Assembly (NCBI GenBank): GCA_004764695.1
Contig: SMSO01000025.1
Location: 2,403,102-2,467,101, forward strand
Source of the DNA: Schizochytrium sp. TIO01
Taxonomy: Eukaryota > Sar > Bigyra > Thraustochytrida > Thraustochytriidae
Reading direction: 5' to 3'
DNA length: 64,000 bases
A model generated the notes under the pieces. It was not told where the DNA came from, searched no databases, and saw only the letters and a program-made list of their open reading frames with translations. How positions within the stretch are numbered: position 1 is the first letter of the stretch; the number at the start of each line of letters is the position of its first letter. A program made the position numbers and the translations under genes. Shown one piece after another: positions 1-64,000 of the stretch.

Positions 1-116
1 TCTCAACCTTCAAAGCATTCTCAAAGCCACTTTGGGAGGGCCCATAACATAAGACGAGGCCCATCTTGGCGAGAACATTTGCTTCGTGGTAAACGGCACA
101 CTGCTGACATTTTGCA

Positions 117-2432
117 ATGAGGCTCCGACTATTGCAGGTGACTGACCTTGAAAAACCATGCGTGTGGGAACTTGAGTTCTCGCGTGCTGCGACCGGAGCG
201 GACGTCCGCGAGCAAGCAGCCAAATTTGCCCTAGCTCCTGCCGAGCGGATTCGATTGTATTGGCGAGGCGCAGAGTTCGCGGATGATATCCCTTTGTGCA
301 CAATTTTGCTGGACATGGACTGCCTCGTATTCACTGTGGAGCTCGATTCAAAAGCTAGTAGTCCTGAAACTGGACCGATCCGTATCTGTGGACTTGAGGC
401 ATTGGCCAACATTGGCCCGAAGGCACTGCGCAATATCCGCAAAATCATGTTTGAAGCACAAGCCGGATTCGATGCAGGCTTCGCTCCAGAGCTTTCCGAA
501 GCAGGATCTGGCGGGACGTACTTCTTGAAGAACGGCTCTGGCAAGTACGTTGCATGCTTCAAGCCTCGGGACGAAGAGCCCGCTGCAGAAAATAACCCGA
601 GAGGCCTCCATGATCATATTTCAGGAGCCTTAAGACAAGGAGTTCGTGCTGGAGAGGCGGTACAACGCGAAGTGGCTGCTTTCATCACTGATGTAGGAGG
701 CTTCAGTCGGGTCCCAGAGACCGTACTTGTAGAGGCCAAACACTCAGGATTCCATTATCGCGACGGCCAGGTGCATTACAAAGTGGGCTCATTCCAGCAT
801 TTTGTCCCTGCCGATTGCATCGCAAGTGACTTTAGCCCTAATCTGTTTCCGCCTGAAGAAGTACACCGGGTGGCCATCCTTGACATCCGCCTCTTAAATG
901 CTGATCGTAACGATGCGAACCTTCTGGTCTCGCGAAGACCCAAACCTAGCAGCCCAGGTGCAATGCCTGCTGGTATTCCACGCCCGGAGTCTGACGTGCG
1001 TAAGTTGCGGTCGCTCTCCTGTTCCATGGGTCCGATGGACTTTGAGTATTTTCTTACACCAATCGACCACGGCTATTGCCTTCCTGACAAACTCGAAGTT
1101 GCATGGTGCGACTGGTGCTGGTTAGACTGGCCTCAGGCACGCATCCCTTTTTCTCCTGCAACCTTGCAATGGATTGAGGACTACGATGTTGAGCAATGTG
1201 TAAATACTCTCCGGAAGGATCTCAATGTACGAGAATCGTGTCTCCAACTTATGCGCATCGCTGTTATGGTTCTTAAGAAAGGTGCTCGGGCTGGACTCTG
1301 CCTTCATGATATCGCATCAATTATCGCTCGACAGGATGTTGATCAGCCATCTATTCTTGAGACCCAAGTAGCTCGTGCGCATGAGCTATCTCGCATGATG
1401 GAGAACAACTCTAGAGTAAAAGGTGTGAACTATTCGGCAGCTCTTAATAATGTTAAGAGTTTGCCTAAATCTTCTCGCCGTGCAGCAACTCTTTCTTCGT
1501 GCAATTTGCCTTACCCTGAGACAGACCAATCCGTACATGCGACAATCCTAGCTTCATGTGGGAAAGAGAATATATCTCGTCTTGGTCTTCCTCGTATGTC
1601 GGCTCCTAGCGTTGAAGCTCTTCGGAAACCTCAACATAAAATTCCGCCTGTCGAAATCAGAGCTGGTAATATTGACATTGAGGAGAAGCGTCCGACAATC
1701 GCTGAGTCTTCGAAGTTTGAGCCTTCCTCAAAAGACAACGATCTTGCCACTCGATTTTTCTTCGAGTATATTGAACGCCTCGTCGATGACGTTATTCTTT
1801 GTGTACATAAGCAACGCCGTGCGCTGACCACCTTTCTAGATGAAAAAACCTTGTTCCGGCGGACAACGTCTATGTATCTCACATCTCCACACAGAGCACC
1901 AATCCGTGCGAATTATCGAGGACAAGGAGGGAAGCTTGAAGTTACATGTAAAAAATTGGCTGAAGATGCGGGCGAGGTTCGGAGACCGCGGTGCGCTTCT
2001 GATGACTCTTTCTTTCCACCCAAGCAACACTTGTATGAGCATAATGTCTCAGGTACTCATCGTCAGAATCATCCGTCTCAATCTATCAACTTTCTTGGGT
2101 CACTATTGCCAACTCATCCTGCTTGTGATTCCGATGAAGGCGAGGATGACCATGCCGGCGAAACTCAACTTATATTGACAAACAAATCCGAAGGAAATCT
2201 TGATAATGCTGTGCTGAATCCTCTCACAGATGTCAATCATGACCACTTTTTGCATATCGAGACCGTGGCATCAAAACACCTGCTGCATATTCACCCAATG
2301 ACCTCAAGCTTCCACGAAGCTCGGCAGTTCTCAAAGCTCTCTATCTCATCACCAAGTGCTAGCTCGCACGCACAGTCACGCTCCCTTTCACAGAAATCGC
2401 GATTTCCTCTCTGTTATTTGCCGCTTAGCTAG
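117..2432 (+). CDS. Phosphatidylinositol 4-kinase, type II gamma-like (ubiquitin-like domain plus PI3/PI4 kinase fold)
   Basis: 771 aa from an ATG. Residues about 1-78 look like a ubiquitin-like domain. Residues about 120-390 carry the signatures of plant/stramenopile PI4K-gamma (UbDK-gamma) kinases: a glycine-rich GSGGTYF stretch, a VACFKPRDEEP segment with the likely ATP-binding Lys149, a GVRAGEAVQREVAAF helix, a DIRLLNADRNDANLL catalytic loop (Asp263, Asn268) and an IDHG metal motif (Asp317), followed by the W-rich CDWCWLDWPQA block. Family members phosphorylate phosphatidylinositol or, in plants, act as protein kinases; the sequence does not decide which. The last 370 residues are Ser/His-rich, low complexity and unlike anything I recognise, so the protein is longer than typical family members. 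It converges on the EF-hand gene at 2696. Confidence 0.85.
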   Translation: MRLRLLQVTDLEKPCVWELEFSRAATGADVREQAAKFALAPAERIRLYWRGAEFADDIPLCTILLDMDCLVFTVELDSKASSPETGPIRICGLEALANIGPKALRNIRKIMFEAQAGFDAGFAPELSEAGSGGTYFLKNGSGKYVACFKPRDEEPAAENNPRGLHDHISGALRQGVRAGEAVQREVAAFITDVGGFSRVPETVLVEAKHSGFHYRDGQVHYKVGSFQHFVPADCIASDFSPNLFPPEEVHRVAILDIRLLNADRNDANLLVSRRPKPSSPGAMPAGIPRPESDVRKLRSLSCSMGPMDFEYFLTPIDHGYCLPDKLEVAWCDWCWLDWPQARIPFSPATLQWIEDYDVEQCVNTLRKDLNVRESCLQLMRIAVMVLKKGARAGLCLHDIASIIARQDVDQPSILETQVARAHELSRMMENNSRVKGVNYSAALNNVKSLPKSSRRAATLSSCNLPYPETDQSVHATILASCGKENISRLGLPRMSAPSVEALRKPQHKIPPVEIRAGNIDIEEKRPTIAESSKFEPSSKDNDLATRFFFEYIERLVDDVILCVHKQRRALTTFLDEKTLFRRTTSMYLTSPHRAPIRANYRGQGGKLEVTCKKLAEDAGEVRRPRCASDDSFFPPKQHLYEHNVSGTHRQNHPSQSINFLGSLLPTHPACDSDEGEDDHAGETQLILTNKSEGNLDNAVLNPLTDVNHDHFLHIETVASKHLLHIHPMTSSFHEARQFSKLSISSPSASSHAQSRSLSQKSRFPLCYLPLS

Positions 2433-2523
2433 TTGAATGTCCAAGACGACCCTCTCGACGACCCTCTCTGTATTTCATTGTAAAGAAAAAAAATTAGCTG
2501 TATTTACCATTGCACATGAGAGG

Positions 2524-2579
2524 AACGGTTGTAGTAACGTTTGCCTGTTACTGCAACCGTTCGCCTGAGGCTGAATAAA
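2524..2579 (+). terminator. 3'UTR hairpin followed by AATAAA
   Basis: About 90 bases past the PI4K stop, 2524-2538 pairs with 2547-2561. The stem is 15 bp with one T-G wobble, around an 8-base loop. A canonical AATAAA lies at 2574-2579, 12 bases after the stem. The signal fits mRNA 3' end formation for the PI4K gene; a role for the hairpin is inference. Confidence 0.5.
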
Positions 2580-2660
2580 TGTTTTTGACTTCTTATGAAT
2601 TGATTTCTCTGGCAAAGCTATACTTGGCTCTTACCACGAAGAAACCTCCACCTGAGATAT

Positions 2661-2698
2661 GCATTTTTATTTATGATTAGCATTTTTATTTATGATTA
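2661..2698. repeat. 19-bp perfect tandem duplication spanning a stop codon
   Basis: The 19-mer gcatttttatttatgatta occurs twice back to back (2661-2679 and 2680-2698). The copy nearer the gene contains the stop codon of the minus-strand EF-hand gene (2696-2698). The duplication therefore lies at the end of that gene and its 3'UTR. Confidence 0.9.
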
Positions 2699-3751
2699 GG
2701 GAAGTGGTGGTGGTGTAGGCGGTGGAAATTTGCTTTCTGTTAAGGGAGGACCTGCTGCCGGAAGCAACCGCGGGTCACCAGTTCCATCATGGAATGGTAA
2801 TTTGCACGGGATACTTTGCTCGAAGCTTGAAGTCTCAAAATTACCAAATGATGTTTTAGATTCCTCCTGCTCGCTTTCGCCACCAAATCTGTGTCCCGGG
2901 CGGCTAGTCTTACCATTCTGTTGAATTGAAGCAAAAACAGCTGCCATTCCTCCAACTTTCGGACCAGCAGCTACTTCTATAGATTGTTTATTCATTGTAC
3001 TACTTTTGCTTGGACTGGCGGGCAGAGAGGATGTCCCCATTGCTTTTAGGAACAATGCCTCGTTTCCCAGAATCTTGGCCATCTCTATCGCTTCTGCTGG
3101 CGTTACTTCAATTCCAGCCTCTGCCAAAAGCTCCTCAAGAGGTTCATCAGATGCTGCTAAGCCCCGTTCGAGCTCCTTCCGAGCATACGCATAAGCATTG
3201 CTCCATGCGCCATGTCTTTGTTTTTCACATGTTCTGGCGAATGTTGCAAGATCAATTTTATCTACATTTACATTTGCAGGAGCGAATTGATTGAGAATAT
3301 AGCTAGCCTCGTCTTCGCTAAGGGCCGGTCTCGCGACACATAGATCTTGCGTTGTTACAAAGCCATCGCCGTCTGCATCAAGCATGAGAAAAGCTTGTGT
3401 GTAGCGTAATATATCGTCATCGTTGAAGCCATGGCTTCGTAAGTCTGACTTTGGAGTGGGAGGAGCAGAATCAGGCGGTTCAGGTGAAACCCCAATCCGT
3501 AGTTGAGAAACTCGGCGAACAGGATTAGCTATGTGAGGATAGTTTGTACCTACAAGATTGGTGTCTGACAAGGCACCTTTCCGTGACATCAATTGATCTC
3601 GTACTTGATTCTGCGGTGTTGATAACGAAAGATGAGAGCGACCAAGTGGAGTATCCTCAGAAGGCGGTAGGGGCGGGGGACCGGGCGGAGGAGGAGGAGG
3701 AGGAGGAGGTGGTGGTGGTGGTGGTGAATAACTAGGGACCGATGGCATCAT
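2696..3751 (-). CDS. Polyproline and EF-hand protein, function unknown
   Basis: 351 aa, starting at the first ATG (3749-3751); the open frame continues upstream only from a TTG. The N-terminus (about residues 10-30) is a run of 14 prolines followed by GPPPLPP, and the C-terminus ends in another proline cluster. Such tracts usually bind profilin, SH3 or EVH1 domains. One EF-hand is clear, with loop DADGDGFVTTQD at residues 125-136; position 12 is Asp rather than the usual Glu, which can weaken Ca2+ affinity or favour Mg2+. A second, degenerate hand may follow at about 144-175. The middle and C-terminal parts are Ser/Gly-rich linkers. A Ca2+-linked actin or adaptor role is a guess; no catalytic domain is visible. 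Confidence 0.7.
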   Translation of the reverse strand: MMPSVPSYSPPPPPPPPPPPPPPGPPPLPPSEDTPLGRSHLSLSTPQNQVRDQLMSRKGALSDTNLVGTNYPHIANPVRRVSQLRIGVSPEPPDSAPPTPKSDLRSHGFNDDDILRYTQAFLMLDADGDGFVTTQDLCVARPALSEDEASYILNQFAPANVNVDKIDLATFARTCEKQRHGAWSNAYAYARKELERGLAASDEPLEELLAEAGIEVTPAEAIEMAKILGNEALFLKAMGTSSLPASPSKSSTMNKQSIEVAAGPKVGGMAAVFASIQQNGKTSRPGHRFGGESEQEESKTSFGNFETSSFEQSIPCKLPFHDGTGDPRLLPAAGPPLTESKFPPPTPPPLP

Positions 3752-4822
3752 TTTATGCGGTGTGGAATATTGGGCAACAGACTCGCGTATATGCCCATCC
3801 TGAATCAACAAGATATGAAGCGGGTAAAACTTTACAACACATTGAACATCAAGGAAGACAATGCGAATATATCATTGACTATCTCTTAGTTTTACATCAT
3901 ACGGTATATCTAGGTACTCTAATAATCAGATATCCGTTCAATGGTGTGTACCCATCAGCATGACAACTTACAAATATATACTATAGTTTTCTTTTCTTTT
4001 CTTTCAACTTACACTACTTTAAGTTATTTTTACACTACTATCGACTTGGGAACAATGAATGCCTAGTACTCAATTTGTAGAAATAAAACTAAAATATTAG
4101 ATTCAATTGAAGCAACCTTTTCATAAATGGCGCAGTGCCGAGAACCACGAGACTCATGCAACAAGTGGGTGTGCTTCGAAGTGCACTTTCTTGCGCCCAG
4201 TCTCGAGTATTTTATTGATGCATCCATTGCTTTGAACAATCTGTAACCTGACCAATGCGCATCTACCAGCTTGTAATCCTGAGCGATAAAGATGATATAT
4301 AGATCAATGCATAAATTGTAATTCCTCACAACAAAACTTTCATTTTTTTTTTAACTTAATCGATTTTATTCTCTAAGCCAAAAGTCCAAGTTGCTTTTAC
4401 CTCTTCGTATTCGATAATTTGCTCAAGGCGGATCTGGAAATTAAACAAACGATTCAGTATTAGGTTTGAATAAACTATGCAACAGAACCTTAAAAGAAAG
4501 GGGCGGGGGGGGGGGAGGAGAGGAAACATCGCCAAAGAAAAAATCGCTAATACCAAACAGTTGTTTAATTTTGTGACCAAGTATGACGATGAATTTGAGA
4601 GCGCGAAGATTCTGCAAATGAAATAATCTCAATGCAAGAAGGTGTGTTATTCTAATATATACTACATAACTATCTGCAGACCTATTGATGGTTTAAAATG
4701 AAAAAGAGAATTATTGCATACAACTTCAGAAACATCGTCTTGATAGTACTTTCGCAGAAAAATATTTAGAAGTAGGCTCTATAGTTGTTACTCGTGCGAA
4801 TATGTATCTAGGAGAGATACTT
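3752..4822. other. Intergenic, no gene seen; contains a G11 tract
   Basis: This is the upstream region of the EF-hand gene and the 3' region of the first cyclase paralog, both on the minus strand. It is AT-rich, with TTTTC repeats near 3987-4005 and a G-rich run at 4501-4526 that includes 11 consecutive G (4505-4515). Short ORFs here look random. Confidence 0.7.
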
Positions 4823-7800
4823 TTACTGAACTATGCAAGCACTGGATACAATTTTTGGTTTTTGGTGTTGTTTTTGTGATGCTGCTGCTTCAGTAACGCT
4901 TGAATAGACAGTCGAGTTGTTACGGTCCACTGTAGCTCTCGCAAACTCAATTGCTTTCAACTTAAGACTAATTTCACCCAAATAGTAGAAGCTGCGAATG
5001 ATGAAATGTCCTGAGCGTCTATTTCTGATAGAAAGAAGGTATAAAGGTGTTTTCGAATGATCTTTCAATTCTCCTGGAATGGTATAGCGTTCTTTCACAA
5101 ATTGAGGCGTTACCAAATGCATATCGCAATTTGTATATTGTTCTTTGACTTCAGGCATAAAATGATGGGGAATGCAATCAACAGGTTTAATAAAAAAACT
5201 TGTTGGTGTCAAAGAGACTTTCAGGCATCGAAATTGAAAGTCAGAATATCGATCCTGAGCGCTATGAATGAATAGGTAGCCTTTGAACCCACTGGACAGC
5301 TCCTGGCAACTACATGTTTCGATATTGTCATTGTAATAGCAACATGTTTTAGTCGTGACGCATCTTGCTTGTAAAAGAGGTTCTAGAGCCAGAAAGGAAC
5401 GCAAAACTCCAACAAAAGAACTAAAGCTAAGCAATAGCATTTGAGATTTCCTTTGTGCTTTTGCAATTGAAAACTGTGCGTTTGCAGATACAAGCTCAGC
5501 TCGTGCTTGCTGGGACTGCTGCCATGATTTTACCATAGAAAAGCTCCGCTTGCCTATCTGGACCCCCGTATGAGGATCTTCTTTTAAGTATTCTGGAAGC
5601 GACTGGTTGAGAATTGTGGCTCCTTGAAGTCGTTTTTCTGTTCCCGCTTTCTCGTAATGGGAAGCTACGAATAAATAGAGCATAGATTCGGGTAAGTCTT
5701 TTAAAGACTCATCCTTGATATGTTGATTATACGCATTTCCGAGTTGCTCATGAACCTGCTTACGGAAGGCTGGCGTGAGGCTATCGTATATTGGTCGGAT
5801 GCGACTCTCAATTTGATTGACCATATAAAGGCGTGAACTCAAACTACGGACAAGCTGCATTCTACTACATAGAACGTGGAGTGCCTCCTTGAGGTGAAGA
5901 TGTACTCCCGTGCCACTGAAAATGGTCTCTATGATTAAAATATCGATACGTGCGCTAACTGTCGACATTACTGCAATGCTCTTAAGAACTGCTTGAATTG
6001 CTTCTGAATGCTCGAACCGAAGAGCTAGTTTTGATACATTAAGAACAGCACCACTCTCCATTCGTTGCCATCGTACAGGTCCATCTGGTGGAATAGGTAA
6101 ATCACCTGCTCTAACGCATTTGATCTCCTCAAGAAACGCTAATTCTATAAAGACCTCCTTTTCATGCGGGCTTGGCTCAAAACTGTTCGAAGCCAAGGGT
6201 AAGAAGACTTGAATATTGTCCTCAAAACCCTGCATGAAAACAGAGCCTACAGCAAATATTTGTTTCAAATATCTAGGCAATCCCAGAAAGGTAGTCTGGT
6301 CAATTAAGGCTATCGCATGATTCCAGCTAATAAATCGAAATGGGGACGCAGCTCTACTTGCAAACTTCATAGATAGATCTGACGCTTTCCCAGTCAAACA
6401 ATAGTTGTGACGCGATGACTCGCCAAGCAACCCAGCCCTACAAAACCCTGACGCTACGCCCACAGCAATATTATGCTTACTAGAGTTCATGAAGTGCAGG
6501 ACCTTTATAACAGTAGATATACTCATGATTTCAGGTTTAGTGCACCAATCTCCATGAATTATTTGCATAACCAACCCACGATTGTCAACATAGGCGCTCG
6601 CTATTTCTCCTACGTGGTCTTCCACAATTTCAAGTATCGCCATGAAAATGTCTTGCATCTGATAGAGAACTAAATGATTTGGTGTTGAGGATGTCTCGAT
6701 CGGAACAATAAAGGTAGCTATTGAGAAAAACGCTCCATCGATTTGAGGTAAGAACTGGCCAAGTGCAGAGTTGATAAATACACTTTTTGGTATAAACGAG
6801 GTTATAGCCAGAAGTTGTAACAATTCTTCTTCGAACAATTCCGAATGTTCCGAAACTATTGACCTCGTACTGTTTTCTTGAAAAATCTTCTTTGAAGAAT
6901 CTCTATCATAGAATGACACACTGTCCTCAGAGTTCATTCGATTGATTGCTGATTGAGATAAGGAATATCCTTCAACTTTGGCAAAGTTTAAAAACGAAGG
7001 CGTGTGTGCTTGCTGACTCGATTTAGGTGATTTGTAGTAAGGGTTGTCCTGTTGGCTAAGATTAACGTAATCTTTCGATGTTCGCAGCCGCTCATACAGA
7101 TCGTGGGTTTCTGGTTCTGTATTGTCTATTCGCAACCTCACAAAGGTTCCAGATAGAACAATTCGTTTAGATATTTCCTCAATGCTTTTGTGAACTAAAA
7201 TCTCAAAGTCTAGGGCTCGCTCGCTTAAACTTTCAGCTACGGTCTGTGTCTCACCCAAAAGAATAACTTCCTTCCGCGTTTTAGAACCTAGAATGAAGAG
7301 AGAAAAGTCCCCAAAAGCAACCCCAACTTTCAGGCTCATATGATCCTTTGCAAATACGTTTTCTTGCACTTCAAGCGAATCAAACATTTCCATCAATTCT
7401 AGGGCAAACAAAAGAGCTCGATTTTGGCACGTTTTACTTGGTGGTTCGTTTTCTTTCTTTGAACGACGATTGAAGAGTATGTCCATCGGGAAGAGTATTT
7501 GCACCTTGTCGCTCAAATATTTAATAATATCCCCTTGAAAATACAGAGCTTGCTTGGTCACTGCTTTATGGATTTGGGAAAGGACTTCTCCACTTGAGTT
7601 TTGTACAGCATCATGCTGCGGTTGAGTCACAATTAAGTTATCAAAAGGTTTCAATCTGCGATTGTTGAGCTGTCCATCATTGAAAGCAAACGTTGGAATT
7701 TCTATTGAGGGGCTATTTCGTCGATCAAGCTGTTGAGTGAATTGAGTTAGCCCCGGGAAATAGATGCTTACAACAGCGCCTTGGCCTGAATATATTGCTG

Positions 7801-8236
7801 GTGGAGTAATACTTTTGTATCCTTTATTACGAACTAGCCAATAAACCATGCCGCTGCTTAGGCCAAACAAATCAGACGTTACGGTGGCGTTTTGGTTCAT
7901 TTCATATTCTAAGGTTAGCGCTCTCTCCCGAATTGCTTGAAGGCTTTTTTTAACACGATTTTCAATGTACCGTCGTAGACGCTTCAACAAAGTTTTTCGA
8001 AAGAAAGTTTGAATTAAGGTCGCTGCTTCTTCCCGGTATTTATCTTCCATCGAACACGTGACTGCAAGCGAGTCCTCATCTGAAAGGGCATTGTAAGAAA
8101 CAAAGTCTAACGGGATATTACTTACAGAGCTCTTTCGCTCTAGATATGTTAGTCGTGGAGTGGAAACTTTGCCAAGTAGAAGCTCGCTATCCAGTCGTGA
8201 TAGCTCGCGAGCACCTATTTGCCTCTCATGGGGCAT
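4823..8236 (-). CDS. sAC-like tandem class III cyclase paralog 1, predicted pseudo-cyclase with CaaX box
   Basis: 1137 aa from an ATG. Order: Ser-rich N-terminus; IQ-like helix (about 70-90, ATLIQTFFRKTLLKRLRRY); C1 cyclase-like domain (about 150-390); linker; C2 cyclase-like domain (about 470-690); winged-helix/TPR-like tail; C-x5-C-x9-C-x-C element; unfamiliar C-terminal domain; last four residues CIVQ. In C1 the first metal aspartate is replaced by Tyr159 (IYFPGLT), while Lys239 and the second Asp243 remain (GDIIKYLSDKV). In C2 the transition-state Asn and Arg are replaced by Asp620 and Lys624 (GKASDLSMK). I therefore predict no cyclase activity and a regulatory or scaffolding role. It is closest to the paralog at 28896, with which it shares the HKSI, IVLS and FVRLR blocks. 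CIVQ predicts farnesylation. Confidence 0.8.
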   Translation of the reverse strand: MPHERQIGARELSRLDSELLLGKVSTPRLTYLERKSSVSNIPLDFVSYNALSDEDSLAVTCSMEDKYREEAATLIQTFFRKTLLKRLRRYIENRVKKSLQAIRERALTLEYEMNQNATVTSDLFGLSSGMVYWLVRNKGYKSITPPAIYSGQGAVVSIYFPGLTQFTQQLDRRNSPSIEIPTFAFNDGQLNNRRLKPFDNLIVTQPQHDAVQNSSGEVLSQIHKAVTKQALYFQGDIIKYLSDKVQILFPMDILFNRRSKKENEPPSKTCQNRALLFALELMEMFDSLEVQENVFAKDHMSLKVGVAFGDFSLFILGSKTRKEVILLGETQTVAESLSERALDFEILVHKSIEEISKRIVLSGTFVRLRIDNTEPETHDLYERLRTSKDYVNLSQQDNPYYKSPKSSQQAHTPSFLNFAKVEGYSLSQSAINRMNSEDSVSFYDRDSSKKIFQENSTRSIVSEHSELFEEELLQLLAITSFIPKSVFINSALGQFLPQIDGAFFSIATFIVPIETSSTPNHLVLYQMQDIFMAILEIVEDHVGEIASAYVDNRGLVMQIIHGDWCTKPEIMSISTVIKVLHFMNSSKHNIAVGVASGFCRAGLLGESSRHNYCLTGKASDLSMKFASRAASPFRFISWNHAIALIDQTTFLGLPRYLKQIFAVGSVFMQGFEDNIQVFLPLASNSFEPSPHEKEVFIELAFLEEIKCVRAGDLPIPPDGPVRWQRMESGAVLNVSKLALRFEHSEAIQAVLKSIAVMSTVSARIDILIIETIFSGTGVHLHLKEALHVLCSRMQLVRSLSSRLYMVNQIESRIRPIYDSLTPAFRKQVHEQLGNAYNQHIKDESLKDLPESMLYLFVASHYEKAGTEKRLQGATILNQSLPEYLKEDPHTGVQIGKRSFSMVKSWQQSQQARAELVSANAQFSIAKAQRKSQMLLLSFSSFVGVLRSFLALEPLLQARCVTTKTCCYYNDNIETCSCQELSSGFKGYLFIHSAQDRYSDFQFRCLKVSLTPTSFFIKPVDCIPHHFMPEVKEQYTNCDMHLVTPQFVKERYTIPGELKDHSKTPLYLLSIRNRRSGHFIIRSFYYLGEISLKLKAIEFARATVDRNNSTVYSSVTEAAASQKQHQKPKIVSSACIVQ

Positions 8237-9282
8237 TCTTCTCTTGCTCTACTGTTGCGTCAGCTCGCAAGTGTTGCGCACCAACTTTCTCATTCCTAAA
8301 GCTCGAGGATATGCTGCCAACTCATGCATAGATTTGGATTCTGTTATTAATTGCTGTAAGCATCTACTATTCGAAATCGTGACACTGGAACCTAAAGTTA
8401 CGATCTCTATTTGCTTTTAACACAACCTTGATGTTCATGAGGACGGGATGGAATATTGCTGTTCGAACACCATAATAAGTTCTTACACAACCTCTGGGAA
8501 CCATGTAAGGTTAAGACTTACACACCCAGAGTTCCCTTTTTAAGAACCAGGTTACATATTAAGAACCCACAATACGTGGAACTGTTCTGCGTTGTTTTGC
8601 TCAAGTAGTCACACCACAGTGCACAAATGTGTCCATTGCCATTTTTCCGTTTACTAAGGGCCTGTGGAATTTCTATTTTTAAAATAATTCCAGTTCATTT
8701 GAACTTCACAATTAATAACGTACGAGTCTGTGGAAGAGACGTCTGCGACAACACTTGTTCCCTCTTCTGGAAATCCAAGACATCTCTTTTGTCATTATTG
8801 ATTGTTTGATTACTTGATTATGATGAACGAATGAGTCAAGCTTACTCTCTAGGCTATAATAGTCACATTTAGTAGAGTCGGTTTCTATCTTCGGGGGTGT
8901 CTCGTATCGGTCTCTCTGCAACCGTAATAGAAAGGCTATACCTCATTCTAAAAGAAGAAAGAAAGAAAGAAAGGAAGAAAATAAAAGGAGTCCGTAGAAT
9001 TAAAAAAATTAGTTTTTTGAATTAAACTTTTTTTTAAATTTAAAAAAAAAAATGCCCAGAATAATAGTTCGCATCCAAACAAAGTGCTTCTTCTAAAAGC
9101 TTGTTTTCGAGGTTAACGGATTAAACGAGTTTATGGGAAGAAGATATGTCTTAATAGTGCCACTGAATCACAGGAGGCTCATATTTTGACTGCCAAGAAA
9201 AAAAATGAAAAAATAGAATCCATGAGGGGAGACCGTGTAGTAAGTATCCTGTGATTTCACTGTTTATTTAGTTTCTATTACT
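8237..9282. other. Intergenic, upstream of cyclase paralog 1
   Basis: No gene seen. Contains a GAAA microsatellite at about 8955-8985 and a self-complementary AT block at about 9028-9052 (T8, AAATTT, A11). It should hold the promoter of the minus-strand gene starting at 8236 and the 3'UTR of the gene ending at 9283. Confidence 0.65.
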
Positions 9283-10794
9283 TTAAAACATTTTGCCCGA
9301 CTTTAGCGAGCCACCTCCACCAAACCCACCAGGAAGCATATCTGTATAGTTAACCTCCGATACACGGGCATACCAGCTTGAGTTTGAGAGGAATTGCTTT
9401 GATAAAATAGTCAATGTAACAGATTGAATCACTAGAACTCCACCAGTCACAATGCGATGGCGTAGATAGTGAGCAAAGACAGATGCAATCATGACAAGTA
9501 CTGGAAATGTGAAGAACCAAACGGCTCCACCGACTGCTAAGATTCGCAAAAACCCCTGGAGTTGGAGTTGTCCCTGCACCTCAGGGGCCTTGATGGTATT
9601 CATAATGCTAACAGTAAATGCAATTCCGAGCAGAAAACGCTGCATGAGGAGAAATTTTCCAGACCATCCATCATGGTCATGAAATTTAAGGAAGTCATCG
9701 TCTTTAACCTTGTTGATTATTTGTAAAATCGTTGAGATGAATACAATCACAATCAAGATGAACAGTGTCGGAGTTTCGTCATCTAATTTGGGATTGTTGA
9801 ATAATTGCTTGAGAAGTCCATTTTTTGTACCTTGTTGGCGACGAGAAAAGTCAACTAGAGTCCAACCGTTGCCTAGGCACAACAACGTGAACGACATGAT
9901 GAGTTGAGAGAATCCTTCAAAAGACTCTGAAAACAAGTCGAACATAAAGACCCCTGAGCCGTTATAAGAGTAGGCTGCGAGGTGAAAAATTTCAAGAACC
10001 ATTGAAATGATCTGGAAGAGGTAGGCAAATGCAAACCCTTTGATGACTGCATGCGATCGACCTACCACAAGCCCATGTCCTGTTTTCTTTTCATAGTTCT
10101 TAGAAAGCCAGATATAATAACTAATCATACCTGCTGTCATAACCCAGTACAAGCTTGGGAGCCCGCGTTCGTCAGCGGGCAGATGGTCTCCGTCAGGGTT
10201 GAACAATTCAAAGGTGTACGTGAAAAGATTTCGAGCAAGACGGCGGCGCTTACGACGTTTGCTGTTTGGAATGGCTTCTGGGTCTTCATCGCCAACCTGT
10301 TCATCGCCATTTTCAAATCCACGGCAGTCTGCAATGACAAAGTACCATCCATAAGTACGAACCTCATGTTTGATGGTCCAGGTAAAATCCCAGGCATACT
10401 TGTTGTGTTTCTCGTTGATAAGAACGGGTTCGTTCGCTTGAACGACACCGATTCCATGACCAGCCTTCCCTACACGTCCAATTGGGATGCGAGTGTGCGC
10501 ATGTTTCACCTTCTCACAGTCGGGCTCGTTGTGGAATTTGTCATGCCAGTTCGTGTCCATGAACATATAGATTGATCCACGGGGCTCGTTAGCAAAGGTA
10601 ACATTTCCGTGTACCTTGCTTGTGCCAGGCCGAAAACTAAATTTCGTCACCTCATGGATCTTATGAGTCCCGAAATAGCCTCGCCCTTCGACATGTTTTC
10701 CCTGGGCTGGGCAGATAAGTGCCACAAGGGCTAAAAGAACGAGAATTAGGGCTGCCTTTGGCGCATTCTTCACACTAGCAAAGCTCCCCGACAT
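9283..10794 (-). CDS. GPR180/TMEM145-like seven-transmembrane protein
   Basis: 503 aa from an ATG. Residues about 1-33 form a cleavable signal peptide ending in a CPAQGK-type site. A luminal domain (about 34-215) has the family layout: a GYFGTHKIHEVTKFSF start, an acidic Cys-containing core and a WYFVIADC block. A KRRKRRR basic cluster follows. About seven hydrophobic segments lie between 219 and 470, including SLYWVMTAGMISYYIWL. The C-terminus is Gly-rich and short. This matches the Rhodopsin-like GPCR/intimal thickness related receptor family (GPR180, TMEM145), part of the wider GOST group; the ligand in protists is unknown. Nothing links it directly to the cyclases on either side, apart from both being plausible signalling proteins. 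GPR107-type GOST proteins are the main alternative. Confidence 0.75.
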   Translation of the reverse strand: MSGSFASVKNAPKAALILVLLALVALICPAQGKHVEGRGYFGTHKIHEVTKFSFRPGTSKVHGNVTFANEPRGSIYMFMDTNWHDKFHNEPDCEKVKHAHTRIPIGRVGKAGHGIGVVQANEPVLINEKHNKYAWDFTWTIKHEVRTYGWYFVIADCRGFENGDEQVGDEDPEAIPNSKRRKRRRLARNLFTYTFELFNPDGDHLPADERGLPSLYWVMTAGMISYYIWLSKNYEKKTGHGLVVGRSHAVIKGFAFAYLFQIISMVLEIFHLAAYSYNGSGVFMFDLFSESFEGFSQLIMSFTLLCLGNGWTLVDFSRRQQGTKNGLLKQLFNNPKLDDETPTLFILIVIVFISTILQIINKVKDDDFLKFHDHDGWSGKFLLMQRFLLGIAFTVSIMNTIKAPEVQGQLQLQGFLRILAVGGAVWFFTFPVLVMIASVFAHYLRHRIVTGGVLVIQSVTLTILSKQFLSNSSWYARVSEVNYTDMLPGGFGGGGSLKSGKMF

Positions 10795-11817
10795 GTTTTA
10801 CAAGGTCTTGAGCTACTTTTGTTTTATAGCAACGCTATCCTGCTACGGCGCGCCTCAACCTCTTTGTTGCTGCCAGCGTTCTTGAAGATACTCTTGAAGA
10901 TGTTCTTGAAGATGAGCCTTGCTGACCGAGCTTTCCGGTTTGACGTGGCGAATGTCCGCCTCGCCTTCTGAGATCTAGCTCGCCTCCACACCCCTCTGCG
11001 CTCCTGCGCCTGCCCAGCGTGGCTTGACCCCCGAAGTCGGAGATATGGGTTTGCTTGCGGCCACCTTCTCCAAAAATGGAGACTTGATTCGACCAATTTG
11101 TTATATTTTTTCGCTGATGACAGACCATCTCAAAGAAGGAGAAGAAGCAGACAGAAATCATCTTCGATCAGCTCTCTATCTATATACAGATAGGTCCATC
11201 CATGCCTACTCTATATAGTAGGTATCTACTATGGAATAAACGAACGCGAATGTCAAAGAACAGTTCACAAAATGAACAGCTTAGGTACGAATAGCTGTTA
11301 TTGGAGGTTAGTAGGCCTGTAATCATGATGCACAACTAGAAGAACACCGCCAGCAGGAGCAAGCTCGAGAGCAGGAGAAGCCAGATTGAACCGTGATCCT
11401 GGGCAAGAAAACGAAAGCTGCTGGGTTTGTAGGATTGTGATATCTTATCGGGTCTTGCTGCTAGTATGAAAGCTGGATCTAGAGATTTTTTGTGTTGTTG
11501 TTGGTGCATGCTTTTTGGCATTGATGATCGAACACGTGAATTGTAAACAGATGTAGATGATCATTGCATGGAGGATTTCCTGTCAAGGGCGTAAGTCTAA
11601 TTTTGATTAAATAAAAATGGATCGTTATCAAGGTTGCCCGGGGTATACTGGCAGCAGGCCATGATGGGGCAATTTACTGAGCCACATTTGGAAATAGATC
11701 GCGTATCAGTCAACGAAAATTAATTTTCTATAATTTCGAATCGTAAAAGTGGAAATGTTGCACGCTCAAAGCCTCATAAGGAACAGGTGATCAAATTAGA
11801 ACAGGGTATTTGACTCT
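10795..11817. other. Intergenic between receptor and glutamine synthetase-like gene
   Basis: Promoter side of the receptor gene. Three imperfect copies of CTTGAAGAT occur at about 10882-10915. A 61-aa ATG-initiated ORF on the minus strand (11336-11521) ends in a Leu-rich stretch resembling a tail anchor (IWLLLLSSLLLLAVFF). It could be a small membrane protein or a last exon, but support is weak. Nothing else seen. Confidence 0.5.
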
Positions 11818-13089
11818 TCAGTAGCGCTCGAGCAAAATCGGAACTTGTTCAGAAAACGAAGTGCCTTTCCATTTTTTATCATCTTCCATGCGTAGGGCTA
11901 TTATAGCCGTGACAAGGGCTTCGCCAAGACTTGATAGAAGCCATGCGTTTTCTTGCAGCGCGTGTGCTGCCTCGGTGATTGAACGAGGAAGGAACTCGTG
12001 TTCGTCTTGGGACGGGAGTATTTGGCATGGCGGGGGAAGTTCATGACCACGCAATATTCCATCAAGGCCGGCATACAAAATGCCTGCTATGGCGACATAT
12101 GGATTGGCAGATGCATCCATACACTTGATCTCTAGCCGTGCCGGAATGTTGCCCCATGATGAAATGAGCCTTAACGGTGCTTCACGATTTTGATGCCCCC
12201 AGATTCTGTATGCGCCAACCCAGCAACCTGGTTTTACTCTCTCAAATGAATTTGTTGTAGAATATGTTAAACCAAGTAGTGAAGGTAAATGGTGAAGTAT
12301 ACCCCCCAAGAAGCACTCCCCTCGTGACGTAAGACCTGGATCATCAAACGAGAACGGCTTATTCGCCAGTGCATCGGTACCGTCCTTGTCCTGCATACTT
12401 ATATGACAATGCAAACCGTTTCCAGCAACATCCTTGCTTAATTTGGGAATAAAGGTTGCGATGTAGCCGCTCTCAAGCGCAAAATGAACGATAATCTCCC
12501 TTGCATATGTGAGTTCGTCGACGGCGTAGAGGGCTTCGTGTGGTGCTAGCGCTATTTCAAATTGTCCAGGAGCACTTTCAGCGTGGAATTGCAAAACTGA
12601 AATCCCACACATTTTTAAACGATCTATGATTTCAAGTAAGATCGTCATGTTCGATCCAGTCAGAGCATTTGAAGTGGAGTATGCCTGAGTGTCGAGAGGT
12701 TCTTTGGTATCTTTCTTGAGCAGCATGAACTCAATCTCAAACCCAAGCTTGACGTAGGTTTGTGTTTCTTCCTGGAAACGAGCAACTGCCCGGTGTAGGG
12801 TTTGCCTTGAACAAACGAGAGCTGGCGTGCCATCTTCCTCAACAATATCAGCTACATAACTTCTTACCACCCTGCTCCCATACTGTAGGCCAACACCACT
12901 TGTATCTTTCGGTTTTTGAACAATATATTCTCCAGTCACCGGAAGCTTTGTCTCTGGCACAATCACATCAGCAAACGTAGGAAGAGCAAAGCATGGCTTT
13001 GCAACCCTAGTCGTAGGATCGCCGGATGGTGTGCAAATGCAGCGAGCTCGCCGCGTTCCAGTCAGATCTGTCCAAATCAGTTTGTACAT
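11818..13089 (-). CDS. Type I glutamine synthetase-like protein (FluG/GlnA family)
   Basis: 423 aa from an ATG. The GS catalytic fold is recognisable by motifs in order: GFEIEFMLL (metal Glu), AESAPGQFEIAL (metal Glu pair), GNGLHCHISM (His of the metal site), a RIWGHQNREAPLRLI segment (substrate/phosphate contacts) and ARLEIKCMDASANPYVA (Arg and Glu near the C-terminus). The N-terminal beta-Grasp part is short. Size and divergence fit the FluG C-terminal half and gamma-glutamyl-amine ligases rather than housekeeping GSII of eukaryotes. It should catalyse ATP-dependent ligation of an amine or ammonia to a gamma-carboxylate, but the substrate cannot be read from sequence. There is no N-terminal amidohydrolase domain as in full-length FluG. 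Divergent from the DPY30 gene 1.9 kb away. Confidence 0.8.
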   Translation of the reverse strand: MYKLIWTDLTGTRRARCICTPSGDPTTRVAKPCFALPTFADVIVPETKLPVTGEYIVQKPKDTSGVGLQYGSRVVRSYVADIVEEDGTPALVCSRQTLHRAVARFQEETQTYVKLGFEIEFMLLKKDTKEPLDTQAYSTSNALTGSNMTILLEIIDRLKMCGISVLQFHAESAPGQFEIALAPHEALYAVDELTYAREIIVHFALESGYIATFIPKLSKDVAGNGLHCHISMQDKDGTDALANKPFSFDDPGLTSRGECFLGGILHHLPSLLGLTYSTTNSFERVKPGCWVGAYRIWGHQNREAPLRLISSWGNIPARLEIKCMDASANPYVAIAGILYAGLDGILRGHELPPPCQILPSQDEHEFLPRSITEAAHALQENAWLLSSLGEALVTAIIALRMEDDKKWKGTSFSEQVPILLERY

Positions 13090-14952
13090 CGTCGAGTGAA
13101 GTTTCGTGATATTACAAATCCTTTCCTACAAGCAAAAGCGTCCCCTCAATTTCAACCTCAATTATTCGAGACAGAAGATAAATCCCTATTCAAGCCCTGA
13201 ATGATACAATGCCCCGGAACTTTGTACTGCTTTGTTGCTATCACAATGCTGGTTTACCGTCAAGTTCTGCTTCTGCGTTAACGCGCGCCCAGGTTGTTTA
13301 ATACGGACTGCCCTCAGGTTCCGAGTTACAGTTTTGCTGCTGCTAAAAGAGCGCTAAGTGGAGATTTGAGAGACTACGGTGGTACGTAGGAAGTGGTACA
13401 GCGGGGGACTAAGTGGGTACGGCTACATATTTAACCCTATCTCGCAACAACTCTGTGAGCATGAAGAATTGCGGGGAAGATTGGTAATACATACCTCCAG
13501 AGCTCGAAAGCTGTCCAGATAGGTTGGCACCTGTTGTTGTCTCAAGGCTGGCCACATCTTCCACTGCAAGACTTGATGAACTAGGTAGGATCCCTCCATC
13601 AATGCTATCGCACCTGGCAGACTGCTCATATCCCAATTTCAGCTTACCCTGAATAGGATTCGATCAACTTGAATGAAGAAAAGAGAAGCCTCCAAGGCCA
13701 TGCACAACACTCTGCACGATCATGGTGTCTTTTCTGCAAGCATGTGAATTGTACATTTGCAAACGACAACTACAAACTCGTATGCTTTACTGGGAGCGAG
13801 GCCCCTCCTTCAGCGAGCCGGACTTTGCATACTACAATTCTGCTGTTGTTTATAAACAAACTTATAGGTCATACATAGTTTTTGTTTCGTGTCCAGGATT
13901 CTTCACAACTTGAAGGGTAGATTACATACAAGCTTGGTTTCATTTCTCGCTGCTGCTGCAACAAGATCCAATCAACTACCTTGCATGCACATCTCTACCT
14001 TGTGAGAAAGAAGACTGTGGTTATCCAAATGTCAGTGCCCTTCATCAGCATTCTCGCTTGTCCCAACACCCAAACAGAGCGACTGTTATTCCCTCTTCTC
14101 CAATTGGCACGTACCTATCTGCATAGGCCTTCCTATTCTCACATCCGTAGTAGCTCTAGTCCCCAGGGACAGCATAACTAACTAACTAACTATCTCTCGA
14201 TCCACTCTACTCTGGCCAAACCGACCCCTAGTTGGTTGCATCCAGCGATGATATGATTGCGGCAGACAATCGGTTCTCAGGAACTGTGCATTTCAATCGC
14301 CTCGTCCAGGCTGTGCTCAATCTCAAGCTGTCTCGATTTATAACGACCTGGAATTGAAGGTATTTATTTGTTATTTTATTTGTTATTTTGTTTACTCTTT
14401 GATTGATTATTTGATTGATTGATTGATTGATTTGCTTCTCTACTGCGCAGTAGCCAACTCCTACTCTTCGCAACCGATGCTGTGACTTCCTAACGGCCTC
14501 TTCTATGTAATGGGAATCGGCAGCGAGCGAATGCGAGAATGGGCGATGTATGTGCTTCATTCTGACTTGCAGCTGATCGATGAGGCATTTGGGCCAGGCG
14601 AGGAGGGAGCTCTGCATATGGCGGGAGCCATAACTTGGAGAATACGGAGCAAGACGGAATTCGATCAAATGGATCAGGGTTGATTGCGTGCATTGCATTT
14701 CCAACTGGAGCTCCTGAGAATTAGTCCGTATAAATAAGAAGGGATAGATAGGTAAGTGAGTACTATGTATGCTATGGTAAGAAGGAGATGAGAGACTAAT
14801 GAAGAATAAGATGGAAAGGGCTTTGAGGATGATCTGATGATCTGATCGCGATAGCTTGATCAGGACGCGACAGATCGCTATATCTGAGACCCGCTTGCGG
14901 CGAGAAGAGAGCGAGTGACGTGGAGCTAGGTAGCTAGCAGCCTTAGAGGAAG
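13090..14952. other. Long divergent intergenic region; no confident gene
   Basis: Lies between two divergently transcribed genes, so it should hold both promoters. A GATT microsatellite is at 14401-14434, next to ATTTGTT repeats. On the minus strand, about 13409-13660 is open and follows an acceptor-like CCTATTCAG; it reads through a Ser/Gly-rich stretch to PTEND-like residues KYVAVPT and a stop. It could be a terminal exon but I cannot connect it to anything. Confidence 0.5.
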
Positions 14953-15381
14953 ATGTCCGACGACGTGAAGGCGGAGGGTGCTGCCCCGATGGATACGAGC
15001 GAAGGCGATGAGAACAACAACAACGCTTCATCGACTTCGTCTACGGCAGCGGAGGCCGAGGGCGCCAAGGCTGGAGAGTCTGAGACGGCCAAGGAGGGCG
15101 CAGAAGGCGCGGAAGGCGCAGAGGCAGCCAAGGCTCTGGCAGACGCGCTGTCCGGCAAGCCGTCTGCAGAAGAGGGCGTTAAGGCCGAGGCGAGCGCCAA
15201 AGGAGGTGAAGGAAAGGGCAACAAGAACAACCTGCCGATCAGAACGTATCTGGACCAGACGGTAGTGCCCATCCTACTCAGCGCCCTCTCGCAGCTTGTC
15301 AAGGAGAGGCCTGACGGAGATCCCGTTGAGTGGCTCGCGCACTGGCTGCTGCGCAACAACCCAGCCAAAAAGACCAATTAA
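14953..15381 (+). CDS. DPY30-like COMPASS subunit
   Basis: 142 aa from an ATG. Residues 1-92 are an Ala/Glu/Ser-rich disordered extension. Residues about 94-137 form the Dpy-30 motif: [20 protein letters not shown], then an ERP turn, then [14 protein letters not shown]. This motif is a dimerising helical hairpin that docks onto the C-terminal helix of Ash2 in SET1/MLL histone H3K4 methyltransferase complexes, and onto similar amphipathic helices (for example RIIa-type anchoring) in flagellar radial-spoke proteins and kinase anchoring proteins. The single gene does not say whether it acts in the nucleus, the axoneme or both. The C-terminus ends a few residues after the motif, as is usual for the family. 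Confidence 0.9.
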
Positions 15382-16337
15382 TCCCTAGTTGAATGCAAGA
15401 AAGAAATGAAAGCAGTAAAGGAGATGAAAGAAGAAGAAAAAGAAGAAGAAAAAGATTTAGGTAGAATTCTAGACGGAAAGCAAATCCGGAGACAGTGGAT
15501 CCACCTATGCAATTATATGCTCGTGGAAATGCTGCAAGTGGGCCTTGTGATTCCTGGTTCGGACCGATGTGTATGCGGACTCATCGATCCTGGGGTTGAT
15601 GGACTGTATGCTGGATCAAGGTAACCGAACTGTGAACACCAAAAGTCCAGCTTGTAGAATCTTCTTAGGAAATGCTTCTCTCGCGTATATCTATCTATAT
15701 TTTGACGAGGGATCGCTCATTGTGTCTTCCTTGATTAGATGGCAATGTTCGGGTTATATGAGATGGATAAGAACTGCGGATGTAGCGAGGTGGCAGGAAT
15801 GGAACTTTGAACAAGCCGGCAGGGAGTTTATCATTTTAGTGTTACCAAAGTGATAGGCGTCAGGGTAGTACGAAAGTCAACTGCTAAGGAGAGATTTTAA
15901 GCCGCCTACCCATCTCCTCTCTCATATCTATAGGACTATTCATCTGCGTCGAAGTCGCATGCATCTAGACGTACATACTTACAAACATAAATATACATGC
16001 ATATACAAGCATGCTTACAAACTTACTTACGTACTTTTATTCTTACGTACTTACAAACTTACACATTCACTTACATTCTAACTACTCATGTTTCCCTTTA
16101 AATGGCCGATCTAATTGCTTGTTTATTCCCACTTGGTAGCTTGTGAGGGTTTTGCATTATTGCGAGCGAACTTAAAACTCAACAAAACCCACAGAATGTA
16201 ATTAATTGAGGTACTTTTTGACATAAATATCATTCCATAGTAAAACGCATCACCTTGTTTTTATGTGTTTGGGACCTCGAATGAACACCTTGGGAAGTAC
16301 GGAAGATCGAAACTTCATTCACATTATTTATATATAT
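15382..16337. other. Intergenic, degenerate ACTT/ACAA repeats
   Basis: 3' side of the DPY30 gene and of the convergent unknown gene at 16338. Contains a degenerate CTTAC/ACAAAC tetramer-like stretch at about 15965-16080. An open frame just after the DPY30 stop is Lys/Glu-rich and looks random. Confidence 0.6.
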
Positions 16338-17177
16338 TCATTCAGGAAGAGCTTGGTGATGTTCATTGTGTTCAAGCGGTCTCGAAGAGGGGTAAAAAGA
16401 AAGACCCTTAGAGGGCTGACTAAGATAGTTGTCAAAGCTTTGAAAAAGACGTGCTTGCGCCCGAACCGTGGCCCAGCTACAGCCTCGATGTGGAGGTCGC
16501 TTAAACTGTTTCATTAAAGGTGCACGATAAACTCCGTAAGGAGCTGCAAAAGTTTTGGGGGTGTAATGCTGTGAAAAGGCATTAAATCCTTGCCATGGTC
16601 GAAACTCTGCTTGATAAGTCTGGTGACTCTCTAAGCTTCGAAGATCTTGCTCACGACGCTGCATAGTTGCTCTTTGTGTTACCTGCTCTTTTCGAGCTTG
16701 CGCTTGTTTTTTTATTCTTTCTTTGGCAGCTTTAGCACTTTTCTTTCGGTCTTGTACCTGCGCGAGGAAGACGTCGTGCCGTTGAGAATTTAAAACAGCC
16801 GATCTGTCTTGCCTCGTGGAGTCAAATTCAAGTAGAACAGTTTTGGCAGAAGGTTCCTTTGGATCTTGTGACTTATCCGAGCTCAAACTGATAAGATTTA
16901 CTTTCTTTCCAGGTATGTTCATAATTTTAGAGGTATTATCAAGTGAACTTATATCTTGCTTCACTTCATAATCTGCATTGCTCCTATCTACTGAGATAAT
17001 GTTACTGTGCAATTGACCCAACCTGTCGCTCTTCAAACCTCCATGGGCAAAATATGTGCTCGAATCTAATTTAGTTCCAAGAAATGATATCGCACGCTGC
17101 TTTCTTGATACTATCGATACTGTAAGTGCCTGCTCATTTGCCGCGTTTGTAGCACTCAACTTTAGTTGTGACTCCAT
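16338..17177 (-). CDS. Unknown basic protein
   Basis: 279 aa from an ATG. Not recognised. The N-terminal two thirds are Ser/Lys-rich. A Lys/Arg/Gln/Ala-rich helix, probably coiled coil, runs from about 140 to 185 (KSAKAAKERIKKQAQARKEQ). The C-terminal part is aromatic and Pro-rich (FRPWQGFNAFSQHY, then PYGVYRAPLMKQF), which suggests short binding motifs rather than an enzyme. No signal peptide or membrane segment is visible. Consistent length, an ATG start and ordinary codon use argue for a real gene. It may be a cytoskeletal or nuclear accessory protein, but that is a guess. Confidence 0.55.
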   Translation of the reverse strand: MESQLKLSATNAANEQALTVSIVSRKQRAISFLGTKLDSSTYFAHGGLKSDRLGQLHSNIISVDRSNADYEVKQDISSLDNTSKIMNIPGKKVNLISLSSDKSQDPKEPSAKTVLLEFDSTRQDRSAVLNSQRHDVFLAQVQDRKKSAKAAKERIKKQAQARKEQVTQRATMQRREQDLRSLESHQTYQAEFRPWQGFNAFSQHYTPKTFAAPYGVYRAPLMKQFKRPPHRGCSWATVRAQARLFQSFDNYLSQPSKGLSFYPSSRPLEHNEHHQALPE

Positions 17178-18572
17178 GTTATCATGGTGGTCTATCTCCT
17201 CTCAAAGGCCTTGTGATGTTGGTGATCTCTTTTAGTTGCTAGAGTACCGCTTAATCTTAAAGATCCTGTTCAGCAGATTAATTGCAGCAAGAGAATGGAT
17301 GCATCGACCGCCTGGCGGAATATATGACTAGGCGAGGCTTCAATGTTTGAGATTAAATGTTCGCAAATTTTAAACTGCACACCACTTCTCTTAGAACCCT
17401 ATACCTCTACTTTAAGTGCGGTTTTGTTTAAGAGTCTGTGATCCCATGGAAGAGCGCGCATCTTATTTCATTTAACGTATTTCAAGGTTGAGCTTTAGAA
17501 ATGAATTTCTTGCACGAGACTCTCAGATTAAGGGCACTTGGCATAAAGAGCCGTTATGACCCTTTAAAGAGAGTGTTTTTCTGTTTATTTCTAATTCAGT
17601 TTTTTAATTAAAATTAAAATCAATTCATCTTACTGGCTTTCCATGGAAAGGAAAAAAATATACAAATGGTCATGTTGAGATCAGCAACATTGTAATATGT
17701 CGAAACTATAAAACGGGTTGAGAGCACGACTACCCTGTATACCAAGGTTTGCAAATGATCCGTGCATATGGTGTGAATTGCAAGAAGTAAATGGACAGCC
17801 TGGAACCTCCAGCATCCAAGAAAATCTGTCAAATAGATTTGGCAAATGGTCAGGGGTTTCCAATAAATAAAAAATATTTTCTCATATGTGATGAAGACAC
17901 ATGCTGGTTTTGCAAGTAGTCCAAAGTTTAGGTTTATACATACTTTAGTACACACGCAAGCACAATAGAAACTCAATTATTAAAATATTAATATTAATAT
18001 TTTTATTTATTTATTTATTACTTTTAAAGATATTTAAAATATAACAAAAATCGTTTGTTTTGTTCATTCCTTTTTGTTTTATTTTATTATGGATCATTGC
18101 TATCACTGAATACTCGCCATCTGGGACCATGGCACTTACCTTAGTCAAAACTCCGCAAAAACTGATTAGGAAAGGACTAGGTAGGTACCATGAACATATT
18201 AAAGTTCTTGACTTCATCATCTGACTCAATTATTTTAATTCAACGAAAAAACAATACAAGTGATAAAAGCAATCCTACAACACATACCAAGATATAATAG
18301 CACTAATTGATATTTAAAAAAGGTAATATATGCTGTCTTTGGAATCCTAGTGTCCAACAAAGGGTGTGTATGTGTACTCCAAACTAGAGTCAAGCGGGGA
18401 TAAGCAGAAACTTCGATTTTGATGATTTGCAGAACAGCATTCCATAACAAAAGAAGCAAACGTTTTATCAAGGTTTCTTGACGTGTTTAGAGGGTATTCG
18501 ACGGCAAAAGACGCTACAAGCTTGCCGGGCCGTGCGTGTGTAGGCGAAACTCCGGCAGGCTTGTTTAGGAAC
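17178..18572. other. Intergenic upstream of cyclase paralog 2
   Basis: AT-rich, with an ATT-rich block at about 17980-18035. The reading frame of the next gene stays open upstream to 18483, but only from a GTG, so that extension is not counted as coding. Nothing else seen. Confidence 0.6.
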
Positions 18573-21500
18573 ATGAACAGACTCCATGAATACTCCAGGA
18601 GGTCAACTGAATCAAATCTTATTTCCAGCAGACTGCGTCAACAAAACTTTGGTCTGTCTCAAACAAATGTGAACCGTCGCGTTAGCGAAAGCGATGTTTT
18701 ACAGCTATCACCGATTTTGGCTGCGCATAGAACCAATATTCTACCCGATGACCTACAAGAACCTCGACAAGATGCGCATATTTCATTCGACAATAGCTTT
18801 CAGGAGAAAGTGATTGAGAGAACAGAAGAGGAAGAAAAACAACACACGGCCGCAACTCATATTCAAGTTGAGTATCGAAGATCAAAAAGTCGTCGCAAAA
18901 GTATTGAATGGAAGAAGGGCTTGAAAAATGCTCGTGAGATTCTAGAAGAAAACCTCATGACAGCTGATGGAAGCGTAGCTCAAGAAGCATCTGAAACAGC
19001 TTTCCAACTTCGCACCCACACTCCGCGATTTCTACAATATCTTCTAAGGTCGTTTGGTCCACATATTGCGTTGCCTATGTCTCACACAATCGTTCGAGGT
19101 GCAGTTGCATTTGTTGATATGAAAGGATTCACTAACCTTGCAGAGCACATTTCAAAGTCGCGGAATCGTGGAGCTGAATCTTTAATATTCATTGATGAAT
19201 CTATGCGTGTGGACAACTCATCAGAAATTACAAATGAAATCCTTACCAGGTACTGGAACTTAGTAGTTATGTATGTGAACAAGTTCCACGGGGACGTCAT
19301 TAAGTTTCTTGGAGACGCTGTACAAATTGTTTTTCCAATTCAGCCACTATTTTCTAATATTTCTGACTCTTCAGAGGCCGAACAACGTTGCCAGGACCGA
19401 GCATTAATGTTTGCAATAGAATTGATGAGAGCTTTGGAGTATTTTGAGGTTGATTCACAACACGCCACTACAGGACAGTTGAGCATGAAGATTGGCCTTT
19501 CATTTGGAGATATGACCTTTCGTACCGTTGGCGGTGCACTTTCCCGATGCGAATTTGTTCTCTCTGGAACGACGCCAGCTCGAGCAGCAGTTCTTAGTGG
19601 GAAAGCATCAAAAAATGAAACTGTTGTAAGTAGTGAATTCACTTCTATCAATGAATTTAAACCACCGAATTCCGTGATGGTGTCATATGTTCGTCTGAGA
19701 ATTGGAGAGGGAGAGGAAAACATCGAAGCTTTATCAAAAAGGCTCATGAGTACCGATGACTATTTTAAGCTCAGCCTAAATCTTGATCCATATGCTGGTG
19801 AGCTCGAAGAGTTTGAAGATGATACAGAACCTATTGATACTGCGCAGTTATACAAGCTTGCATCGCATGGTATTTTTCGACGTCCTGGTAGCAGAACTCG
19901 AATAAGATCATCAGCATATAGCTCAGATGGTCTGGGAGGGCAAGATAGCATTTTTTCTTTGCAAGGTGTATCTATCTCTAGCTCTCGCCAAAATGCTAGC
20001 TCAAATTCTTTTGGATCTACTTCTGGCAGTGGTCATATCCGAAATTTGGCTTCTAATGCAGTTCTGATATCAATGCTCGCACGTTTTGTACCTGTCGTGG
20101 CCTTATCACAAATTGTAGTTGGATGTCATAGCAATCAATTGAGTCACCAATTCTGTAGCATTTTGTTTGTCCATGTAAAAAGCTACGATCCAGACGCGCC
20201 AGAAGATGAGCAAACCCGCCTCATGCAAAATGTGACCTTAGCTGTGCAAAATGCAACATATGAAGAGCAGGGGGATTTACGACAAGTAGCTGTAGATGAT
20301 AAAGGGTTTGTACTTATTTCTATATTCGGACTTTCTGCGGAGAGTTCTGAGAGTCATGGATTAGCAGCAGCTTGGAGGATAATGAGCTATTTTGAAGAAG
20401 AAAAAATTAAAGCTGGTCTCGGACTTACATCAGGTTTTTGTCACTTTGGGCCAACTGGCGCAAAGTCAAGATCTGAATATGCTGCAGTTGGAAGTAAGGT
20501 TAACCTAGCAGCACGATTCATGGCGAAAGCCTCAAGTTCAATTCCAATCACAGATACTACACCCTTTTCTGCCCTTCTTCTGGACCAAACAACATTAGCA
20601 GGACTCCCAGAAACATGCAGGACAAGTTTCATTGCTTCCTCTATTCGTGTCAAAGGTTTTTCAGACCCTGTCGATGTGTATTTAACTATGAAAAAACTCG
20701 AAAATCTGGAAAAGGTCATGTCGCCAACAAACCTAACTTATCGAGCATTTCACTTTTGCAAGGAATTGCAGCTTGTCAAAGTTAAAATGATTTCGGAGCA
20801 GTCCAAAAGATTAGTTAGACGTTCCCCAGGTAGCAATTTTGTGGCCGATATCTTTCGCATGACAATTGGCCTGGAACGTCCAGAATCAGTTCGGGATGTA
20901 CTAAAATACATTACTGTTATGGGATTTGTACATTCTAGAATTAATGTGAACATTCTCGAGTCCGTAATTAAAAGTGCTGCGGTACGAGCTGATGTTGAAT
21001 ACGCCCTCAGTGTGATCCACGAAAGATTGCAAATTCTACGCACTGTTCCGGAACTGAACGTGAATATTTACGAGATTCGGGATGTAGAGCATCAGATTAA
21101 GCCCCTATATCAAACTCTGATGAGGTCTTTCAGACATCATATACACAGGGAGTTAGCAGAACGTTATAGAGATGAACTCATGCGAGGACATCTCAAAGAA
21201 ATTCCCCGAGAGGTTATATATTCCACAATAGGCACCCATTTTGCTTTGGCAGGTATCGAGAATCACCTTGAAGCTGCAGAGTTTTTGAATAAGTCTCTTG
21301 CCATGGTCGCACATCGTGACTACGCTCAAGCGGAACTACTTGTGCAACGCAGTCAAAAGCTTATTCAGTCCTGGAGATTTAAGCAACAATGTAAAGCAGA
21401 GAAAGCCGCGGCACAGTCTTTCTTCTTTTTAGCCGGTGTGAAATCAAGACAAAATCAAATGGAAGAGACTTTTCGCAGCTATATCAAATGTCTGGCGTCA

Positions 21501-22088
21501 TATGATACCTTAGCGCCATTATTAAGCCCAAGGTGTATAAGTTCTGATTTATGTGAGCGCACAAGTGCGTTGTCCATTAAGGACTGCTCATGTTGCAAAT
21601 TCCAGGAAAACACTTGCGCTTTTTTGTTTATTCATTTCACCGATGATGAAAATGCAATGTCTTTTCATTTTCGATGCCTCTACATCTCCTCTGGCAATGG
21701 AAAGCAGGTTGATGTTGTTCCATGGGATTGCGTAACTTTAGATCAGAGTGTTGAAAACCCGACTCGGACAACCAACTGTATACTTCGCGAAATTCCGTGG
21801 CATGAGGCCCAAAAGAGGTATCAGCTTAATTGCATCGATTCGAAAGCCAAAATGTTTTATCAAATTCTTATTTTCAACTCGAGCACCTCGAAGCATATAT
21901 TTTCAAGTTTCGTAAATATTGGCCGCATCACATCTCAAGGAAGTCAGAAGTCTGGTTCGGGGAAGCAGTTTAGGGATCCTTCTTTGATCGAGCAATTAAC
22001 AGAGTCTTCTGAAGAAGCCAAGAGTGAAGAACAGAAAAATGAAGTAACGACTGACATACCTAAATCTCGTGCATGTAGCATACAGTAG
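18573..22088 (+). CDS. sAC-like tandem class III adenylyl cyclase paralog 2, predicted active, CaaX box
   Basis: 1171 aa from the first ATG in frame. Order: IQ-like helix (about 92-112); C1 cyclase domain (about 172-400); Ser-rich linker; C2 domain (about 505-710); winged-helix/TPR-like tail (about 790-1010); C-x5-C-x10-C-x-C; C-terminal domain; final CSIQ. C1 keeps both metal aspartates, Asp182 (FVDMKGFT) and Asp248 (FLGDAV), and Lys244, which corresponds to the ATP-specifying Lys95 of human sAC. C2 keeps Asn644 and Arg648 (KVNLAAR). The position of sAC Thr405 is Ala637. This gives one complete active site at the C1-C2 interface, as in ADCY10, and favours ATP over GTP. No Walker A motif lies between C2 and the tail. 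An AATAAA follows the stop by 54 bases (22142-22147). CSIQ predicts farnesylation and membrane attachment. Confidence 0.85.
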   Translation: MNRLHEYSRRSTESNLISSRLRQQNFGLSQTNVNRRVSESDVLQLSPILAAHRTNILPDDLQEPRQDAHISFDNSFQEKVIERTEEEEKQHTAATHIQVEYRRSKSRRKSIEWKKGLKNAREILEENLMTADGSVAQEASETAFQLRTHTPRFLQYLLRSFGPHIALPMSHTIVRGAVAFVDMKGFTNLAEHISKSRNRGAESLIFIDESMRVDNSSEITNEILTRYWNLVVMYVNKFHGDVIKFLGDAVQIVFPIQPLFSNISDSSEAEQRCQDRALMFAIELMRALEYFEVDSQHATTGQLSMKIGLSFGDMTFRTVGGALSRCEFVLSGTTPARAAVLSGKASKNETVVSSEFTSINEFKPPNSVMVSYVRLRIGEGEENIEALSKRLMSTDDYFKLSLNLDPYAGELEEFEDDTEPIDTAQLYKLASHGIFRRPGSRTRIRSSAYSSDGLGGQDSIFSLQGVSISSSRQNASSNSFGSTSGSGHIRNLASNAVLISMLARFVPVVALSQIVVGCHSNQLSHQFCSILFVHVKSYDPDAPEDEQTRLMQNVTLAVQNATYEEQGDLRQVAVDDKGFVLISIFGLSAESSESHGLAAAWRIMSYFEEEKIKAGLGLTSGFCHFGPTGAKSRSEYAAVGSKVNLAARFMAKASSSIPITDTTPFSALLLDQTTLAGLPETCRTSFIASSIRVKGFSDPVDVYLTMKKLENLEKVMSPTNLTYRAFHFCKELQLVKVKMISEQSKRLVRRSPGSNFVADIFRMTIGLERPESVRDVLKYITVMGFVHSRINVNILESVIKSAAVRADVEYALSVIHERLQILRTVPELNVNIYEIRDVEHQIKPLYQTLMRSFRHHIHRELAERYRDELMRGHLKEIPREVIYSTIGTHFALAGIENHLEAAEFLNKSLAMVAHRDYAQAELLVQRSQKLIQSWRFKQQCKAEKAAAQSFFFLAGVKSRQNQMEETFRSYIKCLASYDTLAPLLSPRCISSDLCERTSALSIKDCSCCKFQENTCAFLFIHFTDDENAMSFHFRCLYISSGNGKQVDVVPWDCVTLDQSVENPTRTTNCILREIPWHEAQKRYQLNCIDSKAKMFYQILIFNSSTSKHIFSSFVNIGRITSQGSQKSGSGKQFRDPSLIEQLTESSEEAKSEEQKNEVTTDIPKSRACSIQ

Positions 22089-22280
22089 GTAGTATTTTAG
22101 AGCATAGAATCATCTTACAATTATTAAGAGACTTTACTAATAATAAATAAAAATTACAAATTACAAATTTACAAAAGAAATATAATATGTAAGAAGAGAG
22201 CTTTAATTCAAGGCCTCGTGACTGGGTGTATTCATGCACGCAAATACCGCCGCTCAGCCGTCAGTTATTATTACTATTGT

Positions 22281-22408
22281 TGATTTATTGATTTATTGAT
22301 TTATTGATTTATTGATTTATTGTTTATTGATTTATTGATTTATTGTTTATTGATTTATTGATTTATTGTTTATTGATTTATTGATTTATTGTTTATTGAT
22401 TCATTATT
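22281..22408. repeat. Higher-order AT-rich tandem array
   Basis: Five copies of the 8-mer TGATTTAT, one 7-mer TGTTTAT, then three copies of a 23-bp unit made of two 8-mers and one 7-mer, ending in a variant 8-mer. Phase is perfect across the array, so the 23-bp unit itself has been duplicated. Confidence 0.9.
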
Positions 22409-22900
22409 TGGAAAAAGAAAGAAAGTATAAGTACAAAGAGCAACTTGCTTCAGAGAATACTGGAGAAGCATATGAACATCTCTATGGTTGAAAATAAAAC
22501 TTCCATTGGTATCAGAACAAGATTAGTTTTACATTTTTTTTTAATGAAAATAAAAAAGAAAAGAGAATCGTCAGATGTGTGACTACAATGGTACCTCTTC
22601 CTCTATTACAATAAAGTATACATAAGACCATGACAGATTATTTTGAAAGTGAATGGCTTTGCGACACCTTCGAAGAACAGAAGTCATGCTGCACTGCTCA
22701 TTACTGGTTGAAATATGCACTTTACCATTGATAGCTGTTAATATCTTTAAAATATTAATTTATATATATATTTAATTTTTAATTTTTTAATTTCTTAATT
22801 TTTAAGTGTTCTAATTTAATTCTCTTTGGCTGGACTTTTGTTATCAGGTGAAAATGAAAACAGAATTTTTTTCAGTACCGTGTAAGTTTAGATTCATAAT

Positions 22901-22934
22901 TTGGACGAGTTTGGACGAGTTTGGACGAGTTTGG
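22901..22934. repeat. Three 10-bp direct repeats
   Basis: TTGGACGAGT occurs three times in a row (22901-22930), followed by TTGG. It sits about 800 bases upstream of cyclase paralog 3. Confidence 0.9.
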
Positions 22935-23734
22935 TAAATATTTCGCCAATTAAATTACGATTCGGTCATTGAGTCACCGAGATTGAGTAAGCTCGGTTTT
23001 AAAGTTGGACAAATATAATCTGAACTACGGCGCTGTCGTATCAGGTTTCAGAACCTTTCACTAATACCTCTGTGGTGCTCTGTGAAGAGTGGAATTTGCT
23101 GTACTAGTTGATTATTTGAGATCAAAAAAAGGGGGATAGAAAACTTTTCTCTTTGCACATAGGCAGGTGGTACACAGGAACCTAGTGTTCTAAATCTCTA
23201 CAAGGAGGAAGTACACACTATGGCATCAATCCGTTGAATGAGCTTTTCCAAAATATTACTCCCTAAAAGTGCAAGTGAGAAGCAAGGCATTTGATATTTT
23301 CCAAAGGAATATTCAACTGATGAGAGACATACAAATAATATCAAGATAGAGGAGAACACATTCTTTCGAGTGTGTGGTGCTTTTGTTAATAGTGGTTCAG
23401 GAAGATGAACATGCTTGTTCCAGCAATAATTAGGTACACATTTTTATATATGGCATACAATTAGTGAAGTACGTACACATACCAAAAAGATGATCGCATA
23501 ACTTTAAACTAGGCGTAACGCATGAGGTGGGTTGTGTCCTGGTTTAGCAGGTTGGCAAGGGTTGACACAAGGCGACAGCGGCACCATTGATGCAACTGTG
23601 AGTGCAATCTTAAAAACAAATTCTTGAAAGCTGCGTTGGGCATAGTCATTCATCTTGCGTTTCTTCTTCAGCTAGCTGTCGTTTATAGAATTGTGAATAC
23701 GGCATCAAGGCTAGCGTAGGTCGCTGTCGCCAAG

Positions 23735-26700
23735 ATGTCAGAAGTCTTGCCAAGCGAAGCAAACAAATCAAGAGTCAGTAGTGAAGGTTCCACGCTGAAT
23801 TTATGGCTTGGCGAAGCTACAACTAATTCTATCAAAGAGAGATCTTCAGATAACACCAATGGGCACACAGGATTTATCAGTTTTAAAGTACGGCAGGGTT
23901 CATCTTTTCAGAGCCAACAACACCAGAACGCTGATATCGTGAAAATTGAGCGGCTGAGATCAGCGAAAATTATTCAAAGATGGTACCGCAAGGTTGAGAT
24001 GGATTATTCTCGTTGGCAATATAAATCGAAAATGCAACGTACGAAAGAAGGCCTTGCCTCCAAAATGGAGCAGATTGATGATGGCCATATACAGCAGGCT
24101 GTCGAAATTGAAGGAAAATTGCGTGCGCTTACTCCACAATACTTACACTGGCTTATTCGCTCAAGAGGCGTTCACTTTATTGCTCCGGAAAGGCATATGG
24201 AAATCGAAGGAGTTGTGGCATTCGTAGATATGAAAGGTTTTACCAACCTAGCTCAATATTTGGCAAGAAAGAACGCTGCAAGGAGAAACTCGTCAGCCTT
24301 TCTTGACGAAAACATGAATTTCAATCTTTCATCGGAACTTACAAATGAGGTACTCACGCGGTACTGGGAACTTGTCATTATGTATGCTCAGAAATTTCAG
24401 GGTGATGTTCTCAAATTCCTGGGAGATGCAGTGCAAATCATCTTTCCCTTAGAGCCTTTATTTTCGCATGAGGTAGATGTAGAAACTGCACGACGAAAAT
24501 GTCAGAATCGGGGCCTCATGTTTACGTTGGAGCTATTGCGAGCCTTGGAGTTTTTCGAGATTGAGTCATTCGATCTTGGCACAAACAGAATGAGCCTCAA
24601 AATCGGTCTAGCGTATGGGTTGATGGATATCCGTATCTTAGGGGGGGTCTCCTCAAGATGCGAACTTGTACTTTCAGGTCCAACCTCGGAGGTAGCTGCA
24701 ACATTAAGTGGTAAGGCTGGACACGACGAGGCTGTTGTACATAAGAGCATCTTATTTGTAATTGAAAATCACAAAAGAGTTGATAAAAACAAGGATTATG
24801 TTCGCTTGCGTGGCGGAAAGAAGAACTCAATGGGGGAATTATATCGCCTGCTAACTGAAACAGAGGACTATTTTGAGGCTAGTTTATTTCAAAATCCATT
24901 CGAAGCTAGCTTGGGTGAGACAGGTAACTCTGCAGCAAACCTCTTTGAAAATGTTCGCGCACTGAATCGTTTTCAGACACTTGTTGCAAATCGAGCGAAA
25001 GAAAGACGCAAATCATATAGTTCAGTTGGTTCCTTGAACTCATACTCGCGGCTTTCTTCAACCAGAATGATACGAGATCTTGAGGATTCAATTACAGCCC
25101 CAAGAGGAAGCACTACAAATGAAAGTCTATTGAGTGGAGACTTACCATTTAGCACTCTCGGTCGATTTGTACCACAATGCGCACTCTCTCAAATTGAAGT
25201 GGGTTGTGCAACATCTACATTGGGACAAGGCTTCTGCTCTGTTCTTTTTGTTGAAGTGTGTAACTATGATCCAAACATGGCCCCTGAGGACCAGACTAGA
25301 TTTATGCAAATAGTCACGACGCTTGCTCAAACTGCGATTTACGAGGAACTTGGAGATCTTCGGCAAGTTGCAGTCGACGACAAGGGTCTGGTTGTCATTG
25401 GTATGTTTGGGATTGGTTCGCCTAATGCAGAAGAGGCTGCCTTTGCGGCGGCTAAACAGATTTTACAAAAATACAAAGCGAATGGTATAGCCGCTGGCTT
25501 AGGGCTTGCTTCTGGTGCTTGCCACTTCGGACCAACAGGCGCAGCAGGTCGCAATGAATATGCTGTTGTTGGTAGCACTGTAAATCTTGCTGCTAGATTA
25601 ATGGCCCGAGTTTCTCAAGCAACAATACACGATAGTCATAATTCTTATTTATTAATCGACCAAAACACCTTCCTTGGCCTCTCACGCCATTGCCAAGATG
25701 ACTTTATAACATCAGAAATTAAAGTGAAAGGCTTCGATGCTCCTATTCAGGTGTTTCTTCCACTTAGCAGGAATAACACGCTTAAAGATTTGGAGGAAGC
25801 TCAAGTGCTTAAAGCACTAAGCTTTGAATCTGCGCCCCGCAAAGTAAAAGTTTCACAAGTTACAGACCGTTCAAAAATGAGTTTTCGTGAAAGGCAGCGA
25901 CGCCTTGGCTTTGTTGCTGATATTCAGCGGCTGACACTTGGTCTAGAGAGACCTGAGTCTGTTCAAGAGGTTCTCAAACATATCACCGTCATGGGAGTGG
26001 TAAATCCGCGAGTCGACTCTGCAGTCCTCTATTCAATCATACCAAGCGTGACAGTTTGTGCGGATCTTTCTTACTCACTAGAAATAATTGAAAGTGAGTT
26101 TCAAATAATTCGAGACGTAGGAAATCAAGTATACATGATCAACAATATTGAGCAGCACATCAAACCGCTATATGAAACGCTAATGCAGTCCTTTCGCAAA
26201 AGGCTGCATGAGGAGCTTGCTCAACTGTACGAGGAGCAACTCCTGCATGGGAACATTAAAGATATTGCAAACGACAGTCTGCACGTAATCATTGGTTCTC
26301 ATTACGCGCTTGCTGGAGTTGACCATCACTTAAAAGCTGCAGATTTTCTTAATCAGGGTCTTGCTAAAGTTGCAAGACAAGATCTAGCCTACGCTTCCGT
26401 TTTAGCCCGTCGAAGTCGAAGGCTAGTAACTGCATGGCAACGTAAACAGCATGGTCGAGCAGAAAAGGCTGCAGCTACATCCATGTACTTTATCGGTAGT
26501 TGCGAGCTTAAAATGGGAAGTTTTGAGAAAGGTTTTGGCGCGTATGTCGCAAGTCTTCGATGCTACAGTGGTCTAGAAGGTATATTATGCCCGCCTTGTC
26601 AGTCACAAGATAATTGCTTTTTGCATAATGATTCATATGAATTGTGCTCATGCCTCAAGCTACGTCCTAACTTACACGCGTACCTGATAACTCATCACAC

Positions 26701-27121
26701 CGAAGAAGCTCATAGCTTGTCGCTTTACACTTTTGGAATGGAAATTAAAACCGTGGATGGTTTAACGTGCGAGCTGACTCCTGTGGAATGTGCGATAAAG
26801 GGTAATGTGAATCATAGCCAAGGCTCTACAACGTGCATGTTAGAAAGCCTTTCCAGTGAAGAGATGGACTCAAGGTATCAGCTTGCGGACAGAAAGAAGA
26901 ATATTAGTACTTATTATAGCCTTTATATACCCGAAGCTCAAACTGCCAAATTAATTTTACATACTTTTGCCCAGTTGGCAAAAGTTACTGCAAAGGCAGA
27001 GATGAAAGCTCAAGGCCAATTGCGATCGGTTTCACGAACAAATACACAAGATATATTGGGCAATTCGGACCCAAGCAACAAAAATACGCCACCTCAATCT
27101 AAACTGTGTAGCATTCAATGA
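23735..27121 (+). CDS. sAC-like tandem class III adenylyl cyclase paralog 3, predicted active, CaaX box
   Basis: 1128 aa from an ATG. Order: IQ-like helix (about 75-97, IIQRWYRK); C1 (about 157-360); Ser-rich linker (about 400-465); C2 (about 470-680); winged-helix/TPR-like tail (about 725-950); Cys955-x5-Cys961-x9-Cys971-x-Cys973; C-terminal domain; final CSIQ. All key residues of a single sAC-type site are present: Asp165 and Asp231 for metals, Lys227 for adenine recognition, and Asn617 and Arg621 in C2 (TVNLAAR). The sAC Thr405 position is Ala610. It is the closest relative of paralog 2, sharing VDMKGFTNLA, KFLGDAVQI and DLRQVAVDDKG blocks. There is no P-loop. I infer cAMP synthesis at a membrane, with possible control through calmodulin at the IQ-like helix; bicarbonate control cannot be judged. 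Confidence 0.87.
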   Translation: MSEVLPSEANKSRVSSEGSTLNLWLGEATTNSIKERSSDNTNGHTGFISFKVRQGSSFQSQQHQNADIVKIERLRSAKIIQRWYRKVEMDYSRWQYKSKMQRTKEGLASKMEQIDDGHIQQAVEIEGKLRALTPQYLHWLIRSRGVHFIAPERHMEIEGVVAFVDMKGFTNLAQYLARKNAARRNSSAFLDENMNFNLSSELTNEVLTRYWELVIMYAQKFQGDVLKFLGDAVQIIFPLEPLFSHEVDVETARRKCQNRGLMFTLELLRALEFFEIESFDLGTNRMSLKIGLAYGLMDIRILGGVSSRCELVLSGPTSEVAATLSGKAGHDEAVVHKSILFVIENHKRVDKNKDYVRLRGGKKNSMGELYRLLTETEDYFEASLFQNPFEASLGETGNSAANLFENVRALNRFQTLVANRAKERRKSYSSVGSLNSYSRLSSTRMIRDLEDSITAPRGSTTNESLLSGDLPFSTLGRFVPQCALSQIEVGCATSTLGQGFCSVLFVEVCNYDPNMAPEDQTRFMQIVTTLAQTAIYEELGDLRQVAVDDKGLVVIGMFGIGSPNAEEAAFAAAKQILQKYKANGIAAGLGLASGACHFGPTGAAGRNEYAVVGSTVNLAARLMARVSQATIHDSHNSYLLIDQNTFLGLSRHCQDDFITSEIKVKGFDAPIQVFLPLSRNNTLKDLEEAQVLKALSFESAPRKVKVSQVTDRSKMSFRERQRRLGFVADIQRLTLGLERPESVQEVLKHITVMGVVNPRVDSAVLYSIIPSVTVCADLSYSLEIIESEFQIIRDVGNQVYMINNIEQHIKPLYETLMQSFRKRLHEELAQLYEEQLLHGNIKDIANDSLHVIIGSHYALAGVDHHLKAADFLNQGLAKVARQDLAYASVLARRSRRLVTAWQRKQHGRAEKAAATSMYFIGSCELKMGSFEKGFGAYVASLRCYSGLEGILCPPCQSQDNCFLHNDSYELCSCLKLRPNLHAYLITHHTEEAHSLSLYTFGMEIKTVDGLTCELTPVECAIKGNVNHSQGSTTCMLESLSSEEMDSRYQLADRKKNISTYYSLYIPEAQTAKLILHTFAQLAKVTAKAEMKAQGQLRSVSRTNTQDILGNSDPSNKNTPPQSKLCSIQ

Positions 27122-28895
27122 TATACAATCATCACATGTTGGAGAAAGTCAAATGCATATAATTAGATACTCTGAATTATTTAGATAGAGTGTATAAAGT
27201 GACTTTAAAGACTATATGAAACCGAAGATCCCTTAGCCCATTTAATGTATAGGACCCTGTACTCATAACGCACTTGTGATAAAGATTGTCTTCTTAAACG
27301 TAATTCGATGATGAAATTATCTAACCTGTTTTTTCTTTTTCCTTTTTCTTTTTCACTTTCTCTAAAAAATGCATTCGAAATACGAATCCTGCCATGGTAT
27401 GTTTAAACTTGAGAAATAGTCAAAGAATGTGCTCGATCTTATGAATGGATTAGCGATAGCAATTAATATTTGAAAAAGTATATAGTCTGCTTAAAGTCTT
27501 TCTCAAACATAGGTCCAAGGATTTATTCGTTAAAATTCGTCAAAATGAGCTAAGTCCTTGTTTAAGTTTACTGCCACATCATACAAGATACAAAAAGTAT
27601 GCACATGATCTACATCCATTGCACATGTATATTTAACACTTGCATGGTCACTTGAACATGGAGTTGAGATTGAACCTTAACTTCAAAGTTTCTGGTCAGA
27701 AGTAATATTTGTACACTATGATACATATGTTATATTTTTAAAAAAATATTTTTAAAAAAGAAAAGAAAAAAAAAAGAAAAGAAAAAAGACAAGATAGATG
27801 TCTATCAACCAGGGAGACTCAGTGTTCGTGTCTTTGCGCATAACCTAGAGGTGGATAAACGTGGTAACTATAGTCCTAGAAGGGAACAATAGATACTGCT
27901 TTTACTCGGGCCCTAGTGAATTGCGAATCATCCTTTTCTAAGGTTTACCGCACTACTATTCACCAATACGCTGCACACCAAAACCTTCCACTGCATTGAT
28001 TTATTATATATTAGTATATACTTTCTATAAAGAATGAACACATTTCCACAAAATACCACAACGGTAAACTTAAAAATAAATGAAATCTGCAACGGATCTC
28101 ATCACTGTGTACCTCAGCCTCAAGTTATTTTAAAAGCTAATCTTGTGTGTTTAATCGGTGTTGGAAGAGATCAGCTTCAATTAAAGAGCTCTATTCATGG
28201 TTTTACTTCATGCTTAAAGAAAGTCGTGTTATATGTAGTGTTCGTTCAAATCATTTCTTCCTGTGCCCCATATTAAAGGTAAAGTTTATTAAGTTCCGTT
28301 ATCCTTTGTGATATCTACATATACCGAAAGAGAGCCAGTAATTAATTTTTGTTTAGATCTTCCTGCTTCTGCATTGCGGCTTACCAAAGTTTCACAATTC
28401 ACTTTCAACTTCGTTTGAATATGGGAACAAGAAACAAGTCTTACACCAACTGCTGAAGAGCAAATCTACAGTACATTTTTTATTGCCAACCTCAACTTTT
28501 TCAGAGACTAAATGAATATGTCATATACTTATGTACAAAATACTCAAGGAACACAGTTCATCTCACTTTCTCTCGTGACATCTTAAAGGACTGTAAGACA
28601 GTTAATAACACACTTTACAGTTCTCATTCTAATAGTACTTCGAGTTGTAATGTTTATTAGAGTGGTTGGCAAATGTGTGATTAAATACCAATAATGCAAT
28701 AAACGGTGCCTGCAAAGCACGCATCTGTGCTTTGTGTGCCAGGAGGAAGTGCCCGCCCGATCTCCATGTCTCAGCGATTCACTCTACAGGGCCTCACGTC
28801 TGGGTTGTGTATGGTTCATTGATTCCTCTGTTTGGTCACACAAAAACTTTAATTGCCAGAACCTGGGAAACTCATACCTCTACCACGTTTGCGAG
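27122..28895. other. Intergenic between cyclase paralogs 3 and 4
   Basis: No gene seen. A T/A block at about 27730-27790 (TTTTTAAAAAAATATTTTT, then AAAAGAAAA repeats) is the only notable sequence. The frame of the next gene is open from an ATG-less start at 28734, but those 54 codons do not align with the paralogs. Confidence 0.6.
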
Positions 28896-31800
28896 ATGGA
28901 AAGCGAGAGCAACAGCGACTTTTCACACAGCAATAGTGGTGTATGGCTTGGGAAAGCTATAAAGGCCACCACTGAGCAAGGTGCAGGTCGTTCCTCAGTT
29001 CATAATCGCGTGATTTCATTTGAAACTTTGAAATTTAGTCGTCACTCTGATTTATTTGATATTAAGGCTGAGAATGAAGAAGAAAGAAAACTCCACATTG
29101 CAGCTACTCAAATTCAAAGATTCTTCAGAAAATTATCGGTGTCACGAACTCAAGTCCAATTTCGCCAAAGGCTGCGCCAGTGCTTCCTCCAGCTCGAAGA
29201 GACTTCTGAAAACAAAAACTCAGAGGCAGCCCAGCGCCAGGCCCATGAAATCAAGTCAAAAGTACATGCCCTTACGCCTGGGTTAATACACTGGTTTCTT
29301 CGCACGAAAGGTGTCTCAGCAGCAAATCCTGGATCCACACACATCCTCCATGGAGTTGTCGTTTATATATTCGTGAGCGGATTGACTGAGTTTGCTCGTC
29401 AAGTAAATCAAGTGAAGAAGGTTGGCGATGTAAGCGCTGTTTGGAATGGCCAATTACAGCCAATCGAAGATCAAACTGGGACAGAAAGTATGGGTGCCAT
29501 CGAGTGTCAGTCAAATCTTAATAGTGACGTTTTAATGCGTTGCTGGGATATGATAATAGGCAAAATTCACCATTTTCAGGGTGATGTGGTTAAAATTTTA
29601 GACGATGTTGTCCAGGTGACCTTCCCAGTGGATATCCTATTTAGCTCTGTTAAAAAGCACGCCACTGCTAGATCAATGTGCCAAAGTCGTGCTCTCTTGT
29701 TTTCTCTAGACTTGATCGAAAGACTTAGAACATTTGAAATCGACAAGAACGTGCTTGCAAAAGATCATGTGCGATTGAGGATAGGACTTGCTTATGGGGA
29801 GATGAAGTTTCACATAGTTCGGTCTCTTATGCGCTCAGAGCTGCTGGTAAGCGGCGAAGCAGCAGACGAAGCAGCCACATTGTGCGATAAAGCAGTTGAT
29901 ACAGAAGTACTTGCTCACAAAAGTATTGGAGACATCAAAGATCGAATTGTTTTGTCATCCAATTTTGTGCGATTGCGGATGGATGGTTCACAGCCTAGTA
30001 CGCACCTTTTGTATGAGCGCTTGATAGTTAGCAAAGACTACATTAGCTTGAGCCAGACCGATGATCCATATCATCATAATGTTGCACCACGGACAAGAGG
30101 GGGAAGAAAAAGGTCTGTTGATGCACTCCCCTCTCATGAAAGCTTTGCAAAGATCGGTATGACAGCTTCGTTTAAAATTGTTGAAACCCGAAGCTATCAT
30201 ACAGAATCCGGGATCTCCTTCTCACAATCATCCGACTCAATGATGAATGAATCGCACGAATCATCTATTTTAAGAGTCCCTTCACAAAACTCATTTACTG
30301 CAAATGCGGCCATGACAATTGCAACATTTATTCCAAATAGAGTGTTTTCAAGTATTGTTCTAGGTGCATTTGTAGCCCAGCTCGAACGAGCTTTCTGTAC
30401 AGTTGTGACAATTGTAGTACCTGGTGTTGCTCAGTACGGATCTGACTGTGACACCGATTCTATGCAAGAAATTGTTAGTATTGTAGATGCGATTGTAAAA
30501 AATCAGTTGGGTGATTTGCTACAAATATGGACTGATAGTCGAGGATTTGTAATCGTCGCAATTTTTGGAAATCTGAGTGCTCAAGCAGAACATATGGGCA
30601 CCACAGCCGCAAGGGAAATTGCGTTAGAGTTGCACCATATGGGTTTCGAATCTGCTATTGGAGTGGCGTCTGGGTTCTGTAAAGTTGGCCTAATTGGCGC
30701 ACTCACACGATTCACTTACAGCTCCATTGGAGATGTCCCTCGATTATCTGCGCGATTAGCTAGTCGGGCATCATCCACTCAACTTGAGAAGTTTCAGCGA
30801 CCAATTATTTTGGTTGACCAAACAACATTCCTCGGGCTTCCTCCGCATGAGAATCAGAAATTCGTAGTTTTTGAGTTGTATGTGCGTGGCTTTGAAGACA
30901 ACGTACAAACATTTTTACCACTGTATTACAAGGAGACACTGGAAGACTTAGAAAAACACAAAGTTCTTGCAGATCTTGCGATTATTGGCTCACACAAGAT
31001 TGTTAAAGTTACCGATGCGTCTGAAGAGGCTCACAGACGCGCAAAATGGCAACGTCAAGAGGGTGGGTTTGTGGCAGATGTGTCGCGCCTATCTCTTGGT
31101 CTTGAACACTCAGATGCTGTTCAAGCTGTTTTGAAGCTCCTGGCAATCATGGGTACTGTGAGCGCTCGAGTTGACACACAAATCGTACAAGCGATGTTTG
31201 CAGAGTCTACTACTGCTGCTCACCTTGAGTATTCTTTAAATGTACTTCGTTCTAGTTTACAAATTATACGTTTTGTCGGTCAGAATGTTTACATGATTAA
31301 CAATGTTCAAGGCCAAATCAAACCTATATATGCGAGTCTAATGCCTACCTACCGTATGAAATTGCACGGGCTGCTGGCAAATATCTATGCTGAGAAAATG
31401 AGCATAGGAGAGATAACAGACATCCCCCAACACACTCTTCAAATTATGATAGGAACGCACTACTCTCAAGCAGGAGTGGAATGCCATCAAGAAGCAGCTA
31501 CCTATTTGAACCAAGCAATTACTGCAGTTTCGTATGAAACTCCAGCGCAAGGTGTTGCACTGGCAAAACGAAGTTACAACCTAACTCGTTCGTGGCAAAA
31601 CTTTCAGCATTCACGAGCGGAGACAACATCTGCACAAGCCCAATTCCTTATTGCAAAATTTCAAAGGAAGATGGGCAACCTGCAGTCTAGCTTCAATGCG
31701 TTCGTTGCTTGCCTGCGTTCGTTTACTGCACTTGAACCTCTATTGCATCCACCTTGTACGAATCTTGAGACATGTGAGTACCTCAAAGAGAGTTTGGAAT

Positions 31801-32264
31801 CATGCAGCTGCTATTCTTTACCCAAAAATTTGAGGGTTTACCTATTTATTCATCACGCGCCAGATCCCTTTTCAGAATTTCAATTTCGCTGTTTAGAGAT
31901 CTCTACTGCATCGGATGTGTTTCTTGTCAATCCTGTAGAGTGCATTATAAACGGAAGCTTCGAGAAACGTCCCAGCCCTACAGCAAACTGCAAACTTGTC
32001 GAGCTGTCTAATTCTGAGCTTGAACGCCATTATTCAGTGTTCAATAGAAATCCAAATGTACGAAAATACTATCAAGTGTTAATTATGAACCGCCACACAA
32101 GTAAATATATCCTGAAGAGTTTTTTGCAGCTCGCAGCTATTTCAATCAAAGCAAAAGCAGCTGAATATATTCGAACTTCTTTTGCCCCCGCAACGTCTAG
32201 CTCATCCATTTTCTCGCCAAAAGAACCCGTGAAAATCAAGTCAAACATGTGTCTATTGCAGTAA
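28896..32264 (+). CDS. sAC-like tandem class III cyclase paralog 4, predicted pseudo-cyclase with CaaX box
   Basis: 1122 aa. I chose the ATG at 28896 because the protein then begins much like paralog 3, with a VWLGKA block matching LWLGEA; the frame is open back to 28734. Order: IQ-like helix (about 68-92, ATQIQRFFRK); C1-like domain (about 150-370); linker; C2-like domain (about 470-680); winged-helix/TPR-like tail; C-x5-C-x9-C-x-C; C-terminal domain; final CLLQ. The first C1 metal Asp is Phe159 (YIFVSGLT); Lys233 and the second Asp237 remain, but the preceding Gly is Asp236. In C2 the transition-state Asn is Arg616 while Arg620 is kept. Loss of one metal ligand and the Asn predicts little or no activity. 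Its sister is paralog 1. CLLQ predicts prenylation. Confidence 0.82.
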   Translation: MESESNSDFSHSNSGVWLGKAIKATTEQGAGRSSVHNRVISFETLKFSRHSDLFDIKAENEEERKLHIAATQIQRFFRKLSVSRTQVQFRQRLRQCFLQLEETSENKNSEAAQRQAHEIKSKVHALTPGLIHWFLRTKGVSAANPGSTHILHGVVVYIFVSGLTEFARQVNQVKKVGDVSAVWNGQLQPIEDQTGTESMGAIECQSNLNSDVLMRCWDMIIGKIHHFQGDVVKILDDVVQVTFPVDILFSSVKKHATARSMCQSRALLFSLDLIERLRTFEIDKNVLAKDHVRLRIGLAYGEMKFHIVRSLMRSELLVSGEAADEAATLCDKAVDTEVLAHKSIGDIKDRIVLSSNFVRLRMDGSQPSTHLLYERLIVSKDYISLSQTDDPYHHNVAPRTRGGRKRSVDALPSHESFAKIGMTASFKIVETRSYHTESGISFSQSSDSMMNESHESSILRVPSQNSFTANAAMTIATFIPNRVFSSIVLGAFVAQLERAFCTVVTIVVPGVAQYGSDCDTDSMQEIVSIVDAIVKNQLGDLLQIWTDSRGFVIVAIFGNLSAQAEHMGTTAAREIALELHHMGFESAIGVASGFCKVGLIGALTRFTYSSIGDVPRLSARLASRASSTQLEKFQRPIILVDQTTFLGLPPHENQKFVVFELYVRGFEDNVQTFLPLYYKETLEDLEKHKVLADLAIIGSHKIVKVTDASEEAHRRAKWQRQEGGFVADVSRLSLGLEHSDAVQAVLKLLAIMGTVSARVDTQIVQAMFAESTTAAHLEYSLNVLRSSLQIIRFVGQNVYMINNVQGQIKPIYASLMPTYRMKLHGLLANIYAEKMSIGEITDIPQHTLQIMIGTHYSQAGVECHQEAATYLNQAITAVSYETPAQGVALAKRSYNLTRSWQNFQHSRAETTSAQAQFLIAKFQRKMGNLQSSFNAFVACLRSFTALEPLLHPPCTNLETCEYLKESLESCSCYSLPKNLRVYLFIHHAPDPFSEFQFRCLEISTASDVFLVNPVECIINGSFEKRPSPTANCKLVELSNSELERHYSVFNRNPNVRKYYQVLIMNRHTSKYILKSFLQLAAISIKAKAAEYIRTSFAPATSSSSIFSPKEPVKIKSNMCLLQ

Positions 32265-32595
32265 TTCATATTGTGAACAATTTGACTAATTCGATGCTTT
32301 CAAAATGCAAAATGTTGAGATCAATAATAAGATAACACATCCCATAGGGGTTTAGTTGAGCGAGATATCAATTCAAGTGAGTTGCGGGCTGAGAAAGAAG
32401 AACCCCCAAAACGACCGGAAAGTTGTCAACTTTATTTCTAGCCTATTAATAGATACCTCAGCGTAAAATTCAAAAGCTTACTTACTACAATATTTTGTTC
32501 AGAAACACTCCAGGTCTAACAAGCATAGCATAATCGATGGCACCCACCATATCGTCTCTCAAAATATCACCAAGTGATGCAAGGCGGGAGAAGGT
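32265..32595. other. Tail-to-tail spacer
   Basis: Short region between the convergent stops of cyclase paralog 4 and the protein kinase. It holds both 3'UTRs. No gene seen. Confidence 0.7.
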
Positions 32596-34092
32596 TTATC
32601 GCAAACTTGGAGAGCCTAGTGATGATGATGATGACGAGTCATCCCCGCTCGAACCTGCACCTGCCTCGACATCTTCAGTGTCAAGTATTCCCTGGTGCGT
32701 TGGAAAAGAGCTTACTTGCTCATTATTAGAAACGCCGATTGAACCTATAGCAGGTGGAGGCGGTACTAACTGATTGGAACCCACTAAAGCCGGCTTTGAA
32801 CCAGTAACGCTTTTGCGGCAGCCTGCTTTCTTGTTTGAATTTGTAAACTGCGTAGAGCTATTGAGCGTCGTTGTCAGACTAGGTAAGGGTTTGAGCTCTC
32901 GTAGGTGCCTGGGACTGTGGACTACCTTTGCAGGCGATGCAGTTTCTCCGTCAACCCAAGAATGCTTCAGTGCATCAGCTGCTGTGAGTCTCTTGTTAGG
33001 GTCTATATTCAATAAGCCGCTGAGCAGATCCTTGGCCGAAGAACTCAGGTTCTTCTCCCAAGAAGGATACCTCAATTTGTAGTCTGTCCGCCGCCTTTGC
33101 CGTTTATCATCAAATGGAAATACTCCACACAAAAGAACAAAGGTAACTATGCCGAGCGCCCAAACGTCAATCGATCTTGTATATGCTTTACGCCGCATCA
33201 TCTCAGGAGCAATATAGCCCATCGTTCCAAAGAATGTACGTGTACTCAATGGTGAAGCAATATCCGGGGCACGATCTACCGAGTTTGCTGCCGTAGCCAG
33301 AGTTTTAGAAAGACCAAAGTCAATAATCTTGAGACGAATTTCGCTGTAGTGTTTCACCTTCTCTTGCAGGAGTATATTCTCAAGTTTCAAATCTCGATGA
33401 ATGACATTGTGAGCGTGCATGTACGCTACTGCGCTTATCAATTGCCGCATAAGAAATGCAACTTTTGCTTCTGTCAATGTACTGTTTGGACGGCTTATAA
33501 GATAGTCAAAGAGCTCCCCTCCTCGAGCAAGCTCTGTGACTACATGGAGGTGAGTGGAAGACTCAAACATATCCTGGAGTTTGATGATATGTGGATGATC
33601 GAGTCGTCTTAAAATATCTACCTCGCGGCGAAATTGTGGTAAGAGATCGCTGTACAGCATCGTCACTTTACGTTTGTTGATTACTTTCACTGCAAATGCA
33701 CTTTGAGTGCTCTTTTGGACACATGCAAAACATCTCGCTGTGCTCCCTTTCCCAAGCTCTTCCTTGAGATCATAAACATCTGAAAATCTACGATTAGTGC
33801 CTTTTTTATTGTTCTCAGATCCTCCTTCTTCGAGACGACGGTAAGCACTTGCGTGAGAGCGCCAGCCCACATGACTGGAGTCTGGAATGTTATACTTTCG
33901 ACCCCATAAGCAAATTCCGCAAATAGTCACAGGGCAGCACGAACCTCCCTCATTCTCATCACTAAACTGACTGCTGCCTCTCGTTCGAAGGGGTCTTCGA
34001 TCATCCACATCAAACTCGGCTTCATTCGCACCATTGCGATGGCCTTCGTGACCTATTCCTCCCAGCCCCTCGGCGCCAAGGTTTACCAGCAT
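32596..34092 (-). CDS. CAMK-group serine/threonine protein kinase
   Basis: 498 aa from the first ATG (34090-34092); upstream the frame opens only from TTG. The kinase domain (about 106-379) is complete: LGKGSTARCF glycine loop, Lys136 in FAVKV, Glu157 in helix C, HRDLKLEN with Asp234, DFG at 258-260, and GYIAPEM. The sequence around DFGLSK, the long activation segment and the FDDKRQRRR to YPSWEKNLS region are typical of CAMK kinases (CHK2/CDPK-like). No FHA or EF-hand domain is present, so it is neither a full CHK2 nor a CDPK. The N-terminus carries a cluster of four cysteines (52, 53, 58, 61) that could be palmitoylated. The C-terminal 120 residues are Ser/Thr-rich and disordered. Substrate unknown. 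Confidence 0.85.
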   Translation of the reverse strand: MLVNLGAEGLGGIGHEGHRNGANEAEFDVDDRRPLRTRGSSQFSDENEGGSCCPVTICGICLWGRKYNIPDSSHVGWRSHASAYRRLEEGGSENNKKGTNRRFSDVYDLKEELGKGSTARCFACVQKSTQSAFAVKVINKRKVTMLYSDLLPQFRREVDILRRLDHPHIIKLQDMFESSTHLHVVTELARGGELFDYLISRPNSTLTEAKVAFLMRQLISAVAYMHAHNVIHRDLKLENILLQEKVKHYSEIRLKIIDFGLSKTLATAANSVDRAPDIASPLSTRTFFGTMGYIAPEMMRRKAYTRSIDVWALGIVTFVLLCGVFPFDDKRQRRRTDYKLRYPSWEKNLSSSAKDLLSGLLNIDPNKRLTAADALKHSWVDGETASPAKVVHSPRHLRELKPLPSLTTTLNSSTQFTNSNKKAGCRKSVTGSKPALVGSNQLVPPPPAIGSIGVSNNEQVSSFPTHQGILDTEDVEAGAGSSGDDSSSSSSLGSPSLR

Positions 34093-35280
34093 CTTGATCT
34101 GGCTGAAACAAGCAACCGACTGCCAGATCAATCTAGTATTGCAGTCTCAGTTTGCAGTCTAGCTCAACTCCTAAAACCTAACAAAAACTAAACCCAAGTC
34201 TTTGGTCTACGTCTTCGTCCTCGCCTTTGTCTTGATCTTTGGCTTCACCGTTGCCCATTCGAATCTCCTGCAGAGGACTTTGTTATCATGGACTGGGATT
34301 CCTTATTCTATTCACTTCCCTGTACTCGATGACGTTCTGTTGAGGTTCTGATTTCGTTATAAGTAATGTTTATTCCTTCACAGGATACTTATCCCTCTCT
34401 AGAACACGAGCGTCTCGGTAACGGCTCATGCAGAAAGCTCGGCAATAGACACGTCATGAGGAGCCAAAGTGAATTGTTTCCCTTTAGCATGACCTTCAGC
34501 ATCAAACAGTGATTTTAATGGGTTGAAATACATGTGGACATGTCTCTCCTTATGTTTTGGTGCTACCAGAAGAAAATAAGTAGTAATTGTAAGAATGAAT
34601 ATTATTACTTTTATAAAGCCATCGATGGAAGTTGCGACGATTCGTCAATGAAGGGCCAAGATGCGGTGCTCTCTAGTGCTTAAATACATCTGGACACCTC
34701 CTTAATCAATCAACCAATCAGCTAATCCAAAAGAACACCAAAACAATTGCTCCATGCTCTATTGAGGACCAAGGTCCAGGCGCTTGAGCTATGCACTACG
34801 GTACTAGGTGGCCAAGTTAGGTGTTCTGCTTCCTTTTTTTGTTCAATATTAAAATCTTACGCTGGTTTTTTTTAATTTGTTCTAGGTGGATGCAAACATC
34901 TTTTCATCTGCTAGTGTTTTCGCATGAACCCTTCCCGCCATTTTTTTAATTGAACACGCGCGCGTTTCAACTTGCAGGCGTGGAGTAATTCAAAGCTTGA
35001 CGAAAGTTCTGTTTACTAGAACATAAACCATATGGTGATTTGTCTCAACTTGCTATAATGCAATATTTTCTCTCACGCTCCTAAAAGCGTAACCATGTTT
35101 CGTTTTTTTTTAAATCTTTTTAAAACGCAGAAACTACAACTATTGCTGACGGTGGATTATTTCATAAAAAGACTAAAAATACATATAAATTAGATTGTTA
35201 AAGAAAAAAAAAGTCATCATACATTGCTAATCTTGAAACAACAGAACAGCTCCAATTTCCATAACATTAAAAAGAATGAT
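34093..35280. other. Intergenic, AT-rich
   Basis: Upstream region of the kinase gene and 3' region of the IQ/WW gene, both on the minus strand. A and T runs around 34855-34880, 35100-35120 and 35200. No gene seen. Confidence 0.65.
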
Positions 35281-38200
35281 CTATCCATATCTTGGAGCCT
35301 GAGTAGGGTCTGCATACTTGGATACAAAACCAGAAGGGGCTTCCCAGGCTGTTTCACCAGTGTACTGATTATAATAATACGCAGCTTGGTATGTATCATC
35401 GTAATATTGTAGCCATTCTTCTGTGGCACCTCCTTGGGCACCCTGCTGATTCCAAGAATTCTCATATGCTGTAGCAGGATCCTGCTGTTGGGCTCCTTGG
35501 CCGTAATAATCATATCCCTGCTGATCATAGTTATTGTAGTCGTAAAATTGATGATCATACTGATAATTGTCTGTGTCATAGTCAGTAATTGATCCGACTG
35601 TTTCATAGCCTGCTTGAACACGAGGATCAGTCCAGCTAGCCTCTCCTGTGACTGTATTATAATAGTAGTAGGCTTGCGAGTTTTCATCCCAATACTCCAC
35701 CCACTGTTCAGTTGTTGCTGGTCGTGCAGTTTCTTTTGACTTGGCTAAAGCTCTTCGATCTCTGAAACCACGGTATACGGCTTGAATTTTAGACGCTGCT
35801 AACTCTCGTTCTTGCTGTGCAAGCTGGGTTCTTCTGACTTCAAATTCTCGATCGCGTTGTGCTCGCTTGGCTTCTGTTTGGAGCCGAGCAGCCTTCGCAC
35901 GATATAGACTCTGTACTTTGATTGCGGCAAGATCGCGCTCTTGTTCCTCGCGTAAACGCAGTAGTTCCGCTTCTCGTTCACTTTCCTCCCGAATTCTTGC
36001 TAGCCGTGCTTGGTGTTCTCTGACACGCTCTTGCATTTTTCGCCGGGCTTGACGAGTGCGAAATGCACATTGAATTCGTAAAGCAGCTTCTTCCATAGAC
36101 CTCTGTTGTCTTCGCTCCTCTTCCAATGCCTTCAACCGCATTTTCTCTTTCATTGCACTAGCTCGACGTTTCTCTACCTCCTTTCTCGCAACCCTCGCTC
36201 GTGTCAGAGATTGAATCTTTAATGCAGCATGCTCCTCTTGATCTTGCTGTTCTAAGGCTTTGCGGCGTTTTGATTCCTCCCGTCGCTGGCGCACAAGTTC
36301 TTGGTTTTCCCGTTCCCACTTGATGCGCTTGCAAACTTTTCGATCTCGCCAAGCGCGATACATAGCTTGAATCTTTGCAGCTGCTAACCGTTTTTCATTA
36401 TCAAGTTGTGCATGCCTCAGCGCTGCCTGCTTCTGGCGAAGCTTTCGTGCCTCACGCCTGCTTTTCACTTGACGAAGAAAACTTTGAATATGTACTGCAG
36501 CCTCTTCTTGTCGATGTTCTAGCTCTAACTTTGACCTGACATTTTTGTCTTTCGCTTCCTGCAGAAGTTTAGCACGCTTTTCCCTACGCCGTTTTGTCTC
36601 TTTCTTTGCTTGCGCAGATCTAATGCGGTTTTGAATTTTCAATGCCGCAGCTTCTTCCTCTGCAAGCTTTTGCTGAGCTGCAATATTTTTACGTCTCTGC
36701 AGTGCCACATCTCTGGCTTGTTTAGAGCGCCACGCACTTTGCATACGAATGGCAGCGAGTTGTCGCTCTTGGCGTTCTTGCAGAGCATGCTCTTGCTCCC
36801 GCAGCTGTGCCAATGCTTCTTGCGCCTTTTTAGCATGAATCTTCCTAACGCGATCTCGTGCAAGCTTTGCTCGAAACTGCGACTGTATCCTTGTTGCAGC
36901 AGCTTCTTCTTTTGCACGCTGTATTTGTTGCCGAATAATTTCAGCTGCTCTTTTCTCCTCTTCAAATGCTTTCCGCGCGACTCGGCCTCGCTGCAACGCC
37001 TGGAGCTTTGTCGCAGCATCAGCCTCCTGCTGTTCGACTACGTGTCTTGCTTCAGACTCTCTTCTGAGCCTTTCGTTCCGAAGTCTTCGAAAACTAAGAG
37101 CGCGCTTACGTCCAAGATATCCTCGACCCAATGCTTGAATTCGTGTTGCAGCTTGCTCGCGAGCAAGATTGCGGCGTAAGTCTTGCGCAAATGCTTCTTT
37201 ACGAGACTGAAATCTTCTTCGGGCAATTTGGCCTCGTCTAATACGCTGGATGTGGCGTGCAGCTACATTTTCCTCGCGAATTTTATTTACGTGCTTACGA
37301 GCAATGTAGCCACGCGCTATTTGCTGAATCTTAACAGCTGCCCTACTCCGCTGTCGATTATGCAGCCGCACTACACGTGTTCCAACCCAGTCTCGATGTC
37401 CTCGCCATGTTTTTTGCAGCAAGACTGCAGCTTTTGTTTGGCGCATATGTAAAACCTGCCGACGGGAGCGATATCCTCGAAAGCAAGCCTGGATCTTCAA
37501 GCTAGCTTCATCTTCAGCGATCAATTGCATGCGTGTCTCCATGAGCTCAAACCCATGAATTCTGCCTTGGTAGCCGCGAATTTGAGCCTGAATAATAACA
37601 GCACTCATATATTCTGCAATTGCTTGTTGCCTTACAGCAACGATCTGCCGAGCAACAAACCCACGGAAAACACGTTGAATATTCGTAGCAGCCAAACGTT
37701 TAAGATGGGCTTTGAGGATATCTGCGAAGTGAGCTCGATCTCGCCTTGCTCGCCAAAGCGCTTGAACCTTTGTTGCTGCAGTATTTTCTCGATGAGCAAG
37801 TAACATTGCTGCGGCCAACTTTTTCCCTGCATAACCTCTATAGCAGCGTTGAATATATGTTGCAGCTCGAACATCGCGAAGTGCGACTCTTTTTGCAGCT
37901 GCTCTTTCTCTGCCTTGATGGCCTCTGAAAGTACGCTGAATTTGGAGTGCAGCGTAGCTGCGAATTTTTTCTGAAGCTCGAAGCCGTCCCAAAAATCCTC
38001 TAATAACTCGCTGGATCTGAAGGGTAGCAGCCAATCTCTCCATAGTTCGTTCGTGTTCAATGACGCGAAGCCACGTGTTCAATGCTGCAATACTTTGTTT
38101 ACGTTTCCAATTTGCAAAAAGACTTGTTAAGCGTCTACTCCCTTTTAGTTTCATGTACTGCGCTACTTGCGCCTCGTTGCGCTGCTTAGCGACATGCACC

Positions 38201-39330
38201 TTCCACATCTTCCATGCAGCCATTACATCTTTGTACTCAATCCGTCGCATAATGGCCTGAAGTTTTTGCATTCCCCAACGCTTACAATACAGTTGCGCTC
38301 GCAAACTAGTAACGTTGCAATTCTCTTGAACCCATTGCACATTTGCATTCACCTTTGCTTCAAGTTGTGACATAATTGCTTGAGTATCAGAGAGTTCTTC
38401 GCGCAGTGATTCTACAGAGTCCAGCCCAGAACGCCTTCGCTTCTTGCGCAGACGTTTTTTCCTTAAATTTCGTCCATCCAGTCTACCAGTACTGATTGGA
38501 TTCTGCTTTGTATCTGTTTGTGACGGGTCAATGTCCTGAATTTGTGCATCTAAAGTCCTTTTCATCTCTTCCATCCTTTTCCGAGTTTTCATCAAAGAAA
38601 CAAACTCCTCATAATCAATGCTTCCATCACCATCAGCGTCTGCTGATGTCATAATTTCTTCAAAATCTGTTTCCTCAATGCCTAGAGCACGTAGAACCTG
38701 AGTGACTTCTTCACTTGACAATGATCCACTACCATCTGTATCGAAGCGTTCAAAGGCTTGCAAATACTGGCTTGCTGCTTCCTCTGCAGCTCGATCAGCT
38801 TCATCTAAAGCACGGACCATTTCTTCATCCATATCTAAGGCTACGGAGAGCACACCAACGTCGCTGCTGCGCCGCCTTGTACGATTATGGTGTTCCTGAT
38901 GTTGTTGTTTATGCTGCTGCTGTTGATGTGCTACTTTGCCCTTGCTCTGTACTTGTCTATATCGAGGAATTGGTGATTTTGATGCACGCGAATGATGCCC
39001 TACTGGTGGTTTGCGTGCTTCACTTCTTTGCATGTCAGGTTTCCCCTCTTTTCGACCTCGACGGGAACGTAGGGATAAATTGCGTCCATTCATTGGTTTT
39101 TTGTTTGCATGAGTTATTTTCTCCGCCCATCTTTCAGTTTGGGGAATCTCTGGTCCTTCGTCTATACTTTGGACCTTCTCAGCCCTTTTTTGACTTTGGC
39201 GCTCTTGTTTCTGGAGCTTCGTAAGTGTTTCTCGAACGGTATCAACATCGAGGAGTTTGACCTTGTGACCTCGACTGACGAGAGTTTTTCCATTGAGTTT
39301 ACTGGCTGCCGGAAAGTAGACGTCCGACAT
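35281..39330 (-). CDS. EF-hand / 21x IQ motif / 2x WW domain protein
   Basis: 1349 aa from the first ATG (39328-39330). After a basic, Gln-rich N-terminus come two intact EF-hands (loops at about 197-208, DTDGSGSLSSEE, and 231-242, DADGDGSIDYEE). A helical spacer follows (about 300-430, with W-containing repeats like MAAWKMWKVH). I count 21 IQ motifs between about 432 and 1205, first IQRVIRGFLGR, last IQAVYRGFRDR, mostly spaced 23-55 residues apart on long charged helices. Two WW domains close the protein (about 1218-1250, WVEYWDENSQAYYYYN; and about 1310-1340, WLQYYDDTYQAAYYYN), separated by a Tyr/Asp/Gln-rich linker. It should be a long calmodulin- or centrin-loaded rod that binds Pro-rich ligands. 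The IQ array recalls ASPM, but no ASH or CH domain is present. Cytoskeletal or basal-body location is inference. Confidence 0.85.
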   Translation of the reverse strand: MSDVYFPAASKLNGKTLVSRGHKVKLLDVDTVRETLTKLQKQERQSQKRAEKVQSIDEGPEIPQTERWAEKITHANKKPMNGRNLSLRSRRGRKEGKPDMQRSEARKPPVGHHSRASKSPIPRYRQVQSKGKVAHQQQQHKQQHQEHHNRTRRRSSDVGVLSVALDMDEEMVRALDEADRAAEEAASQYLQAFERFDTDGSGSLSSEEVTQVLRALGIEETDFEEIMTSADADGDGSIDYEEFVSLMKTRKRMEEMKRTLDAQIQDIDPSQTDTKQNPISTGRLDGRNLRKKRLRKKRRRSGLDSVESLREELSDTQAIMSQLEAKVNANVQWVQENCNVTSLRAQLYCKRWGMQKLQAIMRRIEYKDVMAAWKMWKVHVAKQRNEAQVAQYMKLKGSRRLTSLFANWKRKQSIAALNTWLRVIEHERTMERLAATLQIQRVIRGFLGRLRASEKIRSYAALQIQRTFRGHQGRERAAAKRVALRDVRAATYIQRCYRGYAGKKLAAAMLLAHRENTAATKVQALWRARRDRAHFADILKAHLKRLAATNIQRVFRGFVARQIVAVRQQAIAEYMSAVIIQAQIRGYQGRIHGFELMETRMQLIAEDEASLKIQACFRGYRSRRQVLHMRQTKAAVLLQKTWRGHRDWVGTRVVRLHNRQRSRAAVKIQQIARGYIARKHVNKIREENVAARHIQRIRRGQIARRRFQSRKEAFAQDLRRNLAREQAATRIQALGRGYLGRKRALSFRRLRNERLRRESEARHVVEQQEADAATKLQALQRGRVARKAFEEEKRAAEIIRQQIQRAKEEAAATRIQSQFRAKLARDRVRKIHAKKAQEALAQLREQEHALQERQERQLAAIRMQSAWRSKQARDVALQRRKNIAAQQKLAEEEAAALKIQNRIRSAQAKKETKRRREKRAKLLQEAKDKNVRSKLELEHRQEEAAVHIQSFLRQVKSRREARKLRQKQAALRHAQLDNEKRLAAAKIQAMYRAWRDRKVCKRIKWERENQELVRQRREESKRRKALEQQDQEEHAALKIQSLTRARVARKEVEKRRASAMKEKMRLKALEEERRQQRSMEEAALRIQCAFRTRQARRKMQERVREHQARLARIREESEREAELLRLREEQERDLAAIKVQSLYRAKAARLQTEAKRAQRDREFEVRRTQLAQQERELAASKIQAVYRGFRDRRALAKSKETARPATTEQWVEYWDENSQAYYYYNTVTGEASWTDPRVQAGYETVGSITDYDTDNYQYDHQFYDYNNYDQQGYDYYGQGAQQQDPATAYENSWNQQGAQGGATEEWLQYYDDTYQAAYYYNQYTGETAWEAPSGFVSKYADPTQAPRYG

Positions 39331-41831
39331 CGTCAAAATCTAGCAGTAAACAGTGAAAGATGACAACAAGCCGATATGACTTCAAGAACTACTTTCGTCC
39401 TTGGGTATGCTAGCTGAACCGCACTAATCGTGAGGTGCAATTCCCTTTCTTCGTTGCACAAATAGGCTTTGTGAGACTTTATTGCATTGCTCGATAATAT
39501 CCACTGACACAGCACTCAGGATGAACTGGCCTGGCTGCAAAGATCTCTTTGTTGTCTATGTTCTCTTGAAATTAGGTTCACCTCCTTCTGAACCACGTAT
39601 TCAAATACGATATTTTCCACCAAAGAAATCGTCAGTAAGCAGAGCTCTTAGTTGCCTTTCCGTGAAATCTATAGCAAGAAGATTTATTCCCTCTTGATGC
39701 TTTGCTTGCCTTCAGCTGCAATCAGAATATGCGTATAGAGAAAATATGTACTTTTGCGAGTTGTACCTCCTGAAATCAAACACCCGTCTTGAAGGTTACT
39801 AATAAAGTAGAGGAGCTTGTTTTGACACGAACCGAGGTGCACAAATGCCAGGCTGCTTAGCGAGACACTGCGCGGCGTCCTCTAGAACGGAGGCAGCCGC
39901 AAACAGCTACGTACAACTGCTCTCACCGTTCTTATCGACGATGCCCTTCCCCTTTTCTGCCCAAGTTGAATATTAGTGCGCTATCTCACTTACTGATAAT
40001 TCACCTAATCAGAAACCTAACACAGACTTTTCAATTAGAGCAATACTTCTCCTTTCAAAAGCGATCGATCAAAATCAATGCCAAATCTCGAAGTCATTAA
40101 GGCCAGATATTTGACCAGAACCTTGCCTACAGAGATGTTCAAACACGCGAACTATGGCACCGTTCTCCTTACCAAACCGAAGCCTGAATTGAACGGATAG
40201 GTGTGTATTTAATATCAAGGATATCCTCGGTATAAAATGGGTTGCGCAAAGCTGTGCATCATTAAAGTTGCAGCCCAGAGCCTCTTAAGTTCATTAGCCA
40301 TTCATTTGTACACCGCTGCATTAACTTCGATTGGCATTGACGCATGGTACCTACCTTTGTATCTTCACTGTCCAATCCCAATCTGAATGTTGTCGCTGAT
40401 TTGGCAACTGAGAGACTCACGATTCGAATGGGTTCAGTTATGTTGGAAATGAACAAAGGAGCAATTGACTATTATGGTGCTTGCTGAATAGTAGGTGTTA
40501 CAGTAGTACCTAATAAATAAGGTAGTCTTCAAAGCGAACTTATTTCATAGAACTCATGAGTCGGAGCCACTCAATCTGCTTTTGGTCTTGACAGAGACTC
40601 CTCCCTCTCTCTACGTAGTGCGAACCTCCTACGTGTGGAGTAACTGGGAACGTCATCATGCCTGGAAATGCTGCTGCCTAATAGTACTTTTTGAGGAGAT
40701 TCTTATTATTAAAGTAAAAGAAGAGCCTTAAGATTTAAAATAAAAAATTGTCATTTTATTTTCATTTTCATTTTAATAATTATTTTATTATATAGCAAAA
40801 TAAAACAGAAGTTAATTGTTAAAGATCTTTTTGGCTCCACCTTCAAAGGTAAATTCCTTCCTTATTGCAGGTTTGACTGGCTTCAGGCTGCTTGATGAGT
40901 CCAGATTCGTGTGCCGAGTTCCCTCTATAGCCTGAAGATTGCTTTTGACGCCATGGTTCCTGAATCTTTATGGTTTCTGTTTCCTATTAGTTCGTTTGGT
41001 CAAGCAAGTTGACTTTGATTTCACCGACAAATAAAAATATTTTAACCTGCTACTACAAAACTCCAGAAAACGCCGCCGACTCGTGCCGGAATGCATCGAC
41101 CAGCACATCCTCAAACCCCTCAAGCTCGATTCAGACACGCGTATTTCCCTCTCATTGCCCGGCACGACGACATCTTCTTTACACTTGAAGATTAGATCTT
41201 AGTGTTCTGGCTTCACCTGCTCTTCCCTTCTTGGGTGTCGTTTCCTTCCTCAAGAACCAAAGTATTATCCATCATGGTCGAAACTGTTTCCGTGCCTGCA
41301 GTTCGATGCTCTGGTATTCCAACTCCTTCTCCGTCTTCGGGTCATGAGTCTTAGTGGAAGCTGCGAGGAAACCTGGTGGAGTCGCACATGGATCATTGTT
41401 GCCGAAGTGCTGTCTAGGGGCCACACCATTGTAGGAATGAATCACACTCATTGTGTACTTTGCAAATCATTGTAATGTTCTAATACTGTGATTGAGGTGT
41501 TTACGTATTTCTCGTTTCTTTCTTCGTCTCCAAAAAAGACAGCGCTTAGCAGTACTTGAATCCGATTCCAGACACTCCTTCTTCAGCGCCGGAGCGGCGA
41601 GTCCTGTCAACTCTGCTGCCGGAGTGCTTGCTCGGACGCAAGCGGCGGTCTTCCTGGCTGTAGGACTCGAGATAAGCCTGTTGGAGGAGTGGATTTGGCT
41701 GAGAGATCGCATTCTTGGGAACAAGTGATCTATCTTGTCAGTCCTTATCTTTCGTGTCCGGTCGGTCTTGGCTGAGCTTGGCGGTCGGCCTTGAATTGCT
41801 TTGACCCTGAGCTTCTTCGAGCTTGTAGACA
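39331..41831. other. Long divergent intergenic region
   Basis: Lies between the divergent IQ/WW and GH5 genes, so it contains both promoters. AT-rich block at about 40735-40800. On the plus strand 41070-41200 is GC-richer, follows a CAG acceptor-like site and has open frames to a stop near 41193, but none resembles a known protein. I see no supported gene. Confidence 0.5.
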
Positions 41832-44800
41832 ATGGGGATTGAGGAGGCAGACGATTTCCATCCGCCCACAGAGCATGCGGCGAGGTCTCCGTTGTGGAGA
41901 AACCCGACCCTAGCAGACCTCAAGGCAGATCAGCGAGGACTTTCTGACGAAGACGCAGACGAACATGCTGTCGGAGACCGCTGGATGACAGACCTGAAAG
42001 GAGGCGCCGACGCTGCCACTCGGAGCGTCGTTCTGCATGAGCCGGGGTTCTATGTTTTGCGCTTGGCAAGTATGCCAGGAGCTCTGAAATCTGATCATGA
42101 ACCTAGTGAAGGCACCACGGGAGATCGCAAATCACTCGAAGAGGTCACACAGAGTTTATCTGCAAAGAAACACAAAAAACATGGCTCGAAGCGGGAAAAG
42201 TTTCGTCAAAAAATGGCCTCTCTCCGAACTATTACTAAAGGGAACTCCCGCAAGGTGGAGATTGATGTACGCGTGCGCGATGTGCATCATCTCTCTGTTC
42301 TAGTTTTAAATTCGTGTATGGAATCTGAACCGACATTGCAACAATACAGCTCACTTCTGCATGAGCAAGATGCTAGAGTCAGAAGCTCTTCTGCAGACCA
42401 AGCATATGATCAAAGGAAACGGTCTGGATCCGGTTCAGGATCCATCGATGCAGGTCCAAAGAAGGCGCCTTGCAACGATCTATCGAAACTTGTGTTGCGG
42501 TATGAGCATGGCCATGTTACAAGTGGCTCATCTTCATTCTACTTAGATCCAAGCAATGTGCCCGCGATTCTTGAGCTATCTATGAAAGCGAACCACTCAC
42601 ACATTCTGGTTGGAGAGCTCTTTGTTTCATTCAAGGGGTCTGTGCTTTCATCAGCTGCAGCAAGGCAGCGCCAAAGACAGAGAGCATCCTCTCTTGAAGG
42701 AGCTGCAGCAACCACGCTTTCTTATGCGTCGATGAGGAAGCGCTTTCTTGAGGACAGTGGGGAGGGTAGTGTCGATCAAATTTTAGGCTCGGTGCTCTCG
42801 AGCCCTCAAAGCTCTGACAACGCAGGCGCGACCAGAAGTTTAGCTGCAATGTCCTCAACACCTCCTCGTCAACGTGGTGCCCCTAAGACAATTCTTGATG
42901 AGCTTTCACAGGAGTCCAATAGGCCACAGTCAGCTCGAGGCCGTGCTTCGTCTCGCTTTAGCCTCGGTAATGAACCTACAGGGGCAGGGTTTGTAAACAG
43001 CAACCTGATCGGCGATGTCAGCGATACTCACTCTGAGGGAGGCACAGAAAACACATCTCGCGATTTGTCTGAGCGTGTGCGCCGCACTCTTGAGCCCTTG
43101 CCAGGTGAGGTTCAGATTGAGAATGTGGCAGCTTCGGAAGACGAAGACTCTACAGTGCAAGATCGTGCAACATCAAATCGCCACCGACGAGCCATGTCAT
43201 TATTTGCTCGTTACTCGGATATGTCTTCATCGCATACAATTAATAACAGCAGTGAGAACGACGAGGAAGATGATGAGGAAGAGAATCCCGATCATGTTCG
43301 TGAAACTAGCAGTGATGGAGGCAAGCCGACAAATAGGCCAATTCACCAACTTGCATACCATCGGACTATTAGCCAAGATGGTGGGGATTCAGATGTCCCT
43401 GAGGATGCCGAAGAATATAACAAAGAGATTGATGAATCGGGAGGTAATAGCTCACCCGGAAGCAAAGAGATTTTAGGAATTCCAAGCTCGGAGAGTACAA
43501 TAATCGCAGATGCAAGCCCAACGGAGCACGTGCATTACGCATCGAAGAGATCAATTCAACAACGCAAGCCTCGCTTCCGTGACAAACTTTTACAGCTTGA
43601 ATCTGCTCATCTAAATGCGATGACAACTTCAGAGATGAGTCCAGCCGGTCTTCCGCCAGCTCCTTTTGAGAGGATTTGGGGAGAAATGAAGGATATGGTA
43701 AATAATTGTGATGATATTGGGCAAGCGATCCGTGCTCTGAACAAGCGAGTGAGGGCCGACCTTCCCATGAAACTCAAGCCCTTAGTAACTCAGGGTCGTT
43801 GGTTTTACGAGTTCAATGGCACTGGAGAACCCCTTGGTCGTGCCGTTTTGCTTCGCGGCGTTAATTTGTCTGGAAACGTAAAGCTTCCATACAAACCAAA
43901 TGGAAGCACGCAGCTGCGATTCGATTGGGGAAAACTCAAAGACCCTGCTATTGCAGCCGAACTCTCGTTCGTTGGTCGCCCCTTTCCGTTGGACGAAGCT
44001 CATGAGCACTTTTCACGCCTTCGCCGATGGGGATTCAACTGCTTTCGATTTCTTGTTACCTGGGAGGCCATTGAGCATGCCGGGCCAGGCGACTACGATT
44101 CAGACTATCTTGATTATGTTGAGCTAATGGTTCGTATTGCTGGGAGCTATGGCTTTTATGTTTTTATTGACCCTCACCAAGATGTATGGAGCCGCATGAC
44201 GGGAGGTTCAGGAGCACCTGCGTGGACCTTGACTGCCGCTGGGTTAGACTTGGCCAAGCTTGAAGCTAGCGAAGCAGCCTTCACTCATAACTGTGCACCT
44301 GATGCAGCCCGGTTCCAACGAATGTCATGGCCTCAAAATTACCAGCGTTTTGCTGCAGCTCACATGTTTACTTTGTTCTGGGGCGGAAATGATTTTGCAC
44401 CAGATTTTGCAGTAGAAAGTGGCATTCCTATTCAAGAATATCTTCAGCGGCACTTCATCGATGCTATGCTCCAAATCGTATATAGAGTAAAGGATATGCC
44501 TCATGTGCTGGGATTTGATAGCTTTAATGAGCCCTCCCCAGGGTTTATTGGGCGACGTTTAGATGACCTTCCTGATGTCATTATTCCGCCAGGTCCTGTC
44601 TTTCGTCCGATCGACGCCATGGTAACTGCTGCAGGCCATAGTTGCAGCGTTGGGCGTGCTAACTCAATTGGACTCATCACTGGGCGGTACAAGGCAAATC
44701 CTACGCGAACATCCGCCTGGCGGGAGGGTGTGGCTGATGTTTGGCAGCGAAATGGTCTTTATGACATTCAGGAAGTCACAAACGAGCAAGGTCAAAAAGT

Positions 44801-45845
44801 AGAAGTAGCACGTATCTTGCGACCAGAACACTTTTGTTACTTTCCAAGTCAAGACAAGCATATTAGTGCTAGTGTGCAGAAGGCAAAGGTTGAGTTCTTT
44901 CGAGACTATCTTCGTCCATTTATGGTCCTGTACATTAGTCGTATTCGTGCTCTTATGCCACGAGCGATCTTATTTGCAGAAGGCGATGGTTTTGGCGAAA
45001 AGGAATTCATTTGGGACCATGCTGACCCACGCGGCGTTGTGAATGCGTCACACTGGTACGATGGCTACACGCTATTCACAGCTAATTTCAATCCTCGGTT
45101 CTCGGTTGATGTTTCAACAAAAATGCCGGTGTTTGGTGCCCACCGCATTTACAACATGCACATGCGAGATCTTCGAGCTATCTCCGAGTTGCCACGGGCG
45201 TTGGATGGTGCTCCTGTCGAGATGCCAACTCTAATTGGAGAGTTTGGTTTACCATTTAACATGAACAACAAGTTTGGTTTCAAGACTGGAGACTTCAAAA
45301 TGCACGAACGCGCAATGTCAATGTACTATGATGTTATGGATGCTTTACAATTACACTCTACTCAATGGAATTACTGTGGTGATAATTGCAATGACTGGGG
45401 GGATAATTGGAACCTGGAGGATCTTTCGTTATTTTCACGCGACCAACAGAAGGAGTCCGCTCAGAAGGATATTAATTCAGGTGGAAGAGGTATTGAGGGG
45501 TTTTCTCGACCTTTCTCACCTTTTTGTTGTGGCAGACCTATTCTAACTGATTTTCAACGGAAAACCAGAAGCTTCGAGCACTCTTACGAGCCAAATCCAA
45601 GAAACTTTGACTATGGAAATCTAGAACATGCGACTGAAATCTACATTCCAGATATCCAATACATTGCTAAACAGACTTCATCAGTTGTGCAATTTGATAT
45701 AATTGTAGAAGGAGGTAAATTTAAGAAGCGGCAGCTTCCGGGTCGGCATATCCTCTACGTTTGGGCTGACCAGTCTGCTATGGAAGCGACCAATCATGTG
45801 AACTGTGTTACTGTGAGAATATTATTTCCCCTCATGGTTAAGTGA
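41832..45845 (+). CDS. GH5 endoglycoceramidase/glucocerebrosidase-like protein with long N-terminal extension
   Basis: 1337 aa from an ATG. Residues about 655-1330 are a glycoside hydrolase family 5 domain close to fungal EGCrP1/EGCrP2-type glucosylceramide or steryl-glucoside hydrolases. It begins with RAVLLRGVNLSGNVKLPY, then WGFNCFRFLVTWEAIE, DPHQDVWSR, the acid/base Glu900 in FDSFNEPSPG, SHWYDGYTLFT and the nucleophile Glu1137 in LIGEFGLPFN, so it should be active. It would hydrolyse the beta-glucosidic bond of glucosylceramide or sterol glucoside on the cytosolic side, since no signal peptide is visible. Residues 1-650 are mostly acidic/Ser-rich low complexity with two beta-rich patches (about 135-160 and 215-275), possibly a lipid-binding or targeting module that I do not recognise. 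Its stop lies 9 bases from the stop of the convergent gene. Confidence 0.85.
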   Translation: MGIEEADDFHPPTEHAARSPLWRNPTLADLKADQRGLSDEDADEHAVGDRWMTDLKGGADAATRSVVLHEPGFYVLRLASMPGALKSDHEPSEGTTGDRKSLEEVTQSLSAKKHKKHGSKREKFRQKMASLRTITKGNSRKVEIDVRVRDVHHLSVLVLNSCMESEPTLQQYSSLLHEQDARVRSSSADQAYDQRKRSGSGSGSIDAGPKKAPCNDLSKLVLRYEHGHVTSGSSSFYLDPSNVPAILELSMKANHSHILVGELFVSFKGSVLSSAAARQRQRQRASSLEGAAATTLSYASMRKRFLEDSGEGSVDQILGSVLSSPQSSDNAGATRSLAAMSSTPPRQRGAPKTILDELSQESNRPQSARGRASSRFSLGNEPTGAGFVNSNLIGDVSDTHSEGGTENTSRDLSERVRRTLEPLPGEVQIENVAASEDEDSTVQDRATSNRHRRAMSLFARYSDMSSSHTINNSSENDEEDDEEENPDHVRETSSDGGKPTNRPIHQLAYHRTISQDGGDSDVPEDAEEYNKEIDESGGNSSPGSKEILGIPSSESTIIADASPTEHVHYASKRSIQQRKPRFRDKLLQLESAHLNAMTTSEMSPAGLPPAPFERIWGEMKDMVNNCDDIGQAIRALNKRVRADLPMKLKPLVTQGRWFYEFNGTGEPLGRAVLLRGVNLSGNVKLPYKPNGSTQLRFDWGKLKDPAIAAELSFVGRPFPLDEAHEHFSRLRRWGFNCFRFLVTWEAIEHAGPGDYDSDYLDYVELMVRIAGSYGFYVFIDPHQDVWSRMTGGSGAPAWTLTAAGLDLAKLEASEAAFTHNCAPDAARFQRMSWPQNYQRFAAAHMFTLFWGGNDFAPDFAVESGIPIQEYLQRHFIDAMLQIVYRVKDMPHVLGFDSFNEPSPGFIGRRLDDLPDVIIPPGPVFRPIDAMVTAAGHSCSVGRANSIGLITGRYKANPTRTSAWREGVADVWQRNGLYDIQEVTNEQGQKVEVARILRPEHFCYFPSQDKHISASVQKAKVEFFRDYLRPFMVLYISRIRALMPRAILFAEGDGFGEKEFIWDHADPRGVVNASHWYDGYTLFTANFNPRFSVDVSTKMPVFGAHRIYNMHMRDLRAISELPRALDGAPVEMPTLIGEFGLPFNMNNKFGFKTGDFKMHERAMSMYYDVMDALQLHSTQWNYCGDNCNDWGDNWNLEDLSLFSRDQQKESAQKDINSGGRGIEGFSRPFSPFCCGRPILTDFQRKTRSFEHSYEPNPRNFDYGNLEHATEIYIPDIQYIAKQTSSVVQFDIIVEGGKFKKRQLPGRHILYVWADQSAMEATNHVNCVTVRILFPLMVK

Positions 45846-45854
45846 ATGGATTTT

Positions 45855-46496
45855 TTATTTTGATTGTTTGCTGGCATTGCCAACATTGCCTTTAGCCATA
45901 GCATCCCATCGACTTGGAGGAGCAAACCATGCTGCACCATAAGGACGAGAGTGAACCCTTGCATTATTACCAGGTCCGGTTTCGTCATCTTCGACAAGCA
46001 CACCACGCCTGCATTGTAGTTGATACATGTAGTCCTCTTGCTCCTCCACCTGTTGTTTGCTCAACAGCTCTCGTGGAATTTCTGTTGCTAGAGAAAGACG
46101 GTCTGAGGCTTGCCACAGAACTGGTGCATCCAATCTCAGGTGAGCATTGTCCTCATCATGTACATCGAATTCTTCTGAGCTAGCCTGAGACGCACTGTGA
46201 ATATTGCGCCGAGAAAGAGATTTCTGAGATAGTCTTGTATCACTTACTCGACTAGAAGCAGATGACTTTTTCTGCACATCATCTTCCTGCTGCTTTGGCT
46301 GGTCTGTACTAAGAGGACTTTCAAAAGAACTGTCGTCTACAAGATAATAGTATATTTCTTCATCCTCGGCCTCGCGGCCTTCATGATCTTCTACATCTTC
46401 TTCTTCTCTTTTGATATCCTCTTCACGTTTAATTTCCACGAGCTTGGCCAAGATAGCATCTAGCTCAGAGAGCTGTGCAATTTGCGATTCTTTCAT
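45855..46496 (-). CDS. Unknown acidic protein
   Basis: 213 aa from an ATG. Not recognised. Residues about 5-50 form a Glu/Lys-rich helix, likely coiled coil (LDAILAKLVEIKREED). A Tyr/Asp cluster (EEIYYYLVDDSSFESP) follows, then Ser-rich and Gln/Glu-rich stretches. The C-terminus has a Gly/Pro/Trp segment (YGAAWFAPPSRWDAMAK) that looks like a short docking motif. No membrane segment. It converges on the GH5 gene with a 9-base gap, so the two mRNAs must overlap at their 3' ends. An ATG start and a stop placed next to the neighbour support a real gene. Confidence 0.55.
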   Translation of the reverse strand: MKESQIAQLSELDAILAKLVEIKREEDIKREEEDVEDHEGREAEDEEIYYYLVDDSSFESPLSTDQPKQQEDDVQKKSSASSRVSDTRLSQKSLSRRNIHSASQASSEEFDVHDEDNAHLRLDAPVLWQASDRLSLATEIPRELLSKQQVEEQEDYMYQLQCRRGVLVEDDETGPGNNARVHSRPYGAAWFAPPSRWDAMAKGNVGNASKQSK

Positions 46497-47414
46497 TCGA
46501 GAGTTTCTATTTTGCCTCGTGCAAATAGATGATATCTGGCAAGCTATATCTGATTCAAATTAAATTAAATTAAGTCATATTTCGGAGACCTTGTCGAAAA
46601 GGCTCATCTTGGTAACTAAATTTTACAATGTATCTATCATGGTGCCCCTCAGGCAAAGAAGACTACATAAATATTGTATGTTAGACAGAGTACACACTCT
46701 AGAACCTTCAGCAACGGAACTCATCTTTTTTATTATTATTACGCCAAGAGAATAAATAACACAGCGCTTCCTGGGTGACCAGCTGATAGTGTTCTCTGTT
46801 TCCGAAGATCACCAGGCAGGCATGTTGGTAATTAGTGTTGTGTGCCTCAATACTAATGTGCAACCTTCTATTTATTCCCATGACTTCATCTTTGAGTGGT
46901 ATGAGGCGCAATTTGGTATATATACCTCTAAGCATTTATATATTCAAAGGGAGGTAAAATATCTTACTCGCAACAATCAGCTTAGTAGAAAAAATTATGA
47001 TTCAAACGAAATTGGGCCAATCGAAAGATCTCTCTGTGTTGCCAACTCTGGAAATGCTGTTCCTTTGCTTACATCGTCATAGTATGAGTTCTGGTGAACT
47101 GCTTATCATTATTCTCAACAGTTGGTTATTATATTTTTATTCTTATTGTTTTTAATTAAGAAATCTTCTTTCGACTAAGTTTCTTTCCCGTGTTTTCTTG
47201 TTCGATTCATCATATACTTTGGGAGGTACACAGTGTCAATAACTTGGAATTGACGCGTCGGATCTATCATACATCTTACGGCGGAGGGTCTCTTCAGCGA
47301 CTTCAACTGGCGTTTCGACTCTACTCGTGATTTGGCTCTCGTATTCTCTTCGTTAGCTCCTCTCACTTTCACTTTGCATTGACTGCTTGCGTGATTCTCA
47401 GCTTCGTTGAGGTC
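46497..47414. other. Divergent intergenic region
   Basis: Between the unknown acidic gene and the DUF92 gene, so probably two promoters. A short AAATT repeat at about 46555-46575. No gene seen. The frame of the next gene is open from a TTG at 47379, but its first ATG is at 47415. Confidence 0.6.
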
Positions 47415-48317
47415 ATGAACACCATGGAGGGTGAGAAGGCCACCTGGATCATGGCGTCTGCTCGCGTTTGTGGTTCACTACTTTTCGCTGCTCTCGTTGC
47501 GCAGCGAGGTCTCAAGCGCAAGAGTTTGAACGAGAGTGGAGCTGCGGCTGCAGTTGCTGTCGCGTCAACCTCGATGGCCTGCCTGCCTCGAAGTGGCTTA
47601 TGCATGCTTGGATTTTATCTCTCGAGCTCCAAACTTACGAAGATGGGTGCGCAGAAGAAGGCCGAAATGGATGAAGAATATCTTGAAGGTGGTCAGCGAA
47701 ATGCTGTCCAAGTTCTTTCCTGCTCGCTGTTGTCTACCCTTTTGGCTATGAGCCATTTCGCAGTCTTTGGATTTTGGGATGGACTCTGGAGTGCCACTCC
47801 ACAGGGAAGCTTGCTGCACTCAGCGGTCCTGCTAGGCACAGCTGCGCATTACGCCACGTGCACTGCCGACACGTGGGCAAGTGAAGTTGGAGTCTTGAAC
47901 AAATCCTGGCCTCGTCTTGTTACACAGCCATGGCGTGTGGTTCCACCCGGCACAAATGGAGGCGTGAGTGCTCTCGGCCTTTTGGCTTCTACTCTTGGAG
48001 GCCTCTTCACAGGACTTGTGTTGTACGCTAGCGGACCGCTCTGTGGATATGGCTACGAATCTTATGTTTTCCACAATGATTGGGCCCTTATTCCCCTGAG
48101 CGGTGCCTTTGGTCTTCTTGGTAGCTTGGTAGATAGTCTGCTCGGTGCAACCTTGCAGGTAAGCCGTTACGATGAGGAGAAGAAATGTATCACAAACAAG
48201 CCAACAGGAACTTTGATTTGTGGTCACGATATCCTTGACAATCAACAAGTGAACATTGTCTCTGTGGTAGCTGTGACTGCCCTCGGATGTGCTTTGCCTT
48301 TTTTCGTGAAGATTTAA
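47415..48317 (+). CDS. TMEM19 / DUF92 family membrane protein
   Basis: 300 aa from the first ATG. Several hydrophobic segments (about six) and the family hallmarks: a glycine/Ala-rich first part after an RGLKRKSLNESG loop (the KLxxSG position), ATCTADTWASEVGVL, then VVPPGTNGGVSALGLLAS and LLGSLVDSLLGATLQ. The Asp residues in ADTWASE and LVDSLLGA are the conserved polar positions of DUF92. Characterised relatives include the plant chloroplast phytyl-phosphate kinase VTE6 and the eukaryotic TMEM19/PGR proteins, which are related to CTP-dependent lipid kinases of the phytol/dolichol kinase type. Substrate here is unknown. The length and order match TMEM19. No plastid transit peptide is evident. 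Confidence 0.85.
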   Translation: MNTMEGEKATWIMASARVCGSLLFAALVAQRGLKRKSLNESGAAAAVAVASTSMACLPRSGLCMLGFYLSSSKLTKMGAQKKAEMDEEYLEGGQRNAVQVLSCSLLSTLLAMSHFAVFGFWDGLWSATPQGSLLHSAVLLGTAAHYATCTADTWASEVGVLNKSWPRLVTQPWRVVPPGTNGGVSALGLLASTLGGLFTGLVLYASGPLCGYGYESYVFHNDWALIPLSGAFGLLGSLVDSLLGATLQVSRYDEEKKCITNKPTGTLICGHDILDNQQVNIVSVVAVTALGCALPFFVKI

Positions 48318-51013
48318 AACTGAACGTTGTGTTTCATGAACGATATACTGGCACCTGGCCCTTGACCATAGTTAATATTTTCAATTAACACTTGGTTTTG
48401 TCAGCTCGGCTGTCTGTGGCTTTGTGAAATCAACGAAGCTCTAGACTGGGACAATTAGCAAACAAGGTATCGACTATCGCAAATATGTGAGCCAAACTAG
48501 AATAATACTTCACCCATGTTTAACTAAGTTGATTTATATAATTTTTTTGTTAACTTTTGCGAATTTGATATTTGACAATCAGTGTTTATGGCAAGCCAAA
48601 GAGTATTCGTTACTATTTCTTGCTTTTCTTTAAATCGGAAAAGTATCTGGTCCCCAGACTTGGTTACTTTTTGCGCATGCTTGGCGCGATCAAACTACAA
48701 TTTAACGATGCAACATCAAAACCTTTTCCAGGTTTAACTATATTTAAGCGTGAACTCTACAACAGTGGTTTTGAATGTTTTGCCAAAGCATCCACCACGT
48801 AAGGAATTCAGGCACAGGAGTTCTAAGATCTTACATTTTGGGTAAACCGAAAGATAGGGAGCACCTCGGTAGTCAAGAGACGCGGCCTCAACGGTTGAGA
48901 AGTGGGGCAATGGATCGTCGGAGCTGGCATCGCCTTTGCATCATGTGATAGAGCAACATCTCGTACAATCTGTCTCGACATGTCACAGATTATTATGTTC
49001 TTCTCAATGCTCAATGTAAGATGCCTAGTTCCAGTATTGCTGTTTCCCACCACAAACTTTCTCCATAACAAACCCAACAGGCCCAGACAACTCAAAGTTG
49101 CGTTCAAAACTTCGACGGAAAATCCTCTTTAGTTCTGGATACTTGCTGTCCATACTAGTTATTTTTATTTTAAATCATTCAAAAAAACGCGCGTTCCCTC
49201 ACAAACGGAGGGGTCGAACTATTCGTAGAGTTTGTTTTGCTGCTTCCTAAGGAAACAACGTTTATCTTTAAAAATGGATTGGCCAGGATGAGAATCAATT
49301 ATAATCACTTAGTAAATAGCTAATAAGTTCTACTCGAACTTTTCATGGAAGTGTTTAGAATTAGTAGGTACCCACCACTAAGTGCTGGTTTGTTGGCTTC
49401 TCCCCTAAGCCGATTCCTCGAGTATCTTCGAGGGCACCACTTGTGAACAACTCTTCAAATTGGACTCTCTATATGGCTGCAGTGCACTACCTCCGCATAT
49501 AATGTTAAAATAGTCATTTCTTCTTATACTTCCCTGATCTGGGAACATACGAAGGTGCCTGGCCTCTTGGGTCTCCACATAATAAACATGGCGTCTATCG
49601 AGTACTTTTTGAGTACATAAACCTGACTACATTGACAACACAATTACAGATACTTGTTAATACCCGTAATACATGCTCAAGAAAGCTTGCTGTTTAAATT
49701 CGTAATTTTATTCATTCATTTATTTATTTATTTAAGATTAACGTAATGATAAATAATAACGAAGGCCAAACCCTTGCCTACATATATTACCTTCTCACTC
49801 GTTTGTCTAATATTTATATCATCATTGCAAATTTAGAAGTGACGCGTGTCTCAAAACTAAGAACCACGAATGCTTAATCAGACAAAAAATACCACACGCC
49901 CAATACAAATAGATTTGGAAAGCATTATTCTTGAATATGTTACCTTGTTATAATAAAAAGAGGAAAAGTAAAAGTTTGTACACTAGTTCAAGTTCAAGTA
50001 CAGTCCCTTCAGCCAATACCTGCTCTCTAGGTGATGAACAAAACTGCTTCCGTGACAATCCAATATTAAAATTTGTACAACAGAAGTGTAAGCATGGCGT
50101 TGTTTGGCTTGTTTCATAGGAGCAAACTGCTTCTTTTTAGTTTGCTTCTCCCTTGTCTGGTATTGAATTATAGAGTCTCATATGATGCAGAACACCAACT
50201 TTCGCATTTTCGTGGACATAGCAAAATGTTTGCCAAGATCAACGGATGGTAGTGTACCTATCTCTCTTCTTTGTTATGCTACTTTGATATTTTGTTGCCT
50301 TCTTTCTCTCTATAACCAGACATGAAGGTCTCCCAAGTTCTGCCTGGAGTTAGCCTCTCAGCGTTTTTGGTGCGGAGTTGGAAAGTGACGTGAACCGCCC
50401 AACAATTAAAAAAATCCATGTCTGTCACAGGTTCTGAAAGGTACCTGCGATGCTTAACCTTGGCTCACCTTTTTCCTTGCACTGCCCCTAAACTTAAATT
50501 TTGGAAGGCATCATTGCTTCATCGTACTCTTTTAGTCAAACCTTCTTTCTTTCATAACCAGGATTCCATCCCAGCACAAACGAATGTGCCACCGGACTTC
50601 AGAATGCCTATCCTTACTCGCAAATTCGTGCCGAAAATACAGGCCAATGTAGATCCGTTGAGCTCCGTGAAATTTCAACTCGCACACTCAATACTAGAAG
50701 TACCTAGTACAATTACTATTGAGCATTTATGTGCGATGCCGGCTAACCTAAAGCTTTCGTCAATGGTAATTACTCACTACGGTCCTACGGTCCGCGTACG
50801 AGAACATTGTGGTAGAGCACTCTTTCCCAGCTGATCAATGGAATGTGTGAAAGAGGTCCAACGTAATCGTTCTGCTTTGAAACAGGGCTATTTGGTCCTG
50901 TCTTGCGGTGTATAAATGAATAACAGGGGTATTGCCTTGTCATCATAGAGCGCTACAGAGCACTTTGTTCGGAGCTCTACGAGATACATTTTCTCTGACT
51001 TTGGCACGAGAGC
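48318..51013. other. Long intergenic region; one weak ORF
   Basis: 2.7 kb with no recognised gene. A (TTTA)n stretch lies at 49715-49735. An ATG-initiated 138-aa ORF at 50418-50834 has no similarity I recognise. Two short inverted AT patches near 48540. Promoter of the calmodulin-like gene should lie at the right end. Confidence 0.5.
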
Positions 51014-51562
51014 ATGCCAGAAGCACATTGCCACAACCCTTCTGCAGTGGTCCCATATGATCCTAATCAAGTAAACGCGGAAACTGGAGAACAAGATGAT
51101 TTGGCTGGAGACTTACAAATAACCCAGGAGCAGATTGAGCAGTTCAAAAAAGTTTTTGATCGCTTTGACAAGGATGGCGGAGGGACTATCGATGCAGAAG
51201 AGCTCGGCTCGGCTATGCATTCCTTGGGCCAGAACTTAACAAGACTGGAGCTTCAGGAAATGATTGAAGATGTCGATTTAGATGGCTCTGGAACTATCGA
51301 TTTTCCTGAATTCTTGGACATGATGCGCAAGAAATTACAGGATCGTGATACAGTCGAAGACCTTGTTGACGCTTTGAGACTTTTTGATCCTAGGAAATCA
51401 GGAGCGGTCGGTGTAGTTGTTCTTCGCCACGCACTTCTGAACTTAGGGGAGAAGATGACTGAAGAGGAAGTTGACTTTGTGTTTAGCCGCTTGCCTCGTA
51501 ATGCAGATGGTAAATTCGATAGTCAAGTTCTTGCTACAACGTTGCTTTCAACTTATATCTGA
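51014..51562 (+). CDS. Calmodulin/centrin-like EF-hand protein
   Basis: 182 aa from an ATG. A 35-residue N-terminal extension is followed by four EF-hand units. EF1 (loop [12 protein letters not shown]) and EF2 (loop [12 protein letters not shown]) have every ligand position. EF3 ([12 protein letters not shown]) keeps the fold-like helices but lacks acidic ligands including position 12, and EF4 ([12 protein letters not shown]) also lacks the Glu at 12. Only the N-lobe should bind Ca2+ normally. The spacing LRLFD to [17 protein letters not shown] is typical of calmodulin and centrin. It could serve as a light chain for IQ-bearing proteins, including the 21-IQ protein in this window, but no interaction is shown. 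An AATAAA lies 9 bases after the stop (51571-51576). Confidence 0.85.
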
Positions 51563-52155
51563 AAACAAATAATAAAAAAAATCATGCTGATACAATTTCG
51601 TAGGAGTTTTACAATATTATAAGTGTAGTGCCCTGAGCTGCCTTTGTATTCACAGTTCTCTGAGAAAAAGCCCATTTTCTATTGCATTTATTTTAAATGA
51701 AAGGTTATGTTGTGTTATCTTTCCATAAACGCATCCATGTGTTTCAATGTTTGTGATTCCATTGCTTTTCTAGTACTGAAGGTATTATTTATTTAATAGC
51801 GCCGTGGTTGAAAATATTGGAGCTGTCATCCTCTGATACCGAGCAGTAGAAGGAGGAAAGCTCCTGTGCATCAACTTCAGCTTTTTAAAACATAGTTTTG
51901 ATAAGAGGGCCATCAAATAGACAAGCACTCCTACACGAAATAGCCATTGTAGCGCGAAGAGAAATCTGTGACGGATCCAAATTAACAAGAAATAACAAAG
52001 TCAAGAGTAGAAAGTAGATGGAAAAAGGTAACAATAAACAAAGACATGAAGAAGGGTCCCAGGAGCTGATTCACTATTGTAGATAGAATTTGCTTTGTAA
52101 AATGTGGAGCTGGGATCAATCAGTTTGTATATATGTTTGAGGATAAAAAAGAAAT
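51563..52155. other. Convergent spacer
   Basis: Holds the 3' ends of the calmodulin-like and pdxS genes. A short minus-strand ORF with one hydrophobic stretch (51785-51988) looks random. Nothing else seen. Confidence 0.6.
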
Positions 52156-53207
52156 TTACCAGGTGCCGTAGGGCTTGCCGTTGCTGCCGCCCTCACGGTC
52201 ACGGAAGTTGACCTTGGAGGCGTTGATATCAGAGATACCGACCATGGCGGCACCAATGTTCTTGCTGAGCTCAGCAATCTTCTTGGGGTCCTTGTAGTGT
52301 GTGACGGCATCGACGATAGCCTTGGCGCGCTTCTCCGGGTTGCCGCTGCGGAAGATACCGGAGCCAACGAAGACACCATCGCAGCCAAGCTGCATGAGCA
52401 TGGCAGCATCAGCCGGGGTGGCGACACCACCAGCGGCGAAGTTCACAACAGGGAGACGGCCCTCCTTGGCGCAAGACTTGACAAGGTCGTAAGGGGCCTG
52501 GATGTCCTTGGCAAAAACGAAGAGCTCATCCTCGTCCATGGTCTGGAGCTTCTTGAGCTCACGCTGGACAGAGCGGATGTGGCGAACAGCCTCGACGATG
52601 TTGCCGGTACCAGCCTCACCCTTGGTGCGGAGCATAGCAGCGCCCTCCTGGACACGGCGAAGAGCCTCGCCGAGGTTACGGCAGCCACACACGAAGGGCA
52701 CCTTGAAGTTGCGCTTGTTGATGTGGTTCTCCTCATCAGCCATGGTAAGAACCTCAGACTCGTCAATGTAGTCAATCTCGATGGCCTCGAGAACCTGGGC
52801 CTCGACGAAGTGACCAATACGGGCCTTGGCCATGACGGGGATGCTGACAGCCTCCTTGATGGCGAGGATCATCTCAGGGTCGCTCATGCGGGCGACGCCA
52901 CCCTCTGCGCGAAGGTCAGCGGGGATGCGCTCGAGAGCCATGCTGTTTGCATAGAAGAAGTGGAAATTTACCAAATAATCATGCAAGTTAGTTCAAATGT
53001 CATGTCTTTTGGTTGAGTCAATGAATCAGATATGCAAGCAAGTAAGCAAGCAAGCGAACGATAGCAGGTGAGTATGACTTACACAGCGACGGCACCAGCG
53101 GCCTCAGCGATCTTGGCCTCCTCGGGGGTGGTGACATCCATGATGACACCACCGCAGAGCATGCGGGCGAGGCCGCGGTTCTCCATGATCTTATCGTCTT
53201 GGGACAT
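52156..53207 (-). CDS. PDX1: Pyridoxal 5'-phosphate synthase subunit PdxS/PDX1 (two exons)
   Basis: 303 aa from two exons: 53207-53083 (125 nt, ATG at 53205-53207) and 52942-52156, joined inside a Val codon. The product combines ribose 5-phosphate, glyceraldehyde 3-phosphate and ammonia (from PdxT/PDX2) into PLP. Key residues are present: the Asp of [14 protein letters not shown] (Asp24), the Schiff-base Lys of [10 protein letters not shown] (Lys81), and the Lys of [11 protein letters not shown] (Lys149); the phosphate loop [13 protein letters not shown] and [12 protein letters not shown] follow. Length is normal (about 297 in bacteria). Codon choice is strongly biased to C or G at third positions, unlike neighbouring genes, which suggests very high expression. 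The bias also leaves long open frames on the opposite strand. Its glutaminase partner is not in the window. Confidence 0.96.
52943..53082 (-). other. Spliceosomal intron of the PDX1 gene (140 bases)
   Basis: Starts GTAAGT at 53082 and ends CAG at 52943 on the minus strand. Removing it joins AGAVAV to [10 protein letters not shown] exactly as in all PdxS proteins. It contains a GCAA-type microsatellite (about 53033-53056). It is the one intron in this window I can place with confidence. Confidence 0.93.
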
Positions 53208-54443
53208 TTTGTCTAAATTGAGTTAAAAGTCTACAGAAATGGACTTGTCTGTTTCATGGAACGCATACGAATAATTTAACGAAGTTAACCAGCAGCATCA
53301 ATATCACATAGTTGTGATCCATAGCAAGATGTATCGAGATGCAGAGTCATTGTGAATAACGATTCCGAATGGAATTTGATGATATTAGCAGTAACAAACA
53401 AAATACAAAAACGGGTTAGTCAATACTGTTGCTTCCAGTCTCCGTCAAGCACAATCACGCTTTTGTACAAGGATGCACACGCACCCCACGCCAAATCCTC
53501 AGCAGCACTTCGCTATCCATGTCCAGGACACAAACAGTAGATAGAAACCCATAAACACTGTATTTTATAGGAAACAAGCAATTGCATTCCTTCATGGCGT
53601 CAACCTTTGTGTGGCTGGTAAGCGAGACCCAGGAAGAGACGCGCAAAGTACAGCACCCAGACAAAGCCAGGGCACGAGGACGATGACATGAAGGTGGTTC
53701 TTTGCAGAGTGGGGGCCTTTGCTCTCGCCACGCAAGGATTTCCTTCTCCAAGCTCGCATGAAGATCAAGACGTACCGAAGCGGTGGTCACCAGGTTTGTG
53801 GCTTTGCTTGACCTGGCGCCGTGCTTTTTCCACCTTTCTTCCCGCCCATATTGGCTACAATAGTTCTAACCGTTCCAAGTACATTGAACGGGGGTCTCCG
53901 CAGGAGTCTGTGCTTATTCTTTTTGTTCTCGCCTGTTCTTCCATACTGTCCAATATGTAAATAAGAGCAGCGATGAGAGTGACGGAGAAATAACTCGCAA
54001 TAAAGCCCCCACTGGGCAACCAGGAGAATGTTGCGAGAATCAATCAGATCAGCGCGATTAACAGAGAGAGGCGCAGTGCAGTTTATTGCCTGCTTAGCCG
54101 CGATAGGCGTTGTGAGAGATGAGCAATACGTTGACTTGTTTGATCACTCATTTCCCCATTTCTTTGCTCTCTTGGCACAAAGCCCTGCGGCCTCGAAGGG
54201 CGATGGCGAGAAAGCTACTCACTCACCAGTACCTAGCTATCGATGGACTCAGCTAGCCATCTATCTATTTATCTATCGATCTGTATGGTACTGCCACAAA
54301 CAAACAAACAAACAAACCAACCACAATCGACTATCATGGTAAAGAAGTTGAAGTGTTCAAGTTGGTTTTCACATTTTTATAAAAATCATCGCGATCATAA
54401 GAGCGTCAAACGCAGAAGTAAAAATAAAAACGAAACGAAATGA

Positions 54444-54585
54444 GGGAATGAGTGAATGAATGAACGAATGAATGAATGAATTAAATAAATGAATGAATTA
54501 AATAAATGAATGAATGAATTAAATAAATGAATGAGTGAATGAATGAATAAAATAAATGAATGAATGAATGAATGAATGAATGAAC
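54444..54585. repeat. GAAT microsatellite
   Basis: About 140 bases of GAAT/GAATGAAT units with AATTAAATAAAT interruptions, the longest simple repeat in the window. Confidence 0.9.
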
Positions 54586-55504
54586 TTCATATGAAAAGGT
54601 CCCTGCGACCCACCCACTGCCTCGAAAGAAGAAACAAATGCAGAAGGAAGTGAGAAAACTAAGCGACAGTCGCATTAAAAAAAGGCGTCTTAAGAGAAGT
54701 TGAGTGGAATCTCTTCTTGGAGGTTGGCGATTCTTTTCTATCTATTTAATTAAGTTGATGGTCCATTTGGTTCTTAGCGAAGACGAAGAAGAAGAACTCT
54801 ACAGCGATCGATCTCCGTCTCCTTCATCTTCTTCTATGGTGAAGAAAATCTTGAAACACCTTGCTTGAGTTGGGCCTCGTTTTGTAGCTCTCGGCGAAGG
54901 CTCTTTCCAGAGTTCCCACGCCAAACTTTCCCTGCAGAAGGACAAGAACCACCATGGCCATGCCCAGAAGATCGGCGCTTCGGAGGTTGGTTCATGACCA
55001 ATTGAATTAAAACTAATGTGGCCTCGCCATCATGAATTGATCGCACTCGATCGATTTGGTCGCGCTTCATCCACCTTCATGGCGTGCCACGACTGCTGCT
55101 GCTTCTTCTTCTGCTTCTTCGTGGCAGGCCCTTCGTGAGTGTGCGGAATCAACTGTAGCGAACTTTCTCGAGTCGCGTCAGCTCTCAACAGGCAAGCAAG
55201 CAAGCAAGCAAGTGCTCAGTCGTAGCATCTTCTCGCGGGAGTGGAGGAGGTACGTGCTCACGTACAACCTCAAGAACTCCTTCAGCCAACTCCAGACAGG
55301 CACGGCATGGTCCTCAACTTGAGTGAACAAGTTGCTCCACTCTGTCTTCACATACACACGCCACAGCAGCAGGTAAGGTACATCAAATGCGGCAGAATTT
55401 GTGGCATCAAGCCGTCTCGAAGCATGTGCCCGGAACACCGCCGCGTGGACCTTCTCCAGCGACGCCACGAAGATGCATCTCGCGAGCTTAGTTCTCGACG
55501 TGTG

Positions 55505-55793
55505 TCATCGACACCGACATTGACATGGACATCGACATGGACATCGATCGCAATCTCCAGTTCTTCATGGATAATTTGCTGACACATATGCAATCGATGC
55601 GCAGCAGAAGTTGGCATTGGCATTGGCATTGGCATTGGCATTGGCATTGGCGTTCTCCGCCATGTTCATGGCGTCCCACAGAACTTGGTGCAGGAATTGC
55701 CTTCAATCTCGTCTCCATCATCGCCGCCATCACCGCCGCCACCAGCGGCAGCGGCAGCAGAGGCAGCAGAGGCAACAGAGGCAGCAGAGCAAT
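55505..55793. repeat. Three neighbouring hexamer arrays
   Basis: 55505-55550 has six-base periodicity of GAC triplets (GACATG, GACATC). 55611-55652 is seven TTGGCA units. 55737-55793 is GGCAGC/AGAGGC units. All have a period divisible by three, which is common in coding sequence, but no frame gives a recognisable protein. Confidence 0.85.
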
Positions 55794-56016
55794 GATCAGC
55801 CGACGACTAACCCGCTCGGTTTGAGGAAGCGGAGCAAGCCCACAAGAAGGCGTGGCACAGATTGTTGCCGCGCATTGAGGGATGGGTTTATTTCCTTACC
55901 GCGCAGCTCCTCCTCGCCAGAATCCACTCGCATTATCTGCTACGCACTCACGCTTTTGGCAGCGGCGAGTGCGATGCGTTGTCTTGGGCGCTGCGCTTCA
56001 CGCAGACGGCCAGAGG

Positions 56017-56060
56017 GACAACAAACAAACAAACAAACAAACAAACAAACAAACAGACAA
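56017..56060. repeat. CAAA microsatellite
   Basis: About ten ACAA/CAAA tetramers ending in CAGACAAAC. Confidence 0.9.
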
Positions 56061-57085
56061 ACTCTTCTTCAGAGCCTGTCCTCCACTGCCTCCATCGAAG
56101 AAGAAGAAAGAAGTTCTTCGAAAAGGGACGCATTTCGATCGAAGTAAGTAAGTGGAAATCGATCGACACTTAAGATTGGCTGTTCTTTTGTTCCTGAGTT
56201 TTGTACATTCTTTCTCCCTCTGTCTTCTGAGTGGAATGGAGAGGAATGGAATGGAATGAAAGCTTTGAGCACTTTGGGAGTTCGTTCAACTTTCACTTCA
56301 CCTCAACTTTTTCATGAAGATGATGATGACTTTCGACTCTTCTAAAAGTTTATTACTCTGTGTAATTTTTTTTTTAATTTAAAAAAAAAAAAAAAAAAAA
56401 AAGATAAATAAAAGAAACTAAAATAAATAATTCTTTCGAATGATGGAATTACCTTCTTCAACCTCTCATGATTTATTTAGTCGCCGCTCGCTGTTCAGAC
56501 TGCCGCGAGTTCTTCGGGTTCTTCGGCTTCATAGCCTTCGGCAGCAGCTCTGTCTGCATGTCTCCGGGCTGTCTCGAGAGAGTGCCGATCGCCTCAACGA
56601 GCTTTCCAGAGCGGCAGAATCTCTATCTGGCCGAGCTGGTCGCGTTCGTGGTTTCCATTCTTTCGTTCGTGGTGCTGCTACATTCTATGCAACACTAGCA
56701 GTTACATAGACGAAATACGTATTAAAAAAGAGTTAAATTGATTTCCTGGGTAAAGTTTCTATTTTACCTACAGCCACAATTTCCATAGCAACCTCGTTTT
56801 CTGGTTGTAGAATGAATCGAGCAAGCAACAATCCATTTATTTATCCATTCTTCATTCCATCTTCTAGAAATGCTACTAGAACTGCTGCTGATTCCGCGAA
56901 GGCTGACCGAGTGCTGCTCATGCTGAAATTAAAGGTGACGATAATGGTGAAAAGACCTTTGGACGCGGGCCTTCTTGGTGCAATCTGTGGTCCTCCTCGC
57001 GCTTGTTCCTCAAAGTAGAAAACATCACTGACCCATCTCAGGAGAATGGAATTTATCACAAAATCTATCATCTTCTACTACACAC

Positions 57086-57134
57086 GCACGCACTCATTCA
57101 CTCACTCGCTCACTCACTCACTCACTCACTCACT
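57086..57134. repeat. CTCA microsatellite
   Basis: About eleven CTCA-type tetramers with a few single-base variants. Confidence 0.9.
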
Positions 57135-60058
57135 TCAGCTGCGAATAGGTGCCTAGCCACTGATAAAGCTTCTGCTGTTCTCGCCATTCGCTCAGACCGT
57201 GGCCGTGCTTATTCGTGTCAGAGAAAGGAAAACAACGAAGCACTGCCCAAAGTCTGGAGCTCGCTTCAAGTTATTCGTGGATGTGCTTTTTGGCTGGAAC
57301 TGATGACAGGAAAGATCATTGATCATTTTGCCCCAAGGCTTGCTTATTCCAAGAATCACATACAATCAGGGAACTAGCGATACAAAGTTGGAATCACCAT
57401 CATCGCCGCACCAAGGTCGAGAAGATGAAATGTAGCACCTTCGGAAGCAAGCCACGATTGCATGCAACCTTCTAGCGAGGATGATGACGATGGTGCTGAC
57501 GATGATGCCGAATAGGATGAATACCTACCTCTTCAACGAAGTTGTCAATGGTAATACTCAAACCGAGCACTGTTCACACGCTTAAATTCATGATTTAATG
57601 CATGGATTTTGGGGGTTGTTGAAGATAAAGACGCGATTATTGCCTACTATTATCACTACATACCTAACCTCATTTCTAAAAACCACTCCTGGGATTGGGC
57701 TCCGTCCGTTCCCATGAATTAAGATCAGAGATCTGACTTGCTTTATTTCTTATTTCGAGAGAGAGCACAGGTACCTAGGTAGATAATCTTCTTGCATCAT
57801 CGAACTATTTATCAGCAACACGGACCACGAAACTTGCAATTGCAGCGTTGATCTCTATTGCCTCTAGAGACACTGCTAACAACAGCATATTTACACAGAT
57901 GGCAAGTTAACTCAGCCACTATCATGGTACCACAAAGCCCTCGGCATACTATACAAATTGTTTTTTTTACTAGGTTCGCTGCGCTTTTTATGATCCTAGG
58001 CCGTGAATTGCATTCAGGTACTAACCACCACAGAAGTGAACTGCGAAAGAGGGCCCTTGGAATTACAATAATCTTAAGTCGCATTCCGTAACAGCGAGAA
58101 CTCTATGTCAGTGGCTAGTTTAGTTCTGTGTGAACTCTTATGATGGAGAATGTTTTGCTGCCTGAGGCGCGTTTTCTATTTTTCTTCAGCACGATTCCTT
58201 TCCATGCAAACTATATTCCAGATTAAATCAACCGTGACACTTCTCATGAAAACATGCTACCTAGGGATGTAGGTATCATCTACCAGCGCAACACGTACAA
58301 TCTACTCTTCTGCTTAGTGCAACTATTAATTAATGAGAATGCGGTGGTACACAGTGAGATGAAAGCAATGCCAGCCTCGCAAAAGTTCACTTTTTCATAG
58401 CTGGTTGTCTTGTGTTTTCAAGGCAATGAATAGATTCTCAGCAGCAAAGCGCGTGTTTTGGGATAGAAAATAACCTCTGTACCAAAGCGAAACGTGAGAA
58501 AGTAAGTTCTCTGCTGCTGGTTCTATAATCTCAAAACAGGGTCATACGCGAGGCCAAGTAGGGCGAAGGAGTGACCAGAGAGAACCGGGAAGGCGAAAAA
58601 GAAAATACACCGTATACAGGCATCTTGTTCTTGTGCTAACCAAAGGAAGCGCTACAATGTGTGAGAGCACCTTGATCTAGTATGTAGCTAGCAATCATGG
58701 CAGTTTTGCAAAAGAGCTATGTGGTCAGCAGATCGTCCATTACAATTCTTATTCTCTTCTTTTTTTTCTTTTTTAAAAATAATTTTCAAAGTTATTTAGT
58801 TGGTTTTTCCTTTTTTTTTCTTATTTTGCTGAGAATCCCAAGTTTTGATCTCCTACTAACCAGCATTGGTGAGAGTGCACGTTTAGGAAGTAAGGGCTTC
58901 GGAAACAACTCACAATTGCTGTGCAGCAAGGTCTCAACAACAAGTTGAAATCGAGGAGTCATAGCTAGAACAGCAACAAGGCGTCAACCAGGTAGACTTG
59001 AGGTTGTGGAAGAAAATTGGACTTCTTCCCTTTCAAGAAACCGGCTTAAAAAGCGTATGCTGCATGCTACTTTTCTTTCCATTTATGAATTGTCGAACTG
59101 CGCACAATTAAACCGAGCTGTGAGGTGTCTAGGTAGGTACCACACGAGGAAATGAAGTTTCTAGACCTCGTGAAGCAAACATGAAGGTGGCGGAAAATGC
59201 TTTGTTGACAATGAATGCACAATTAAGTCCGTCAGTTGGTTCATTTTTCGTTTGTTTGCTGCATCTCAAGCGCAAGCAAGCAAACGAAAGCCTACTTTAC
59301 TTTTCTTTTCCCCTTCTAGCTAGACAACATAATACACCCTAATAGGTATGTGCCGTGAAGAGTTAAATTCATTGGATCAATGAGACCACAATGATGTTGG
59401 AGATATTCTACTGCAAAATAGCAGCACCCTGAAATGAAAGCTTTTTAAAATAGAATTCTACCAGTAGATCACAAACACGAGTTCGGCAATCATTACAAAA
59501 GGAGATAATATTTATCGCTGGCTTTGACTCCTGACTTAATAACGGAGAATTGTATCCCAAGTCCAAAAGTCCGCGACCCAGCATTGAGTACATAGTGGTC
59601 ACTTTTTACAGCATTCTTGTTGTAACTATAGAGGTTAGTTCTCGAACGTTAATTATAAATTTTGCCAGTTACTATGCCTTAAGTTTATAAAATTGAGTTT
59701 GAAAAGTAAAGAATGATACTTCCTATCAGGACTTTATAGACTTTGGCATAAATCCAAGGAAGGAGATCATAGCTATTTTTATTTTTTTTTTATTTGGCAA
59801 AATCGCGCAGATAGGTGATAGTTCACCATGTATCATACATAACTTATTAAAGTCAATTATAAATACCGAATGCTCTTAAAAGGTGAATGGTCTCTTTGAA
59901 GAATCATGAAACCACCACCAAATACCCGGCCTCCAAAATGTATAAAATAGACGATAGTTAGTCATTTGTATTTAAGGATCATCGAGATACTTATTTAATT
60001 TTTACTCGATTTGCTTAGGTTATAATTTTGAAATATATCCTCATTGCATAGCAGGGAA

Positions 60059-60739
60059 TTACCATTGTGCATAGCACAGTGCACCGCCACTTGGCATTTT
60101 GAGAAAAGTCTGCTTTCTGGAAAGAATAAATGCCTGTTGATACGAATATGCTCCGACGTGTTGAGTAAAAACTATAAGTTTTGCAGCAAGGCGACATACG
60201 CCCCGAATTAGGCCGTATGTTACTGGAAAGGCGTGCAGGAAGTGGGTTTTCTGTGTTTGTACAAAATGGTGCACAACATTCGTAAGCTGCCGGATGGCGT
60301 ACGTTGTGTTAGGAAGTAACAATACAGTGAAAATTCGTACGATAATACGCAGGTGTATCTGAGAAACCAGTTGTACAGAAATAGCGACACGCCGACAGCT
60401 ATAAAATAAGACCCTTCGAAATTGCATTGTGATGATTGGCGAATATGTGTACACCATATGAATCAGTGAGAATGTCAGGTCATAGGATCTACTGGTCAAA
60501 GACAGGATAGCTTTGAGTGTTCCTGATGCTATACGTTTGGCGAAGTAAAATTGCACTGCGAGATACTTTGATGCAAAGTAACGAATGCCATAGAAAATCT
60601 GCTTCCCTGTGTACAAAACAACGCGTGAGCCGTGCTTAACCCCACCTTTGATAACTTTATGTGCTGTTCTCACAGCAGCAAGCACATGGTTCCTAATTTC
60701 TTGTGACAGCTTGGTAAAAGTCCACATAGTTGTCTGCAT
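60059..60739 (-). CDS. Unknown amphipathic/hydrophobic basic protein
   Basis: 226 aa from an ATG. Not recognised. Unlike a random ORF, it keeps a regular pattern of Val/Ile/Leu/Tyr stretches with scattered Arg/Lys/His and Ser/Thr and almost no acidic residues. About seven segments of 18-25 residues repeat this pattern (for example SRVVLYTGKQIFYGIRYF and YSPIITMQFRRVLFYSC). This suggests a set of membrane-associated amphipathic helices or a poorly hydrophobic membrane protein, rather than a soluble enzyme. No signal peptide and no cysteine motif. It could be a peripheral organelle or lipid-surface protein, but that is a guess; it might also be a chance ORF. Confidence 0.42.
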   Translation of the reverse strand: MQTTMWTFTKLSQEIRNHVLAAVRTAHKVIKGGVKHGSRVVLYTGKQIFYGIRYFASKYLAVQFYFAKRIASGTLKAILSLTSRSYDLTFSLIHMVYTYSPIITMQFRRVLFYSCRRVAISVQLVSQIHLRIIVRIFTVLLLPNTTYAIRQLTNVVHHFVQTQKTHFLHAFPVTYGLIRGVCRLAAKLIVFTQHVGAYSYQQAFILSRKQTFLKMPSGGALCYAQW

Positions 60740-61610
60740 ATAATAAAGGAACTGCGTTGAAATTTAGATGTGGCTCTGAGAAGCCACCACGAGGTTATTG
60801 GGCAGCCTGCTCGCCCAACCAGGGTTCTTTTTAGCTATAGTGCAGGAGGCTTGTGCTTTCCCGCCGGCTGCGCACTATACGCAATGCAAGAAGAACTTGG
60901 GGTGTGCTGCCAGTTCTGTGGGAACGCTTGACAAGACCATCACAAAGTCAAACAAACCAGGTAGCGGCGGCTAGCTTAGAGAGCGACCCGCCAGAACACG
61001 AGGGCCCTGCTCAAGCTAGCACCCGAAACCAAACTCACTCTTGAAAGAGGATTGCTACCATGGCAGTAACATTGATGATGCGTTTGTGCAAGAACCCTGG
61101 AGAGTGCACGCAGCGAGAAATTACCATGACGCAATACTATGTTTATCACTATGTAAAATTTATAAGATATTAAAAAAGAAAGAAAGAAAAAAACACGACG
61201 GATGCATTTAAAATAGTAGACCAATCAAAACTCAAAAATATATTGATTCCATTATTTCAAAGTCTTCAGCTTGAACGTCTACAAAAGTAATCTCAGCAAA
61301 TTATACTGCTAAGATGAAGATCCTATCAAGTTTCACCATGTGGAGCACATGCTGCAAGCAGCTTCCATATTACCATTAGTTAAAACATGACATATCCTAA
61401 ATTTCTTTCAAAAATGAACTCTATGGGAGTTGCAAGTCTTGCTTTCAAACTATGATAGAAAATGCGACAGTAACGATTATCATAGAATGCCTGCACAAAA
61501 GAATCAAAGAGGAAGAACCAAGAAGGATCATTGAATAAAAAATATCAAGTTGATAAAAAAAAAATATCAAGTTGAGTTTGAAACAAGCTCCTATTTTCAG
61601 AACAATGTAT
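60740..61610. other. Intergenic
   Basis: Upstream of the unknown gene at 60739 and downstream of the dehydrogenase at 61611, both on the minus strand. A perfect 6-bp hairpin TTGGGC/GCCCAA lies at about 60798-60818. No gene seen. Confidence 0.6.
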
Positions 61611-62438
61611 CTAAAGCTTGGACTCTTCAATAAAATAGTCAGGCTTATCTTTTGCTAAGGTGTTGCTTAAAATTTTCAGAGAGAGAGGGTCGTGCACAGC
61701 TGTCTTTGAGTACATTACGTTAATGCACTTAGCAAAGAGATCATCATCGTAAATGGCGCTTAGATGAACGCGTGCAACCTTTGATGCATCGAGTTTTTCC
61801 TTTGCCATACGTTGAAATGTCTTACCGCCACGCATAAAGTCCTTCTCGAAAAAAGTTCCAACTGCAGGAGTATCAACCAAGTTAGGGCAGACACAATTGA
61901 TACGAATGCCTTTTTTAGCTATGTTTTCAGAAGACAATGTAAACCCTACGACAGCCCATTTGGAGCCAGCATATGCTGGTGTATTCATTGTGGGGATTAT
62001 GCCTGCCATGGATGCAGTGTTTACAATGACTCCCTTCTTTCCAACAGCAAGTATCATCTCGGAAGCAATACATGAGCCGATAATCATGGCATTTGTGTTG
62101 ATAGCAAGCATCTTTTGGACTTTGCCAAGATCTTCATCATACGCGACAATACCAGCATTGTGCGAAACAATCGTTGCTACCTCTCCAAAAATAATTTTGG
62201 CCTGCTCTAGTGCCCGCCTCACTTGCTCGATCTCACTCATATCAGCTCGCACAAACGCTGCACAGCCTCCATTTTTCGCTCCCTTTTCCACCTCTTTGAC
62301 AGCAGTCTGACCTTTGGTCTCATCGCAGACATCAACCATGACGACTTTGCCACCATCTGCTGCGAGTAATTTGCACAGCTCGAGACCAATACCTTGCGCA
62401 GCTCCCGACACCCAGCATACCTGACCTTGAACCTTCAT
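61611..62438 (-). CDS. Short-chain dehydrogenase/reductase with C-terminal SKL peroxisomal signal
   Basis: 275 aa from the first ATG (62436-62438); the frame extends six codons upstream only from a TTG. Classical SDR: nucleotide-binding SGAAQGIG at about 11-18, an acidic VDVCDE after beta-2 (Asp36) that favours NAD(H), an SHNAG motif, catalytic Ser143 (NTASMAG), and Tyr156-x3-Lys160 (YAGSK). The end of the protein is EESKL, with SKL forming a canonical type 1 peroxisomal targeting signal. The sequence resembles 15-hydroxyprostaglandin dehydrogenase and related alcohol dehydrogenases. A peroxisomal oxidation of a hydroxy-fatty acyl or alcohol substrate is likely; the exact substrate cannot be told. 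Confidence 0.88.
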   Translation of the reverse strand: MKVQGQVCWVSGAAQGIGLELCKLLAADGGKVVMVDVCDETKGQTAVKEVEKGAKNGGCAAFVRADMSEIEQVRRALEQAKIIFGEVATIVSHNAGIVAYDEDLGKVQKMLAINTNAMIIGSCIASEMILAVGKKGVIVNTASMAGIIPTMNTPAYAGSKWAVVGFTLSSENIAKKGIRINCVCPNLVDTPAVGTFFEKDFMRGGKTFQRMAKEKLDASKVARVHLSAIYDDDLFAKCINVMYSKTAVHDPLSLKILSNTLAKDKPDYFIEESKL

Positions 62439-64000
62439 CTGCGCTGCCTTTTGCAATCAGTCTCACACACAACGAATGTCGAGCTCCTTCACGTTTCGGT
62501 TTGCTGCATCGGCGGAAACCTTGGTCATAAAGCCCTGTGGTATTTCCACATGCTCCTACTCTATAAGACAAACGTATAAGCGAAGCAGAATTCGTATCTT
62601 GGTCCCGCCACCACCTTTTCCAGTCCGCCACGTTCTGCCTCAGACGACCTTTTCTAATTTTACCCTCTCCAAACTCAAGTCCACAGCGAGGCCTTCTTGT
62701 ACGAGGTATCCTCTGGAGGCTTTGCCCATGAGAACGTGCAGCACGTGGCTGTAACTGGGTGTACTCGGAAAGTTGTGATCGTAATGGGACGAACCTGACT
62801 ATCGCTTTGACCGCGGTAAGCATGAAGACACAGCTCACGCGAAAGCTTAGTCTGGAGTGCATCTGCCTACGAAGCGACAGTCGTGCAAGAAGTGCAAGTG
62901 GGTAGGACTGTAGCTTGCTTAGCACCCTAACTGTTGAACATCTTGTCGGTGCTTAAAGTTGAACTTGTGTTATTCTGAAAGGACCTCGATAAATAACGAG
63001 GTTCTTTACCAATATTGGGAATCATTGATAAATGGTCTTACTGAAGGAAAGGGATTGATAGGATAACCTCTCACTAGTGCGAGAGACCGAGAAGCAGCAA
63101 ACCTGACCATGGCTCGTCTGAGTGAAAGATGAGAGGCTTCCAGCTTTTTCAACCTGAAGCATAGCCTGTTTTCTCAAATGGTAATCTGTATTTAATATTT
63201 TGTCAGGGTCCATAGTACATAATGTTATGATGGTTATTTGTGAATAACAAGGGAAATCGTGTTCGTGATGATACAATTAGAAGACTTCCTTGGGTGCGCT
63301 GATTCGCCGAACTTGGCTAGATACCTGAACAGCTGTTCGCACTTCACAAAGACATTCAAACCAGTCGAGAATAAACTCTTCTAGCGAATTATAGTAGGAC
63401 CACAATAGAACTTCATGATTTACAAGAGAGGAATTGGGGGACTAGAGATGCTAGATTATGTCTCTCGTGGCTTCAAGCATTGATGTCTATTACATGTTGC
63501 ATGATTTTGCTAAGCTCTACCTATCTATAAAGACATTCTCCTAGATAGGAATTGGGTTCAGTTGAGAGCCTCGATATAAGTGAATGAGCAAATGAGATTA
63601 TTGTGTTTTGAACGTCATAGTTGGTTCAATGGCAACTTAGTACAATCAAAGATGAGTGTGTTTAAGTACAACCAAAGCTGCACTAAAATATATGGATATT
63701 TATTGCCTTAAAGCTGTCAGAAGAACAATTACACTTCTTAAAGATAGATTATTGTTGCGAGAGATTTCTACCGTTACCTCGCATAAATACATTTGGGTAA
63801 TTGCTTTTAAGCTTTACTTATTTTACTGATGTTTGAATAATACCCATGCATCGTATTGTTGTACAGCCCCAATTTGGCCTGATTTTCGGCAGTATTTATA
63901 TGGATACGACCGCTGAAAGATGAGCCTGGCCAGCTAGAGGTTGATACTAAAGATGGAGGTTCTTAAAAGTTCTTGGAATTTAATTCTAAGGCAGACTAAT
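62439..64000. other. Terminal region, no gene seen
   Basis: The first part should be the promoter of the dehydrogenase gene. A 197-codon open frame on the minus strand (to 62925) overlaps that gene's 5' end and looks like a chance ORF. The last 1 kb shows no ORF of note and may be the flank of a gene outside the window. Confidence 0.55.

Follow-up and report, generated by a model that had tools for sequence, protein, structure and literature searches.

Soluble-type cyclase proteins with CaaX-type ends and no NTPase domain in Schizochytrium: predicted active enzymes and predicted pseudocyclases

We analysed a window of 64,000 nucleotides from Schizochytrium sp. TIO01 (GCA_004764695.1, SMSO01000025.1, positions 2,403,102-2,467,101, forward strand), in which four single-frame genes, m1 to m4, encode proteins of 1122-1171 amino acids, their open reading frames lying at the coordinates given in Table 1. 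The original prediction described these as a four-member family; the four reading frames, their positions and their shared layout stand, but the genome encodes at least six members, and m1 and m2 are separated by other genes. Of the two further members, the fifth (m5) is intact and forms, with m1-m4, the set of five intact members referred to below; the sixth is broken by frameshifts and was excluded from the tail profile comparisons, the C1-C2 profile comparison, the tree and the motif tabulation. Besides this CaaX-ended family, the same genome carries eleven other related cyclase genes. Pairwise identity among m1-m4 is 25-41%, and second codon positions changed least and third positions most in all six pairs, which indicates that the protein sequences, including those that look catalytically dead, have been under selection.

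Table 1. Positions of the genes and their features within the window
Feature	Position	Strand	Description
m1	4823..8236	-	1137 aa, ends CIVQ; predicted pseudocyclase
m1 CaaX box CIVQ	4826..4837	-	C-terminal residues
m2	18573..22088 (ORF opens 18483)	+	1171 aa counted from first ATG; terminus CSIQ; retains catalytic residues
m2 CaaX box CSIQ	22074..22085	+	C-terminal residues
m3	23735..27121	+	1128 aa; terminus CSIQ; retains catalytic residues
m3 IQ-like motif, residues 80-91	23972..24007	+	IQ-x3-R; Pfam makes no call
m3 C1 domain, about residues 159-345	24209..24769	+	profile/alignment matches
m3 Ser-rich linker, residues 390-477	24902..25165	+	Ser content
m3 C2 domain, about residues 478-680	25166..25774	+	Pfam, profile matches
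m3 tail, about residues 727-945 (weak winged-helix-like start, then TPR-like part)	25913..26569	+	directly after C2, no NTPase between
m3 Cys motif (C955-x5-C961-x9-C971-x-C973) plus C-terminal domain with no relatives recognised	26597..27004	+	motif, profile searches
m3 CaaX box CSIQ	27107..27118	+	C-terminal residues
m4	28896..32264 (ORF opens 28734)	+	1122 aa from first ATG, ends CLLQ; predicted pseudocyclase
m4 CaaX box CLLQ	32250..32261	+	C-terminal residues

From the N- to the C-terminus, m1-m4 display an IQ-like helix, a C1 domain, a Ser-rich linker, a C2 domain, a helical tail, a C-x5-C-x9/10-C-x-C motif, a C-terminal domain and a terminal C-x-x-Q, in agreement with the layout first proposed for them, of which the winged-helix part of the tail is less firm. 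The IQ-x3-R motif starts at residue 73-97 in all five intact members, and Pfam makes no IQ call in m1-m4. In the same five proteins Ser makes up 17-21% of the linker, as against 8-11% of the whole protein, and the cysteine motif is present in each, as well as, by reading, in the broken sixth member. The C-terminal domain has no Pfam match; a search of the PDB returned three matches up to E 10, and the best of these, a ferredoxin (E 0.099), was rejected as a relative and is taken as chance. When the C-terminal domain of m4 was used as a query on its own genome, the six matches among the best candidates scored were the six family members themselves. Transmembrane anchoring of m1-m5 was likewise rejected, the highest 19-residue mean hydropathy (1.39-2.03) being judged too weak.

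The kinship of the catalytic core with class III cyclases is recovered at several levels. Pfam searches match PF00211 in m1 (3e-7), m2 (2.8e-9) and m3 (5.5e-8), with m4 alone giving no Pfam match at E 10, and the best solved match of the four-member profile is ADCY10 (E 1.1e-19), spanning both C1 and C2. Against a profile built from 35 bacterial soluble-type cyclases, the C1-linker-C2 region also reaches a probability of 99.9 and an E of 2.4e-33. Both the class III assignment and the soluble-type order of C1 and C2 on one chain, as in ADCY10-type soluble adenylyl cyclase (sAC), are thereby borne out. In contrast to ADCY10-type sAC, the family is devoid of an NTPase, starts with an IQ-like region and carries the Cys motif, an additional domain and the CaaX-type end.

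Soluble adenylyl cyclases are known as non-transmembrane enzymes, and the large NTPase/TPR tail borne by their full-length forms has no clear role. The NTPase that usually lies between C2 and the tail of soluble-type cyclases is absent from the family: none of the five intact members has a Walker A pattern, and Pfam matches no AAA domain in m1-m4. The winged-helix-like motif follows the C2 D-x-[KR]-G after 198-201 residues in five members, versus a median of 460 residues in 34 of the 35 bacterial proteins; the P-loop of the bacterial proteins lies a median of 173 residues from the same C2 motif. The bacterial set was drawn from the best 80 of 216 loci: a frame with DDKG was present in 43, and the 35 that exceeded 900 amino acids and had a P-loop pattern were retained. 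Since this choice favours proteins with the NTPase, the domain's presence in the 35 reflects the selection and is no result in itself. The second hhalign match of the C1-C2 comparison pairs family columns 815-961 with bacterial columns 860-997, and hence leaves a C2-to-tail gap of 136 columns in the family as against 389 in the bacteria, about 250 fewer.

The tail alone scored 47.3 against the bacterial post-C2 region, compared with a maximum of 30.1 in 200 column shuffles and 16.4 for the reversed tail; the tails of three cyclases from the same genome, used as a positive control, scored 254.5. The hhalign probability of this match is 61%, and 39% as the second hit of the C1-C2 comparison. Its strong part starts downstream of the winged-helix-like motif. 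The motif itself aligned with three tails from the same genome at a probability of 4.4% (P 0.009), and it also aligned, outside the strong stretch, in the realigned bacterial comparison. Of the winged-helix/TPR-like tail originally predicted, the TPR-like part is thus upheld by its score and its order after C2, at a modest probability, but the winged-helix part is less firm, given its weak same-genome match. A tail unrelated to that of soluble cyclases, acquired elsewhere in a lineage that never lost an NTPase, would account for the weak match to the three same-genome tails, the modest probability against the bacteria and a sub-threshold Pfam match of the m3 tail to TetR_C_37, an unrelated helical family (E 0.003, 18.6 bits versus a cut-off of 27). 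We regard this as improbable, since the match to the bacterial profile falls in the correct order after C2 and scores above all 200 shuffles. The NTPase would instead have been lost in the family, and not be primarily lacking; the closest comparison is with bacterial and own-genome cyclases of C1-C2-NTPase-tail layout (L037, L039, L046 and kin), to which C1-C2 and part of the tail are homologous by profile, and which differ in having the NTPase between C2 and the tail.

The equivalents of Asp47, Asp99, Lys144, Asn412 and Arg416 (numbered as in human sAC, with roles as given in Table 1 of PMC12867704) are all kept in m2 and m3. In m1, Asp47 is replaced by Tyr, Asn412 by Asp and Arg416 by Lys; in m4, Asp47 is replaced by Phe and Asn412 by Arg, with Arg416 kept. 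The equivalents of Asp47 and Asn412 are likewise missing from m5, and the broken sixth member is similarly without matching catalytic residues. In the tree, from which the sixth was excluded, m1, m4 and m5 cluster together with a support of 100/100. By these residues m2 and m3 look like active enzymes, in keeping with the two active members anticipated earlier, and m1, m4 and m5 are predicted pseudocyclases. An ADCY10-like placing of the catalytic residues (metal-binding Asp in C1, Asn and Arg in C2), which had been claimed for the whole set, therefore holds for m2 and m3 but not for m1 and m4, which look catalytically dead. As for the bicarbonate pair, m2 and m3 share Lys95 with ADCY10-type sAC and differ from it in having, by reading, Ala at the Arg176 position; in m2 an Arg lies two positions upstream, which weakens the bicarbonate argument for that member. 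PMC12250328 and PMC12867704 assign both residues roles in the bicarbonate response, and PMC12867704, which covers sea-urchin and salmon forms of sAC, also describes Arg176 as absent from many non-mammalian sACs and the sea-urchin enzyme as responding to pH and not to bicarbonate.

At the C-terminus, Cys at -4 and Gln at -1 are invariant in all six members, those outside the window ending CILQ and CAIQ, while the middle residues vary. The stretch just upstream aligns poorly, by reading, yet the box is fixed. C-x-x-Q is a textbook farnesylation end, its X residue suiting farnesyltransferase. With Cys at 1.5% and Gln at 4.5% in the five intact members and 11 other cyclases, the chance of one such end is about 7e-4, a figure that cannot be multiplied because the six members are paralogs. 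Genes for a farnesyltransferase beta subunit (best PDB match 4e-100) and for an ICMT-family protein are present in the genome; the former, together with the invariant ends, bears out the predicted CaaX box. Two of the 11 other cyclase genes have CaaX-like ends, namely CTIV in L039 and CTIQ, on an otherwise dissimilar C-terminus, in the soluble-type L042; given the latter, such an end also occurs outside the family layout. A CaaX ancestor shared with L039/L042 was rejected as the tree does not join them, the long branches making their placing unsure. Among the matches listed in the open-licence PMC literature, titles and the starts of abstracts yielded no description of an sAC with a CaaX box.

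Alternative readings of activity and of the terminal box have to be weighed against this background. At the base-recognition positions Lys334 and Thr405, m2 and m3 have Gln and Ala, whereas 31 of the 35 bacterial soluble-type proteins have Lys at the first position, and Thr occupies the second in 28 of the 31 with a readable site. Hence ATP as the substrate is not assured, and of the proposed cAMP system the soluble-type C1-C2 stands, but cAMP itself is a guess. If the Gln/Ala pair reflects lost or changed substrate binding, the whole family might be non-catalytic, or m2 and m3 might make cGMP and not cAMP; this we hold to be unlikely, though worth serious consideration, for soluble-type cyclases that look normal in other respects share the pair (L047 and L081 from bacteria, L039 and L042 from this genome), and m2 and m3 keep the metal and transition-state residues. 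The terminal C-x-x-Q might also be a conserved motif that serves a different function, for instance binding metal together with the nearby cysteines or docking a partner. In favour of this, none of the five intact members has a polybasic stretch or second cysteine before the box, so that farnesyl alone would bind the membrane weakly. Nevertheless, a non-prenylated end seems quite improbable in view of the textbook form of the motif, its fixed Cys and Gln around varying middle residues, the presence of farnesyltransferase beta and the recurrence of CTIQ on the dissimilar C-terminus of L042.

Beyond this genome, the four-member profile confirmed no relatives among 68 pattern matches in viral_contigs and 42 in genome_contigs. 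Dictyostelium sGC and AcrA may be likened to the family as protist cyclases for which kinship with the soluble type has been claimed; we know of no CaaX box in either. The transmembrane cyclases of Trichomonas (PMC2914791) are another duplicated protist family with inactive copies, but differ in being transmembrane proteins and in having inactive copies that the authors describe as pseudogenes. Matches to PDE and cNMP-binding domains are many in the Schizochytrium genome. An SLC9C1-like exchanger was considered as partner of a pH-controlled cyclase and rejected, as none of the 10 Na/H exchanger matches lies in a frame also holding a cNMP-binding match.

Taken together, the family probably represents sAC/ADCY10-like class III cyclases that are without the STAND NTPase, have an added Cys domain and a farnesylation box, and include both active enzymes and pseudocyclases. 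We infer prenylation, membrane placement, activity, substrate, calmodulin binding and a partnership of dead and active members, which may be connected as follows. Duplication of the lineage would have given rise to m2 and m3, predicted to be active, and to a pseudocyclase group, m1, m4 and m5. C1 and C2 would fold onto each other such that, in m2 and m3, the two metal-binding Asp residues of C1 join the Asn and Arg of C2 in a single active site, whose cyclic nucleotide product would more likely be cAMP than cGMP. A farnesyl group on the C-x-x-Q cysteine would carry the protein to the membrane, the IQ-like helix could bind calmodulin or a relative, and the dead members at the same membrane might regulate or scaffold the active ones. 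More tentatively, and with considerable doubt, one may envisage a lipid-anchored soluble-type branch in which active enzymes come together with co-duplicated, prenylated pseudocyclases at one membrane, perhaps that of the flagellum and with a PDE6delta/UNC119-type carrier, regulation having shifted from the missing NTPase to the calmodulin-binding helix and the dead partners.

An NTPase-less lineage that keeps the catalytic residues and a lipid box would amount to a natural deletion experiment on the sAC tail. The lipid box would offer an independent way of holding an sAC-like enzyme at the membrane, and the CaaX-type ends kept on dead-looking paralogs make regulation by pseudocyclases directly testable.

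The four open reading frames originally predicted in the window (m1 to m4) are all present as described, each as a single open frame, with the first ATG of m2 and m4 lying inside the listed frame and giving proteins of 1171 and 1122 residues, respectively. They are paralogs with 25-41% identity. A search with m3 of the 64 Mb assembly (37 contigs, the window being in contig C24) matched these four along with a fifth intact gene, m5 (L032), and a sixth, broken one (L033); thus, the proposed four-member family holds for the window, but has two more members in the genome. As L033 is spread over three overlapping frames, it is either a pseudogene or an assembly error. When the C-terminal domain of m4 was used as the genome query, with only the best candidates scored, the six family members were matched and nothing else.

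Cyclases of the family and other features of the window and genome
Feature	Location	Position	Strand	Description
m1	window	4823-8236	-	family member
m2	window	18573-22088	+	family member
m3	window	23735-27121	+	family member
m4	window	28896-32264	+	family member
L032 (m5)	same contig as m1, ~107 kb from m1			intact; ends CILQ; 33% identity to m3
L033	contig C30			sixth member; last piece ends CAIQ
L042		749-5854	-	longer soluble-type cyclase ending CTIQ
L039		1672-6318	-	longer soluble-type cyclase ending CTIV
L143	contig C30	873-8813	-	single frame, 2646 aa
Membrane protein	window	9283-10794	-	GPR180/TMEM145-type, between m1 and m2
1351 aa protein	window	35281-39336	-	EF hands, IQ repeats, WW domains
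EF-hand protein	window	51014-51562	+	small; EF-hand pair matched twice; calmodulin/centrin sort

Profile searches bore out the assignment to the soluble-type (ADCY10-like) class III cyclases. In the Pfam scan m1, m2 and m3 individually reach the cyclase family and m4 alone does not, while the four-member profile recovers ADCY10 as its first match among solved structures (E 1e-19), spanning both C1 and C2. Likewise, C1-linker-C2 (family columns 144-679) aligns with a profile built from bacterial soluble-type cyclases (35 sequences selected from 80 loci) with probability 99.9 and E 2.4e-33. The second hit in this comparison is the tail, where family columns 815-961 align with bacterial 860-997 (probability 39%, P 3e-4). 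Aligned on its own to the region after C2 in the bacteria, the family tail reaches a score of 47.3 (probability 61%, P 8e-5), as against a maximum of 30.1 in 200 column shuffles, 16.4 for the reversed tail and 254.5 for three same-genome tails used as a positive control. The strong stretch of this match is the TPR-like part of the predicted winged-helix/TPR-like tail; the preceding winged-helix-like motif aligned only in the weaker comparison with three tails from the same genome (probability 4.4%, P 0.009) and in a realigned version of the bacterial one.

In the profile alignment 136 columns separate C2 from the matched tail in the family versus 389 in the bacteria, and the distance from C2 to the winged-helix motif is 198-201 residues versus 460 in the bacteria (median over 34 proteins). 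The P-loop of the bacterial proteins lies at a median of 173 within this interval, and a Walker A pattern is absent from all five intact members. The short spacing and the missing Walker A pattern together show that the NTPase, which full-length sAC has between C2 and the tail, is absent from the family. This absence, missed by the original prediction, is the clearest departure from full-length sAC.

Residue roles were taken from Table 1 of PMC12867704 and from PMC12250328, and positions, in human sAC numbering, were read off printed alignments. Equivalents of Asp47, Lys95, Asp99, Lys144, Asn412 and Arg416 are all kept in m2 and m3. The expected metal-binding Asp in C1 and Asn/Arg in C2 are therefore seen in these two, but m1 and m4 lack equivalents of Asp47 and Asn412. 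The Asp47 position is occupied by Tyr in m1, Phe in m4 and Lys in m5, and the Asn412 position by Asp, Arg and Lys, respectively, with Arg416 kept only by m4 among the three, which form one group in the tree (support 100/100). The pieces of L033, read separately, have Thr at Asp47 and Glu at Asp99. Second codon positions change least and third positions most in all six pairs of m1 to m4, so selection has maintained the dead-looking proteins over a large part of their history or longer.

At the base-recognition positions of m2 and m3, Lys334 is replaced by Gln and Thr405 by Ala; bacterial relatives have Lys at the former position in 31/35 and Thr at the latter in 28 of 31 readable cases. This Gln/Ala pair is a recurrent state, as it is also seen in two bacterial proteins and in L039 and L042 of the same genome. 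Arg176 is the bicarbonate switch; m2 and m3 have Ala at this position and keep Lys95, and m2 additionally has an Arg two residues before it. Sea-urchin sAC, which similarly keeps Lys95 and has lost Arg176, is reported to respond to pH and not to bicarbonate, and neutral replacements to lower activity greatly in human sAC (PMC12867704). By analogy, the bicarbonate response of m2 and m3 should be unlike that of human sAC. The predicted IQ-like helix is present as IQ-x3-R in all five intact members, though Pfam calls no IQ motif, and suggests a candidate calmodulin-type binding site. The small EF-hand protein of the window is possibly the type of partner such a helix would bind.

The CaaX box is upheld across all six members, Cys at -4 and Gln at -1 being invariant. 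The genome has a gene for a farnesyltransferase beta subunit, whose best PDB matches are farnesyltransferase beta chains (4e-100) versus 6e-33 or weaker for Rab-type and type-1 geranylgeranyltransferase beta chains, as well as two further prenyltransferase-beta-type matches, one ICMT-family match and two PDE6delta/UNC119-family matches. Since the five members checked have neither a polybasic stretch nor a second cysteine ahead of the box, stable membrane residence would need another contact, such as the C-terminal domain or a carrier. Among the matches listed for open-licence PMC titles and abstract starts, none concerned a CaaX box on a class III cyclase, whether sAC or another, and none dealt with cyclases of labyrinthulomycetes; this is weak evidence that such reports do not exist.

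Eleven further genes, termed soluble-type on their C1/C2 sequence, match m3 in the genome search. CaaX-like ends are seen in L042 and L039; frame ends of the remaining ones may be exon ends. The Pfam scan took in nine of the eleven, leaving out L041 and L044, and found AAA_16 within E 0.01 in seven (L034, L036, L037, L038, L039, L040 and L043), above the Pfam cut-off in four (L036, L039, L040 and L043). It found none within E 0.01 in L035 and L042; by eye, a P-loop-like stretch can be made out in L042, which also has a winged-helix-like motif. The frame of L143, combining a soluble-type C1 (Pfam), a C2 (match to m3), a PH domain and a class I cyclic-nucleotide phosphodiesterase, with a sub-threshold AAA_16 match, is likely to encode a cyclase-phosphodiesterase fusion. 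Genome-wide there are 113 cNMP-binding and 13 PDE matches, counted as domain matches rather than genes. The genome also has a region for a polyunsaturated fatty acid synthase of the PfaA type, which would point to a labyrinthulomycete.

The CaaX-ended family is real and coherent, and constitutes a new variant of the soluble-type cyclases that is apparently sAC-derived. However, it differs from ADCY10 in lacking the NTPase and in its bicarbonate and base residues, and so should not be classified as orthologous to sAC.
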